Source: Prevotellaceae bacterium (GTDB lineage Bacteria; Bacteroidota; Bacteroidia; Bacteroidales; Paludibacteraceae). Taken from it: DNA of 38,534 nucleotides. The translations under genes and the position numbers were made by a program. The notes under the pieces are model-generated. The model made no database searches and was not told where the DNA came from. It was given only the letters and a program-made list of their open reading frames with translations. Shown here piece by piece: positions 1-38,534 of this stretch. The stretch covers positions 1-38,534 of the forward strand of contig JAISJU010000086.1 in the NCBI GenBank assembly GCA_031261165.1, given 5' to 3'. Numbering within the stretch: position 1 is the stretch's first letter; the number at the start of each line of letters is the position of its first letter.

Positions 1-1
1 T

Positions 2-877
2 ACGGACTTCTACGAAAAATACATCGCCAAATATCCCGACGACAAAGGTACAAAAGCCACATACAAGTCTATGTTTATCTGTATGTCAAAATTTTCAGAC
101 GTAAATAAATTATACATTACCGATATTGACCTGCCGTACATAAAAGACTTTGATATTTCTATGATAGAAAGCGGGCTGAAAACCAACACCCGCGCCATCT
201 ATATGCGCAATATCCGCGCCATTATTAACGATGCCATCGACCGGAACATTTACCCGCTTGAGAACTACCCCTTTCGCCGCTTTAAAATTAAAAAAGAACA
301 AACCGAGCACAGGGCAATGGAACTGCGCGACCTCATAAAACTCCGCGACTACCCCTGTACCCCCGAACAACAAAAACCCCGCGACATCTTTATGCTCTCG
401 TTTTACCTGCGCGGACTAAATACCGGCGACCTGCTACATCTCACACCGGAAGACATAAGAGACGGATACATCATCACAAGAAGAACAAAAACCAGCGTAC
501 CCCTCAAAATCAAAATAGAGCCTGAGGCTGCCGCAATAATAGAAAAATATAAGGGCATAAACTATATACTAAATCCGTTAGATAGCCAAAAAGACTATTT
601 GGAATTTTGCCGAAACGCCAACCGCCGCCTTAAAGACATCGGCGGAACGCCCGGCAGCAAACATTCCCAACCCCTGTTTCCCTACCTTTCTATGTATTGG
701 GCGCGGCACACGTGGGCAACCATTGCTGCCGAATTGGATATTGAAGACAAAATCATATCCATCGGACTTGGGCACTCGCTAACAGACATCACCGAAACAT
801 ACATCCGCCGCAGCCAAACAAAAATAGACGATGCCAACCGAAAAATCATTGACCACCTAAACAATTTTAAATTATGA
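2..877 (+). CDS. Tyrosine recombinase / phage integrase, 5' truncated by window edge
   Basis: Frame is open upstream of the listed ATG to base 2 (TDFYEKYIAKYPDDKGTKATYKSMFICMSKF...). Catalytic-domain motifs FYLRGLNTGDL, YWARHTWATIAAE and LGHSLTDITETYIRR. Confidence 0.9.
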   Translation, partial: TDFYEKYIAKYPDDKGTKATYKSMFICMSKFSDVNKLYITDIDLPYIKDFDISMIESGLKTNTRAIYMRNIRAIINDAIDRNIYPLENYPFRRFKIKKEQTEHRAMELRDLIKLRDYPCTPEQQKPRDIFMLSFYLRGLNTGDLLHLTPEDIRDGYIITRRTKTSVPLKIKIEPEAAAIIEKYKGINYILNPLDSQKDYLEFCRNANRRLKDIGGTPGSKHSQPLFPYLSMYWARHTWATIAAELDIEDKIISIGLGHSLTDITETYIRRSQTKIDDANRKIIDHLNNFKL

Positions 878-1131
878 TAAATCAAACCATCTCAGACCTT
901 TTGCGCGAACAAAAAAAGACAAAAACAGATTTTGCCGATGCGCTCGGCATTGCGCGAAATACATTAAATAATTATCTTTCGGGAGAAACGCTGATGACTT
1001 CCGACAAAATCATTATTGCCGCAAAATATTTCGGCGTGTCTGTCGGCTATCTCTTTGGCGAAATGCCCACCGAAAAAGAAAAAACCATATCCGAAAAATT
1101 AGATATAGTTATTTCATTATTAGCACATTAG
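874..1131 (+). CDS. XRE/Cro-like HTH transcriptional regulator
   Basis: DFADALGIARNTLNNYLSGE helix-turn-helix pattern; ATGA overlap with integrase stop. Confidence 0.75.
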   Translation: MINQTISDLLREQKKTKTDFADALGIARNTLNNYLSGETLMTSDKIIIAAKYFGVSVGYLFGEMPTEKEKTISEKLDIVISLLAH

Positions 1132-1153
1132 CACATTATTTATTAGCATATTA

Positions 1154-3270
1154 TCACCACGCCGTTCTCTCTTTCTTAATCTTGCTCATATCTATTCTTT
1201 CCGCTTTTCGCGGCAATTCCATTTGGTAGTCAATATACAAACCAATCATAGTTGCCATTATCCTGTCATCGTGTTTGCCCGCTATCGCGCCCCAGCCGCC
1301 ATTTTTCTTACATTCGTAAGTCAATGCCTCATCTACCGTTGCTCTGTCTCGCTCGCCATAAGCCCAACTTACCTTACGCAAATTGTCGAGTATCTGATTG
1401 TAGTTTGATATTATTGCCGATTTCGTTTCCCTCAACATCGGAAATCCGTAATGTGTTGTTTGATTGTTTTTAGATTTATCGCTTGTCTTATATTTATACA
1501 GATTGTCGTAGTGGTCTTTTATTGTTTCAAAAATATATTCGTTAAAATCCACCTGATTATTGTTGCTGTCATAAGTATTAGATTCTACAACCAACAGCGC
1601 ATCGTTGTAATATTTTGCCAACTGTGCCGCTATCCATATCGTAACATACATATTCTTATGACCGTAAAACATTGCTACCACATTTGTTCCCTCGCCATAC
1701 ATTCGCCAGTATCTATCCAAAACTTTTATCACACCGTAGTCCGCACCGTCTGACTGACCTTTTTGCGGGTCGAACACCACAATGTAGCGGTTTTCTATTC
1801 TCTGCTCTTTGTCCGGTTGTTCCCAAATCTGTATCTTATTCAAAAGTTTGCGCCGCCGCGTATCTGCATCGCCTTTTTCGGCTATTTCCGCTAATTCCGC
1901 ATCAGGCACAAAGCGAATATTTTTCAATACTTCCGAGCGGCGTTTTGTATCTACAAATGCTATTTCCGGCGCACAGTCGCTCACAAACTCACCCACTTCC
2001 ACCGGCGCACAACATTCATCATATAGCCTCCGTACCAACTCGTGATTGAATGCCGGGATACCGCTATTCTGAAATGCCTCTATGTCATCGCTCGGATTTT
2101 CCTGTCTCATTATCTCTATACTCGGTGAAGTTGCCAACTCCAACCTGTACCAATTCAAATTTTCCAACGTACAGCGTTTGTTATTTTTCCAAAGATTGAT
2201 TTCATAGTCATTCATCGTTTCTATAAAATCTTCTGTACTTCCTTTCTTCTTTTTGCCGTTGTGCTGATAATATCCGCCGTCAAAAGCAATCTCTTTCGAT
2301 TCCGAATTATACCACGCCGAAAAGTGAGCCGTAAAAGCCGTTGCTCCTGCCTTTGCTTTTTGCCATTGGTCATAAAAAAAACCGCCTACGCCATTTGCCG
2401 TACTCTCGCGAATAAATGCACAAAACGCGCCGTGAGAACGTGAACTGTTTAATGTCCCCTCTATTTTTTTAGGATTGTTGTTGTCTGTGTCGGGGTAAAA
2501 TGCTTCTTCCGAAAGATGTACCAATTTAAAGTTGTGCGACCGCAAATTTTCAGGCTCACCAGCAAAACCTAAAATAATCCTGCAACCCCTTTCCGGCACA
2601 TATTGAATATTCTGCGCACTCTCAAATCCGCGCATCGTCATCTTAACGCCTTTTATCGGTGGCATCTCGTCAAGCATTGTCTTATACATCGCACGAATAT
2701 TAACAGCCGTGTCGCGCACCTGCCCGCATATCACGCTGTTCCAATTCTCTTTATGTATCGTCTGAATGTAGTTGAATAAAGCCTCAACATAAGTAGAAAA
2801 TCCCTGCTGCTTGGCTTTTAGTATCTCCGCCAATATTTCTTCACCCGCCACTAATTTTGGCAATACTACATTGGCGTGAAAATCTCTTTGGCAAAGATTA
2901 AAAATAAAAGGCTTTATTTCGCCCGTTTCTTTTATCACAAGTTTCTGGCAAGTCGCAGCAAAAAACTCAAAATCATACTTATAACGTTCTTCGCATAACT
3001 TCAACCAAAAAAATTTTATTTCTTCATTGCTGGGTTTCTTGTTAAGCCCTATAGATTTAAGAGCCTTTTTGATAGAGCCGTGTTCAAGTAGTAATTGCAC
3101 GGATTTAAGACCGCGCATAGATTTGGGAAAGTAAAATTCGTATGGTTTTTTTTCCGAAACGAGCACAACAAACCGCTCGCCGCAACAATTCAACCCGCTT
3201 ATGGGATTGTATTCTTTTTTTTTTCAGCGTTGCGCCGCGCGTTTTCCTGTATGATTTGTTCCGTAGTCAT
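1154..3270 (-). CDS. terL: Phage terminase large subunit; apparent start ATG at 3270 followed by a -1 frame discontinuity at an A10 run (3215-3224); main ORF 1154..3193
   Basis: Walker A-like AKQQGFST, Walker B-like LVHLSEEAF, nuclease-like VVFDPQKGQSDGADYGVIKVL. ORF 3193 begins with TTG; a short frame MTTEQIIQENARRNAEKKK begins at ATG 3270 overlapping the upstream stop (TAATG). Confidence 0.85.
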
Positions 3271-4094
3271 TAAAACTTATATTTCACCCCAAAATAATGC
3301 CCATTCTCTTTTATTACATACTGATACTCCGCACCAATATGCCTGTAAAAACAACCGCCGCCGAGCATTAGCCCACTCCGGTCGGTGAGCGAAGTCGAAC
3401 CGCCCAAATAACCCAAACTCAAAAACGGCTCAATTCTTCGGTCATTGAGCGAAGCCGAAATGCGGTTGGTGAGCGATGGTTGGTGAGCGAAGTCGAACCA
3501 AGTCGAACCACGCCCGGCGGTACTGGCTGTTACTATCCGCTGCACCGGCGTAAACTCCGCCGAAAACCGCGTAATCTCATTATATTGAACTGTCGCAAAA
3601 ACAATACATTTCCCCACCGTATCATTATCAATCACCGTCAAGCGATAATCCCGCGCCAAAATATAATCCCTAATCAATGCCAAAGTATCTATTGACTGCA
3701 TAATATACAATGTATCCCGCAATGTCCGTTCGGCGAGCGAAGTGCTGTTAGTTCTGTCATTGCGGGCTTGGTTACTGTTGTCATTGCGGGCTTGGTTACT
3801 GAGCGCAGCCGAAGTATGACCTGCAACCCCCTGCCCAGCGCGGTCGCTGAGCGAAGTCGAAGTGCGGTCGCTGAGCGAAGTCGAAGCGTTCCTAACCCTC
3901 TCAGGCACTTCCACCCTCTCCGGCAATCGTTCCGCCACCACCCTCAAACTATCTTTCGGCAGTTCCACCCTGACAGCAGGCAGCGGCACATAATTCACAG
4001 TTTCGGTAGTTTGCGGGCGGAAATAACAACCGCCCACAAAACCGAAACCAAAAACTAAACCTAAAAACACTATGTAGAAAATTACCTTTTTCAT
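3270..4094 (-). CDS. Membrane-anchored protein in lysis region (possible spanin-like), with many repeat-derived insertions
   Basis: N-terminal hydrophobic segment MKKVIFYIVFLGLVFGFGFVGGCYF; located between terL and endolysin; multiple STSLSDR / GVAGHTSAALSNQARND insertions. Confidence 0.5.
   Translation of the reverse strand: MKKVIFYIVFLGLVFGFGFVGGCYFRPQTTETVNYVPLPAVRVELPKDSLRVVAERLPERVEVPERVRNASTSLSDRTSTSLSDRAGQGVAGHTSAALSNQARNDNSNQARNDRTNSTSLAERTLRDTLYIMQSIDTLALIRDYILARDYRLTVIDNDTVGKCIVFATVQYNEITRFSAEFTPVQRIVTASTAGRGSTWFDFAHQPSLTNRISASLNDRRIEPFLSLGYLGGSTSLTDRSGLMLGGGCFYRHIGAEYQYVIKENGHYFGVKYKF
3380..3515 (+). repeat. Family A mini-element cluster (GAGCGAAGTCGA core)
   Basis: CGGT-core-ACCG, CATT-GAGCGAAGCCGA-AATG, TGGT-core-ACCA copies inside CDS 3270..4094. 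Confidence 0.9.
3756..3888 (+). repeat. Nested element cluster: 24-bp duplicated outer part, 54-bp composite element, two 24-bp units
   Basis: GTCATTGCGGGCTTGGTTACTG at 3756 and 3780; composite 3780-3833; CGGTCGCTGAGCGAAGTCGAAG at 3841 and 3865. Confidence 0.9.
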
Positions 4095-4110
4095 AACTTT
4101 GCATTATTTG

Positions 4111-4156
4111 GTCGCTGAGCGAAGTCGAAGCGTGGTCGCTGAGCGAAGTCGAAGCG
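4111..4156 (+). repeat. Two tandem 24-bp Family A units abutting the endolysin stop codon
   Basis: GGTCGCTGAGCGAAGTCGAAGCGT repeated back to back. Confidence 0.9.
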
Positions 4157-4576
4157 TTAATTCTTAAATTCAAAATGCGGATAATCTTTCATCTTCCAAT
4201 CCCCGCCCCATTCCACATTTACACCTAACCGCTTGGCGGTGGCTTTCACATTGTCGGCTACTTTTTTTAACCCGGCTATATCGTTTATCTCAACGCTATC
4301 TACTACGCCGTTACCGTTGGCATCGCAATAAACATCAACGGCATAGCCCAAACCATCTTTATGTACTTGGTGATTGCTGCGATTGCTTATGCCGTCGCAA
4401 TTCGTTACGCGAAGTCCCGGCTTTGTCCTGCCCTGCGCAAACAACGCTTGCTGTTCAGCAGTTGTGCGCACGCCGCACACTATAATGAAACTTGGGCGCA
4501 TCAATTGCGCCTCCGTCATCACTTTCTTTAAATCGGGGTGTATCCCTGCTAAATTGCTTTCACTTCTTTTGTCCAT
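4157..4576 (-). CDS. M15-family peptidase (VanY / L-alanyl-D-glutamate peptidase-like), probable endolysin
   Basis: HKDGLGYAVDVY and WGGDWKMKDYPHFEF match M15 zinc-ligand motifs; adjacent to small membrane proteins. Confidence 0.85.
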   Translation of the reverse strand: MDKRSESNLAGIHPDLKKVMTEAQLMRPSFIIVCGVRTTAEQQALFAQGRTKPGLRVTNCDGISNRSNHQVHKDGLGYAVDVYCDANGNGVVDSVEINDIAGLKKVADNVKATAKRLGVNVEWGGDWKMKDYPHFEFKN

Positions 4577-4732
4577 TATATTTTAAAGTTTAAAGTTTTA
4601 ATTCTCTCAGGTCTCTATTTTCTCAAAAAGTCCCTATCTGTTATTGAGTTTTTAAATTGAGTTTTAATGAATTTTTATATATGGTTTTCAGTGATTTATA
4701 TTTTTTATTTTATTTAATTACTGAGTTTTTTA

Positions 4733-5002
4733 TTATTCCATTTTCAAACTATTGTTCCCGATTTTCAATTGAATTTTTTTGTTCTCCCGCAATATCTCAA
4801 AGAAATAAAACAGAATAGCCGCAACAAATGGGCTGCAATAGGCAATTAACTGATACAAATTCTGAATTTGCACAAAATTCTCAATCTTTGCAATAATAAC
4901 AGCCACTTGTACTACGCTCAACCCAAATGCCATCATTCGCGCGAAATTCCATTCCCCGCCCGTGCATTTTAGCCATTGCCAACCGTTAAACCAATTCTTC
5001 AT
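4733..5002 (-). CDS. Small two-TM membrane protein, holin candidate
   Basis: 89 aa with hydrophobic segments MAFGLSVVQVAVIIAKI and LIAYCSPFVAAILFYFF; next to endolysin. Confidence 0.55.
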   Translation of the reverse strand: MKNWFNGWQWLKCTGGEWNFARMMAFGLSVVQVAVIIAKIENFVQIQNLYQLIAYCSPFVAAILFYFFEILRENKKIQLKIGNNSLKME

Positions 5003-5253
5003 TCTTTTTTTATTTTTGCCGTACCAAATTTTCCAATGATAATATCGTGAATTTCCGATACTTGCCTTTCGAGTTTTTCAAAGTCCCTGTTTGGAACAAA
5101 CTCTTTCTGAACTTGCAATTTGTGGTCATTTAGTGCCTGTATGGTCTTCGTCAAGTTGTCGCAGTTTGCATTTGCTTTTTTCCAAACAGTACCAATCGCA
5201 ATAATCATTATTGGCAACAATATCATCAATATTACATTTTCTATTGTCATCAT
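4999..5253 (-). CDS. Small single-TM lysis-region protein
   Basis: ORF listed to 5355, but the likely start is MMTIENVILMILLPIMIIAIGTVWKK at about 5253/5250, which avoids overlap with the next gene. Confidence 0.5.
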   Translation of the reverse strand: MMTIENVILMILLPIMIIAIGTVWKKANANCDNLTKTIQALNDHKLQVQKEFVPNRDFEKLERQVSEIHDIIIGKFGTAKIKKE

Positions 5254-5285
5254 AAAATTTTTAGTTGTTATTGTCCTTAATTTCC

Positions 5286-6173
5286 TCAAATATCCTCCAT
5301 AAATTGCAAAATCGGTGTCCCCCCGTGCGAACTTCCCGCGCTGCTCATCTTCCATACGTCTACAAAGTCATATCCCAAACCCTCATAAAAAGATTGCGTT
5401 CGGCTTTGTACTGCCGTTATGTTGGCACCGTTTTTGCTCAAATTATTGCTTTCGGAAACAGCATTTCCATTCAATAATGTTGTTTCGAGGCAATACATTT
5501 TCACATTATTGTTGTTTGCCGCATACCCGCCTCTGCACCTGCCTACATAGGTATCATTCCCTTTTATGGATGTTGCCAGACATACATTGACAGAGGGAGT
5601 AGAGGGTATATAATCTAATCCGATAATGCCCCCTGCCACATTCTTGGAATTAACATTGCCCTTTGCTATGCACAAATTGGGCGGATACCCATCGCCAACC
5701 ACCAATCCCCCTCTCACAGTGCCGGCAGTGCTAATGTTAGCATCTACAAGACAATTCATAACCATATTTTCTGTCTGCAACCCCGATGCTATCGCGCCGA
5801 TTCTACCCGTTGCTGTTCCTGTGGAAGTAATTGAGCCCTGAAAATAAACTTGCTCCATTTTATTATTTATATAATTTAATGTCGCAGACGAAGTAACAAT
5901 ATTCACATCTATCAATTGCACTCTTCGGAAATAGATAGTTCCATTAAAAATATTGCTTGTCAGGTTTAAAAGTTTTAAGCCGTTACCCTCAAAAACAACA
6001 TTTTTAGATATATAATTGTACAGTGAAGAAAAAGTCATACCGCTACAATCAATATCGTTCATTAAGATGCCCGTAGTATTTGCGGGTACTCCCGTTGATA
6101 AAAATTGATATAATGTTGTTTGGTCGTATATACCAAACAAATTATTTGCTCGTCTTCTTATTGCACCTGCCAT
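5286..6173 (-). CDS. Tail-associated repeat protein with GLUG-like motifs (possible adhesin tip)
   Basis: Repeats such as GTVRGGLVVGDGYPPNLCIAKGNVNSKNVAGGIIGLDY; position in tail-fibre gene run. Confidence 0.45.
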   Translation of the reverse strand: MAGAIRRRANNLFGIYDQTTLYQFLSTGVPANTTGILMNDIDCSGMTFSSLYNYISKNVVFEGNGLKLLNLTSNIFNGTIYFRRVQLIDVNIVTSSATLNYINNKMEQVYFQGSITSTGTATGRIGAIASGLQTENMVMNCLVDANISTAGTVRGGLVVGDGYPPNLCIAKGNVNSKNVAGGIIGLDYIPSTPSVNVCLATSIKGNDTYVGRCRGGYAANNNNVKMYCLETTLLNGNAVSESNNLSKNGANITAVQSRTQSFYEGLGYDFVDVWKMSSAGSSHGGTPILQFMEDI

Positions 6174-6175
6174 TT

Positions 6176-7303
6176 TTATACTTGTATGCTTGTGTTAATA
6201 TGATATTTCCCTGTAAAAGAATTTTTTATAATATTTATTTCCGTGTATTTTCCTGCGGAAACAGATATTGAGGTATAGCCGTTTGCCACATAATTACTTG
6301 TATTCGGTATCGCAATAGTCCTTTGCGCTGCACAATAAACGGTAATAATAACAGGTTGATTTGACATACTTATACTGCTAACCGACAAAGCCTCATTGGC
6401 AGTCAATTCACAGTAGATGTTCTGACAAGTAGCAGCGATATTCTGCAACGATGCAATTGTCTGTGTAGCCGTTATAAATTGCAGTAAAGCAAGCCAATCA
6501 TTAGTAAAGTCGTTTGTCGAAAGCCCTTTGCCGGCAACTTTATCAACCTTATTGGCAAAAAGCAAATCGGTTTCATTTTTTGTGTAATAAGAGGACAAAT
6601 CCACCTCAAAATCCAAACGGTTAAACTTACCCCCAAACCAGTAATACCCTTCCGTAGATGGGTATTCTGAAAACAAATCGCCATTTTTGATGGCAACGTG
6701 CGCGGTGGCTACGTTCCACGCAGAACCGTCCCAAATAAGTATATTCACAAAATCGGTAGCATCTGTATCGCCGTCCGTTTCAGGAATTATTGCGATATGG
6801 GTAATGCTGTCGGCGGGTGTCGGCGGATTTTCTCCATAGTTCAAAATATAGTTAGGCGACCATTCGTCAGGGCTGTACGCAACAATTTCCCATTCTTCGG
6901 TGTCTTCATTCAGAAGTAAGGAATGTGGGCTCAAAAATCCCGTTGCTTTTTCCAGTATCTTTTTGTCTATCGCGCTTTCCTCAACAATTGCCTGCGTGTC
7001 GTTGTTGAGCGTTTCATAGGATATATATTCGTATTGTGCCGTAGCCTCATTGTAAATCAATACTCGCTTGTTTACATTCGCGGGGGTGCTAACTAAAAAA
7101 AAAACGCCGCAAAGTTCCTCCCAATTCTCGGCGGTAACAATAGTGCCGTCAATCGTGGCGGGAGTGGCGGCGAAAATTTGGTTGTTGCCGGATTTTATTA
7201 TAAGATGATTTTTTTCTTCATCAAATCCGACCCTGAAAGTATTGACAGGGTACAACACTCCGTTAATATTAATACTTCCTTCGTTTGAGTTTATTGTCAT
7301 CAT
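6176..7303 (-). CDS. Phage tail fibre/tail-tip protein
   Basis: N-terminal region resembles that of 7359..8000; contains fibre-like FNRLDFEVDLSSYYTKNETDLLFANKVDKVAGKGLS. Confidence 0.5.
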   Translation of the reverse strand: MMTINSNEGSININGVLYPVNTFRVGFDEEKNHLIIKSGNNQIFAATPATIDGTIVTAENWEELCGVFFLVSTPANVNKRVLIYNEATAQYEYISYETLNNDTQAIVEESAIDKKILEKATGFLSPHSLLLNEDTEEWEIVAYSPDEWSPNYILNYGENPPTPADSITHIAIIPETDGDTDATDFVNILIWDGSAWNVATAHVAIKNGDLFSEYPSTEGYYWFGGKFNRLDFEVDLSSYYTKNETDLLFANKVDKVAGKGLSTNDFTNDWLALLQFITATQTIASLQNIAATCQNIYCELTANEALSVSSISMSNQPVIITVYCAAQRTIAIPNTSNYVANGYTSISVSAGKYTEINIIKNSFTGKYHINTSIQV

Positions 7304-7358
7304 ATTAATTTCGTTTTAAAAATTCCAATGAACTTCTAATTTATAGCCGTATCACTGT

Positions 7359-8000
7359 CTATTCCGCCACCCAACTACGAGTAGCAACCCCATCTGTAAC
7401 CGTAACTTTTAAAATATAAGTACCGTCTTCTTCTGGAACAACAGGAATAGCATCATTCAAATCACTCAGATAAGCAACTTTATCGGTAAACACGGCACCG
7501 TTTTCGTCTTTGCCGTTAACCGTGATATGTTTGTCGCCCGGAAGTTCACCGTCAAAGCCTTTTGCATTATGATTTAAGCACAGTGCTTCGTTTTCACTGC
7601 CCACCTCGACTTGCTGCCCGCCATCGTACTCATTTAATCCTATCAGTTCGTGTTCGGAACCATTAGAATCTGTACCAAGAAATTTCTTCCCAAGTCCAAG
7701 CGATATGTCCGAATCAATCACCTGCGTTTCTTCGGAAGATAATTTTAAATACTCGCTCTCAGGCGTGCCGCTCAAAGAAAGAATATTTGTCAAACTTTCG
7801 TCGGCATTCTCCGGTGTAAGCAATTCGTTTCCAACAATAATTTTGTTTTTCAAATACTCACTCGTGATTTTTTGCCCCAACTCATAAACAATCAGTAAGT
7901 CTTTTTCAAAACTGTAAGAAAGTTTGTCGTAGGTCGTTGCTTTTGTAAAAAATTCTTTTTTTACAATCACAACATTGCTGTTTCTATCTATTGTCATCAT
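7359..8000 (-). CDS. Phage tail fibre/tail-tip protein, partial paralogue of 6176..7303
   Basis: Shared start MMTI and similar N-terminal layout (FEKDLLIVYE...LLTPENADE versus FDEEKNHLIIK...IVTAENWEE). Confidence 0.45.
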   Translation of the reverse strand: MMTIDRNSNVVIVKKEFFTKATTYDKLSYSFEKDLLIVYELGQKITSEYLKNKIIVGNELLTPENADESLTNILSLSGTPESEYLKLSSEETQVIDSDISLGLGKKFLGTDSNGSEHELIGLNEYDGGQQVEVGSENEALCLNHNAKGFDGELPGDKHITVNGKDENGAVFTDKVAYLSDLNDAIPVVPEEDGTYILKVTVTDGVATRSWVAE

Positions 8001-8012
8001 AACTTTATGATT

Positions 8013-8768
8013 TTAATTTCGTTTTCGTTTTAAAAATTCCAATAATTCAATCTCATCTTTATTCTCGCTACTCTCTACCCACGAGCCACAGTAATAATGT
8101 ATCCCAACGGCATTTTCCGCCTGCGAGAAGTATTCACCCATTGCATAGCGTTTCGTTTCTTTGGCGGTTAGCGGACTGAAATATTCAGAGGGCAAAAGAC
8201 TTACTTCAAATTTTTTCGGATATCGGTTATACAGTTCCGTTATCTTGGCGGGACCCGTAGACTTCATTATTTGCGTAGGATTGTGCGTACTGTGCACAAT
8301 ATTTATCTCAGCAAAAATGCTGTCAATAAGATATTTGAGAAATTCATTTCCCGGCTCTGCATAAATAAAATACGTTCCAATCAAAAATGGTCGCCTCTCA
8401 AAATCAAATGCGTGTTTCTCCGGCTCTAACCCAAAAACTACCGATGCCTTAGACGCTGTCCCAAAAATCCCCTCCGTCTCAAAAGTCCCAAAAACCTCAA
8501 CATCACTATCAAAATAAACTCCGCCCTCCACATACAAAATCATTAGCCGCAACAAATCCCACCGTTGCACGTTATAGGGCAATGCCTTATATCTGTCATA
8601 CAGAGCAGGAAAATTCCCTTTCACAAAAGCGTTTATTCCCCTGCTGTCATTCCACAACTTATAAACATCGCCCGAGCGCACCGCCGAACGGACTGTATCC
8701 ATCCAGCGTTGCACGGTTCGGGATATTCTTGCGCCCGGCTTCACTTCGTATATCTGATGTATAGTCAT
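8013..8768 (-). CDS. GT32-like (DXD, OCH1-type) glycosyltransferase
   Basis: QRWDLLRLMILYVEGGVYFDSDVEVF is the DXD core typical of Gly_transf_sug/GT32 enzymes. Confidence 0.85.
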   Translation of the reverse strand: MTIHQIYEVKPGARISRTVQRWMDTVRSAVRSGDVYKLWNDSRGINAFVKGNFPALYDRYKALPYNVQRWDLLRLMILYVEGGVYFDSDVEVFGTFETEGIFGTASKASVVFGLEPEKHAFDFERRPFLIGTYFIYAEPGNEFLKYLIDSIFAEINIVHSTHNPTQIMKSTGPAKITELYNRYPKKFEVSLLPSEYFSPLTAKETKRYAMGEYFSQAENAVGIHYYCGSWVESSENKDEIELLEFLKRKRN

Positions 8769-8771
8769 ATC

Positions 8772-9293
8772 TTATTCTTCTGTGGTCTCCACGGCGGTTT
8801 CCTCTTGATGCGTTTCGGGGTCAATACTGTCGGTTTCCCAATTTTCAGTACCCGGCGTCTGCGGAATGCCAACGGGCGTGTTGTCTAATTTCGATTCCAC
8901 TCCTACGCTCGCCGCATCTTCCTCGTCTTCGATGTCGGTAAAGTACGGAATTTTCTCGCCGGTCTGCCTGTCAACAAAAACCATACGCTTTGACGCCGCA
9001 TAATACTGTTTTTCGGCGGGTTTATCCGGGTCGTAATACGGCAAATCCATTTCTCTTTGCAAAAGTTGTTTGCCATTTTTCAAAAATGCCATTACCTTGT
9101 ATCTGCCCACCCAGATGTATTTGAATTTTGGCTGGTTTGTTGCCGGGTCAATCTCCGGCGTTTTGCCGTCAGATTGATATACCATTACCGGCACTTTGTT
9201 TGTTTCCAAACCCGTTACCCTTATTTTGTCGATTTGTTCTTTGTCAAATCGAAGTCCCAAAGACGGAACGTAAACGCTTGCTATGTATCCCAT
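8772..9293 (-). CDS. Hypothetical tail-region protein
   Basis: Intact 173-aa ORF in tail gene run, acidic C-terminus. Confidence 0.5.
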   Translation of the reverse strand: MGYIASVYVPSLGLRFDKEQIDKIRVTGLETNKVPVMVYQSDGKTPEIDPATNQPKFKYIWVGRYKVMAFLKNGKQLLQREMDLPYYDPDKPAEKQYYAASKRMVFVDRQTGEKIPYFTDIEDEEDAASVGVESKLDNTPVGIPQTPGTENWETDSIDPETHQEETAVETTEE

Positions 9294-9304
9294 AATTTTA
9301 AATT

Positions 9305-10546
9305 TTATAAGTCTTGTGAAATTTGTTTTGTTTGTAAACCGGAATAACTACCGTATTTAATAATTATATTAGATGATGCTGTGCCGTAGCCATCAAAAAT
9401 AGCAATACTTGTCGAATCTAATATGTTTTCTGCTGCATTACCGGATAATAATAGTGGATAACCATTTGCATTATAAAGTCCGCTATAAGAATATCCACTT
9501 TTATCCCCAACCCTCAATAGAGGCAGTGCTTTTGCGTTAGGGTATTTGTCGTCTATTGTGTCTGTCGGAACGCCGTGCAAAATGGTGTAATATTCCGTAT
9601 TTGCAGGATTGCGACCACTCGAAAGTACCACGTGCCTGTCATTTGTTGTGGTGTTTCCGTGTGCCAATTCGAGCGTGTCGCGGTCAGCATAGAATACGCG
9701 CAAACCGTCATCGGCTCCGGATTCCCAACCACTCTCGGGCGAGCCAAAATAAAGACTTAAACTGTCATCATTAAATCTTTCATAACGGTTGGTTTTGTAA
9801 TTTCTGCCCGCTCGCTCAAATTTGTGGTGGAAGTGGTCGCCCCACACATATTCGAGTTCTGTCGGGTTTTCAGGGCTGCCGCTGTCAAAACCGTAACCGT
9901 GAAAGCGCATTGTGTTTTGCCCCTCATAATCCCCCCAGCGCACTACGCTGTGCTCTTCCGTCTGTTCATTATCCGGATTTATGCTCTGATAAGACTGCAG
10001 CCGTGGGTTTTTGTGAACGTGGTCTGCTCTCGCAAATTTATCGCTATAACCAACAAAAGACACATTTGCCACCGGTGCCGGTGTTGTCGTTGCCGCAAAT
10101 TCTTCGCCCAATGCGTGCGTGTGGTCTTCACGCGCCCATTTTTCGCTACTGCCAACCCCTGCTGTTACCCCTACCGGCTTAGGCATCGCCGTTCCCGGCT
10201 GCCCAAATTCAAAGGCGGGATAATCGGTGTCCGTAATATCCAAAAATAGCGCGTTGCCGCCTACCGTCAGCATTTTTGCCCAGTCATACATCTGCGACAT
10301 CACCGGCATATCATTGTCTATCGGCTGAATGATATTTTGCGTGTAAATAGACACGCCCCTAAAAAGCACTTCTACCGTAGCAATGCCTTTCCATTGCGGC
10401 TCCGTCAATGTCGGTACGCCATCTATCAATACCTCATCAGAGAGTAATGCCGAGCCGCCACCGGTTACATTTACCAGCGTATCTTCTTTTTCAAAAACCT
10501 CACCGTTAGGGTGATGAAATTCTGCCGAAAATTGAAATAGTCTCAT
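9305..10546 (-). CDS. Tail fibre protein
   Basis: EKWAREDHTHALGE and SDKFARADHVHKN are typical fibre repeats. Confidence 0.65.
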   Translation of the reverse strand: MRLFQFSAEFHHPNGEVFEKEDTLVNVTGGGSALLSDEVLIDGVPTLTEPQWKGIATVEVLFRGVSIYTQNIIQPIDNDMPVMSQMYDWAKMLTVGGNALFLDITDTDYPAFEFGQPGTAMPKPVGVTAGVGSSEKWAREDHTHALGEEFAATTTPAPVANVSFVGYSDKFARADHVHKNPRLQSYQSINPDNEQTEEHSVVRWGDYEGQNTMRFHGYGFDSGSPENPTELEYVWGDHFHHKFERAGRNYKTNRYERFNDDSLSLYFGSPESGWESGADDGLRVFYADRDTLELAHGNTTTNDRHVVLSSGRNPANTEYYTILHGVPTDTIDDKYPNAKALPLLRVGDKSGYSYSGLYNANGYPLLLSGNAAENILDSTSIAIFDGYGTASSNIIIKYGSYSGLQTKQISQDL

Positions 10547-10570
10547 ATCTTTTTAATTTTAAAATCTAAC

Positions 10571-11503
10571 TTACCATCCGTGTGCCGTCATAGTTTGTTT
10601 AAGTTCCGTAATCGCGCCTTTCACGTCTTGTGCTGCCGTTGGCAAATTACCAACGCGCACTTGCATATTGTCCGCCCAAATAGTTGTGGTGGTCGCCTGC
10701 AATACTTTTGTTACGCCCGTGCCGTTATTCAAATCAAGGCGCGTATAACCTACGCCGCCCGAGAGCAAGTTTCTTCCACCTGCCAATATTTGTGTGTACG
10801 CAGTTCCGCTTGTCTGCTCGCCGCTGATAAATGACAGTTGGCTTTTCGCCTGCGTTTGCAAATAAGAATGTAACTGTACGCTGTCTTTATATGCAGCAAA
10901 AACAGGATTTCCCTTGCGATAAAATCGCGTAGCATCATTGCTGGTTTGCATAACAATCTGCCCTGCAGATTTTACCTGCATTCCGCCCTGCTCGTCTGTA
11001 AACAATTCCATAGTCGCCCGCTGGTCGCCGGTACTCACCTTTACATAACCCTGTTGCCAGCGAAAGGTATTTGTGCTTTCATTAGACCCGGGCGTTGCCT
11101 TAAAATAGCCGTATGTGTCGGCAAAGAAATATTGCTTGTTTCCAAATCCATAGCCCGCCGTCCAAAAGGCATTTTCCGCAGGCTGTTGGTCTTCCTTGCG
11201 CAAGTAAGGTATTACCCTGCTTTTGTCTTCCTCATCATCGTGTACAAAGTAGGGAGTTATTGTGTCGAGCGTTTCAAATATCGTTTGTATCTCCTCGTTA
11301 ATAATAACCGTCTCGCCTTCATTGATAAATTGCCACTCTTTTGCCTCTATATTCCAATAAGCAAATTTCTTGGCTTTATTCACCAGCGCAAACCAACCAA
11401 ACTGCCCACCATCGGGATAGCGGGTATACAAGTCTGCCAACAAAAAAACCGGTGGCTTTAAATATTGCAGTATCGGTATATCTTTTATTGCTACGTCTGT
11501 CAT
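10571..11503 (-). CDS. Tail fibre/structural protein
   Basis: Intact ORF with beta-rich fibre-like sequence (ATMELFTDEQGGMQVKSAGQIVMQTSNDATRFYRKG) next to fibre gene. Confidence 0.5.
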   Translation of the reverse strand: MTDVAIKDIPILQYLKPPVFLLADLYTRYPDGGQFGWFALVNKAKKFAYWNIEAKEWQFINEGETVIINEEIQTIFETLDTITPYFVHDDEEDKSRVIPYLRKEDQQPAENAFWTAGYGFGNKQYFFADTYGYFKATPGSNESTNTFRWQQGYVKVSTGDQRATMELFTDEQGGMQVKSAGQIVMQTSNDATRFYRKGNPVFAAYKDSVQLHSYLQTQAKSQLSFISGEQTSGTAYTQILAGGRNLLSGGVGYTRLDLNNGTGVTKVLQATTTTIWADNMQVRVGNLPTAAQDVKGAITELKQTMTAHGW

Positions 11504-11528
11504 AATTCTTACTTTTGAAAAAGTCTTC

Positions 11529-12245
11529 TTACGCTATTTCTGTAAATTTTTGGTCAAGCATCTTTGCCAAATCATATTTCTCCATTGACGTAAGCACTGT
11601 GCTTGCCGTCAAATAAGCCAGCGGCTCTATCAATCGTTCATCAATATCCACCGTGCCTCCTGTTTCCGTTAGGGCTTTTACATTTTTAATGTACAATGCC
11701 GTTTCAATCTCATAAATATGGTCGGTGAGCGAAGTCGAACCGTGGTCGGTGAGCGAATCCGAACCGTGGTCGGTGAGCGAATCTGTGCGCCACATTGAAT
11801 AATAAAACAACACGTCTTTGGGTTTGGTGAGCGAAGTCGAATCCACTATTACCCTCCTTACGCACACCGGACGCTTCCAAGTCCCACGCGTATATTCATT
11901 TGCCTGTCGCGAGTTTATGGCGGGTGTTTCCGGCTGCAATACCAAGCAGGCACTATCCCACCCACGCATCTTAAAAGAAGTCAATACAAGAAAATCATCG
12001 GGCAATACAACGTAACCTGTTCCCTGCGGCTTGTTTTGCACGTGTGGCTGACCGGCAAAAGAATAACTCTTAAAAAAATGACGAGGCAAAACATTTACAG
12101 CCCTGCGCCACGCGGCGGGATATAGGTTTTCGACATACAAGTCTATTTTCACCATATCAGCCCCAATGAGTGTGGCACCGTCTATTACGTTGTCAGCCTC
12201 ATTAAGTATCGTCAAGACGCGCTGTATAAAATCCTGCTTTGTCAT
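11529..12245 (-). CDS. Head-tail adaptor/connector candidate
   Basis: Position between capsid and tail genes; helical N-terminus with AAWRRAVNVLPRHFF; carries three tandem 24-bp insertions (DSLTDHGSDSLTDHGSTSLTDH). Confidence 0.45.
   Translation of the reverse strand: MTKQDFIQRVLTILNEADNVIDGATLIGADMVKIDLYVENLYPAAWRRAVNVLPRHFFKSYSFAGQPHVQNKPQGTGYVVLPDDFLVLTSFKMRGWDSACLVLQPETPAINSRQANEYTRGTWKRPVCVRRVIVDSTSLTKPKDVLFYYSMWRTDSLTDHGSDSLTDHGSTSLTDHIYEIETALYIKNVKALTETGGTVDIDERLIEPLAYLTASTVLTSMEKYDLAKMLDQKFTEIA
11720..11842 (+). repeat. Three tandem 24-bp Family A units plus one isolated copy in adaptor gene
   Basis: GGTCGGTGAGCGAAGTCGAACCGT / GGTCGGTGAGCGAATCCGAACCGT / GGTCGGTGAGCGAATCTG; TTGGTGAGCGAAGTCGAATCC. 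Confidence 0.9.
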
Positions 12246-12314
12246 TTCTTTGAGAATAAAGAATAAAGATTGTCTAATAGTCTATTGTCTAATAGTCTAT
12301 TGTCTAAAAAAAAC

Positions 12315-12827
12315 TCACTCCGCTTTCAAATTCGGAAAATTAACGCCCAATTCTTTAGCCTTTGCCAAAATCTTTTCCGCCGAACTCAAACCGGTGCCTG
12401 TCTTAGGCAAATTATAAGGCTCTCCGCACAACACCTCTTTTGCCTGTGCGAATGTTGTTACGTTTTCAAACGTAGCAGCCGAAGCAGGGTTGCTGAGCGG
12501 CAGTTGCTGAGCCGAAGCAGGGTTGCTGAGCGGCGGTTGCTGAGCGGAGCCGAAGGAAGTCGAAGCACGGTTGCTGAGCGAAGTCGAAGCATCGCCCGCA
12601 TCTTTGCTTTCCACAACTTTTATTTTTCCGTCCAAAAACTGCGCCGAGCCCTCAATAGCCTTTTGCACATTTTCGTCTTTCGTTGAAAATATAGGCTTTC
12701 CAGAACTGTAAGCCGTTCCGTATCCTACGCTAACAAAGGATATCGTTCGTGTGCGACCTCCAATTTCCAATTGAATGGCATACCGCGCTTTTTTGCTGTC
12801 TAATAGATATGTTTTGAATATCGACAT
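12315..12827 (-). CDS. Small head-region protein with repeat-derived insert
   Basis: 170 aa; downstream of MCP candidate; central ASTSLSNRASTSFGSAQQPPLSNPASAQQLPLSNPASA is repeat-derived. Confidence 0.45.
   Translation of the reverse strand: MSIFKTYLLDSKKARYAIQLEIGGRTRTISFVSVGYGTAYSSGKPIFSTKDENVQKAIEGSAQFLDGKIKVVESKDAGDASTSLSNRASTSFGSAQQPPLSNPASAQQLPLSNPASAATFENVTTFAQAKEVLCGEPYNLPKTGTGLSSAEKILAKAKELGVNFPNLKAE
12475..12595 (+). repeat. Rearranged Family A cluster in 170-aa gene
   Basis: Several GGTTGCTGAGCG / CCGAAGCA fragments, ending in an intact GGTTGCTGAGCGAAGTCGAAGCA. Confidence 0.85.
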
Positions 12828-12870
12828 AAATTTTATTTTTTATACTGTTTATAAAATATTTATAGAAAAT

Positions 12871-12912
12871 AGACTTTTAGACAATAATACATTGTCTATT
12901 GTCTAAAAGTCT
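12871..12912 (-). repeat. Perfect 15-bp inverted repeat downstream of MCP candidate
   Basis: AGACTTTTAGACAAT (12871-12885) / ATTGTCTAAAAGTCT (12898-12912). Confidence 0.85.
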
Positions 12913-12935
12913 TGTGTCTTGTGTCTTGTGTCTCA

Positions 12936-14366
12936 TCAGAGTTCTACCACAACGTGCGCTTCCTGATTAAGCAGTACGTGAACGCTCTCGTCGATGGCTG
13001 CCATTCCCTTCGTGTCGCGCTCTTGCTGTTTAACGCCGTCGAGCGGTAAAAAGCGAGTTCCGTAAGAATACGTTGCCGCATATTTCGGGTCAAGAATAAA
13101 TCCTTTATCGTTCAATCCGCAGTCGTCAAGAGACGGGTCATCATATAAACGAATGCGCTTGCCACCGGCAAATATAATTTCAGAGAAATCAATATTCAGT
13201 GTTTTGTTTTTGTAAGAATTAATATTTAATCCCGTTGTGTTTAATATCAATTCTTGGAACAATGGCGATATTTCGCTACCCATTGCAAAATACTTCACAT
13301 TTCCCGAGTTATTATCTCTAAATGCCTCATTGTATAATCCAACTAAGGTTGAAATAGCAACGTTGCCATTCAGACTGTAACCTCGTTTCGCCTGATACAT
13401 CAACCCTTCGGGAAACAGTGTCAACTCGGGCGTATTACTCTTATATTCGGGGAATATTGCCTGTTCTTGCTTTCCTAACCAAAACAGTGGCGCGGAGGTG
13501 CGCAAAAATTCAATCATCGCATTCTCTTTAATCTCATTATTACCCCATTTAATAGTCTTGGTAGCATTGTCAAACCAGCCGCTGGTGCCAAACTCAATCA
13601 ATCGTTTTGATACAAAATAATCGGTCGGAGTAGGTAACATTCCAAATTGTTCCGTTCTTATTTGCGTTTCCGTACCAATGCGGTCGCCGCGCAATGCCGT
13701 AGTACCGGCGGCAATATCCGGCAGTGTTTTCACGCCGCCTGCTGCTTTGCCGTTTATGGGTTTTAATACAGGAAAGCCTGTTGATTGGTCTTTTGATACT
13801 ACACGGCAAATTAAATCGTGCTCATCGGCAGTAGCACCGTCTTTTTCAAAACCGCCAATGTTTCTAAAGACAATAGTTTGGTGCAATCCGATAATGGAGT
13901 TTGCCGCGCCAAAATCTACCGGAACTTGTGCCGCTGTCGCATCTGCTATTGCTGTATTTACTGTAATCTGTACCGGCGGAGTAGATATGCGATTAACCTG
14001 TATAACGTGGTCTTTTATATTTTCTTTCTTTTGCCAGTTATAAGCAGATTTAATAAGCCCCATCGTTGTATATGTGTATGGGTCTAATCGCACTACATCG
14101 GCGACAAAATGCTTGCTTATGAGTTCCGGATTTTTCTCATACGCATCGGTTAGTTCTATCACGCCGTCAACAACCGAGCCGTTTTCATCAAAAATTTGTT
14201 CATTGCCCGCTGAATCATAAATGGGAGGATATACCCCTGTCGGTGTACCGAGCGCCGCATCTGCCGTCATTGCCTCAACGCCGACAACGCCGAAAGCCGA
14301 ACAAAGCAACATCACTGCGAACAAAAAAAGTCCGCTCTCTTTGAATTTTAAAAAACATTTTTTCAT
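12936..14366 (-). CDS. Major capsid protein candidate with hydrophobic leader
   Basis: 476 aa directly downstream of a scaffold-like gene; N-terminus MKKCFLKFKESGLFLFAVMLLCSAFGVVGVEAMTADAALG. Confidence 0.6.
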   Translation of the reverse strand: MKKCFLKFKESGLFLFAVMLLCSAFGVVGVEAMTADAALGTPTGVYPPIYDSAGNEQIFDENGSVVDGVIELTDAYEKNPELISKHFVADVVRLDPYTYTTMGLIKSAYNWQKKENIKDHVIQVNRISTPPVQITVNTAIADATAAQVPVDFGAANSIIGLHQTIVFRNIGGFEKDGATADEHDLICRVVSKDQSTGFPVLKPINGKAAGGVKTLPDIAAGTTALRGDRIGTETQIRTEQFGMLPTPTDYFVSKRLIEFGTSGWFDNATKTIKWGNNEIKENAMIEFLRTSAPLFWLGKQEQAIFPEYKSNTPELTLFPEGLMYQAKRGYSLNGNVAISTLVGLYNEAFRDNNSGNVKYFAMGSEISPLFQELILNTTGLNINSYKNKTLNIDFSEIIFAGGKRIRLYDDPSLDDCGLNDKGFILDPKYAATYSYGTRFLPLDGVKQQERDTKGMAAIDESVHVLLNQEAHVVVEL

Positions 14367-14425
14367 TTTCGTAATTATTAATTTGTAACTTGTTTTGTAA
14401 TCTGTATTGTCTAAAAGTCTTACGT

Positions 14426-15157
14426 CTAATCCATATCCGCAGCCGTTATAATTCGTCTTTCAGGCGTAAATGGCGATGGCTTTTTCACTTCTTTTGCCGC
14501 GCCGCCGCCCCCGCCCAAATCAGGAATTTCCGTCTTGTCTCTCTTACTCCGCATTTGTTCAATAGCACTATTCGCACCCTCCAATTTACCGGCTTCCAAC
14601 GCTGCCGCGCCCGCCTCGTCGTAATCCAGCCCTTTATAAAGAATGTCGATAATCTCTTTCGGGTTTTCAAACATCAAAATCGAATCGCGAACATTAAAGT
14701 AAGTATCATTTATCTTACCCTTCTGCTCTTCGTCCAATCCGTTTGCGGCGGCATATTCGTCAAGCGCAGTCTTGTAAGCCTGAAGGTTGGCGGACATTGA
14801 TTGTATCTGCTCATTCTCTTCGGTGGCGGCTTTTTCCCAAGCGGCGGCTGCTTCGTCGTCATCGTCGCTGTCATTGAATTTGCCAAAGGACTTGCGCTCT
14901 GCATAGCGAGGATGCTCGCCGCCTGCAATCATAGAAATATAATTGGCAAGACGGGGATTGTTGCTGATAATTTCCGCAAACTTCTGTTTGTCGGACATTT
15001 CTTTGTCATATTTACCCTTATAGTCATTCAATCCGCTGTGCGCAAAATCAAACAACGCCTCATCGTCTATTTCTTCCGCTGCGTCCGGATAAATGGCTCT
15101 GTAACTTTCCATCAAAGCCGCACGCCCTTTCGGGGTTTTTTGTTCTTCTGCTTCCAT
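14426..15157 (-). CDS. Scaffold-like protein
   Basis: Acidic, helical, Q/E/A-rich sequence with glycine-rich linker immediately upstream of MCP candidate; likely start MEAEEQKTPKGRAALME at 15157 rather than 15211. Confidence 0.55.
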   Translation of the reverse strand: MEAEEQKTPKGRAALMESYRAIYPDAAEEIDDEALFDFAHSGLNDYKGKYDKEMSDKQKFAEIISNNPRLANYISMIAGGEHPRYAERKSFGKFNDSDDDDEAAAAWEKAATEENEQIQSMSANLQAYKTALDEYAAANGLDEEQKGKINDTYFNVRDSILMFENPKEIIDILYKGLDYDEAGAAALEAGKLEGANSAIEQMRSKRDKTEIPDLGGGGGAAKEVKKPSPFTPERRIITAADMD

Positions 15158-15211
15158 TTTTTTTGACTGTAAAAATTTTTCAACAAAAAAACAATATATT
15201 TTTCTATCCAC

Positions 15212-15246
15212 TTTCCCATAAATGTAATTTGTTTTTTGTACTTTTG
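15212..15246. promoter_or_regulatory. Divergent regulatory module 1
   Basis: TTTCCCATAAATGTAATTT (15212-15230) plus TACTTTTG (15239-15246, TAnnTTTG box). Confidence 0.55.
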
Positions 15247-15268
15247 CGCAATAATTCTTACAAATGAT

Positions 15269-15601
15269 ATGAAAAACTTACAACCGGACTTGCAAAACGA
15301 GGTATTCGAGGCGTATCAAACTACCAAACTTTCCATTAAAGAACTCTCCCAAAAAGAATGGAGGGGCTGTTTGTCGAAAAAAAGAATACAAAACATCGTC
15401 TATTCCAAAAATTCAAAGGCGAGAACAAAACTCGAAACCCAAATTTTATGCAACTTTCTTTGGCAATTTCTCGTTACAAAGGATTCCGCCGCCGCCATCG
15501 ACCGCATTTTTGCAAACCAGCCAAAAATAAAACTTTCGGAAAACACAATCCGAAACATCATTCACCGAGAACTGCATAATAGAAATAGACACAAGACATA
15601 A
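15269..15601 (+). CDS. Small basic protein, possible DNA-binding, on divergent strand
   Basis: Start MKNLQPDLQNEVFEAYQ at 15269, 30 nt downstream of the first base of TACTTTTG; LSENTIRNIIHREL resembles an HTH recognition helix. Confidence 0.5.
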   Translation: MKNLQPDLQNEVFEAYQTTKLSIKELSQKEWRGCLSKKRIQNIVYSKNSKARTKLETQILCNFLWQFLVTKDSAAAIDRIFANQPKIKLSENTIRNIIHRELHNRNRHKT

Positions 15602-15636
15602 GACGTTCAGACATAAGACTAAAAAGTCCATATTTG

Positions 15637-15660
15637 GTTGCTGAGCGAAGTCGAAGCAGT
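15637..15660 (+). repeat. Family A copy between the two rightward genes
   Basis: GGTTGCTGAGCGAAGTCGAAGCA. Confidence 0.85.
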
Positions 15661-15701
15661 GTCTAAAATCGCATATCGCATATCCTAATATCTCAATATC
15701 T

Positions 15702-16223
15702 ATGAAACCAATCTTTATCCTAATCTTCATTCTCGTTTTCATTTTCTTTGAAAACGAACTCGGATATACCGGCATATTCCCGCTGTGGAAACACCTCGCT
15801 TTCCATTTTCAGCACAGCAATTTCCTGCACCTGCTTATCAATAGCGTCTGCTTTTGCTTTGTTTTCAAAAGTCTGCGGGTTTTTGTTAGGTCTCGCACCA
15901 TCATTCTTGTGTCCCTCACAGCAGCCACCGCAGCCTCATTCTTCTGCTGCTACGATATACCGGTAGTCGGCGCAAGCGCAATGATTTACGCAATGATTGG
16001 TATGCTTATCATTATCTTTTGGCGCAAAGGATATTTTCGGCAAAAAGCATTTTTTAAAAACTTTGCCCTTTGGCTATGCTGCATAACCCTGTCGCTAACC
16101 ATTTCTTTTTTCAAAACCAACAGCGCAACAATGCTGCACCTCATCTCCCTGTTCAGCGGCGGCATTATCTATTTCCTGCTCTGCCTGCTATTCACAAAGA
16201 AGAAAAATAGAATATCCCAATAG
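15702..16223 (+). CDS. Rhomboid-family intramembrane serine protease candidate
   Basis: Multi-TM; HFQHSNFLHLLINSVCF (HxxxxHLLxN), VVGASAMIYAMIGM (GxS active-site region), MLHLISLFSGGIIYFLL (catalytic His in last TM). Confidence 0.7.
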   Translation: MKPIFILIFILVFIFFENELGYTGIFPLWKHLAFHFQHSNFLHLLINSVCFCFVFKSLRVFVRSRTIILVSLTAATAASFFCCYDIPVVGASAMIYAMIGMLIIIFWRKGYFRQKAFFKNFALWLCCITLSLTISFFKTNSATMLHLISLFSGGIIYFLLCLLFTKKKNRISQ

Positions 16224-16258
16224 TCCCAAAATGTCCCAATAGTCCCAAAAAGCCCCAT
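16217..16258 (+). repeat. Short-period TCCCAATAG/TCCCAAAATG tandem repeat at the 3' end of the rhomboid gene
   Basis: TCCCAATAGTCCCAAAATGTCCCAATAGTCCCAAAAAGCCCC; supplies the TAG stop. Confidence 0.9.
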
Positions 16259-16267
16259 ACACACAAA

Positions 16268-16308
16268 AAAAAACACCCGCTAAATTTTTGGTTTAGCGGG
16301 TGTTTTCT
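16268..16308 (-). terminator. Rho-independent terminator of the giant gene, also between convergent genes
   Basis: Perfect 15-bp stem AAAACACCCGCTAAA (16270-16284) / TTTAGCGGGTGTTTT (16292-16306), 7-nt loop, followed by a T run on the minus strand. Confidence 0.9.
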
Positions 16309-19300
16309 CATTCCAATTTCTCAAATTCTTTCAATAATCGTTCAGCCTCTCGTTGCAAAGCACCTTCTCCGTTTATATTATTTCTCTTAAAAATATCTTT
16401 TATTTTTTCCTTTGTTTGCGTTAATGATAATTTATCATTGGCGCGAGCATTCCTTATATTTTCTTCTACCGTTTTTATTTTCTCATATTCTGTTATCAAT
16501 TCCATTTTCTTATAACCCTTTGAATTTTTGTCGTCTTTCATTGAATTGTATAAATTCTCATCTCCTTTTTTAAGGTTTCTTATCTGTGTTTTCAAATAAT
16601 CTGATTTTTTCTCTAAATCTATCCAAGTCATTTGTTTTGCATCAAACTCCTTCGGTTGTTTGATGAACACGTTGGCAAATTGCATCTGACTTACATCTAC
16701 TTGTTTGTCCGGATTGAATATCTGTATGCCGAGCGTTACCATATCGGTTACAAATTTTCCTGTCCCCGCGCTATATCCCTCTATTATTGTCTGTATCTTG
16801 CTCGGATTCCAATCATAAATCCACGCTACATCGTCAGCACTGTTATCGGCTCTCAATTTGCTCTTGTTATTAATAGACCCGCCGCCTGCCTGCCACAAGA
16901 CATCAGACAGCCATTGATAGCCTTCCGGCACATTATGTTTCCCTAATGTCCGCTCGGCTTGCGTGTCTTCCTGTTTTTTTAGGTATTCGGTATTATATGC
17001 CGTGCTGCCCGTGAATTTAATATTCATAAAACAGTCCATAATTGGCTGTATTGAGGTTGGCATTATAGCGTGAGCCGTCAGTTTCAACCCTTTTTCGCTG
17101 AATGGTATTACTCGCCCTGTCCGTTCGTCTATTTGTATCAAATTGAGCCAAAATGTTAGTTGCTCAGGCAAAATATTTCCGGCAAAATAATTCGCGCCGT
17201 CAAGCAATGAGGCACTGATGGCTTTTTTGCCTCTCAATGCAAGTCCCGCCTGCGTTCCCAAACCCCAAAAGGCGCGTAATCCCTGAGGCAAAGGTATTTT
17301 TGCTTTTCCGATGCAAATATTCTGCATCAACTCCCATTCGCTAAAAGCGCGGTTGTCATCATCGCCCACAGGTGTGAATAATGCCTGCAATATTCCGCCT
17401 GCAAAGAAACCACCCATTATGCCAACCATCGCACGCCGAACGCGCTTGTCTTTACACATACGAATTATCTTATTAGTTCCCTGAACAGACGCGTTGAAAA
17501 ACGCAAACAGCATATTGAAAGCCTTTGCAAGATTTCCTTTTCTGTCAAAATTGGTCGTTACCTCTTTGGCGTGTATTGCCGCCTCGCGCCGCGTGTATTT
17601 CGGTGTGCCGTCATTGTTCATCTGCTCGCGGCTCGTTACATACTCGGCAAAGCGAGTGGTCAGTTCCGATACTTCCGTCAGCATACCAAAAGTATGTTTA
17701 AGTGCTACGAGCGGATTGCCGTTGCTCGACAATGCCTCTTTTATCTTGTTTGGCTCTATCGATTGCCGCATATCCTCGCGCAACTGTTTCACGTCTTTTA
17801 AAAAACTCCAACCGGTAGCCGCTCCGTCTTCAAAAAATTCCTGCAATAATTGCCCGTATTTCCCTTCCGTAAAACCGCCCTCACCCTTATATTGTTCACC
17901 GGCGGAATATTGCCAAACCGCACCCTGCACCAAACCAATATTTTTCATAAATTGAGCCTGATAACCAACACCAAACTCAGACAGGTTACTGATACTCGCA
18001 ATTCCAAAGTCGCGCACAAAGTTTGCTGCCGCAAAACTCGGATTATACTGTGTCATCATACCGCTCATAAATCGCGTTCCACTACGCAGCAATTCCTCGC
18101 CTTTAATAATAATGTCATTGTCGGTTTGTCTTTCTACCGTAAATTTTCGGTTGAGAACATTTGCCACGCTCTCGCCTGCATATACCGCCTTACCCTCTGC
18201 ATCTGTTCCAAATACAATTACTACTTCCTTTCCGTTTTCCGTAATGCTCACCTCGTGTTGCTTTTGCTCGGCGCGAGTGCGCTCGGCAGGTCTCATTGCC
18301 TCGTGTCCGCTGTATAGCACATTTAAACTTTCACGCAAACGTATTTCTTCATCTACTAAACGTTTTATCGCTGCCTGAAACAGCGGATTAATAGTTTGCG
18401 CTTTGCCCTGATTCCGCAATATCGCCAAGCGTTGATTCTCTCTCTTCACTGTTGCCTCGCGCTCTGCTGTAATCTTCTGCAATGCCTCGCGGGTTTCTTT
18501 GTCTTCTTTTATAGATGTATTACTCGGCTCTTTGGTCGTGCGCTCGTAAATTATTTTCCCCGATAAATCTGCGCCGTCCGCATCGGTATAACGCTTTGGA
18601 TTGCCGTTTTCGTCATACGTCTTTACATAATACACATTTTTAAATGTAAAAAAATTGTTTTGGCGAGCAAAATCTTGATTTTTGCGGGCAAATTCCAAAA
18701 ATACGCGCTTTGTCTCATTTTTCAAACAAGACATCACCGTACTTTCACCAATACTCTCCATATACGCCAGCGGGTCGCCCGCAAGCGTAGTCCTGCCTTT
18801 CGCTTTTACCAACGCCGCATTGAAAGGATTATCGGGCGTATCGCCTTTTTCCGATACATAAAAACCTTTGTCATCTATCAAATCGCGCTCGCGCCAACCG
18901 CGCTGCGGAACGTAGTATTCGCGTGTCCCGTCTGTATATTTGTCATAAGTGGCTTGGTCTATTATGCCGTACTTCAACTGCATATCCAATGCCCACCTGT
19001 TGGCTGACCGTACTTCGTCCCAAATCTTTTGTATTTTTTTATCGCCCAAAATGCGTTCAAATTCACTGATAAATGTTTCCGGCTCAACGGCATTCCCATT
19101 CTCGTCTTTCACATTGTTTCTAAATCCCTCCGCGCCACGCTCTACCAAACCCAACTTGTCTGCTTCAATAATATCTTTTGCCTGTAAATACAGACTTATT
19201 TTATCGTAATTTCCTACCGGCTTATTATTTATTACCTCACCCAAAGCATTTTCTACGCGCCATTTATATGCCGGCATCTTGTTTAATTTCTTGCTTTCTA

Positions 19301-22300
19301 CAACGCCGCGTAATAACTTTTGCAGTGGCTTGATATGTTTTTGTTTATATTCTTCAATCAAATAAGTAGCGCGGCTTGTGGAAGTAATAATATCATCATA
19401 AGCATTGGTTTCGCTCGTGAGTTTCGCGCCTTTTTCTACCATTAATTTTATGTATTTTTCCAGCGGATAACAGCGGTCAATAAATGCCTTATTAAATTTC
19501 AAACGCTTTTTCATTTCTTTATCCACGTCAGCAAGCGTTTGGCGCGTTTCATTATTAAATTTATTAATTTGTTCCACAATATCTATCAATGACATATTTG
19601 GCGTTATCTTCGGCGGCTTGGGTATGGCTGGCTCAACAAATGAAAGTTCCGTGTCTTTTTCCCATTTATCTATTTGTTTGGCAAATTCATTAATCGGCTG
19701 TCCTGTGTATTTCGGCTTTGGTGCCGCAGGCGCACTCGCCGCCATAAACCGCAGCCCTGTGTCCCTATTGTCCCCCCTGTCCCCCAAATTATCATACAGA
19801 AATATCTGGTCTTCACGCGCCACATCTTCTGTTTCTTCCGCCAAACTCGCGCGGCGTTCTTCGGTGGTCATATTCATACGAGCGGAAACATTACGCGCCT
19901 CTACTTCGCCCGATGTTTTATTGTAACTATCCTGCGGAAAATACTTTTGTTTCTGTCTTGCGCGGTAAAAATCTTCCATAATATCAAACATCTCGTTGCG
20001 TGATATTTCCCCTGTTTTTGCTTTTTGCGCAATGCTAATTATTTCGGGCGTTTTAAACCGTTTCGTTGGTAGAGAGATAAACCAATCCACAAATTTTTTA
20101 CGCGAATTTGATTTATCGTGTTCTGCGTATAAATCTGCGTATTCCTGTATATGCGCAGGCAAAGGCTCTCTAATCCCCTCAAAATATTTTGGATTACTCC
20201 CGTGAGCAAAACCCTCATCTTCCTGTATGTAGTGCTGTATTTCGTGTGCTATAATACCCCTTATTTCATTTAAGTTTTTTTCGGTAATTCCGGCAAAGTC
20301 GCCATCTTCCGTAAACTTTGTTGTAAAATTTACTTCAATCGTGTTTTTATTCCTGTCAAACCGACCGTTATACGATGGCGGTAAAAAAAGCGGGCGCGGC
20401 ATTATGTTTATTGTGGTTTCTGACAACTTAGGAAAAGCCTTTAATAATTCCGTATCTAAAATTATATCGCGTAAGTTACCGCTGTATTCCCCATTACTGT
20501 CTATTTTACTTGCATCAATGTTTATCGGCTCTGTTTCATACCGCCACTTCCCATCAGCCCCACGTTCCCAGCCGGTAGCCAACTTTATTTTTTTTGCAAT
20601 TTCTTTCTCATTTATTTGCAGGATTGAAATTAAACGCTTATCTTTGTGGTCAGAAACAACCTTATTGTTGTCAAGCGAGTTTGGTAATCGTGTAGCATCA
20701 ATGAGGTTTTTCTTTTCTATCAGCGTTAATTCGTGGTCATAATAATAACTGTCGCCCTTTTTCCCAACAACCATTTTTACGGTATAATCTTCCCCGCCTA
20801 TTTTCATACCCGATACATAATACCGATAACTGTCATATTTTCCGTTTTCTTTTGTATTTGGCTCTTCTGTTATAAAAATAGAAGTTTCAATAATTTGTGG
20901 TATTGCAGCAATAGATTTCAAGTGGGCATCGTCGCGCTCTCCGTGAGAAGTTACCTCATTTGCTCCCACGCGAGAAACTCTTATTGTTTCGCCTGTGTCT
21001 TTATTAGTGTAATCATTGCGCAAATGTTCTTTGATATACTCTTTTGCCGACTTGGGGTTTAGTTCATACTTCCCTTTGTATTCCTCCCCTGTTATCTCTA
21101 TCGGCTCGCTCGCTTTCAACTTTTCAATCCGCGCTTTCTTTTCGTCAAAAGCCGTTTCCATATCCCGCGCCACCGCCAAATTATCCAGCCGTGTAGTCGC
21201 CTCTTCCGCACGGTCTAAATTTGCCGCGCCCTGTTTGCCAATAAACTGAAACTGAGTACCATTTTTAGTTTCAGCCTGCGCCGCCCCACCGTCATTGCGG
21301 GCTTGGTTGCTGAGCGAAGTCGAAGTATGACCCGCAATCCCCTTATACTCCGCAAACGGCTTAACTCGCCGCCCATCAGCCTTAGCCCAGTCCCTAAATG
21401 TTTCCACATCAGTTTCGGTAATATTCCCTAACCCTTTCCAACCCTTCTCATAATTCGACAAATAAGCCGCCCGCGCCTCTTCCAAACTGTCAAACCCAAA
21501 CATCACCTTATGCTCATCAAAAGTCCCTTTTGTCCCATCAGTCCCTGCTTTATTTTGGTCAATCACAAAAACTTTCCCACTCAAAGGATTATCCCCCAAG
21601 AAAACATCAATATGGTCGCCGTCCCGCGATTCCGTATTGCCAAAATAACCATAAGTATTGTGCATTTTACTTTCCCAAGCCTTACCGTTTTCATCAACGC
21701 CGCGCCGCACACTCCCTTTCGGCTGCTCAATAAAAATATCAAAGCCCTGAATTTTCACGTGTCCCTTTCGGTAATTTCCCGCCTCTTTCTGCGCCTCTGT
21801 CGGGTTAGTATCCGTTTCGGCTTCCGCCGCCGCAATCTTATCCTGCAAATCCTTTAATTCTGTGTCATTGCGGGCTTGGTTGCTGAGCGCAGTCGAAGTA
21901 TGGTTGCTGAGCGCAGTCGAAGTATGACCCGCAACCCCCTGTTTAATTTCTTTCCCGGAGAGCAAATCCGCCGCCGCCCCATTCACAAACTCATCAAGCG
22001 ACAAGTCCTGTATCTGATTACTGTTAAGGTTGCGAATACCCGCATATTTTCCGATAAACTTCCAAACATCATTCAACCACGCCTTAATCTGCGCCCATTT
22101 CGTTAAAGATAAACTGAGGGGTCTTTGCAATAACGCCTCACCCCTGTCGCCTATCGCCGTTGCCAATGCCTCGCCGATTTTCTCGCGCTCACTTATTTTA
22201 GCGTAATAAGGATTGTCGGCTAAATTTTTGTAATAGTCGGTATCTTTTATAAGTTCCGCGCCGCGCTCGTACAATTCAGAGTTGTTTTGCTCAATAAAAT

Positions 22301-25300
22301 CTACCCACAAATGCCCAAACTCGTGTATCGGCGTGTTGGCGTTCAACAAATTTTTGTCAATCCACATATCTTTGCCGTCCCGCGTAACAAAGCCGTAAAT
22401 TTCGCCTTTCTTGGTGGCAAGCATACGGATATTACTTATTATTTCAATATTATCTTCATTTCTTACTACAACTTGTTTTCCTTTTGGTATTCCGTAGCCC
22501 TCGTGATTAACAATGTATGCGCTTGCATCGGGATATTTTTCATTTATATATTGTTCTATTATATTTCCAAAACGCTGATAATTGCTTTTTGTAACATTTG
22601 GCTTTTTGTAATTTTCAAATTCTTGTGCTGTTTCTTTTATTTTTTCTTTAATGTACGGTATTAAATTTTCATCTGTTGTTAAATCAATAATTTGTGCATC
22701 GTCTTTTAATTTAAACCTTACAATAGAATTAGCACCGGTTGAATAATATTCGCGCATTTTAGAATTATTAGCAGGATAAGCATAAATTCCTTTTCCTGCC
22801 TCACCGTTTGCTTTTGTAAAACCGTATTCTACATCTTCTCTTGCGCCTCTTTCAAATAAATTTTTTACAAAAAACCGAAAATATTCCTCATTTATTTTTG
22901 GATTTTCAAAATTTTGTATTACCTTTGCAGCACGGTTGTAAAGGTTTCTCACCTCAGCGGAATTGTACCGCTGTTGAGAAAACCATACAGCCATTTTTTG
23001 TTTGTCGGCATATTCTGTCAATCCCTCGTCAATCCAATTTGCAATATGCGCGTTTGAAGTTCTGTAATGAATGCTGCGTATATCATTAATTTCAATATTT
23101 CCCTTTTTCCTATTTGCCTCAATAGCAACAACAAAGTTTTTTCCCTTATGCTGTATTTCTGTCAGCACAACATAACTTCCAATGTGCGTTGCACTGCGAA
23201 ATACTGCCAAAGGCTGTTGTATTGCCTGTGGCAAATTCTCTATTTCCAACAAATCAAAGGGGTGGTTTTCCTGCATTGATTTGTCGGATAAGCGGCTCGC
23301 TGCTAACTCGACAGGCAAATTCGGTAAGCCCGCAGCCTGCAATATTGCGCCCGCATTACCAAGTTTATAAATATGTCCTGCGGGTAATTTGCTGACAATC
23401 TGCTGTTGCAATTCCGCATTAAACGCCGCATTTACCTTACTCAACTCCGCCATCTCCGCCATTGCCAAATAACCACCCTCGCCGAGTTTCTTTTCAGCAT
23501 AAGCCCTGTCGGTATGCAATGTGCCTTTAAACAGCCCTGTTTGCCGCAACAATCCCACAAGCCGCTCAAACGCTTTATCACTTATTTTTTGCAGGCGGGC
23601 TTGCGGATTGTTGTGAAACAAAGTCCCCTGCGCATTAAAAGCATCACGCGCCGCCCGTACCTGCGCCGTCTTACCCGCCCGCAAATCCGATACCTGCTTT
23701 TGCAAACCCTTTATCTCCGCTTTCAGCGTAGCAGTAGCGGCACTCTGATTACCCCGCGACACATCGGCGGAAACATCAAACAAACTCATTGTAGGATTAG
23801 TAAAGAGTTTTTGCTGTCGTTCTTCCGCAAACACCCTGTTAATGTGTTCCACTTCCTGCTGCCGCTCTTTTATGCCATTCTCCGCAGAACTTATCTGTTT
23901 ATCTATCTCGGCGGCTCGCAACTGTCCCGCTTCATTGGCGGATTTAGGCGTTACACCGTTTATCTGAAATTTCGGCGCGGTATTTTCGTTTCCACCGTCA
24001 TTCTCATTCCGGTTGCTGAGCGAAGTCCGGTTGCTGAGCGAAGTCGAAGCATCTACCAAATCCCACTCATTATTAAAATCATATCCCGCAGGGCGATAAA
24101 AATTCTCATTCACAAAACGCAACTCTTCATCTGTTAGAACTTCGCCCATCGCCATTTTATCTTCGAGCGTAGCAGTCATTATTTCTTCAGGCGTCAATCC
24201 ATATCGCTCTGCCAACTCCGCCTGCCGATTTTCAAATTCAGCATTAAGCCGTGCCGTTTCTTCTGCCAAACTTGCTTTATCCGCAGCCGATTTCTTCTCT
24301 GCATTCTTGCGGAACTCCATAATAACCGGCATTAATTCCTCTTTCAGTTTGGCATTTTCATTGATTAGTTGTTTAGCCTCATTTTCCTCTTTCGCAGATA
24401 ATTTATTTTTACGAGATTTTATTTTCAACTCCCGTAACTTTTGGTTGTTTTTGTTGATTTTTTCCGTTTTTTCTTGCACACTTTCAGAATTTGCCGTATC
24501 TTTGCCGTCAGAAACAGCATCGGGGGCGACAGCCCTGCCCCCATAATTGCTATCAGGGGTTAATGGGGTGTTAGCAGATGCTGTTTTTTCTTCTACTGTT
24601 TTGCTGTTGTCGAATGCAGTAAGTACCCAATTTTTACCATCTTCCGAACGAGCAACCACAACCCTGTATCCATCTTTATCTATTCTTGCGTTGTTATTAT
24701 TTTGAATAGTAACAATTCCATTTTCAACAACATCTTCAATTACTTCTGCCGCTTTTTCTAAACTTTCAAAATCGTTCTGCCTGTTAATATGCTTGTCTAT
24801 AATTTTCTGTAATCCCTGTTTTTCATTACCCCATATTAAATCTATATCGCCTATCTCGTTTCTGTGAAATACACCCAACAGGTCGCCGTTTTTTATTTTT
24901 TCCAAAAATGTAAACGCCTCTTTCGCTTTCCCCTTAAATTGGTCATAAATATTCCCAAACGCGCCTTTACCTATCGGCTGTGGCTCGTTATTGTCCTTAA
25001 AGTCCCTATTATCCTTAATTCTATCAACTCCCGTAAAAACCTGCCCCAGCCCATTCAACTTCAACACATCAATAAGCACATCGGCAGGCACGCGCTCGCC
25101 AAACATCGGCACGCCACCCCGCGCCTCATCGCGCACAGAGTTATTATACTCCTCAAAAATCTTCCGAAGTTTAGCCGTTTCCCGCTTGTCGTCAATCGCC
25201 AAAGCCATTGCCAAATTAATGGCTTGGTCGCTGTGTGCGCCGTTCAGTATATCTTGCTGCCTGCCCTCTATCTCCACGTGCACACCACTCGCATTAGCCG

Positions 25301-28300
25301 CCGTTACTATCTCTATCGCCTCGCTCAAATAATCCGTAATATCAAAATTTAAAGTACCGTCATTGCGGGCTTGACCCGCAACCCCCTGTGTGCCGCTGTC
25401 ATTGCGGGTTTGACCCGCAATCCCCCCAAAACTCCTGTTTTCAATTATCTGCGGAATGGCTTTAAAAATAACAGCCTTTTGCGTTTCATTAAATTTCATT
25501 ATTTGCGCAATGTCGGCGGCTTTACCCTGAAATGCCGCGCCCAGCATCGCCGTTTCGAGGAAGTCGCGCCCCGTTCCGGTCATTGTACCGTTTTCATTCA
25601 CAAATTGCGCAATATCGGTATCCTGTATCACGCCCTCGTTTCTCAAGAAAGACAATATTTCAGCCGTCCGTTTCGGGTCATTGTATATTTCGCTCAGATT
25701 ATCAATGTCATTCAGATAACCGGCAATATTATTCACCGTTACGGTATTTAATGCCTTACTCTGCGCTTTTGCCTTTTCGGTGGTTGATTGCGATTTTTTC
25801 TCATCGGCATTGAATTTTTTGAAATTCGCCGTTGTCAATTCAATGGGGCTGTCCGGCACGAATACAATGCGCGGGTGCTCAAACTGCCCCACCTGTTCCG
25901 GCGTAAAGCCGTAGTTACGCCCATATTTGCCAATATATTCGTTATACGCGCCGTCTGTGTCCTGCTGCGCGGCTATCTGTCCCGCCATTGTCCTGCCGTT
26001 ACCGCTTACTGTTACGCCTGTTGCACCATCTACCACAATGCCTATTGCGCCCCTGTCAAAATGCTGCGCCATACCGATAGTTATTTCCTGCGCCGCTTTG
26101 TCGTTCTGATAATCGCGGTCATTCACATTCTCTCCGCGCTCGTTGGTGGGGAAACCCGCCGTGCTTGCAAAATTATTGTTCACATCGTGGCTCGGCGTAA
26201 ACGCACCCTGTTCGGTCAATACATACTTGCCCGGTATTACCTCGCCGTTGGCAAGCCTCATTTCATCGGCATTGCCCTCTATTTTCGGCGCATCATTCCA
26301 ACGCGCCACAATACCGGCAAAGTCATCACCCGTTACACTCCCCTGCTCACCAGCCGCACGGCGTTCATCGCGCTGCTGTATGCGGGTTTGCATAGCCGCC
26401 TCACTATCAGCGCGTTGCTGCTTCACAAGTGCGGAATTTTCTATATAATTGTCATAAACGGCTTTGTTTTCCCGCAAACGGGCTATCTCTTTTATGCCAC
26501 TTACCGTTTTAGGCTGTTTGCTCAAAGCAGTTATTTTATTGAAAATATCTCTACTTTGTTCTTTGGCAATATCCAAAATATCCGATTCTTTCAAACCCTC
26601 ATACTCAGCATATCGTAGTTGTTGCTCAGGCGACATCTGTTTCTCATCAGCATTACCTCGCCTGTCGGTGGGCAAACCCTCATAAAACGCCTGCCGTTCC
26701 TTATCAACATCACCGTCATTATCAACACCGCCATCATTGCGGGCTTGGTTACTGAGCGGAGCCGAAGTATGACCCGCAACCCCCTGTGCCCCACTGTCAT
26801 TGCGGGCTTGGTTGCTGAGCGAAGTCGAAGTATGACCCGCAACCCCCTCTTGGTTAGAAGCATCAGGAAACAAATTTATAATTTCCTCTTCCGAAGCCTT
26901 CCACGGAACAACATCGCCATTATTCGTGATTATATCCGTATTATAAGTCCCATCAGCATTCCTGCTTTTCACCCTTATTCTCCCATCAGCATTCTCAAAC
27001 TCCTGTCCCGACAAGTCAACATTTGGCGTGTCTTGTGTCTTGGCTCTTGGCTCTTGCATCTCATTAATATACTGCGCTATCTCCACATTCTCAGCACCAA
27101 TCTGCTCATCTATCAACGCATTTTCCGCCAAAACAGCATCATATAAACTCGTCTCATTGTCTATTGCCCTTATCTTCTCGCGAGCAACCGGCATTACCCG
27201 CGGCTGTCCCGTCTCCTCGTCTATGCTGCCGTCACGGTAATACACAATCTCGTCGCTTCCCTGCAAGTCCGGTATAACGCCACCGCTTTCTTCACGCGAT
27301 GTGCGCAAACCGCTCACTATCTCTACCGGATTATCAACGCCCTCTACCTGCGCCGTAACGATTGTGCCTGTCGTCTTGTTTGTGCGGGATTGTAGCCGCT
27401 CGGCAGTCTGCTCACGCCGAGCGTTAATATTCTGTTCACGCCGCGCCGCTGTTTGCTTTGCCAAATTCGCAAACTGCATATAATTCAACACAGACTGCTT
27501 CTGCTCAGCAGACAAAGCCGCATCGGACATCACCGTCAAAGCATACTCTTTCTGCTGCTCAACCGGCAAATCTATTATTTGAGGATTAAACGTAAATTGA
27601 CCGTTCAAAGAGCGTTGCATATTGTCAAACGCCTGCTTGCTCGTGATTTGCATACTGGCAATATTCTCCGGCGACAAGTCGAAGTCTTGCGGTAATTGTG
27701 GATTTACTGCTTGGGATATTTGGGCTTCGCGCTCGGCAGATTGTTGATTTCTTAAATTATGGTAGCCAATTGCCGTACCAATGCCCTGACCGCCAACGCT
27801 CACGGGACCTGCGCCTGCAACTCCATAAACAAACGCATCGCGGGTGCCATCCCAAATACTGCCGTCTTTTTTTACGCCACTAATTTTGTCTATTATGTTT
27901 TCACCCGTATTCGATATGATTTCTTCGCCACCTTCGCCAGCCATTCCTAAGACCGTATTCACTGCCGCCTGACCAAATAACTTGGCGGCAGCGCTTTTTC
28001 CCACCTTGCCAATTATGTTTTTTACTAATTTGGTATCTAATACACCACCCGCTCTTTCAGATAAATATTCTATCAATCCGGTAAATCCCGAATTAAGCAA
28101 CATAGCCTCTTCGCTCATTTCCGGATTGTTTTGTTTTAGTTGCTCATATTTTTGATTGGCAACATCAATATATATTAGCGGCGCGGTGTAGGGGTTCATC
28201 GCCATTAATGTGCTCGGCGCACTTTCCAAACCTTTATTTAATGCCTGATTGACAGCATCAAAGTGTCTTCCCTCTTGCCATAAGTCTGAATAATCTTTCG

Positions 28301-28874
28301 GAACTGTATTGCCGTTTTCATCTATTTTTGTGCCATAACGTCTATTGGCGTGCGCAGAAATCCTGTCGGAAAGGTCTTTGCCTTTGTTATATATCTCTCT
28401 TGCGCTTGCTTCTAAATTTTTTCGTTGCTCTTCTAATGGCGGAGCACCGGTAGACATATCATAAGCCATATTGGTGCCTCCACCCATAGCCAAAGGTTTA
28501 TAAACACTGGAATTGGCGGCTTTCATAAGGAAATTTCCCAAACTGTTTCCCGTTCTCACAACGCCGCTGGCTAAACTCTCAGCACCTTCAATAACTCTTT
28601 CGCCAACAGCCTTTTGTAATACGCCCGGCTTAAAGGCATAATCCCAAAATGTAGGGTCGTCAAAATAACCCTTTTCTTTATCAAAACCCAATTTTTGATT
28701 ATATGTTGTTTCATCACCTAAATCGAAATTATGCGCAGTAGCAACATTAAATAGTTGCTTGCGCCTTGCCGGGTCTTGAATATTTTTTTCAAATGTCGCA
28801 TAATCGCCAACGTCAAAATTATTTGCCGTCAAAACGTCGTGCATTCTTTTTGCGTTTTCTTTATTTAGTCCCAT
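16308..28874 (-). CDS. Giant 4188-aa phage polyvalent protein (ParB/DdrB-like, MuF/PBECR-like, ART-like, metallopeptidase, inorganic-pyrophosphatase-like and LPD-type regions)
   Basis: Motifs: GIVVDGATGVTVSGNGRTMAGQ (DdrB/ParB-like); TEIQHKGKNFVVAIEANRKKGNIEINDIRSIHYR (MuF-C/PBECR-like); GKGIYAYPANNSKMREYY (ART-like); TPIHEFGHLWVDF and IIAHEIQHYIQEDEG (HExxH); ESRDGDHIDVFLGDNPLSGKVFVIDQ (InPase-PolyVal-like); TRFMSGMMTQYNPSFAAANFVRDFGIAS (LPD38-like). Confidence 0.85.
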   Translation of the reverse strand: MGLNKENAKRMHDVLTANNFDVGDYATFEKNIQDPARRKQLFNVATAHNFDLGDETTYNQKLGFDKEKGYFDDPTFWDYAFKPGVLQKAVGERVIEGAESLASGVVRTGNSLGNFLMKAANSSVYKPLAMGGGTNMAYDMSTGAPPLEEQRKNLEASAREIYNKGKDLSDRISAHANRRYGTKIDENGNTVPKDYSDLWQEGRHFDAVNQALNKGLESAPSTLMAMNPYTAPLIYIDVANQKYEQLKQNNPEMSEEAMLLNSGFTGLIEYLSERAGGVLDTKLVKNIIGKVGKSAAAKLFGQAAVNTVLGMAGEGGEEIISNTGENIIDKISGVKKDGSIWDGTRDAFVYGVAGAGPVSVGGQGIGTAIGYHNLRNQQSAEREAQISQAVNPQLPQDFDLSPENIASMQITSKQAFDNMQRSLNGQFTFNPQIIDLPVEQQKEYALTVMSDAALSAEQKQSVLNYMQFANLAKQTAARREQNINARREQTAERLQSRTNKTTGTIVTAQVEGVDNPVEIVSGLRTSREESGGVIPDLQGSDEIVYYRDGSIDEETGQPRVMPVAREKIRAIDNETSLYDAVLAENALIDEQIGAENVEIAQYINEMQEPRAKTQDTPNVDLSGQEFENADGRIRVKSRNADGTYNTDIITNNGDVVPWKASEEEIINLFPDASNQEGVAGHTSTSLSNQARNDSGAQGVAGHTSAPLSNQARNDGGVDNDGDVDKERQAFYEGLPTDRRGNADEKQMSPEQQLRYAEYEGLKESDILDIAKEQSRDIFNKITALSKQPKTVSGIKEIARLRENKAVYDNYIENSALVKQQRADSEAAMQTRIQQRDERRAAGEQGSVTGDDFAGIVARWNDAPKIEGNADEMRLANGEVIPGKYVLTEQGAFTPSHDVNNNFASTAGFPTNERGENVNDRDYQNDKAAQEITIGMAQHFDRGAIGIVVDGATGVTVSGNGRTMAGQIAAQQDTDGAYNEYIGKYGRNYGFTPEQVGQFEHPRIVFVPDSPIELTTANFKKFNADEKKSQSTTEKAKAQSKALNTVTVNNIAGYLNDIDNLSEIYNDPKRTAEILSFLRNEGVIQDTDIAQFVNENGTMTGTGRDFLETAMLGAAFQGKAADIAQIMKFNETQKAVIFKAIPQIIENRSFGGIAGQTRNDSGTQGVAGQARNDGTLNFDITDYLSEAIEIVTAANASGVHVEIEGRQQDILNGAHSDQAINLAMALAIDDKRETAKLRKIFEEYNNSVRDEARGGVPMFGERVPADVLIDVLKLNGLGQVFTGVDRIKDNRDFKDNNEPQPIGKGAFGNIYDQFKGKAKEAFTFLEKIKNGDLLGVFHRNEIGDIDLIWGNEKQGLQKIIDKHINRQNDFESLEKAAEVIEDVVENGIVTIQNNNNARIDKDGYRVVVARSEDGKNWVLTAFDNSKTVEEKTASANTPLTPDSNYGGRAVAPDAVSDGKDTANSESVQEKTEKINKNNQKLRELKIKSRKNKLSAKEENEAKQLINENAKLKEELMPVIMEFRKNAEKKSAADKASLAEETARLNAEFENRQAELAERYGLTPEEIMTATLEDKMAMGEVLTDEELRFVNENFYRPAGYDFNNEWDLVDASTSLSNRTSLSNRNENDGGNENTAPKFQINGVTPKSANEAGQLRAAEIDKQISSAENGIKERQQEVEHINRVFAEERQQKLFTNPTMSLFDVSADVSRGNQSAATATLKAEIKGLQKQVSDLRAGKTAQVRAARDAFNAQGTLFHNNPQARLQKISDKAFERLVGLLRQTGLFKGTLHTDRAYAEKKLGEGGYLAMAEMAELSKVNAAFNAELQQQIVSKLPAGHIYKLGNAGAILQAAGLPNLPVELAASRLSDKSMQENHPFDLLEIENLPQAIQQPLAVFRSATHIGSYVVLTEIQHKGKNFVVAIEANRKKGNIEINDIRSIHYRTSNAHIANWIDEGLTEYADKQKMAVWFSQQRYNSAEVRNLYNRAAKVIQNFENPKINEEYFRFFVKNLFERGAREDVEYGFTKANGEAGKGIYAYPANNSKMREYYSTGANSIVRFKLKDDAQIIDLTTDENLIPYIKEKIKETAQEFENYKKPNVTKSNYQRFGNIIEQYINEKYPDASAYIVNHEGYGIPKGKQVVVRNEDNIEIISNIRMLATKKGEIYGFVTRDGKDMWIDKNLLNANTPIHEFGHLWVDFIEQNNSELYERGAELIKDTDYYKNLADNPYYAKISEREKIGEALATAIGDRGEALLQRPLSLSLTKWAQIKAWLNDVWKFIGKYAGIRNLNSNQIQDLSLDEFVNGAAADLLSGKEIKQGVAGHTSTALSNHTSTALSNQARNDTELKDLQDKIAAAEAETDTNPTEAQKEAGNYRKGHVKIQGFDIFIEQPKGSVRRGVDENGKAWESKMHNTYGYFGNTESRDGDHIDVFLGDNPLSGKVFVIDQNKAGTDGTKGTFDEHKVMFGFDSLEEARAAYLSNYEKGWKGLGNITETDVETFRDWAKADGRRVKPFAEYKGIAGHTSTSLSNQARNDGGAAQAETKNGTQFQFIGKQGAANLDRAEEATTRLDNLAVARDMETAFDEKKARIEKLKASEPIEITGEEYKGKYELNPKSAKEYIKEHLRNDYTNKDTGETIRVSRVGANEVTSHGERDDAHLKSIAAIPQIIETSIFITEEPNTKENGKYDSYRYYVSGMKIGGEDYTVKMVVGKKGDSYYYDHELTLIEKKNLIDATRLPNSLDNNKVVSDHKDKRLISILQINEKEIAKKIKLATGWERGADGKWRYETEPINIDASKIDSNGEYSGNLRDIILDTELLKAFPKLSETTINIMPRPLFLPPSYNGRFDRNKNTIEVNFTTKFTEDGDFAGITEKNLNEIRGIIAHEIQHYIQEDEGFAHGSNPKYFEGIREPLPAHIQEYADLYAEHDKSNSRKKFVDWFISLPTKRFKTPEIISIAQKAKTGEISRNEMFDIMEDFYRARQKQKYFPQDSYNKTSGEVEARNVSARMNMTTEERRASLAEETEDVAREDQIFLYDNLGDRGDNRDTGLRFMAASAPAAPKPKYTGQPINEFAKQIDKWEKDTELSFVEPAIPKPPKITPNMSLIDIVEQINKFNNETRQTLADVDKEMKKRLKFNKAFIDRCYPLEKYIKLMVEKGAKLTSETNAYDDIITSTSRATYLIEEYKQKHIKPLQKLLRGVVESKKLNKMPAYKWRVENALGEVINNKPVGNYDKISLYLQAKDIIEADKLGLVERGAEGFRNNVKDENGNAVEPETFISEFERILGDKKIQKIWDEVRSANRWALDMQLKYGIIDQATYDKYTDGTREYYVPQRGWRERDLIDDKGFYVSEKGDTPDNPFNAALVKAKGRTTLAGDPLAYMESIGESTVMSCLKNETKRVFLEFARKNQDFARQNNFFTFKNVYYVKTYDENGNPKRYTDADGADLSGKIIYERTTKEPSNTSIKEDKETREALQKITAEREATVKRENQRLAILRNQGKAQTINPLFQAAIKRLVDEEIRLRESLNVLYSGHEAMRPAERTRAEQKQHEVSITENGKEVVIVFGTDAEGKAVYAGESVANVLNRKFTVERQTDNDIIIKGEELLRSGTRFMSGMMTQYNPSFAAANFVRDFGIASISNLSEFGVGYQAQFMKNIGLVQGAVWQYSAGEQYKGEGGFTEGKYGQLLQEFFEDGAATGWSFLKDVKQLREDMRQSIEPNKIKEALSSNGNPLVALKHTFGMLTEVSELTTRFAEYVTSREQMNNDGTPKYTRREAAIHAKEVTTNFDRKGNLAKAFNMLFAFFNASVQGTNKIIRMCKDKRVRRAMVGIMGGFFAGGILQALFTPVGDDDNRAFSEWELMQNICIGKAKIPLPQGLRAFWGLGTQAGLALRGKKAISASLLDGANYFAGNILPEQLTFWLNLIQIDERTGRVIPFSEKGLKLTAHAIMPTSIQPIMDCFMNIKFTGSTAYNTEYLKKQEDTQAERTLGKHNVPEGYQWLSDVLWQAGGGSINNKSKLRADNSADDVAWIYDWNPSKIQTIIEGYSAGTGKFVTDMVTLGIQIFNPDKQVDVSQMQFANVFIKQPKEFDAKQMTWIDLEKKSDYLKTQIRNLKKGDENLYNSMKDDKNSKGYKKMELITEYEKIKTVEENIRNARANDKLSLTQTKEKIKDIFKRNNINGEGALQREAERLLKEFEKLE
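21291..21344 (+). repeat. 54-bp composite element in giant gene
   Basis: GTCATTGCGGGCTTG-GTTGCTGAGCGAAGTCGAAGTATG-ACCCGCAATCCCCTT. Confidence 0.95.
21864..21941 (+). repeat. 78-bp composite element with two tandem 24-bp inner units
   Basis: GTCATTGCGGGCTTG-(GTTGCTGAGCGCAGTCGAAGTATG)x2-ACCCGCAACCCCCTG. Confidence 0.95.
24009..24054 (+). repeat. Family A, 18-bp partial plus 24-bp unit, in giant gene
   Basis: CGGTTGCTGAGCGAAGTC followed by CGGTTGCTGAGCGAAGTCGAAGCA. Confidence 0.9.
25359..25427 (+). repeat. Two 30-bp outer elements lacking the inner 24-bp unit (empty form)
   Basis: GTCATTGCGGGCTTGACCCGCAACCCCCTG (25359-25388) and GTCATTGCGGGTTTGACCCGCAATCCCCCC (25398-25427). Confidence 0.95.
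26733..26849 (+). repeat. Two 54-bp composite elements in giant gene
   Basis: 26733-26786 and 26796-26849, both with inner 24-bp unit. Confidence 0.95.
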
Positions 28875-30001
28875 TATTTATCCCAAACTGGTATTTTATT
28901 ACTATTATTTGTATTAGATGCGGTTGCCGTCCCATTTGGCTTTAAAATTCTCAAATTATTATATTTGTCGTCTTTGTCCCAATCATAATATTCATATTCT
29001 TTTGGATTTAGTTTTTGCAATAATTCCCTGTATTCTTTTTGCCCATTTGTTTCCTCTATTGTTTCAAATGGATTTATCCCATCTTCTAAATCCTGCGCAT
29101 AAGCCGATACTATCTGTTCCATTGACGCCAATTTGATTGATGTTTCTATTTTTGCATCTGATATGTTTTTTTCTGCGTCTATTAATCCTCTTGATTCTAA
29201 CCAGTTTTTATTATTACGAGCCTTTGAAATAATTGATATTTGTTGTTCAATTGGTATCTCGTAATTTCGTAATAGATTGCCGAATTGGTCTTTTTCAATT
29301 ATTCCCTGACTTGTTTTATTATTTTCATTGTAGTTAGTTGAAAATTTTGTTTTTGTTTTTTTGTCGTCTTTGTTCCCTTTAGCCCCTAACGATGCCCAAA
29401 ACCGAGCGGCTTGCTGCCTTTGCGCCCTCTCCTGCGCCGCCAGCCGCGCCTTTTCCCGCTCATCTGCTTTTTTACCCTCTAATTCTTTGAGTAATAACTC
29501 CATTTTCAAACCGCGCTGCCCGGCGAGGTCTTTCTCCGCCTTATCCCTGCCCCGCATACCGGCACTATGCAATAGATTGTTGTAGTTCAACAACTCTTTT
29601 TCATACTTATCACGCGCCGCATCAATCTCCGCGCCTGTCTTTTCGGCGTGGGTTGTCTCGGCGCGGCGGTCGCGTATCACATTCCTGCCGCCACCCGTCA
29701 CCGAAGCCAACAACTCGCCCAAACCCACAGAGGCATCGCCAAAAGACGCAAACATTTTTTTGCGCTCTTCCTGCTCGGGCGTGTACTTGCGGCGGGGCTG
29801 GTATCTATCCACTATCATTTTATATTCAAAATCTTTCGTAGGGTCATACTGCTGTAAGGCAGCATCATCTCTCTGCTTGTCATAATTTTGAACATCATAT
29901 ATGCCGCCGTAATCCAACGGCTTTTCGCCAGACCTTATTAAATCATAAGGATTTTTCGGCTCATTGGTAGGTATTATTGTACCTTCTGCTGTCTCTGCCA
30001 T
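28874..30001 (-). CDS. Phage virion-associated protein, unknown
   Basis: 375 aa helical, charged protein upstream of and coupled to the giant gene (TAATG overlap). Confidence 0.5.
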   Translation of the reverse strand: MAETAEGTIIPTNEPKNPYDLIRSGEKPLDYGGIYDVQNYDKQRDDAALQQYDPTKDFEYKMIVDRYQPRRKYTPEQEERKKMFASFGDASVGLGELLASVTGGGRNVIRDRRAETTHAEKTGAEIDAARDKYEKELLNYNNLLHSAGMRGRDKAEKDLAGQRGLKMELLLKELEGKKADEREKARLAAQERAQRQQAARFWASLGAKGNKDDKKTKTKFSTNYNENNKTSQGIIEKDQFGNLLRNYEIPIEQQISIISKARNNKNWLESRGLIDAEKNISDAKIETSIKLASMEQIVSAYAQDLEDGINPFETIEETNGQKEYRELLQKLNPKEYEYYDWDKDDKYNNLRILKPNGTATASNTNNSNKIPVWDK

Positions 30002-30058
30002 AATATTTTTCAGTTTATTGTCTTGTGTCTAAAAGTCTATTGTCTTGTGTCTAACAGT

Positions 30059-30577
30059 CTAAGGAAAACTCGGCATTCTCTTTATCGGCTTCACGCTCGC
30101 CGAAAGCAAATCCTTCACCTCATCTACCGTCTTGTCTATCCGCGCAAAATAAGTGGTCGCCTCTCTCGGCAATTTGGTTTCAAACCACCGCCAACAGATA
30201 TAGTCTATTAAAAACTGCTCTATCTTGATGTCAATACTCTTTTTGTACTGCATCGGAAAATCATCGCTCACCGCCAAAAACAAATTGAAATCCCTGTCCC
30301 TGCGAAAATCGGGGAACTCGCGAAATATCGGCGACAAATCCGTTGGCGTTTCCCGCAAGTAACGCGATGGTATCTTTGACAAAAATTCTGCGTGCGCCTG
30401 CAAAAACAACCGGCGAAACAGAATATCGTATTCTTCGTCCATTACCAAAGTCTCAAAGTTGCTCACAACCTCGCCCTCTTTTGCCATCACATCACGCCGC
30501 TCGGCAAGCAATGAAGTTTCCAACTTCACCGCCTTTTGTATCAAATCGTGTGTATAAACAAATATCAATGTTCTCAT
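30059..30577 (-). CDS. Hypothetical phage protein
   Basis: Intact 172-aa ORF in structural gene run. Confidence 0.5.
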   Translation of the reverse strand: MRTLIFVYTHDLIQKAVKLETSLLAERRDVMAKEGEVVSNFETLVMDEEYDILFRRLFLQAHAEFLSKIPSRYLRETPTDLSPIFREFPDFRRDRDFNLFLAVSDDFPMQYKKSIDIKIEQFLIDYICWRWFETKLPREATTYFARIDKTVDEVKDLLSASVKPIKRMPSFP

Positions 30578-30684
30578 ATCCTTGTATTTTGTAGGGGCTG
30601 GGCTTGCCCCCGCCCTGTTTTATTTTGTTTTTTTGTAGGGGCGTATTGCATACGCCCTCATATTTTGCCCTATATCAATTTGCC

Positions 30685-31074
30685 CTATATCAAATTGATT
30701 TTTTTGAATGCGTTATATTTCCCTATCGCATCTGCGCGTTCTTGCCGCGTAAGCGTATTATTTCTGTTTGCCACAGTGCTGTAAAATGACTTGCGCCGCA
30801 AATCAAACCACTTTACCTTCTTCGGCAAAAAGCCTTTGCGCTTGTAGTAATCAAAACCATCTCTGTCAATGCAGGTCAGTTTGTATTTCACTGTGCCGCT
30901 CTTGCTTATCCCCGCGTATATCGGCAATAAATGATACTGCTTGCAGCGGGCGCGGCTAAGTAAATCGGTCTTGTATATGCCAATGCGGATTTTGAAATTC
31001 TCAAAACCTATCTTTCCCAAATCGCGGATAAGTTCCCCTATCTCGGACATTTCTTCTTTTAAATTTTTATTCAT
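30685..31074 (-). CDS. Hypothetical phage protein
   Basis: Intact 129-aa ORF, basic, co-directional with neighbours. Confidence 0.5.
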   Translation of the reverse strand: MNKNLKEEMSEIGELIRDLGKIGFENFKIRIGIYKTDLLSRARCKQYHLLPIYAGISKSGTVKYKLTCIDRDGFDYYKRKGFLPKKVKWFDLRRKSFYSTVANRNNTLTRQERADAIGKYNAFKKINLI

Positions 31075-31088
31075 AGTTTTTTTTGTTA

Positions 31089-31682
31089 TTATCCTGCCGC
31101 GCCGCCGCCGCCACCGCCGCCGCCCATTGGACTTGCATTTTTCCCTATTCCGCTCGTGTCGCTGCCCTGCCCAACAAAGGTGTTAAATGAATTACCGCCT
31201 AATTTTAAACCGTTGTACATTAGGTTATTATAATTATTCGCCTTATCTGCCATATTTTGATACAGCATATTATACAGCGGCTCTTTGCGGGCATAATATT
31301 TGTCTTGAATGCTGTCTTTGTGCAACTGCCCCTGAGCGGCAATGTTTCCGTACAAACCCGCCATTGCTTTTGCGCTGCGCTCGCGAGTAGCCGCTTCGGC
31401 ACCCGGCGTTGCACCGGCAATCACCGCCCTGCTGCGTAATTCCTCGTTGTCTTCTTTCTGACTGTTGCGCATCGCCCTGACAACATTCTGAATGTCGGCA
31501 CGCTGCATATAGTCGGAATTGTACTCTTTGTTGTACCAATTCTCAACTTCATTCTGCCGCTGCCGCAACTGCTTCTCCATTTTTTTGCGCTGTTGCTGCT
31601 CCATTATTGCGCCAACGGTTGCCATTGAGAAACCTATGCCACCCTCGACAATACCGGCAATTTGATTTGCGTTTAATGCCAT
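31089..31682 (-). CDS. Internal virion / ejection-type protein candidate
   Basis: MALNANQIAGIVEGGIGFSMATVGAIMEQQQRKKMEKQLRQRQNEVENWYNKEY: N-terminal hydrophobic helix then coiled coil; glycine-rich C-terminus. Confidence 0.5.
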   Translation of the reverse strand: MALNANQIAGIVEGGIGFSMATVGAIMEQQQRKKMEKQLRQRQNEVENWYNKEYNSDYMQRADIQNVVRAMRNSQKEDNEELRSRAVIAGATPGAEAATRERSAKAMAGLYGNIAAQGQLHKDSIQDKYYARKEPLYNMLYQNMADKANNYNNLMYNGLKLGGNSFNTFVGQGSDTSGIGKNASPMGGGGGGGGAAG

Positions 31683-31743
31683 AATATGATATTTTTAAAT
31701 TTTAATTCTAAAAGTCTTGTGTCTAAAAGTCTTGTGTCTAATA

Positions 31744-31780
31744 TTCGGTTGCTGAGCGTAGTCGAAGTAAGTCGAAGCAT
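31744..31780 (+). repeat. Family A copy abutting the 867-aa gene stop codon
   Basis: CGGTTGCTGAGCGTAGTCGAAGTAAGTCGAAGCATTC. Confidence 0.85.
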
Positions 31781-34384
31781 TCATCTCATCTTATCATTCC
31801 CCCAATTATCCGCCACATCAAAATCAATGTGAAATATCCGTGTCTGTTTGCCATAAGAGCCAAACAAACCAAGCGTATAACCCCTGAACTTGTTACGAGC
31901 CATCAAACCCAAATCCAAATCTTTGTAATTTCGGTTTAGTTTCAGAAGAAGCCCCCTCGTAAATATCTGCCTGAAATTGTCAAGCGTTCCCCATAGCATT
32001 GTCTTGGCAGAGCCTATTATGCTATTATTCACGCCCATAAACCGACCGCGAATAATTAGGCGGTTCAAACTCTTGACTTCATTGATGCCAAACTGTACCG
32101 GACGAAGTATAAATTGCACATCTGCCCTGTCCCTGCCTTGCAATTCCTTGGAAAAAGAATATACGTTTCCGTTCGAGAAAATAAGCAAATCGGGATAGGC
32201 ATTTTTTACCGCTATGTCGATGCTGTCGTTCCGCTGATACCACATCTGACTGCTGAAATTGTAGGCGTAAAAGAAACCGCTGCCCTTCTTATGTACAAAC
32301 AGTTCATTCTCTTTGCCGTCATAAAGCAAGTGGTCGCAAGTCTTCGCAAATTCTACAAAATTGTGGTTGATAAGATTGGAATTAGGCTCTTCGTCAAAAA
32401 TATTCGGCAACAACACCTCTTCCAACTGCGGCGACAAAAATTCTATGCCGCCCGCATTGATGATATACACTCCGCGCTCGCCAATGAAACAAATGCCGTA
32501 GGGCGTTTCGCAAACTATCTTGTTAATTGGCAATATTCGGATATTCGGCGCAACAGTCGAGGCATAGGGAACATCTGCCGTGTTGCCCTGTATCAATGTA
32601 AATATGCCGTTTGTCGTAAAAACAAACACGGGATTTGTTCCGTAATTTCTATCGCTCACAGCCATCTTATTGGCGCGGACATTAAATATCTCGCCGTCAA
32701 AAACTATCTGATTTTTTTCTTTGAAAACAAAAGGGTTTTGAACGTCTGAAACATATAGCGTGTTTTTTCTCGCTTCGCCTTTAATTGCGGTTTCTTGGGG
32801 AAATGCGCCTATCGCATTAATAGGTAGATTTTTTGTAGGAACTAAATAACTCAACTCAAATGCGTCCGGCGCAAAATAAGCCAAATTCATACTGTCGTGT
32901 GCAGTAAGAAGAAGTTCAATCTGTTTTTGAGCGGCAGTTCCAATGATAAATTTCTTCGCCGTTCTGTCGGGATAAAATAATATCGGCGAGAATCTGAACA
33001 TAGTCGTATCGTCTAATTTGACAATATCGCCATTTTCAAACTCAACATAAAGGGTAGGGTAGTTAGGTATGTAACCAATGCCATACCCATTATAATAATT
33101 TTGCACCTGTAGCCAATTAAGGGGATTTTCTTTACTGCGGTTATCAACAGTATCCCATATATGTAAACGCTCATTAAATTTATATGTGCCGCGCGACTGC
33201 TTTTTATTAACATCGCCGTAATTAGGTGTTACCTGCTCTTTGCCGCGAATGCTGTCAAAGGTTTCTATGTTGTCGTCTGGACTTGGATAAATTCGCATTA
33301 CATTGTTGCTAAAGTCCGTAATATCAAAAATCTTGTAAAAAATATCCTCGTGCTTCATTCTGTATACCGCATCGCTATTTGCCTCTTTCCACAATAACTC
33401 CCATCTTATTTTTTTTTCCCAACCCGGATTAGTGATGTAACCAAAATCTTTCGTCTGTGTAACGCCCATCGGTTCTGAAATAAATACCGACACGGCTTTT
33501 ATAACGTCTGAATATTGTTGCAAATAAGCAAAATTGCCCCTAACAAATAAATTATGTTGTCTCATTTCTATCATAGCTCTGGTATAGGCATATGGGGAGT
33601 CTTCATAACGTTCTAATCCCAGTATGGCATCGGCAATATTGGTTAGATAGTTCCAATCCTCTGCTTTATCTATTCCTGTAATCTTTCTGCCGGCGGTAAA
33701 CAAAAATGGTACGGAAAAATTAATATATTCGCCCGTATATAATTTCAATGCGAAGACAATATAATAACTGTCGAGAAAAAGCATATTTTGTATTGAATAA
33801 GTCTTTCCATCATCGGCTATCGGATTATTGTTTGCATCTCTTACTTTTTTGAAGTATTCCCCCAATATCCAGCCTGTCAGATAGTTTTTTATAAAATTAT
33901 TCCAATCTTTATTATAGTCCACTTCCGCAACACGATGGTCTCTTTTAAACAAGTACCCTGTTTGTGGTTCTACCAAAATCCGTTCCAATGTCGGTATATC
34001 AACAGCCGAATAACGGTCTTTTTTCCATAATAAAAACTTCATCTCTCCGCTCGTAGCCAACACAAGCGTGTTTCCAACCTGCTCTATCGAATAAACCGTT
34101 TCGTCTAACGTTATCAAACGCGTTTCCGAAGTTTCTTTATCCCAAAAAACAAGCGTTCTCCCCCCTGATTTTTTTCGCGTAGTGATGTAGTTTTCAGTTC
34201 CGTCAGGCAATATGTGTATAAAAATCAATTCGTAAGAGTTTGCATACATTCTGCGCTCAACGCCCGCACGCATCACCGGCTCTAAGGCGCCGTTTTTCTT
34301 TCGCATATTAACCAACGACAAACAGTCGCCGTCTGTGTAGGTAGAGGCGGTATTTATTCCGTTTATGGCTATACTCTTTTTCAT
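31781..34384 (-). CDS. Large phage structural protein (tail/stopper-like candidate)
   Basis: 867 aa, beta-rich, MKKSIAINGINTASTYTDGDCLSLVNMRKKNGALEPV; adjacent to portal. Confidence 0.5.
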   Translation of the reverse strand: MKKSIAINGINTASTYTDGDCLSLVNMRKKNGALEPVMRAGVERRMYANSYELIFIHILPDGTENYITTRKKSGGRTLVFWDKETSETRLITLDETVYSIEQVGNTLVLATSGEMKFLLWKKDRYSAVDIPTLERILVEPQTGYLFKRDHRVAEVDYNKDWNNFIKNYLTGWILGEYFKKVRDANNNPIADDGKTYSIQNMLFLDSYYIVFALKLYTGEYINFSVPFLFTAGRKITGIDKAEDWNYLTNIADAILGLERYEDSPYAYTRAMIEMRQHNLFVRGNFAYLQQYSDVIKAVSVFISEPMGVTQTKDFGYITNPGWEKKIRWELLWKEANSDAVYRMKHEDIFYKIFDITDFSNNVMRIYPSPDDNIETFDSIRGKEQVTPNYGDVNKKQSRGTYKFNERLHIWDTVDNRSKENPLNWLQVQNYYNGYGIGYIPNYPTLYVEFENGDIVKLDDTTMFRFSPILFYPDRTAKKFIIGTAAQKQIELLLTAHDSMNLAYFAPDAFELSYLVPTKNLPINAIGAFPQETAIKGEARKNTLYVSDVQNPFVFKEKNQIVFDGEIFNVRANKMAVSDRNYGTNPVFVFTTNGIFTLIQGNTADVPYASTVAPNIRILPINKIVCETPYGICFIGERGVYIINAGGIEFLSPQLEEVLLPNIFDEEPNSNLINHNFVEFAKTCDHLLYDGKENELFVHKKGSGFFYAYNFSSQMWYQRNDSIDIAVKNAYPDLLIFSNGNVYSFSKELQGRDRADVQFILRPVQFGINEVKSLNRLIIRGRFMGVNNSIIGSAKTMLWGTLDNFRQIFTRGLLLKLNRNYKDLDLGLMARNKFRGYTLGLFGSYGKQTRIFHIDFDVADNWGNDKMR

Positions 34385-34409
34385 TATAAAAAAAAATGTC
34401 TATTATCTA

Positions 34410-34497
34410 AAAGTCTTGTGTCTTGGCTCTTGCGTCTTGGCTCTTGCGTCTTGGCTCTTGGCTCTTGGCTCTTGTATCTTGGCTCTTGTATCTAAAT
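34410..34497 (+). repeat. Heptameric tandem repeat (TCTTGNN)n
   Basis: TCTTGTG TCTTGGC TCTTGCG TCTTGGC TCTTGCG TCTTGGC TCTTGGC TCTTGGC TCTTGTA TCTTGGC TCTTGTA. Confidence 0.95.
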
Positions 34498-34540
34498 CCA
34501 TCTGCGCCGCCACTTCCGGCGGCAACTGCATTGCGCTCAT

Positions 34541-36421
34541 CTACTGCCCGGCTTGTACTTCCTGCTCGCGCTTATTAATGGCATCAAGTAATTGCTCTTT
34601 GAATGGGAAATTACCCGCATCTATTATTGTCCGAAGGTCTAATATATTCTGCGTATCGTATTGCTTGAGTTGTAACAGCATATCATTCACCATAAGGCGG
34701 TAGGCGGGCGTGTCCGTATTTTCGGCAATGGATATTTCAGTGTCTATATCTTTCACGCGCTGCGGGTCGTATTTCAAAGACCTGTTTTTATTTCGGTCGT
34801 AAATGTATCGTTCGCTGTCATAACACTGCTGCATCATCTGTACCGTCTGCTTGGCGCAGCGTATCAAGTAACTGTTAAAGCATTCAAACAGCGACTTTAA
34901 ACTTGTCGCCGCATTTTGCGTTTGCTGCGCATACATCATTGCCGGAGTTCCTGCCGTTGGTGCCGCGCCCTGTAAGGAACCAAATATTCCGCTCACGCGC
35001 TCGGCGGCGTTGAATAAAGTGCCTGTTGCTGTTAGCGGACTGAAAGCCTGCTGTATTGTGCTGATGTGCTGCGGTGCGGGTACGCCGTCTTTCGCCTTGT
35101 AGATAATCATACCATTGTAAGAGGTATATTCTTCCGCAATCTCCTCAATGGATTGTTTATCCGAAATCGCTTCTTGCGGAAAAAACAAAAGGTCTTTCGC
35201 GCTGTATCTCGTCAAAAGTTTGACAGTGGTGAATAACTGATTTATCTCTTTTTGAACGTCTATCAAATCCTTAACAAAGGAAAATACCCTGCCCTCAACG
35301 AATTTATGCGCCTCAAATAAAATGGTCGGCTCGCCGTGCCAGTACGGATTGACAAGTTCCGTCAATACATCTCCGGCGGGCGTAAGAGCGTAATAAACCC
35401 AAACCTCATCATTTGCCCATTCCCAATCAAGCAATAGCATATTGTCCGGCAATACGCCCATAGCCGATTGCTCTCTTGCCCGCAACGCATTAATAGCCTC
35501 AAAATCGGCTTCACTGCCGTTCTCGTAGAAATCATAAGTGCCGTGCAGATAATCCTGCACCCAAAAACCCTCGCGGGTTTCACGCGCCCAAACGTGAATA
35601 ACGCGGCATTGCTGCGCACTGTTCATATCCGGCGTGAAAAAATCTTTTTCTACACTCTGGTCGGTAAAGGTTTCTATCATCTGGAACACGCGTTCTTCCT
35701 GATTGGCATATAAACTGCGCAGATAGTTCGCGCGTTTTTTGTCCCCACCGGCAAATACCTGTAATATCTTACCAATAGTCGTATCGGTAATATAACCAAC
35801 CATTCCGCAGTCTGTATAGCGCGGGTCGGTCATCGTATTGTCAATGAACAGTGAAAATGGACTGACATAATCACAAAAAATATCCTTGCTGCCGTTGCGA
35901 GTTCCAAAAATTCGATTGCTTGCCGTCATACCCAAAACAGCCAATGTCTCCAACTCGTGCTGAACTAATTTCTTAATTTCGTTTTTACGGTAATTGGTAT
36001 GTAGCGTTGCTGTTAATACTTCGCTCTCATACTGAGCATCTTCTTTCTGCGCTATGCAGACGGGCAGGGTGATGTTGGATATATACACGCCTACGGCGGT
36101 GCGAATAGCATTGCGAATAATATTGAATTGACCGGCATTCAAACCGTACTCTGTTCTTAAATAATGCCGTTCCGATACGTTTCTTTTTGTTTTTTGGTCA
36201 AAAACAGTATCCAAATTTTGGTCGCCATACACAAACTCAATATTCCGCCGAGCATCTTCGCGCCATTTGGCTAAGGACTGCCAGCAATTATAAGCAGACA
36301 TCAAGACCGTTTGCCTGCGCTTTTGACCGTCATAGTCTTCATTCGCCGCCGCTTTCTTTGATTTTTGCTTGCCAATGCTGTTTTTTTGATATGTCTGTAA
36401 TATCCTCTTTTGATTGACCAT
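34541..36421 (-). CDS. Portal protein
   Basis: 626 aa; N-terminal WREDARRNIEFVYGDQ, RHYLRTEYGLNAGQFNIIRNAIRTAVGVYISN, later VQKEINQLFTTVKLLTRYSAKDLLFFPQEAI; typical portal layout. Confidence 0.75.
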   Translation of the reverse strand: MVNQKRILQTYQKNSIGKQKSKKAAANEDYDGQKRRQTVLMSAYNCWQSLAKWREDARRNIEFVYGDQNLDTVFDQKTKRNVSERHYLRTEYGLNAGQFNIIRNAIRTAVGVYISNITLPVCIAQKEDAQYESEVLTATLHTNYRKNEIKKLVQHELETLAVLGMTASNRIFGTRNGSKDIFCDYVSPFSLFIDNTMTDPRYTDCGMVGYITDTTIGKILQVFAGGDKKRANYLRSLYANQEERVFQMIETFTDQSVEKDFFTPDMNSAQQCRVIHVWARETREGFWVQDYLHGTYDFYENGSEADFEAINALRAREQSAMGVLPDNMLLLDWEWANDEVWVYYALTPAGDVLTELVNPYWHGEPTILFEAHKFVEGRVFSFVKDLIDVQKEINQLFTTVKLLTRYSAKDLLFFPQEAISDKQSIEEIAEEYTSYNGMIIYKAKDGVPAPQHISTIQQAFSPLTATGTLFNAAERVSGIFGSLQGAAPTAGTPAMMYAQQTQNAATSLKSLFECFNSYLIRCAKQTVQMMQQCYDSERYIYDRNKNRSLKYDPQRVKDIDTEISIAENTDTPAYRLMVNDMLLQLKQYDTQNILDLRTIIDAGNFPFKEQLLDAINKREQEVQAGQ

Positions 36422-36471
36422 TTTTTTGACTTAAAATAAAAAACAAAAAACGGCTTTTTTCGCGGCTTTTG

Positions 36472-36545
36472 TTTCCCATAAATATAATTTCTGCAAGAGG
36501 CTGTCTGTTCGACTGTCTATAATAAACCGCCAAACCTTATCTTTG
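36472..36545. promoter_or_regulatory. Divergent regulatory module 2
   Basis: TTTCCCATAAATATAATTT (36472-36490) plus TATCTTTG (36538-36545, TAnnTTTG box). Confidence 0.55.
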
Positions 36546-36567
36546 CACAATAAAAAATTCGGTCATA

Positions 36568-36960
36568 ATGAGAAAAGAGGCAAAAAATACACAGAAACTT
36601 ACACCAAAAAAAAGAAAAAAGGGCGCAGGGCTAAAAAAAGGACAAACAAATAATCCCGATGGTCGCCCTGTTGGTGCGCTCAATAAAGCAAATGCCACAA
36701 CAAAGAAAATTATCTCTACATTCTACCTCATTGACAAAGACGGCGACAATAAAACCCAACTCGAAAAAATACTTTGGGAATTGCGCATATCAGAGGACAA
36801 TCATAATGGCTTGGAACTTGAATATAAAATCAACACCTCACTCAAGTATTTGCGATTCATTGCCTCATATTATAAGGACGAAGAAACCGAAACCGAAATA
36901 GAGGACATTAAAAATATTCTACAGGGTATGAAGAAAATAAACGCCATCTTTGACGATTGA
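36568..36960 (+). CDS. Small basic protein with GRP (AT-hook-like) motif; possible small terminase or regulator
   Basis: KKGQTNNPDGRPVGALNKANATTKKI; start lies 30 nt downstream of the first base of TATCTTTG. Confidence 0.5.
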   Translation: MRKEAKNTQKLTPKKRKKGAGLKKGQTNNPDGRPVGALNKANATTKKIISTFYLIDKDGDNKTQLEKILWELRISEDNHNGLELEYKINTSLKYLRFIASYYKDEETETEIEDIKNILQGMKKINAIFDD

Positions 36961-37004
36961 CAAACGTAGTCGAAGTACGGTTACTGAGCGATGGTTCCTG
37001 CTTT

Positions 37005-37220
37005 TTAGGCAAATTTCAATTCAGGTTTTACCTCATTCACCAGCAAATCCCCCTTATCCGTTCCCCAGCAATGGCTCTTGCCCGGCACGCGGTACAGGTA
37101 AAGAATTTCATTACGAAACGCCTTACACCCCAAGTATTCAAACTTAACCGCCGCCATTTTCTCCGCGCCGCCCCTCTGTTCAAAAACAGCACCCGGCGAC
37201 AATTTCCTTAACTCAATCAT
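37005..37220 (-). CDS. Small hypothetical phage protein
   Basis: 71-aa intact ORF with codirectional neighbours. Confidence 0.45.
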   Translation of the reverse strand: MIELRKLSPGAVFEQRGGAEKMAAVKFEYLGCKAFRNEILYLYRVPGKSHCWGTDKGDLLVNEVKPELKFA

Positions 37221-37230
37221 AATTATTATT

Positions 37231-37285
37231 ATTAAAAGTCTTGTGTCTAAAAGTCTTGTGTCTTATGTCTAAAAGTCTTCCGTCT
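37231..37285 (+). repeat. Short-period TCTAAAAG/TCTTGTG tandem repeat
   Basis: AAAAGTCTTGTGTCTAAAAGTCTTGTGTCTTATGTCTAAAAGTCTTCCGTC. Confidence 0.9.
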
Positions 37286-37595
37286 GTATTTCAATCACCG
37301 TTTCCTCACCGCTATCTTTCAGCATTTTCATTTTCAGCAACTCCTGTATTTTCTCATACAGAAAATCCGACAAGTTACAGCCATCTTCCGCATTCTCTAT
37401 TTCATACAAAGCCGATGACACATCTTTAGTCAGAAACCGCAACCGCTCAACCGCGCGTTTCATCTCGCTCAATTTCTGCTTTTCCTCGCGTTTAAACGAA
37501 TAACCTGCTTTCTTCAACTGTGCTTCCGCTTCCACAGTTGCCACATCGGCGCACAAATACGCCAAATTAGTGTAATAAAGTGCTTTTGTATTCAT
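37269..37595 (-). CDS. Hypothetical phage protein
   Basis: 108-aa intact, helical ORF; stop codon supplied by a tandem repeat. Confidence 0.5.
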   Translation of the reverse strand: MNTKALYYTNLAYLCADVATVEAEAQLKKAGYSFKREEKQKLSEMKRAVERLRFLTKDVSSALYEIENAEDGCNLSDFLYEKIQELLKMKMLKDSGEETVIEIQTEDF

Positions 37596-37652
37596 AGCAT
37601 ATTTATAATTAAAATCATTTCAAATAATAAGTATTTTTGTATTCATATTGTT

Positions 37653-37835
37653 TTAATTTTTTGTTTTTAAATATTCCTCCAATACTAAACCGGGCTCTTT
37701 GTAAACTTGAACCCAATATGCGGCAGCATTGAATGTGTCAATCAATATTGCCTTAATTTCAGAATCCATATCCAATCTCCTCAACCTTAAATATGTTTCT
37801 GCTACTTCTGTTGTTGTTTTTTTATCTACAAGCAT
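37653..37835 (-). CDS. Small hypothetical protein
   Basis: 60-aa ORF MLVDKKTTTEVAETYLRLRRLDMDSEIKAILIDTFNAA. Confidence 0.4.
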   Translation of the reverse strand: MLVDKKTTTEVAETYLRLRRLDMDSEIKAILIDTFNAAAYWVQVYKEPGLVLEEYLKTKN

Positions 37836-38062
37836 AATTAATTATTTTATTATTTGTTTATTTCTGTTCTTTACAAATAAGCAATCCCGCCTATTTGCTA
37901 TTTAATTCATTGAAAACTAATCACTAACAACTAAAAACTAACAATTTCTTTTTACCTTACTTATAGGCGCGTGCCGCGCCTTACTGCGTAAGGTGTAACA
38001 CAAGTTAGACGCGTTTTCCGTTTGGCTCTAAAAAAAAACGGCATTTCAGCCGATACATTCCG

Positions 38063-38102
38063 GTGGGTGAGCGAAGTCGCGGTGGGTGAGCGAAGTCGAA
38101 CC
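38063..38102 (+). repeat. Family A partial plus full copy in noncoding right end
   Basis: GGTGGGTGAGCGAAGTCGC GGTGGGTGAGCGAAGTCGAACCCC. Confidence 0.9.
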
Positions 38103-38113
38103 CCAAATATTAT

Positions 38114-38143
38114 AGTTGCGTCATATTATAATATGACGTAACT
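38114..38143. promoter_or_regulatory. 30-bp near-perfect palindrome, candidate operator or origin-type site
   Basis: AGTTGCGTCATATTA|TAATATGACGTAACT; the central 20 bp are perfect, with one G/T position further out. Confidence 0.6.
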
Positions 38144-38337
38144 TTTAACGCTTTTATATCAAATGCCTGATAATCAAAAATCTAATTGTTAAACGTTGTG
38201 CCAAAAGTGCCAAAACCTGTCTTTGTTTGTCGCTATTTTTTGAGATAACCCGCTAAAAACAAATAAGTTACATATTTTTTATTATTGTCAAATAGAAACG
38301 TAAATAACTTAATTTCAATCATTTAACTGTTTTCTTA

Positions 38338-38511
38338 TTATCTATTCCAAAATGCCTTTATTATTTTGTTTTTCCAATACTTAATTGATAAATAAAATGG
38401 TGTGAGTGGATATATGTAATTATATTCCTCTCTCCCCTTTATTCCCTCTACGGCGGCTTCCAGATTAGTTAATCTACGCCTAATTTCCAATAATTCTGTT
38501 TCTTTACTCAT
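38338..38511 (-). CDS. Small ORF absent from supplied track, MSKETELLEIRRRLTNLEAAVEGIKGREEYNYIYPLTPFYLSIKYWKNKIIKAFWNR
   Basis: Manual translation of minus strand; 57 aa, below track cutoff. Confidence 0.45.
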   Translation of the reverse strand: MSKETELLEIRRRLTNLEAAVEGIKGREEYNYIYPLTPFYLSIKYWKNKIIKAFWNR

Positions 38512-38534
38512 ATTATTTATTTTTATTAGTTATA

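Follow-up and report, generated by a model that had tools for sequence, protein, structure and literature searches.

The window, the whole 38,534-nucleotide stretch analysed here, carries a phage terminase gene, terL, whose 5' end is interrupted by a run of ten A residues. The features of the locus are as follows.

1154-3217, minus strand: TerL body of 687 codons in the -1 frame, ATPase/nuclease-like, without a usable start codon before the conserved N-terminus (matches to PHROG terminases and T4 gp17; 57 homologues)
3199-3270, minus strand: zero-frame 5' segment of ATG, 23 codons and TAA, coding for TerL residues 1-18, up to the junction (ATG 18 codons ahead of the common position, as most often seen in homologues; II.ENARRNA conserved)
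3215-3224, minus strand: A10, the candidate slippage tract (same length and same codon in the related genes L019/L180, L126 and L130)
3214-3220, minus strand: in-frame heptamer A_AAA_AAG, a dnaX-type -1 slippery site (also present in L019 and L126)
3191-3193, minus strand: TTG, the first listed start in the terL frame (replaced by the non-start codons CTT in L019 and CTA in L126)
3270-4094, minus strand: upstream gene of 274 aa, its end overlapping the terL ATG as TAATG

The A10 tract of the coding strand (T10 at 3215-3224 on the plus strand) splits terL near its 5' end. The TAA of the upstream gene (3272-3270) overlaps an ATG (3270-3268), and this ATG opens a short frame, MTTEQIIQENARRNAEKKKNTIP*, that spans 3270-3199 and crosses the tract as GCT GAA AAA AAA AAG AAT, with A_AAA_AAG in phase. 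The terL frame contains an in-frame TGA at 3226-3224 and is then open down to 1154; past the A10, the -1 continuation reads KEYNPISGLNCCGERFVVLVSEKKPYEF. Joining the two frames at the A-run gives MTTEQIIQENARRNAEKKKEYNPISGLNCCGERF, and the predicted junction peptide surrounds AEKKKEYNPISGLNCCGER. This anatomy agrees in every element with that described in the first-pass annotation, including the -1 continuation into the terminase, the TTG at 3193 as the first start in the terL frame with a TGA upstream, and the TAATG at 3270. The protein matched PHROG terminase families, the terminases of isolated phages, T4 gp17 and full-length phage homologues, with sequence homology across the ATPase and nuclease regions that assigns it to the TerL class. 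In the window (71-1131), in L126 (5092-6987) and in L071 (5542-7447), terL faces convergently oriented integrase and HTH genes, a conserved terL-integrase arrangement.

We gathered TerL relatives from related genomes, IMG/VR and GTDB contigs and compared 57 distinct N-termini. In 54 of them an in-frame start precedes the common position, usually by 16-27 codons and most often by 18, and an MTTEQ-like segment is fused in frame to the remainder of the protein. The homologues share a segment resembling II.ENxRR, followed by Y[DN]P..G....ER. When joined at the tract, the TerL of the window aligned without gaps to the unsplit homologue L071 (MTTEQIIQENARRNADKKKDYDPVSGLNCCGDRF), with its ATG exactly 18 codons upstream. 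Each of the three split genes among the 57 reads ENARRNAEKKK[DE]Y[DN]P[IV]SGL once joined, gapless against the in-frame genes L071 and L011 and again with the ATG 18 codons upstream. Both sides of the frame junction are homologous to the unsplit protein: the 54 unsplit homologues are co-linear with it, and the junction is conserved in L019, L126 and L130.

The earlier reading had named homologues that begin at the TTG and lack the MTTEQ segment as an argument against a fusion. We observed the opposite, as the segment is present in all homologues whose start could be read. A start of TerL at TTG 3193, or re-initiation there after the TAA at 3201-3199 with the upstream peptide irrelevant, would be physically possible because the TTG lies 5 nt past the stop in the window. 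However, L019 has CTT and L126 has CTA at this codon, so that the TTG is not conserved as a start in the other two split genes, and the resulting protein would lack two features conserved in homologues, the II.ENARRNA segment and the residues YNP.SG. We regard this explanation as scarcely credible. In all three split genes, the terL frame lacks a start codon from its preceding stop up to the conserved block.

The three split genes (3 of 57 distinct N-termini: the window, L019/L180 and L126) all carry an A10 at the same codon with the same -1 relation. The second (L019/L089/L180) is on contig WRGS01000224.1 of a Bacteroidales MAG, and its TerL is 72% identical to that of the window. This contig is titled Paludibacter sp. 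MAG, isolate Nc150P4bin22, an isolate name that we read as pointing to a termite-gut origin. The third, L126, encodes a TerL 53% identical to that of the window, and its nearest relative (L071) is unsplit. L126 and L130 are identical across 3486 aligned bases and come from different metagenomes. First scans of viral contigs with the TerL of the window or of L019 returned one distant relative or none; L126 and L130 were recovered from viral contigs with a degenerate DNA pattern spanning the A-run. When IMG/VR was scanned for A-runs of at least 7 before a DY.P..G block, the only close TerL relatives were L126 and L130. L196, from the same scan, showed a weak terminase-like match elsewhere on its contig and had an A7 site in frame, and the other matches were unrelated. 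A-runs at the site do not exceed 7 in the 54 unsplit TerL homologues, and only three distinct split genes are known. A tract of this length is not unusual in itself: dinucleotide shuffles predict 2.9 A10 runs for the window, which has 2. What lies beyond chance is the same A10 and frame relation at one codon in other phages, with the other TerL homologues compared being in frame.

An A10 is a type of site prone to sequencing errors, and the real terL might accordingly be in frame, the split reflecting a homopolymer error in sequencing or assembly. Against this, four assemblies agree in tract length and frame (window, L019, L126 and L130, the last two from two metagenomes), and other 10-nt A/T runs within long ORFs of the assembly are in frame (L048, L062, L052 and window 7095-7104). 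The run at 7095-7104, a second 10-nt A/T run in the window, lies in frame inside a 375-aa gene (6176-7303) and serves as an internal control. The MAG contains about 35 runs of at least 10 A/T, from which A10 sites were sampled; T11, T12 and A13 runs are present, indicating that longer tracts are not trimmed in assembly. It is improbable that an isolated homopolymer error would strike this single codon in each of three phages, one of them assembled from two metagenomes, and we consider an error quite unlikely as the origin of the split.

Comparison of the TerL genes of the window and L019 yielded a dN of 0.22 and a dS of 2.57 (NG86; dN/dS about 0.09), with synonymous sites near saturation, indicating strong purifying selection on the TerL body. 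At 70% nucleotide identity between the two genes, the A10 is kept exactly. It is part of a 27-nt stretch, GCGCGGCGCAACGCTGAAAAAAAAAAG, that is identical in both and comprises nine identical codons (GCG CGG CGC AAC GCT GAA AAA AAA AAG); the longest identical run elsewhere in the gene is seven codons. Lysine codons were AAA in 455 cases and AAG in 199. The A-runs themselves need no selection, since EKKK[DE] written in AAA-biased codons readily yields long A-runs.

These data also bear on recent inactivation of terL in a defective prophage, as might be suspected from a prophage-like contig in a bacterial MAG on which integrase and HTH genes adjoin terL. The marks of a pseudogene, relaxed selection and further disabling changes, were absent from the comparison with L019 (dN/dS as above) and from the 687-codon body, which is open throughout without further disruption. 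Moreover, the split is shared with L019 at near-saturated synonymous divergence and is present in L126 and L130 too, and the neighbouring genes are long and intact. Recent decay is highly improbable in our view. The first-pass annotation had listed slippage, decay and a sequencing indel without choosing among them. The recurrence of the split in diverged phages renders both sequencing error and recent decay unlikely, and the identical split in three diverged phages under purifying selection favours slippage that is functional, if not necessarily programmed.

A maximum-likelihood tree placed the window and L019 in one clade (support 100/100) and L126 with the unsplit L071 (86/99). The split state would have changed at least twice on this tree, because L126 joins an unsplit gene and the window joins L019. 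Either the split arose twice, or it arose once and was later lost; the support for the L126/L071 grouping is good, not decisive. Long A-runs mutate quickly, and phase variation or mixed populations are therefore conceivable: replication slippage at the A-run would toggle terL at the DNA level, and the assemblies would have caught the off state. A10 is long enough for hypermutability, and an off state could be tolerated by a prophage. However, across the 57 N-termini and the IMG/VR scan (A7 or longer), all split-type assemblies have the same out-of-frame length and none has an in-frame long run, and a phage in the off state would be unable to package its own DNA. We consider phase variation very unlikely.

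Most probably, then, terL of the window is a functional gene whose two parts, separate in the DNA, are joined by slippage at the A10 as the gene is expressed. Translation would begin at ATG 3270. At the A10, RNA polymerase may change the number of A residues in some transcripts, one extra or two fewer restoring the frame; alternatively, the ribosome may slip back by one nucleotide on A_AAA_AAG. Either route would enter the TerL frame and yield MTTEQIIQENARRNAEKKKEYNPISGLNCCGERF..., and unshifted reading would stop at 23 residues. Full-length TerL would thus result from only a fraction of events, at a lower dose. The comparisons above show the anatomy, the recurrence in three diverged phages, the continuity of the joined protein and the purifying selection on the body; from these we infer slippage itself, whereas the machine responsible and its efficiency are matters of conjecture.

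Two candidate RNA structures flank the tract.

3225-3237, minus strand: possible 5' RNA hairpin (CGGCG-CAA-CGCUG) that directly abuts the A-run (suggestive only)
3191-3209, minus strand: downstream 6-bp hairpin CAAUCC...GGGUUG, 4 nt past the slip site (no stronger than in shuffled sequences, not conserved)

With regard to ribosomal slippage, a dnaX-type heptamer X_XXY_YYZ is present in phase (A_AAA_AAG at 3220-3214), as it is in all three split genes. No conserved 3' stimulatory structure was detected, with z-scores for 40-nt folds of 0.23 (window), 1.10 (L019) and -0.23 (L126). The 6-bp hairpin of the window was rejected as a 3' stem-loop stimulator because it is no better than shuffles and is absent from L019. 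By eye, we found no upstream Shine-Dalgarno-like stimulator in the window or L019 (GCGCGGCGCAACGCTG), and an AGGAA only in L126. In E. coli, AAG is read only by the weakly pairing tRNA-Lys(UUU). The MAG contains both tRNA-Lys(UUU) and tRNA-Lys(CUU), and thus departs from the dnaX-type situation of a sole tRNA-Lys(UUU); the host tRNA-Lys(CUU) should hold AAG better than tRNA-Lys(UUU).

With regard to transcriptional slippage, the A10 at the frame junction reaches the length of at least 9 A/T associated with slippage at poly(A) tracts. An uninterrupted A10 is preserved, although the slippery heptamer needs just six A residues and a G; the long A-run could also have come about incidentally when the frameshift arose. 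The window and L019 have a 5-bp 5' hairpin, and L126 has a different one (CCGCA-GGAA-UGCGG, around 2972-2985), also flush with the A-run. Stems of at least 5 bp arose in 6.8% of random synonymous codings, so that a chance origin of these 5' hairpins is possible. Hairpin-driven slippage reportedly removes one nucleotide, a finding ascribed to Penno et al. 2015. The loss of one nucleotide would give the wrong frame here; we thus rejected this route and retain the 5' hairpin as suggestive only. In balance, we place transcriptional slippage slightly ahead of ribosomal slippage, because the whole A10 is kept (longer than a ribosome needs), the 9-A threshold is reached, a conserved 3' structure is absent and the host has tRNA-Lys(CUU).

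Slippage at A-runs is already known from IS elements, dnaX and endosymbionts. In Buchnera and Blochmannia, frameshifts in poly(A) tracts are rescued by transcriptional slippage (PMC3017870, PMC5009743), with 12-50% corrected transcripts from split genes of endosymbionts (PMC5009743). As in those genes, terL has a single frameshift in a long A-run, an intact and constrained body, and a split conserved between species. It differs in being a phage packaging gene in a moderate-GC host with few long A-runs, and in recurring at one codon in separate phage lineages. The parallel with AT-rich symbionts drawn in the first-pass annotation does not extend to the host, which has a 3.04-Mb MAG and is not an extremely AT-rich endosymbiont (window about 36-49% GC). 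Transcriptional slippage is also described for Thermus dnaX and IS elements, at A/T runs of 9 or more (Baranov et al. 2005, PMC1088944). In many bacteria, selection against slippage is evident at a length of 9 nt (PMC1088944), and 9 A residues are a known threshold for bacterial RNA polymerase. The terL A-run is likewise at or above 9 nt, and IS elements also fuse a first frame to a second; in contrast, the first frame of terL supplies just 18 residues, and the unshifted product has no known role. Compared with dnaX-type -1 ribosomal frameshifting on A_AAA_AAG (PMC3711429), all three split genes have the exact heptamer in the correct phase, but differ by the lack of a conserved 3' stem-loop, by the lack of a Shine-Dalgarno-like stimulator in the window and by the host tRNA-Lys(CUU).

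The best-known recoded genes of phages are those for tail chaperones and capsids. The -1 frameshifts of phage tail-assembly chaperones (Xu et al. 2004, as cited in PMC7911831) likewise affect a morphogenesis gene. The tail-chaperone shift is late and adds a second isoform, whereas a shift at codon 18 of terL would gate the whole protein. For the terminase of Streptomyces phage Hau3, a translational bypass has been proposed (as cited in PMC5009743), likewise a case of non-standard decoding; the bypass is possibly tied to a UUA codon and not to A-tract slippage. The Hau3 bypass was the only terminase precedent in the literature searched, which contained no A-tract or -1 frameshift recoding of terL, and the text of the GeneTack survey does not mention terminases. 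What is new is the A-run split in an unexpected gene, terL, and its recurrence in diverged phages.

The recurrence and long persistence of the split make it compatible with phage survival; a benefit does not follow from this. Few motor subunits are required per particle. We suggest tentatively, as an idea somewhat short of an even chance, that A10 slippage at terL codon 18 is a selected, independently evolved dosage gate in temperate Bacteroidales phages, the packaging motor being made from a minor fraction of transcripts or ribosomes. Such programmed control of packaging would be the first described for any terminase. If slippage joins the frames, terL, on which the detection and classification of tailed phages most often rely, can be functional despite a split in its DNA; gene callers would mis-start or miss such genes and label the prophages defective. 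The packaging motor would then join the short list of recoded phage genes, in a phylum with little study of recoding. The two apparent origins at one codon offer a testable case of whether slippage rescue is selected or merely tolerated.

Several further observations concern the surroundings of terL and its homologues. A dispersed repeat found host-wide, TTCGACTTCGCTCAGCGACC with its variants, is present in 16 copies in the window, all on the minus strand (3380-4153, 11720, 12569, 15636, 21305-21921, 24029, 26810, 31747 and 38081). Several copies lie within coding genes, among them the immediate upstream neighbour of terL and a giant gene, and dozens of host contigs carry the repeat. The giant gene (16308-28874; 4188 aa) is TAATG-coupled to its upstream neighbour. 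In a related Bacteroides phage, a giant gene labelled DarB-like antirestriction adjoins the portal gene. A phage gene at 8013-8768 encodes a DXD sugar-transferase domain (PF04488), possibly for glycosylation of the host surface or the virion. Finally, the TerL homologues of three isolated Bacteroides phages (PQ571263.1, PQ571269.1 and PQ571277.1) carry the annotation 'tail spike protein', apparently in error.

Follow-up and report, generated by a model that had tools for sequence, protein, structure and literature searches.

A 24-nt REP-like hairpin unit in a Bacteroidota genome that lies within other palindromes' loops and splits its own loop at the centre

We start from the described repeats that come closest to the element reported here. 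In the REPs and REPINs that go with RAYT/TnpA_REP proteins (PMC2817692, PMC6006769, PMC3116915), a tetranucleotide, GTAG or GTGG, stands at the foot of a short hairpin with a compensated stem, the copy number is high, inverted dimers occur, the copies are mostly extragenic and they flank a tnpA_REP gene. Atypical secondary structures have been described around the genes of subclass 2.6, mostly in Bacteroidetes, and in-frame REP insertions within genes of subclass 2.4 (PMC6006769). The CGTC-tagged REPs, to which RPE-4 and RPE-6 belong, are palindromic mini-elements of Bacteroidetes and Spirochaetes among others; they have no dedicated transposase and some are intragenic (PMC3733652). Their head is CGTC, TGTC or CCTC, followed by an 8-9 bp stem that starts with AT, a 4-5 nt loop and a CCA tail, and how REP-like palindromes spread without a known transposase is an open question (PMC3733652). 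Certain IS elements (such as ISPpu9 and ISPsy8) have REP palindromes as their preferred target (PMC1525189). The Rickettsia palindromic elements, in turn, are in-frame palindromes in protein genes, housekeeping genes included. Classical RPE-1 is larger than 24 bp.

The DNA considered here is a prophage contig (JAISJU010000086.1; the whole stretch of 38,534 nucleotides is called the window) from the assembly of a Prevotellaceae bacterium, with a genome of 3.04 Mb in 225 contigs. The window encodes an integrase, a P22-like portal and MuF/polyvalent domains. Repeated in it is a unit of 24 bp, made of a [C/T]GGT head (CGGT in 48 and TGGT in 26 cases in this genome), a 4-nt arm that nearly always ends in T, the 12-nt core GAGCGNAGYCGA and a 4-nt arm complementary to the first. 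The exact core is present in 21 copies, against 0.01 expected from dinucleotide shuffles, and in 23 copies when one mismatch is allowed, against 0.83 expected; all of these are on the + strand, and they span 3387 to 38099. The whole genome has 125 + 105 core copies (about 230), compared with 1 + 1 for the reversed control, and the window is about eightfold denser in copies than the remaining genome (21 copies versus 2.7 expected, P = 1.5e-12). Some units form inverted dimers. A search of the window with Rfam 15 gives no match at the gathering score. The first-pass annotation of this DNA had spoken of about 30 copies or fragments, which is close to the total once split halves, truncated copies and fragments are counted, and all seven of the arm pairs that it named are found in the window. 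The nesting of units in each other and in other palindromes, and the roughly eightfold density, are observations that go beyond it. The features of the window are the following, where palindrome A is another repeat of the same genome.

3379-3402, + strand: 24-bp unit, arms CGGT/ACCG
3439-3462, + strand: 24-bp unit, arms CATT/AATG
3463-3510, + strand: self-nest, in which the loop centre of one unit (halves 3463-3476 and 3501-3510) holds another unit (3477-3500)
3780-3830, + strand: palindrome GTCATTGCGGGCT...TGACCTGCAACC with a unit in its loop (3793-3816)
3841-3888, + strand: tandem pair of units, 24-nt spacing
4109-4156, + strand: tandem pair of units, 24-nt spacing
11719-11786, + strand: two tandem units plus a third, truncated one; the core of the second is mutated (GAGCGAATCCGA)
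11821-11844, + strand: degenerate unit, arms TGGT/ATCC
12477-12591, + strand: cluster that includes a self-nest, in which a unit (12534-12557) separates the host halves 12520-12533 and 12558-12567; another unit (12568-12591) follows the nest, and nest fragments lie upstream
15635-15658, + strand: 24-bp unit, arms TGCT/AGCA
16308-28874, - strand: 4188-aa polyvalent phage protein with six antisense units, all outside its Pfam domains
21291-21340, + strand: palindrome A with one unit (21304-21327), within the 4188-aa ORF
21864-21940, + strand: palindrome A with two tandem units (21877-21924), within the 4188-aa ORF
24010-24051, + strand: truncated unit, then a complete unit (24028-24051), within the 4188-aa ORF
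25359-25425, + strand: two empty copies of palindrome A, loop without a unit
26733-26845, + strand: two copies of palindrome A with one unit each (26746-26769, 26809-26832), within the 4188-aa ORF
31746-31779, + strand: unit with an extra right half (AGTCGAAGCA), a nest remnant, intergenic
38061-38103, + strand: truncated 19-nt copy, then a complete unit (38080-38103), arms GGGT/ACCC

The length of 24 nt follows from three observations: the tandem units of the window are spaced by exactly 24 nt, the filled and empty forms of palindrome A differ by exactly 24 nt, and conservation drops just outside the 24 nt. The unit is a discrete block in which the pairing of the arms is conserved and their sequence is not. 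Among 49 distinct units of the own genome, 98.0% of the arm cells are paired (shuffled 69.2 +/- 2.1, with none of 500 shuffles as high), in 68 arm cells both sides have changed (shuffled 20.2), and the covariation score is 0.862, compared with 0.263 for shuffled arms and at most 0.321 for slid controls. When the search leaves the arms unconstrained, full pairing is seen in 37 of 51 units of the own genome (shuffled mean 4.0, maximum 11) and in 75 of 104 units from other genomes (shuffled mean 6.0, maximum 15). The compensated stems described in the first-pass annotation, which had called for this covariation test, therefore stand far beyond the shuffled and slid controls. Shared ancestry of the copies, for which shuffles correct incompletely, is an unlikely cause of the signal because the arms are diverse within one genome. 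A derivation of the arm types from a few ancestral copies is likewise unsupported, with 15 fully paired types in the own genome and 22 in others, and with arms that differ between the two members of most nests (see below).

The mismatches bear on which strand folds. When read on the unit strand, the arms have G.T pairs, and no A.C mismatch occurs in any distinct arm pair of the own genome, which is consistent with the unit strand being the folded strand. The core itself (GC-GNA-GY, with N free and Y being C or T) is able to form a small inner hairpin, and a G-C or G.T pair is preserved in the core of all 49 distinct own-genome units. GCGNAGC is an unusually stable DNA mini-hairpin. A single unit has no unusual single-strand stability when computed with standard DNA parameters, which may miss GNA mini-hairpins (z of about 0.2 to 0.4).

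We turn to the sites in which the units are found, for which 118 genome copies are read with their flanks, the reading being limited to the stretches around the copies. Palindrome A has 188 places in the genome, mostly in the empty form GTCATTGCGGGCTTGACCCGCAA; about one in six of the first 100 places listed is exactly 24 nt longer, with the unit placed between GCGGGCT and TGACCCGC. Most filled copies have the same arms, so a single insertion, with the composite spreading afterwards, may account for them. In palindrome B (GTCATTGCGAGGAACGAAGCAATCC), the empty form, with GTCATTGCGAGG running directly into AACGAAGCAATCC, is matched by the same sequence holding a 25-nt unit (CGGTGCATT...AATG) at that junction. 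A unit with a sibling core (GAGCCTGTCGA) lies in reversed orientation in the palindrome A loop at C22:2412. A test for units at the apex of additional, unrecognised palindromes in the flanks shows no excess in the own genome (2 of 36, versus 2.0 shuffled), and in other genomes the number of such units (6 of 40, versus 2.1) is inside the shuffled range. At non-nested insertion sites no target consensus is seen outside hairpin loops.

The units also split their own loop exactly in the middle, between GAGCGN and AGYCGA. Four such nests, found without preselection, are present in the own genome (L005:1411, L032, and 3463-3510 and 12520-12567 of the window), together with the remnant at 31746-31779, and in all four the loop is split after base 6 with the orientation kept. 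At L005:1411 the unit splits a second unit that is itself within palindrome A, which gives three levels. "Does the same nest exist in other genomes?" A scan of genome contigs for GAGCGN[YGGT unit]AGYCGA, a pattern that partly prescribes position and orientation and that was not used in choosing the four own nests, returns at least 114 stretches. Among the 80 matches listed, the self-nests belong to about 50 assemblies, the majority of them Bacteroidota (Flavobacteriaceae, Bacteroidales, Algoriphagus, Lacihabitans), with Spirochaetota (Spirochaetaceae, Treponema), UBP14 and one gammaproteobacterium (Agitococcus lubricus) as the other carriers. In 112 distinct nests the outer arms are fully complementary in 88 and the inner arms in 80, and deeper nests are seen at five loci (L085, L142, L159, L162, L172). 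Inner and outer arms differ in 80 of 98 stringent nests and are identical in 18, and simple local duplication is excluded by the 80. The open-access full-text literature contains no description of loop-centre self-nesting, nor a match to the letters of the core, that we could find; the self-nesting is new here.

Could such nests be formed with no dedicated enzyme at all? Template switching during replication, together with gene conversion, would then spread the palindromes, and hairpin-templated repair would keep their arms complementary. Quasipalindrome correction could indeed maintain arm complementarity, the 18 nests with identical arms are as local copying gives, and the search for an enzyme (below) found none. 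A nest, however, requires two jumps at exact points, with outer joints that have no homology, and the differing inner arms, the single loop position at which all own nests are split and the filled palindrome sites of exactly 24 additional nt all speak against it. We consider this explanation improbable.

The insertions extend to protein genes. About half of the sampled copies (60 of 121) lie within ORFs that are 200 codons or longer; of these copies, 35 are antisense and 25 sense. Because 24 is a multiple of three and five of the six frames can be open, such an insertion adds eight residues without breaking the gene. In RF3 there is a net insert of 14 residues from two units, absent in 12 of 12 relatives examined and in the solved RF3 structures, and a second insert of about 13 residues from palindrome A; the RF3 genes of the relatives provide an empty site for the unit insertion, and more empty sites are available within the own genome. 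MutS has one in-frame unit-encoded insert where the corresponding stretch of E. coli MutS is shorter. In the 4188-aa phage protein the units are at residues of about 681, 702, 1608, 2317, 2325 and 2516. By frame, 33 of the long-ORF copies use one antisense frame (S-T-S-L type) and 19 use one sense frame (V-x-E-R-S-R type), a bias to two hydrophilic frames that suggests selection against harmful peptides after insertion. It had been proposed at first that a hairpin, in DNA or RNA, and not the encoded peptide is what is copied or selected. The hairpin part is borne out by arms that covary beyond the controls, by copies that are intergenic or in unrelated genes in sense and antisense orientation, and by the exact 24-nt blocks placed in the loops of other hairpins. 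The peptide is nevertheless not irrelevant, as two of the five open frames take 52 of the 60 long-ORF copies.

On the viral side, all 21 units of the window are antisense to the prevailing gene direction, as are 9 of 9 on one IMG/VR contig (L298) and 5 of 6 on another (L299), both contigs having been picked by the unit pattern. A translated comparison of L298 with the window finds no homology apart from the units. No relatives of the portal were found in IMG/VR; the nearest portals, of Bacteroides phages, are about 33% identical, and there are no close phage relatives for an empty-site comparison. This portal similarity, together with the many carriers among Bacteroidota, points to a Bacteroidota host. 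Copies in chromosomal ORFs have no antisense bias (25 sense, 21 antisense). A replication-linked preference for one single strand in phages would fit the antisense bias, with selection as the alternative. A replichore strand bias of the units was also considered and is rejected, since the full copy lists of single-contig genomes have both strands mixed and often paired.

Selection leads to a further explanation, in which the units serve the cell as sites of binding or processing (for RNA stability, a nucleoid protein or phage control), and selection, not mobility, accounts for their number and pairing. The conserved core and pairing, the eightfold enrichment in the prophage and the prevailing antisense orientation in the window and on the two viral contigs would agree with such a role. 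The scattered positions in unrelated genes, the nests, the tandem arrays and the patchy distribution of the core, with most relatives having 0-1 copies, are against it, and we regard it as very unlikely.

If the units are mobile, which enzyme moves them? One candidate is a RAYT of Bacteroidota, TnpA_REP subclass 2.6 or 2.4; the units would then be its ordinary REPs apart from an unusual head. The tetranucleotide-plus-hairpin architecture, the inverted dimers, the structures and in-frame REPs described for these two subclasses (PMC6006769) and the presence in the own genome of proteins with the motifs of both are in its favour. The own genome has four Y1 genes, none with a unit in the approximately 1.5 kb read on each side. 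The subclass-2.6-like gene among its proteins (motifs NHLH, FWQ and YIHNNP, by comparison with Table 1 of PMC6006769) is flanked by different palindromes, and no unit is found in the 103 kb covered around the 30 best relatives of this protein. At the Y1_Tnp loci of the own and six other copy-bearing genomes there are no nearby units, with the exception of one broken Y1 gene in G042 (L189/L193). Across 297 genomes the core copy number does not track the 2.6-like gene: in several genomes 4-8 such genes go with 0-1 core copies, and several others are rich in copies yet lack these genes entirely. As no PF01797 match is found in G061 (18 head-plus-unit copies) or G252 (5), a Y1 enzyme is not in every carrier today, an absence that could reflect past loss. 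G062, with 192 core copies, also has no PF01797 match; its copies are TGTC-headed inverted dimers and not of the YGGT type. A RAYT-mediated REP is thus unsupported by flanking genes and by distribution, and we take it to be unlikely.

How does the unit then compare with the known systems? With the REPs and REPINs it shares the tetranucleotide at the hairpin foot, high copy number, stems compensated by covariation and inverted dimers. Its heads are YGGT in place of GT[AG]G, it does not flank a Y1 gene apart from the broken one in G042, half of its sampled copies are in long ORFs, and it nests at the centre of its own loop. The CGTC-tagged REPs (PMC3733652) are alike in being palindromic mini-elements, some of them intragenic, with no dedicated transposase, which for the unit refers to the Y1_Tnp genes. 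They differ from the unit in head and shape: the unit combines a YGGT head with a 4-bp stem and a structured 12-nt core. It is palindromes A and B (YGTCATTGC...GCAAT), with their CGTC/TGTC head, that resemble this type, and the unit inserts into the loops of such CGTC-type palindromes as well as into its own. The core GAGCGNAGTCGA also occurs in TGTC-headed, CGTC-REP-like elements of some genomes (G062). The Rickettsia palindromic elements, likened here by description and not by sequence, share the in-frame insertion into protein genes (RF3, MutS and others for the unit); the unit is shorter (24 bp), nested and found in other phyla. The REP-targeting IS elements (PMC1525189) are complete insertion sequences that encode a transposase of their own, in contrast to the insert here, which is the 24-nt hairpin itself. 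Because the unit has the head of neither REP superfamily and lacks the flanking gene, we place it among the REP-like palindromes as a variant that belongs to neither superfamily.

With units that occupy other palindromes' loops, split their own loop exactly at its centre and lie in frame in conserved genes, we lean slightly towards a non-autonomous, REP-like mobile DNA hairpin of exactly 24 nt that is moved as single-stranded DNA by an enzyme acting in trans. According to this model, [C/T]GGT would be a guide-like head, and a nuclease or transposase would recognise the head and the folded hairpin, cut at the hairpin foot and insert the hairpin at the tip of an extruded loop or elsewhere in single-stranded DNA. 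By analogy of head plus hairpin, an HUH (REP-type) nuclease would be the favoured enzyme class. Against the mobile hairpin stand the lack of a linked enzyme and of a target outside loops, the ordinary fold of a single unit and the shared arms in filled palindrome A. We also raise, tentatively, an undescribed site-specific system present in several phyla, in which a 24-nt single-stranded DNA hairpin would be inserted at the tips of hairpin loops, including its own, by an enzyme other than the known REP (Y1) transposase.

The nested insertions serve as a fossil record, from which the unit length, the target and the orientation are fixed without experiments, and the nests show hairpin tips to be a target. 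They thereby constrain any mechanism for the spread of REP-like palindromes that have no known transposase. The blocks of eight residues that are added to conserved proteins such as RF3 and MutS affect gene models and protein evolution.

At L072 -690, one of the stretches read around copies of the unit, a different 19-nt hairpin, CCGCCTGCGGCAGGCAGGG, occupies the loop centre, and the unit's loop therefore takes other hairpins as well. Sibling cores of the same design, GAGCYTGTCGA and GAGCCTGCCGAAG, are present in the host genome (G000:C22:2412) and at L110, L149 and L168, the former also being seen nested within loops.

Elsewhere in the host genome, an array of ~88-bp repeats (L032, G000:C72:16411-17319) holds units in alternating inverted orientation, with 13 copies inside 1 kb. 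G062, another carrier of the core, has 192 copies of a TGTC-headed relative, TGTCATCCTGAGCGNAGTCGAAGGATCT (L268-L297), mostly as inverted pairs spaced 43-44 nt apart; this single-contig genome gives no match to PF01797, the Y1_Tnp domain. Two further features are located as follows:

L003:1240-2330, subclass-2.6-like (TnpA_REP group) Y1 transposase gene with flanking palindromes
Window 12269-12298, perfect tandem duplication of 15 bp, ATTGTCTAATAGTCT

The palindromes bordering the Y1 gene, GCGTAGGTTCTACCTACGCC and CACACCGATTGCAATCGGTGTG, are of another family than the unit and are probably the REPs belonging to that gene.

Several long ORFs that resemble one another (L026, L027, L012 -1569) share the unit site CCGGTCAGTGAGCGCAGTCGAACTG close to their C-terminal ends, and it has apparently propagated together with the domain. 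Placement antisense to genes is near-total in three phage-like contigs (21/21 units in the window, 1-38534, and 9/9 and 5/6 in the IMG/VR viral contigs L298 and L299), whereas chromosomal genes differ.

What the first reader, a model, noticed from the sequence alone, without database searches (positions are those of the whole stretch)
16308..28874. 4188-aa polyvalent protein with several enzymatic modules in one phage polypeptide
One ORF of 12.6 kb combines a DdrB/ParB-like region, a MuF-C/PBECR-like nuclease region, an ART-like region, two HExxH sites (HEFGH, HEIQH), an InPase-PolyVal-like region and a C-terminal LPD38-like membrane/helical region. This fits the polyvalent proteins described by Iyer, Aravind and colleagues, thought to be delivered with DNA and to act against host defences. 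Its position among virion genes suggests it is packaged and injected, possibly self-processed by the metallopeptidase modules.
Basis: partly seen in the sequence, partly recalled or inferred. Interest (0 to 1): 0.7.

Follow-up and report, generated by a model that had tools for sequence, protein, structure and literature searches.

The report
REP-studded giant phage polyvalent protein
A prophage in a gut-type Bacteroidales bacterium encodes one giant protein that strings together many attack and counter-defence enzymes of a known kind, and short palindromic repeats shared with its host genome have been inserted into it in frame, at a loop and at joints between enzyme modules.

Summary
In detail: one uninterrupted minus-strand ORF, window 28874 to 16308, 4188 aa. 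Pfam recovers PBECR1, MuF_C, InPase, LPD3 and LPD38 above cut-off. DdrB-ParB is weak in the window but above cut-off in aligned homologues. Both HExxH sites lie in conserved metallopeptidase modules with a conserved third Glu. The claimed ART module is not recovered. It is a Bacteroidales member of the polyvalent proteins of Iyer et al. 2017, in a P22-portal-type virion cassette of an integrase-bearing prophage. Delivery and self-processing remain inferred.

New here: palindromic REP elements of the host genome (27 nt, with 24-nt units nested in the loop) sit at five places in the ORF. All are in the same strand and frame and encode GVAG(HTSTSLSN)nQARND. One is an exact 25-residue gap in three homologues. 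Two sit on module joints, zincin|InPase and the end of InPase. The nested form has 39 exact copies in this genome and none in 149 related genomes, and it also sits in frame in host rlmN. The inner unit occurs 21 times in the window, all on the late-gene strand, including in the adaptor gene with an empty site in homologues. This resembles Rickettsia RPEs, but in phage virion genes.

The parts
16308..28874 (-). Polyvalent protein ORF, 4188 aa (about 465 kDa)
   Evidence: the A of its ATG is the last base of the upstream gene's stop codon (28874-30001)
27045..28874 (-). N-terminal region aa 1-610, shared with relative G030 (29% identity over aa 6-604)
25050..26528 (-). DdrB-ParB module aa 783-1275 (Pfam stretch 880-995; conserved GNGR at 958)
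24597..24869 (-). PBECR1 predicted RNase aa 1336-1426
22992..23285 (-). MuF_C (PBECR-type) aa 1864-1961
21945..22433 (-). Metallopeptidase module 1 (HEFGH at aa 2184, third Glu in EALATAIGD), aa 2148-2310
21336..21851 (-). InPase module aa 2342-2513 (acidic motif DGDHIDVF at 2418)
20754..21053 (-). LPD3 aa 2608-2707
19782..20588 (-). Metallopeptidase module 2 (HEIQH at aa 2877, GEVEAR at 2989), aa 2763-3031; weak LPD23 hit at its N-terminal edge
16566..19631 (-). C-terminal region aa 3082-4103 including LPD38 (aa 3855-4064)
26734..26847 (-). REP site S1: two 51-nt compound elements, in frame (aa 677-714)
25360..25425 (-). REP site S2: two 27-nt elements, in frame; exact 25-aa gap in homologues
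24011..24048 (-). REP site S3: inner units only, in frame
21865..21939 (-). REP site S4: 75-nt element with two inner units, at the metallopeptidase 1 | InPase joint
21292..21342 (-). REP site S5: 51-nt element at the C-terminal edge of InPase
34541..36421 (-). P22-type portal protein
   Evidence: 1.1e-24
1154..3193 (-). Large terminase
11529..12245 (-). SU10-type adaptor (weak Pfam match) with in-frame inner REP units (TDSLTDHGSDSLTDHGSTSLTDH), absent in homologues
2..877 (+). Tyrosine integrase, cut by the contig end

Best explanation
A temperate phage of a Bacteroidales bacterium encodes a phage-type polyvalent protein: a DdrB-ParB NTPase/nuclease-like module, two PBECR-type RNase modules, two zincin-like metallopeptidases, an InPase and LPD modules in one chain. 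It is encoded with the virion genes. The most likely mechanism is that it is packaged in the head, ejected with the DNA, and at some stage cut by its own metallopeptidases into units that act on host RNA, nucleotides or defences. Separately, palindromic REP elements of the host genome have been inserted in frame at five sites. They persist there because the element lengths (27 nt plus n x 24 nt) keep the frame, the frame used has no stop and encodes a hydrophilic Gly/Ser/Thr/Asn peptide, and at least three of the five sites are in a loop or at a module joint that tolerates insertion. Shown: domain content, conserved active-site residues, gene context, in-frame insertions with empty sites. Inferred: packaging, ejection, processing, targets, and tolerance as the reason.
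For: Pfam domains; DdrB-ParB above cut-off in homologues. HExxH plus third Glu conserved over 32 and 40 aligned sequences. The metallopeptidase-2 region aligns with zincins, weakly (anthrax lethal factor catalytic domain Z 3.6, jannalysin Z 3.5). Portal, terminase, adaptor, head-type genes and relatives' synteny; integrase. Module order is reshuffled among relatives. REP: five sites, one strand, one frame; exact 25-aa gap in G031/L057, L092, L066 and a 23-aa gap in L139; adaptor empty site in four homologues. Compound repeat: 39 exact copies in this genome, none in 149 relatives. In-frame copies in host rlmN between RlmN_N and Radical_SAM, and in a BadF-type activase.
Against: No virion proteomics or expression data. 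N4 vRNAP carries an MPTase domain yet is packaged whole, so processing is not assured (PMC5512222). The ART claim is not supported. S1 and S3 lie in poorly aligned regions, so joint or loop placement is only shown for S2, S4 and S5; the permutation test for placement is borderline (p about 0.05).
Confidence: 0.72

Rival explanations
1. The REP peptides are functional: they are hot spots that let the phage shuffle modules by recombination, or they serve as flexible, protease-accessible joints between modules.
For: S4 and S5 bracket the InPase module, and homology break-points pile up there (52 and 48 HSP ends). InPase and metallopeptidase 1 occur in the opposite order in G030 and G109. The inner unit is about 11-fold over-represented on the phage contig (12 of 87 exact-pattern copies, expected 1.1, P 2.5e-9).
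Against: Relatives shuffle the same modules without any such repeat (none found in five relatives). S2 is inside a conserved block, not at a joint. Insertion tolerance explains joint placement just as well.
Confidence: 0.15
2. The giant ORF is a decaying prophage remnant, and the repeats accumulated because nothing selects against them.
For: The contig carries an integrase; the repeats are dense; no induction data.
Against: A 12.6-kb frame stays open, all REP insertions in it keep frame and strand, catalytic residues are conserved, and the neighbouring head genes are intact and syntenic.
Confidence: 0.06
3. The modules act as effectors on the host and are never processed; the metallopeptidases are themselves effectors against host proteins.
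For: Iyer et al. list this alternative; N4 vRNAP and the ArdC/TraC1 proteins travel uncleaved.
Against: P1 DdrB, with a C-terminal MPTase, is processed before packaging.
Confidence: 0.3

Closest known systems
Phage-type polyvalent proteins (Iyer et al. 2017, PMC5512222), e.g. P1 DdrB
   Same: Many disparate modules in one chain; the same domain families (PBECR1, MuF_C, InPase, LPD3, LPD38, DdrB-ParB, zincin MPTase); encoded among virion genes
   Different: A combination and order not seen in the relatives fetched here; decorated by in-frame REP elements, which I did not find described for this class in the sources held
Prophage giants of related Bacteroidales genomes (G030 3451 aa, G031 4721 aa, G109 3377 aa, G097 3105 aa)
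   Same: Shared modules (InPase 54-76% identity, C-terminal region 26-33%), and shared head and portal genes in part
   Different: Module order differs; G030 and G109 carry ART-PolyVal and Kinase-PolyVal, not detected here; none carries the repeats
In-frame palindromic repeats: Rickettsia RPE and CGTC/GTAG-tagged REPs (PMC3733652)
   Same: Short palindromes, many copies per genome, in frame inside functional genes, often as dimers
   Different: Here in phage virion genes; the 24-nt unit nests inside the loop of the 27-nt palindrome and can tandem or nest again; the compound form was found in one genome of 150

Membership tests
Phage-type polyvalent proteins | Two or more domains of disparate activity from the polyvalent set in one polypeptide | tested here: met
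   five families above cut-off, plus DdrB-ParB via homologues and two metallopeptidase modules
Phage-type polyvalent proteins | Encoded next to virion/late genes | tested here: met
Phage-type polyvalent proteins | Packaged and injected with the DNA | not testable with these tools
   no virion data; inferred in the source paper too
Zincin-like MPTase of polyvalent proteins | HExxH helix plus a downstream Glu ligand, conserved across homologues | tested here: met
   H216, E217, E267 invariant, H220 at least 90%; HE-QH and GE-E-R at least 90%
Zincin-like MPTase of polyvalent proteins | Zincin fold | tested here: inconclusive
   metallopeptidase 2 aligns weakly with zincins (Z 3.3-3.6); no clear match for metallopeptidase 1
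ART-PolyVal (PF18760) | Profile match to the ART family | tested here: inconclusive
   no match in this protein, although the same library finds ART-PolyVal in G030 and G109; the local model is low-confidence
REP / in-frame RPE elements | Short palindrome, many interspersed copies in the genome | tested here: met
   138 exact 22-mers and 31 compound elements in the own genome; hairpin -13.7 kcal/mol
REP / in-frame RPE elements | Inserted in frame in a gene whose homologues lack it | tested here: met
   S2; adaptor
REP / in-frame RPE elements | Association with a REP-associated tyrosine transposase | tested here: inconclusive
   four Y1_Tnp matches in the genome, linkage to the REPs not examined

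The most novel reading that the evidence does not exclude
A host-genome REP family has colonised a prophage's late operon, always on the coding strand and mostly in one reading frame, and its frame-preserving 27 + n x 24 nt units now serve as standard linkers that help assemble and reshuffle the modules of an injected polyvalent protein.
Probability: 0.13. Interest if true: 0.7.

Novelty: new variant of a known kind. Interest (0 to 1): 0.45.

Why it matters
Polyvalent proteins are a known but mostly untested phage weapon; this one adds a new module set with two conserved metallopeptidases that make the self-processing model testable. The in-frame repeats show how a phage protein can acquire new linkers from repeats shared with its host genome. 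Because the nested repeat was found in a single genome among 150, it also ties a metagenome-assembled prophage contig to its host bin.

Tried and rejected
Full-length and C-terminal queries against viral contigs gave no or one relative, so module queries were used. The ART-like region was searched alone in phages and 199 genomes without a convincing hit. NCBIfam and PADLOC gave nothing. No solved structure by sequence for the metallopeptidase or C-terminal regions (the single APOC-I hit at E 0.049 is taken as chance). Foldseek had no match at E <= 0.001 for either model. An assembly artefact as the cause of the repeats was considered and rejected: the copies differ in sequence, are shorter than ordinary short reads (read length not known here), and have exact empty sites in homologues. 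The compound repeat is not in any IMG/VR contig; the plain 22-mer is in eight, one copy each. ORF 15446-15775 carries an inner unit in another frame and is probably not a gene. No paper on REPs in frame in phage genes was found, which is weak evidence of novelty because many papers are not held.

Full report
The ORF. The window is the whole of contig C171 (38,534 bases) of a 3.04-Mb, 225-contig draft genome. The ORF at 16308-28874 is real, on the minus strand, 4188 codons from an ATG whose A is the last base of the upstream gene's stop codon. The contig also encodes a P22-type portal, a large terminase, a weak SU10-type adaptor, an M15 peptidase, an integrase cut by the contig end and a Cro/C1-type HTH. 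It is therefore a prophage, or a temperate phage contig. The portal, the 172-, 129-, 197- and 867-aa genes upstream of the ORF, and the 261- and 476-aa genes downstream of it, have homologues in phage loci of relatives, notably G030 (portal 52%, 172-aa gene 61%).

Modules. Pfam finds PBECR1, MuF_C, InPase, LPD3 and LPD38 above cut-off, DdrB-ParB and LPD23 below. The DdrB-ParB block aligns over about 490 residues with G031 (32%), and that homologue and L066 pass the Pfam cut-off. The InPase module keeps an acidic DGDHIDVF motif. Two HExxH modules have many phage homologues: 23 IMG/VR loci for the first, 79 for the second. In alignments of 32 and 40 rows the HExxH residues and one downstream Glu are conserved. 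AlphaFold2 gave a moderate model of aa 2530-3031 (mean pLDDT 75) and a poor one of aa 1969-2312 (57). These Z values are below what the tool's notes treat as convincing.

The ART claim is not supported: Pfam detects ART-PolyVal in G030 and G109 but not here, the region has no convincing homologue, and the model there is mostly below pLDDT 50. It is not excluded.

Relatives. Giants of 3105 to 4721 aa occur in related Bacteroidales genomes. The modules overlap but the order does not: InPase precedes metallopeptidase 1 in G030 and G109 and follows it here. Named relatives are Prevotella/Prevotellaceae, Paludibacteraceae and Bacteroidales MAGs. Iyer et al. 2017 describe exactly this kind of shuffled, virion-linked protein and propose MPTase processing, with P1 DdrB processed and N4 vRNAP not.

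In-frame repeats. The coding strand contains GGGGTTGCGGGTCA-AGCCCGCAATGAC, a 27-nt palindrome (hairpin -13.7 kcal/mol), in whose loop a 24-nt unit TACTTCGACTTCGCTCAGCAACCA can be nested once or twice; in host copies a further unit nests inside it. In the ORF all lengths are multiples of three. The five sites in the ORF (S1-S5) use one strand and one frame, GVAG(HTSTSLSN)nQARND. The compound element has three stop-free frames; only one is used.

Empty sites. At S2 the homologues G031 (= L057), L092 and L066 have an exact 25-residue gap and L139 a 23-residue gap; two near-identical loci, L104 and L105, align residues there instead. In the adaptor gene, the stretch TDSLTDHGSDSLTDHGSTSLTDH is mostly or wholly missing in L029, L063, L030 and L054. 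At S4 and S5, homology to the metallopeptidase and InPase modules ends (52 and 48 HSP ends). A permutation test over all five sites is borderline (p = 0.055 for ends, 0.044 for depth), so placement at joints is suggestive only. S1 and S3 are in poorly aligned sequence.

Origin. The own genome has 138 exact copies of the 22-mer core, 39 of the compound pattern, and 87 of the inner-unit pattern, 12 of them on this contig against 1.1 expected. The compound pattern is absent from 149 related genomes; the core is present in four of 60 relatives at 1 to 18 copies. In host genes it is in frame between RlmN_N and Radical_SAM of rlmN, and in a BadF-type activase. So it is a host-genome family shared with the prophage; which way it moved is inferred. 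On the phage contig the inner unit (up to 3 substitutions) occurs 21 times, all on the late-gene strand, and 14 of 16 copies in accepted genes share one frame (the ORF 15446-15775 was left out by judgement as probably not a gene).

Known parallel. CGTC- and GTAG-tagged REPs and Rickettsia RPEs are known to sit in frame in cellular genes, often as dimers (PMC3733652). That paper does not mention phages. I found no report of REPs in frame in phage virion genes among held papers.

Verdict. The finding is a good observation of a known kind of protein. The unexpected part is the frame-keeping colonisation of a phage's late genes, including this giant, by a nested repeat shared with its host.

Noticed in passing
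window 3270-4094, 11529-12245, 12315-12827: Three other phage genes carry the inner REP unit, mostly in the same frame (STSLSN/STSLSD/SLTDH peptides): a membrane-anchored protein, the adaptor and a 170-aa gene.
   Followed up: yes
G000:C117 (locus L050, ORF 2495-3769): Host rlmN carries two tandem compound REPs in frame between its RlmN_N and Radical_SAM domains.
   Followed up: partly
G000:C51 (locus L043, ORF 1977-5999): A BadF-type activase carries two REP-derived stretches in frame, one in each orientation.
   Followed up: partly
G000:C17 (locus L037, 33-1604, minus strand): A trpC/trpF-like ORF holds another repeat-like peptide (LTPNPSPQERG), suggesting a second in-frame repeat family; recognised from memory, not searched.
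   Followed up: no
window 12262-12305, 12886-12933, 30011-30059, 31700-31739, 34390-34493, 37224-37285: Intergenic arrays of AAAAGTCTTGTGTCT / TCTTGGCTCTTGCG units, mostly between late genes; function unknown.
   Followed up: no
window 20754-21053 (LPD3): The modelled LPD3 part has its best structural matches among BECR-type toxins (6cp9_A, RelBE chains; Z 3.5-5.3), hinting that LPD3 may be a further RNase-like fold; weak.
   Followed up: partly
window 8013-8768: A glycosyltransferase with a DXD motif (Gly_transf_sug) lies among the virion genes.
   Followed up: no
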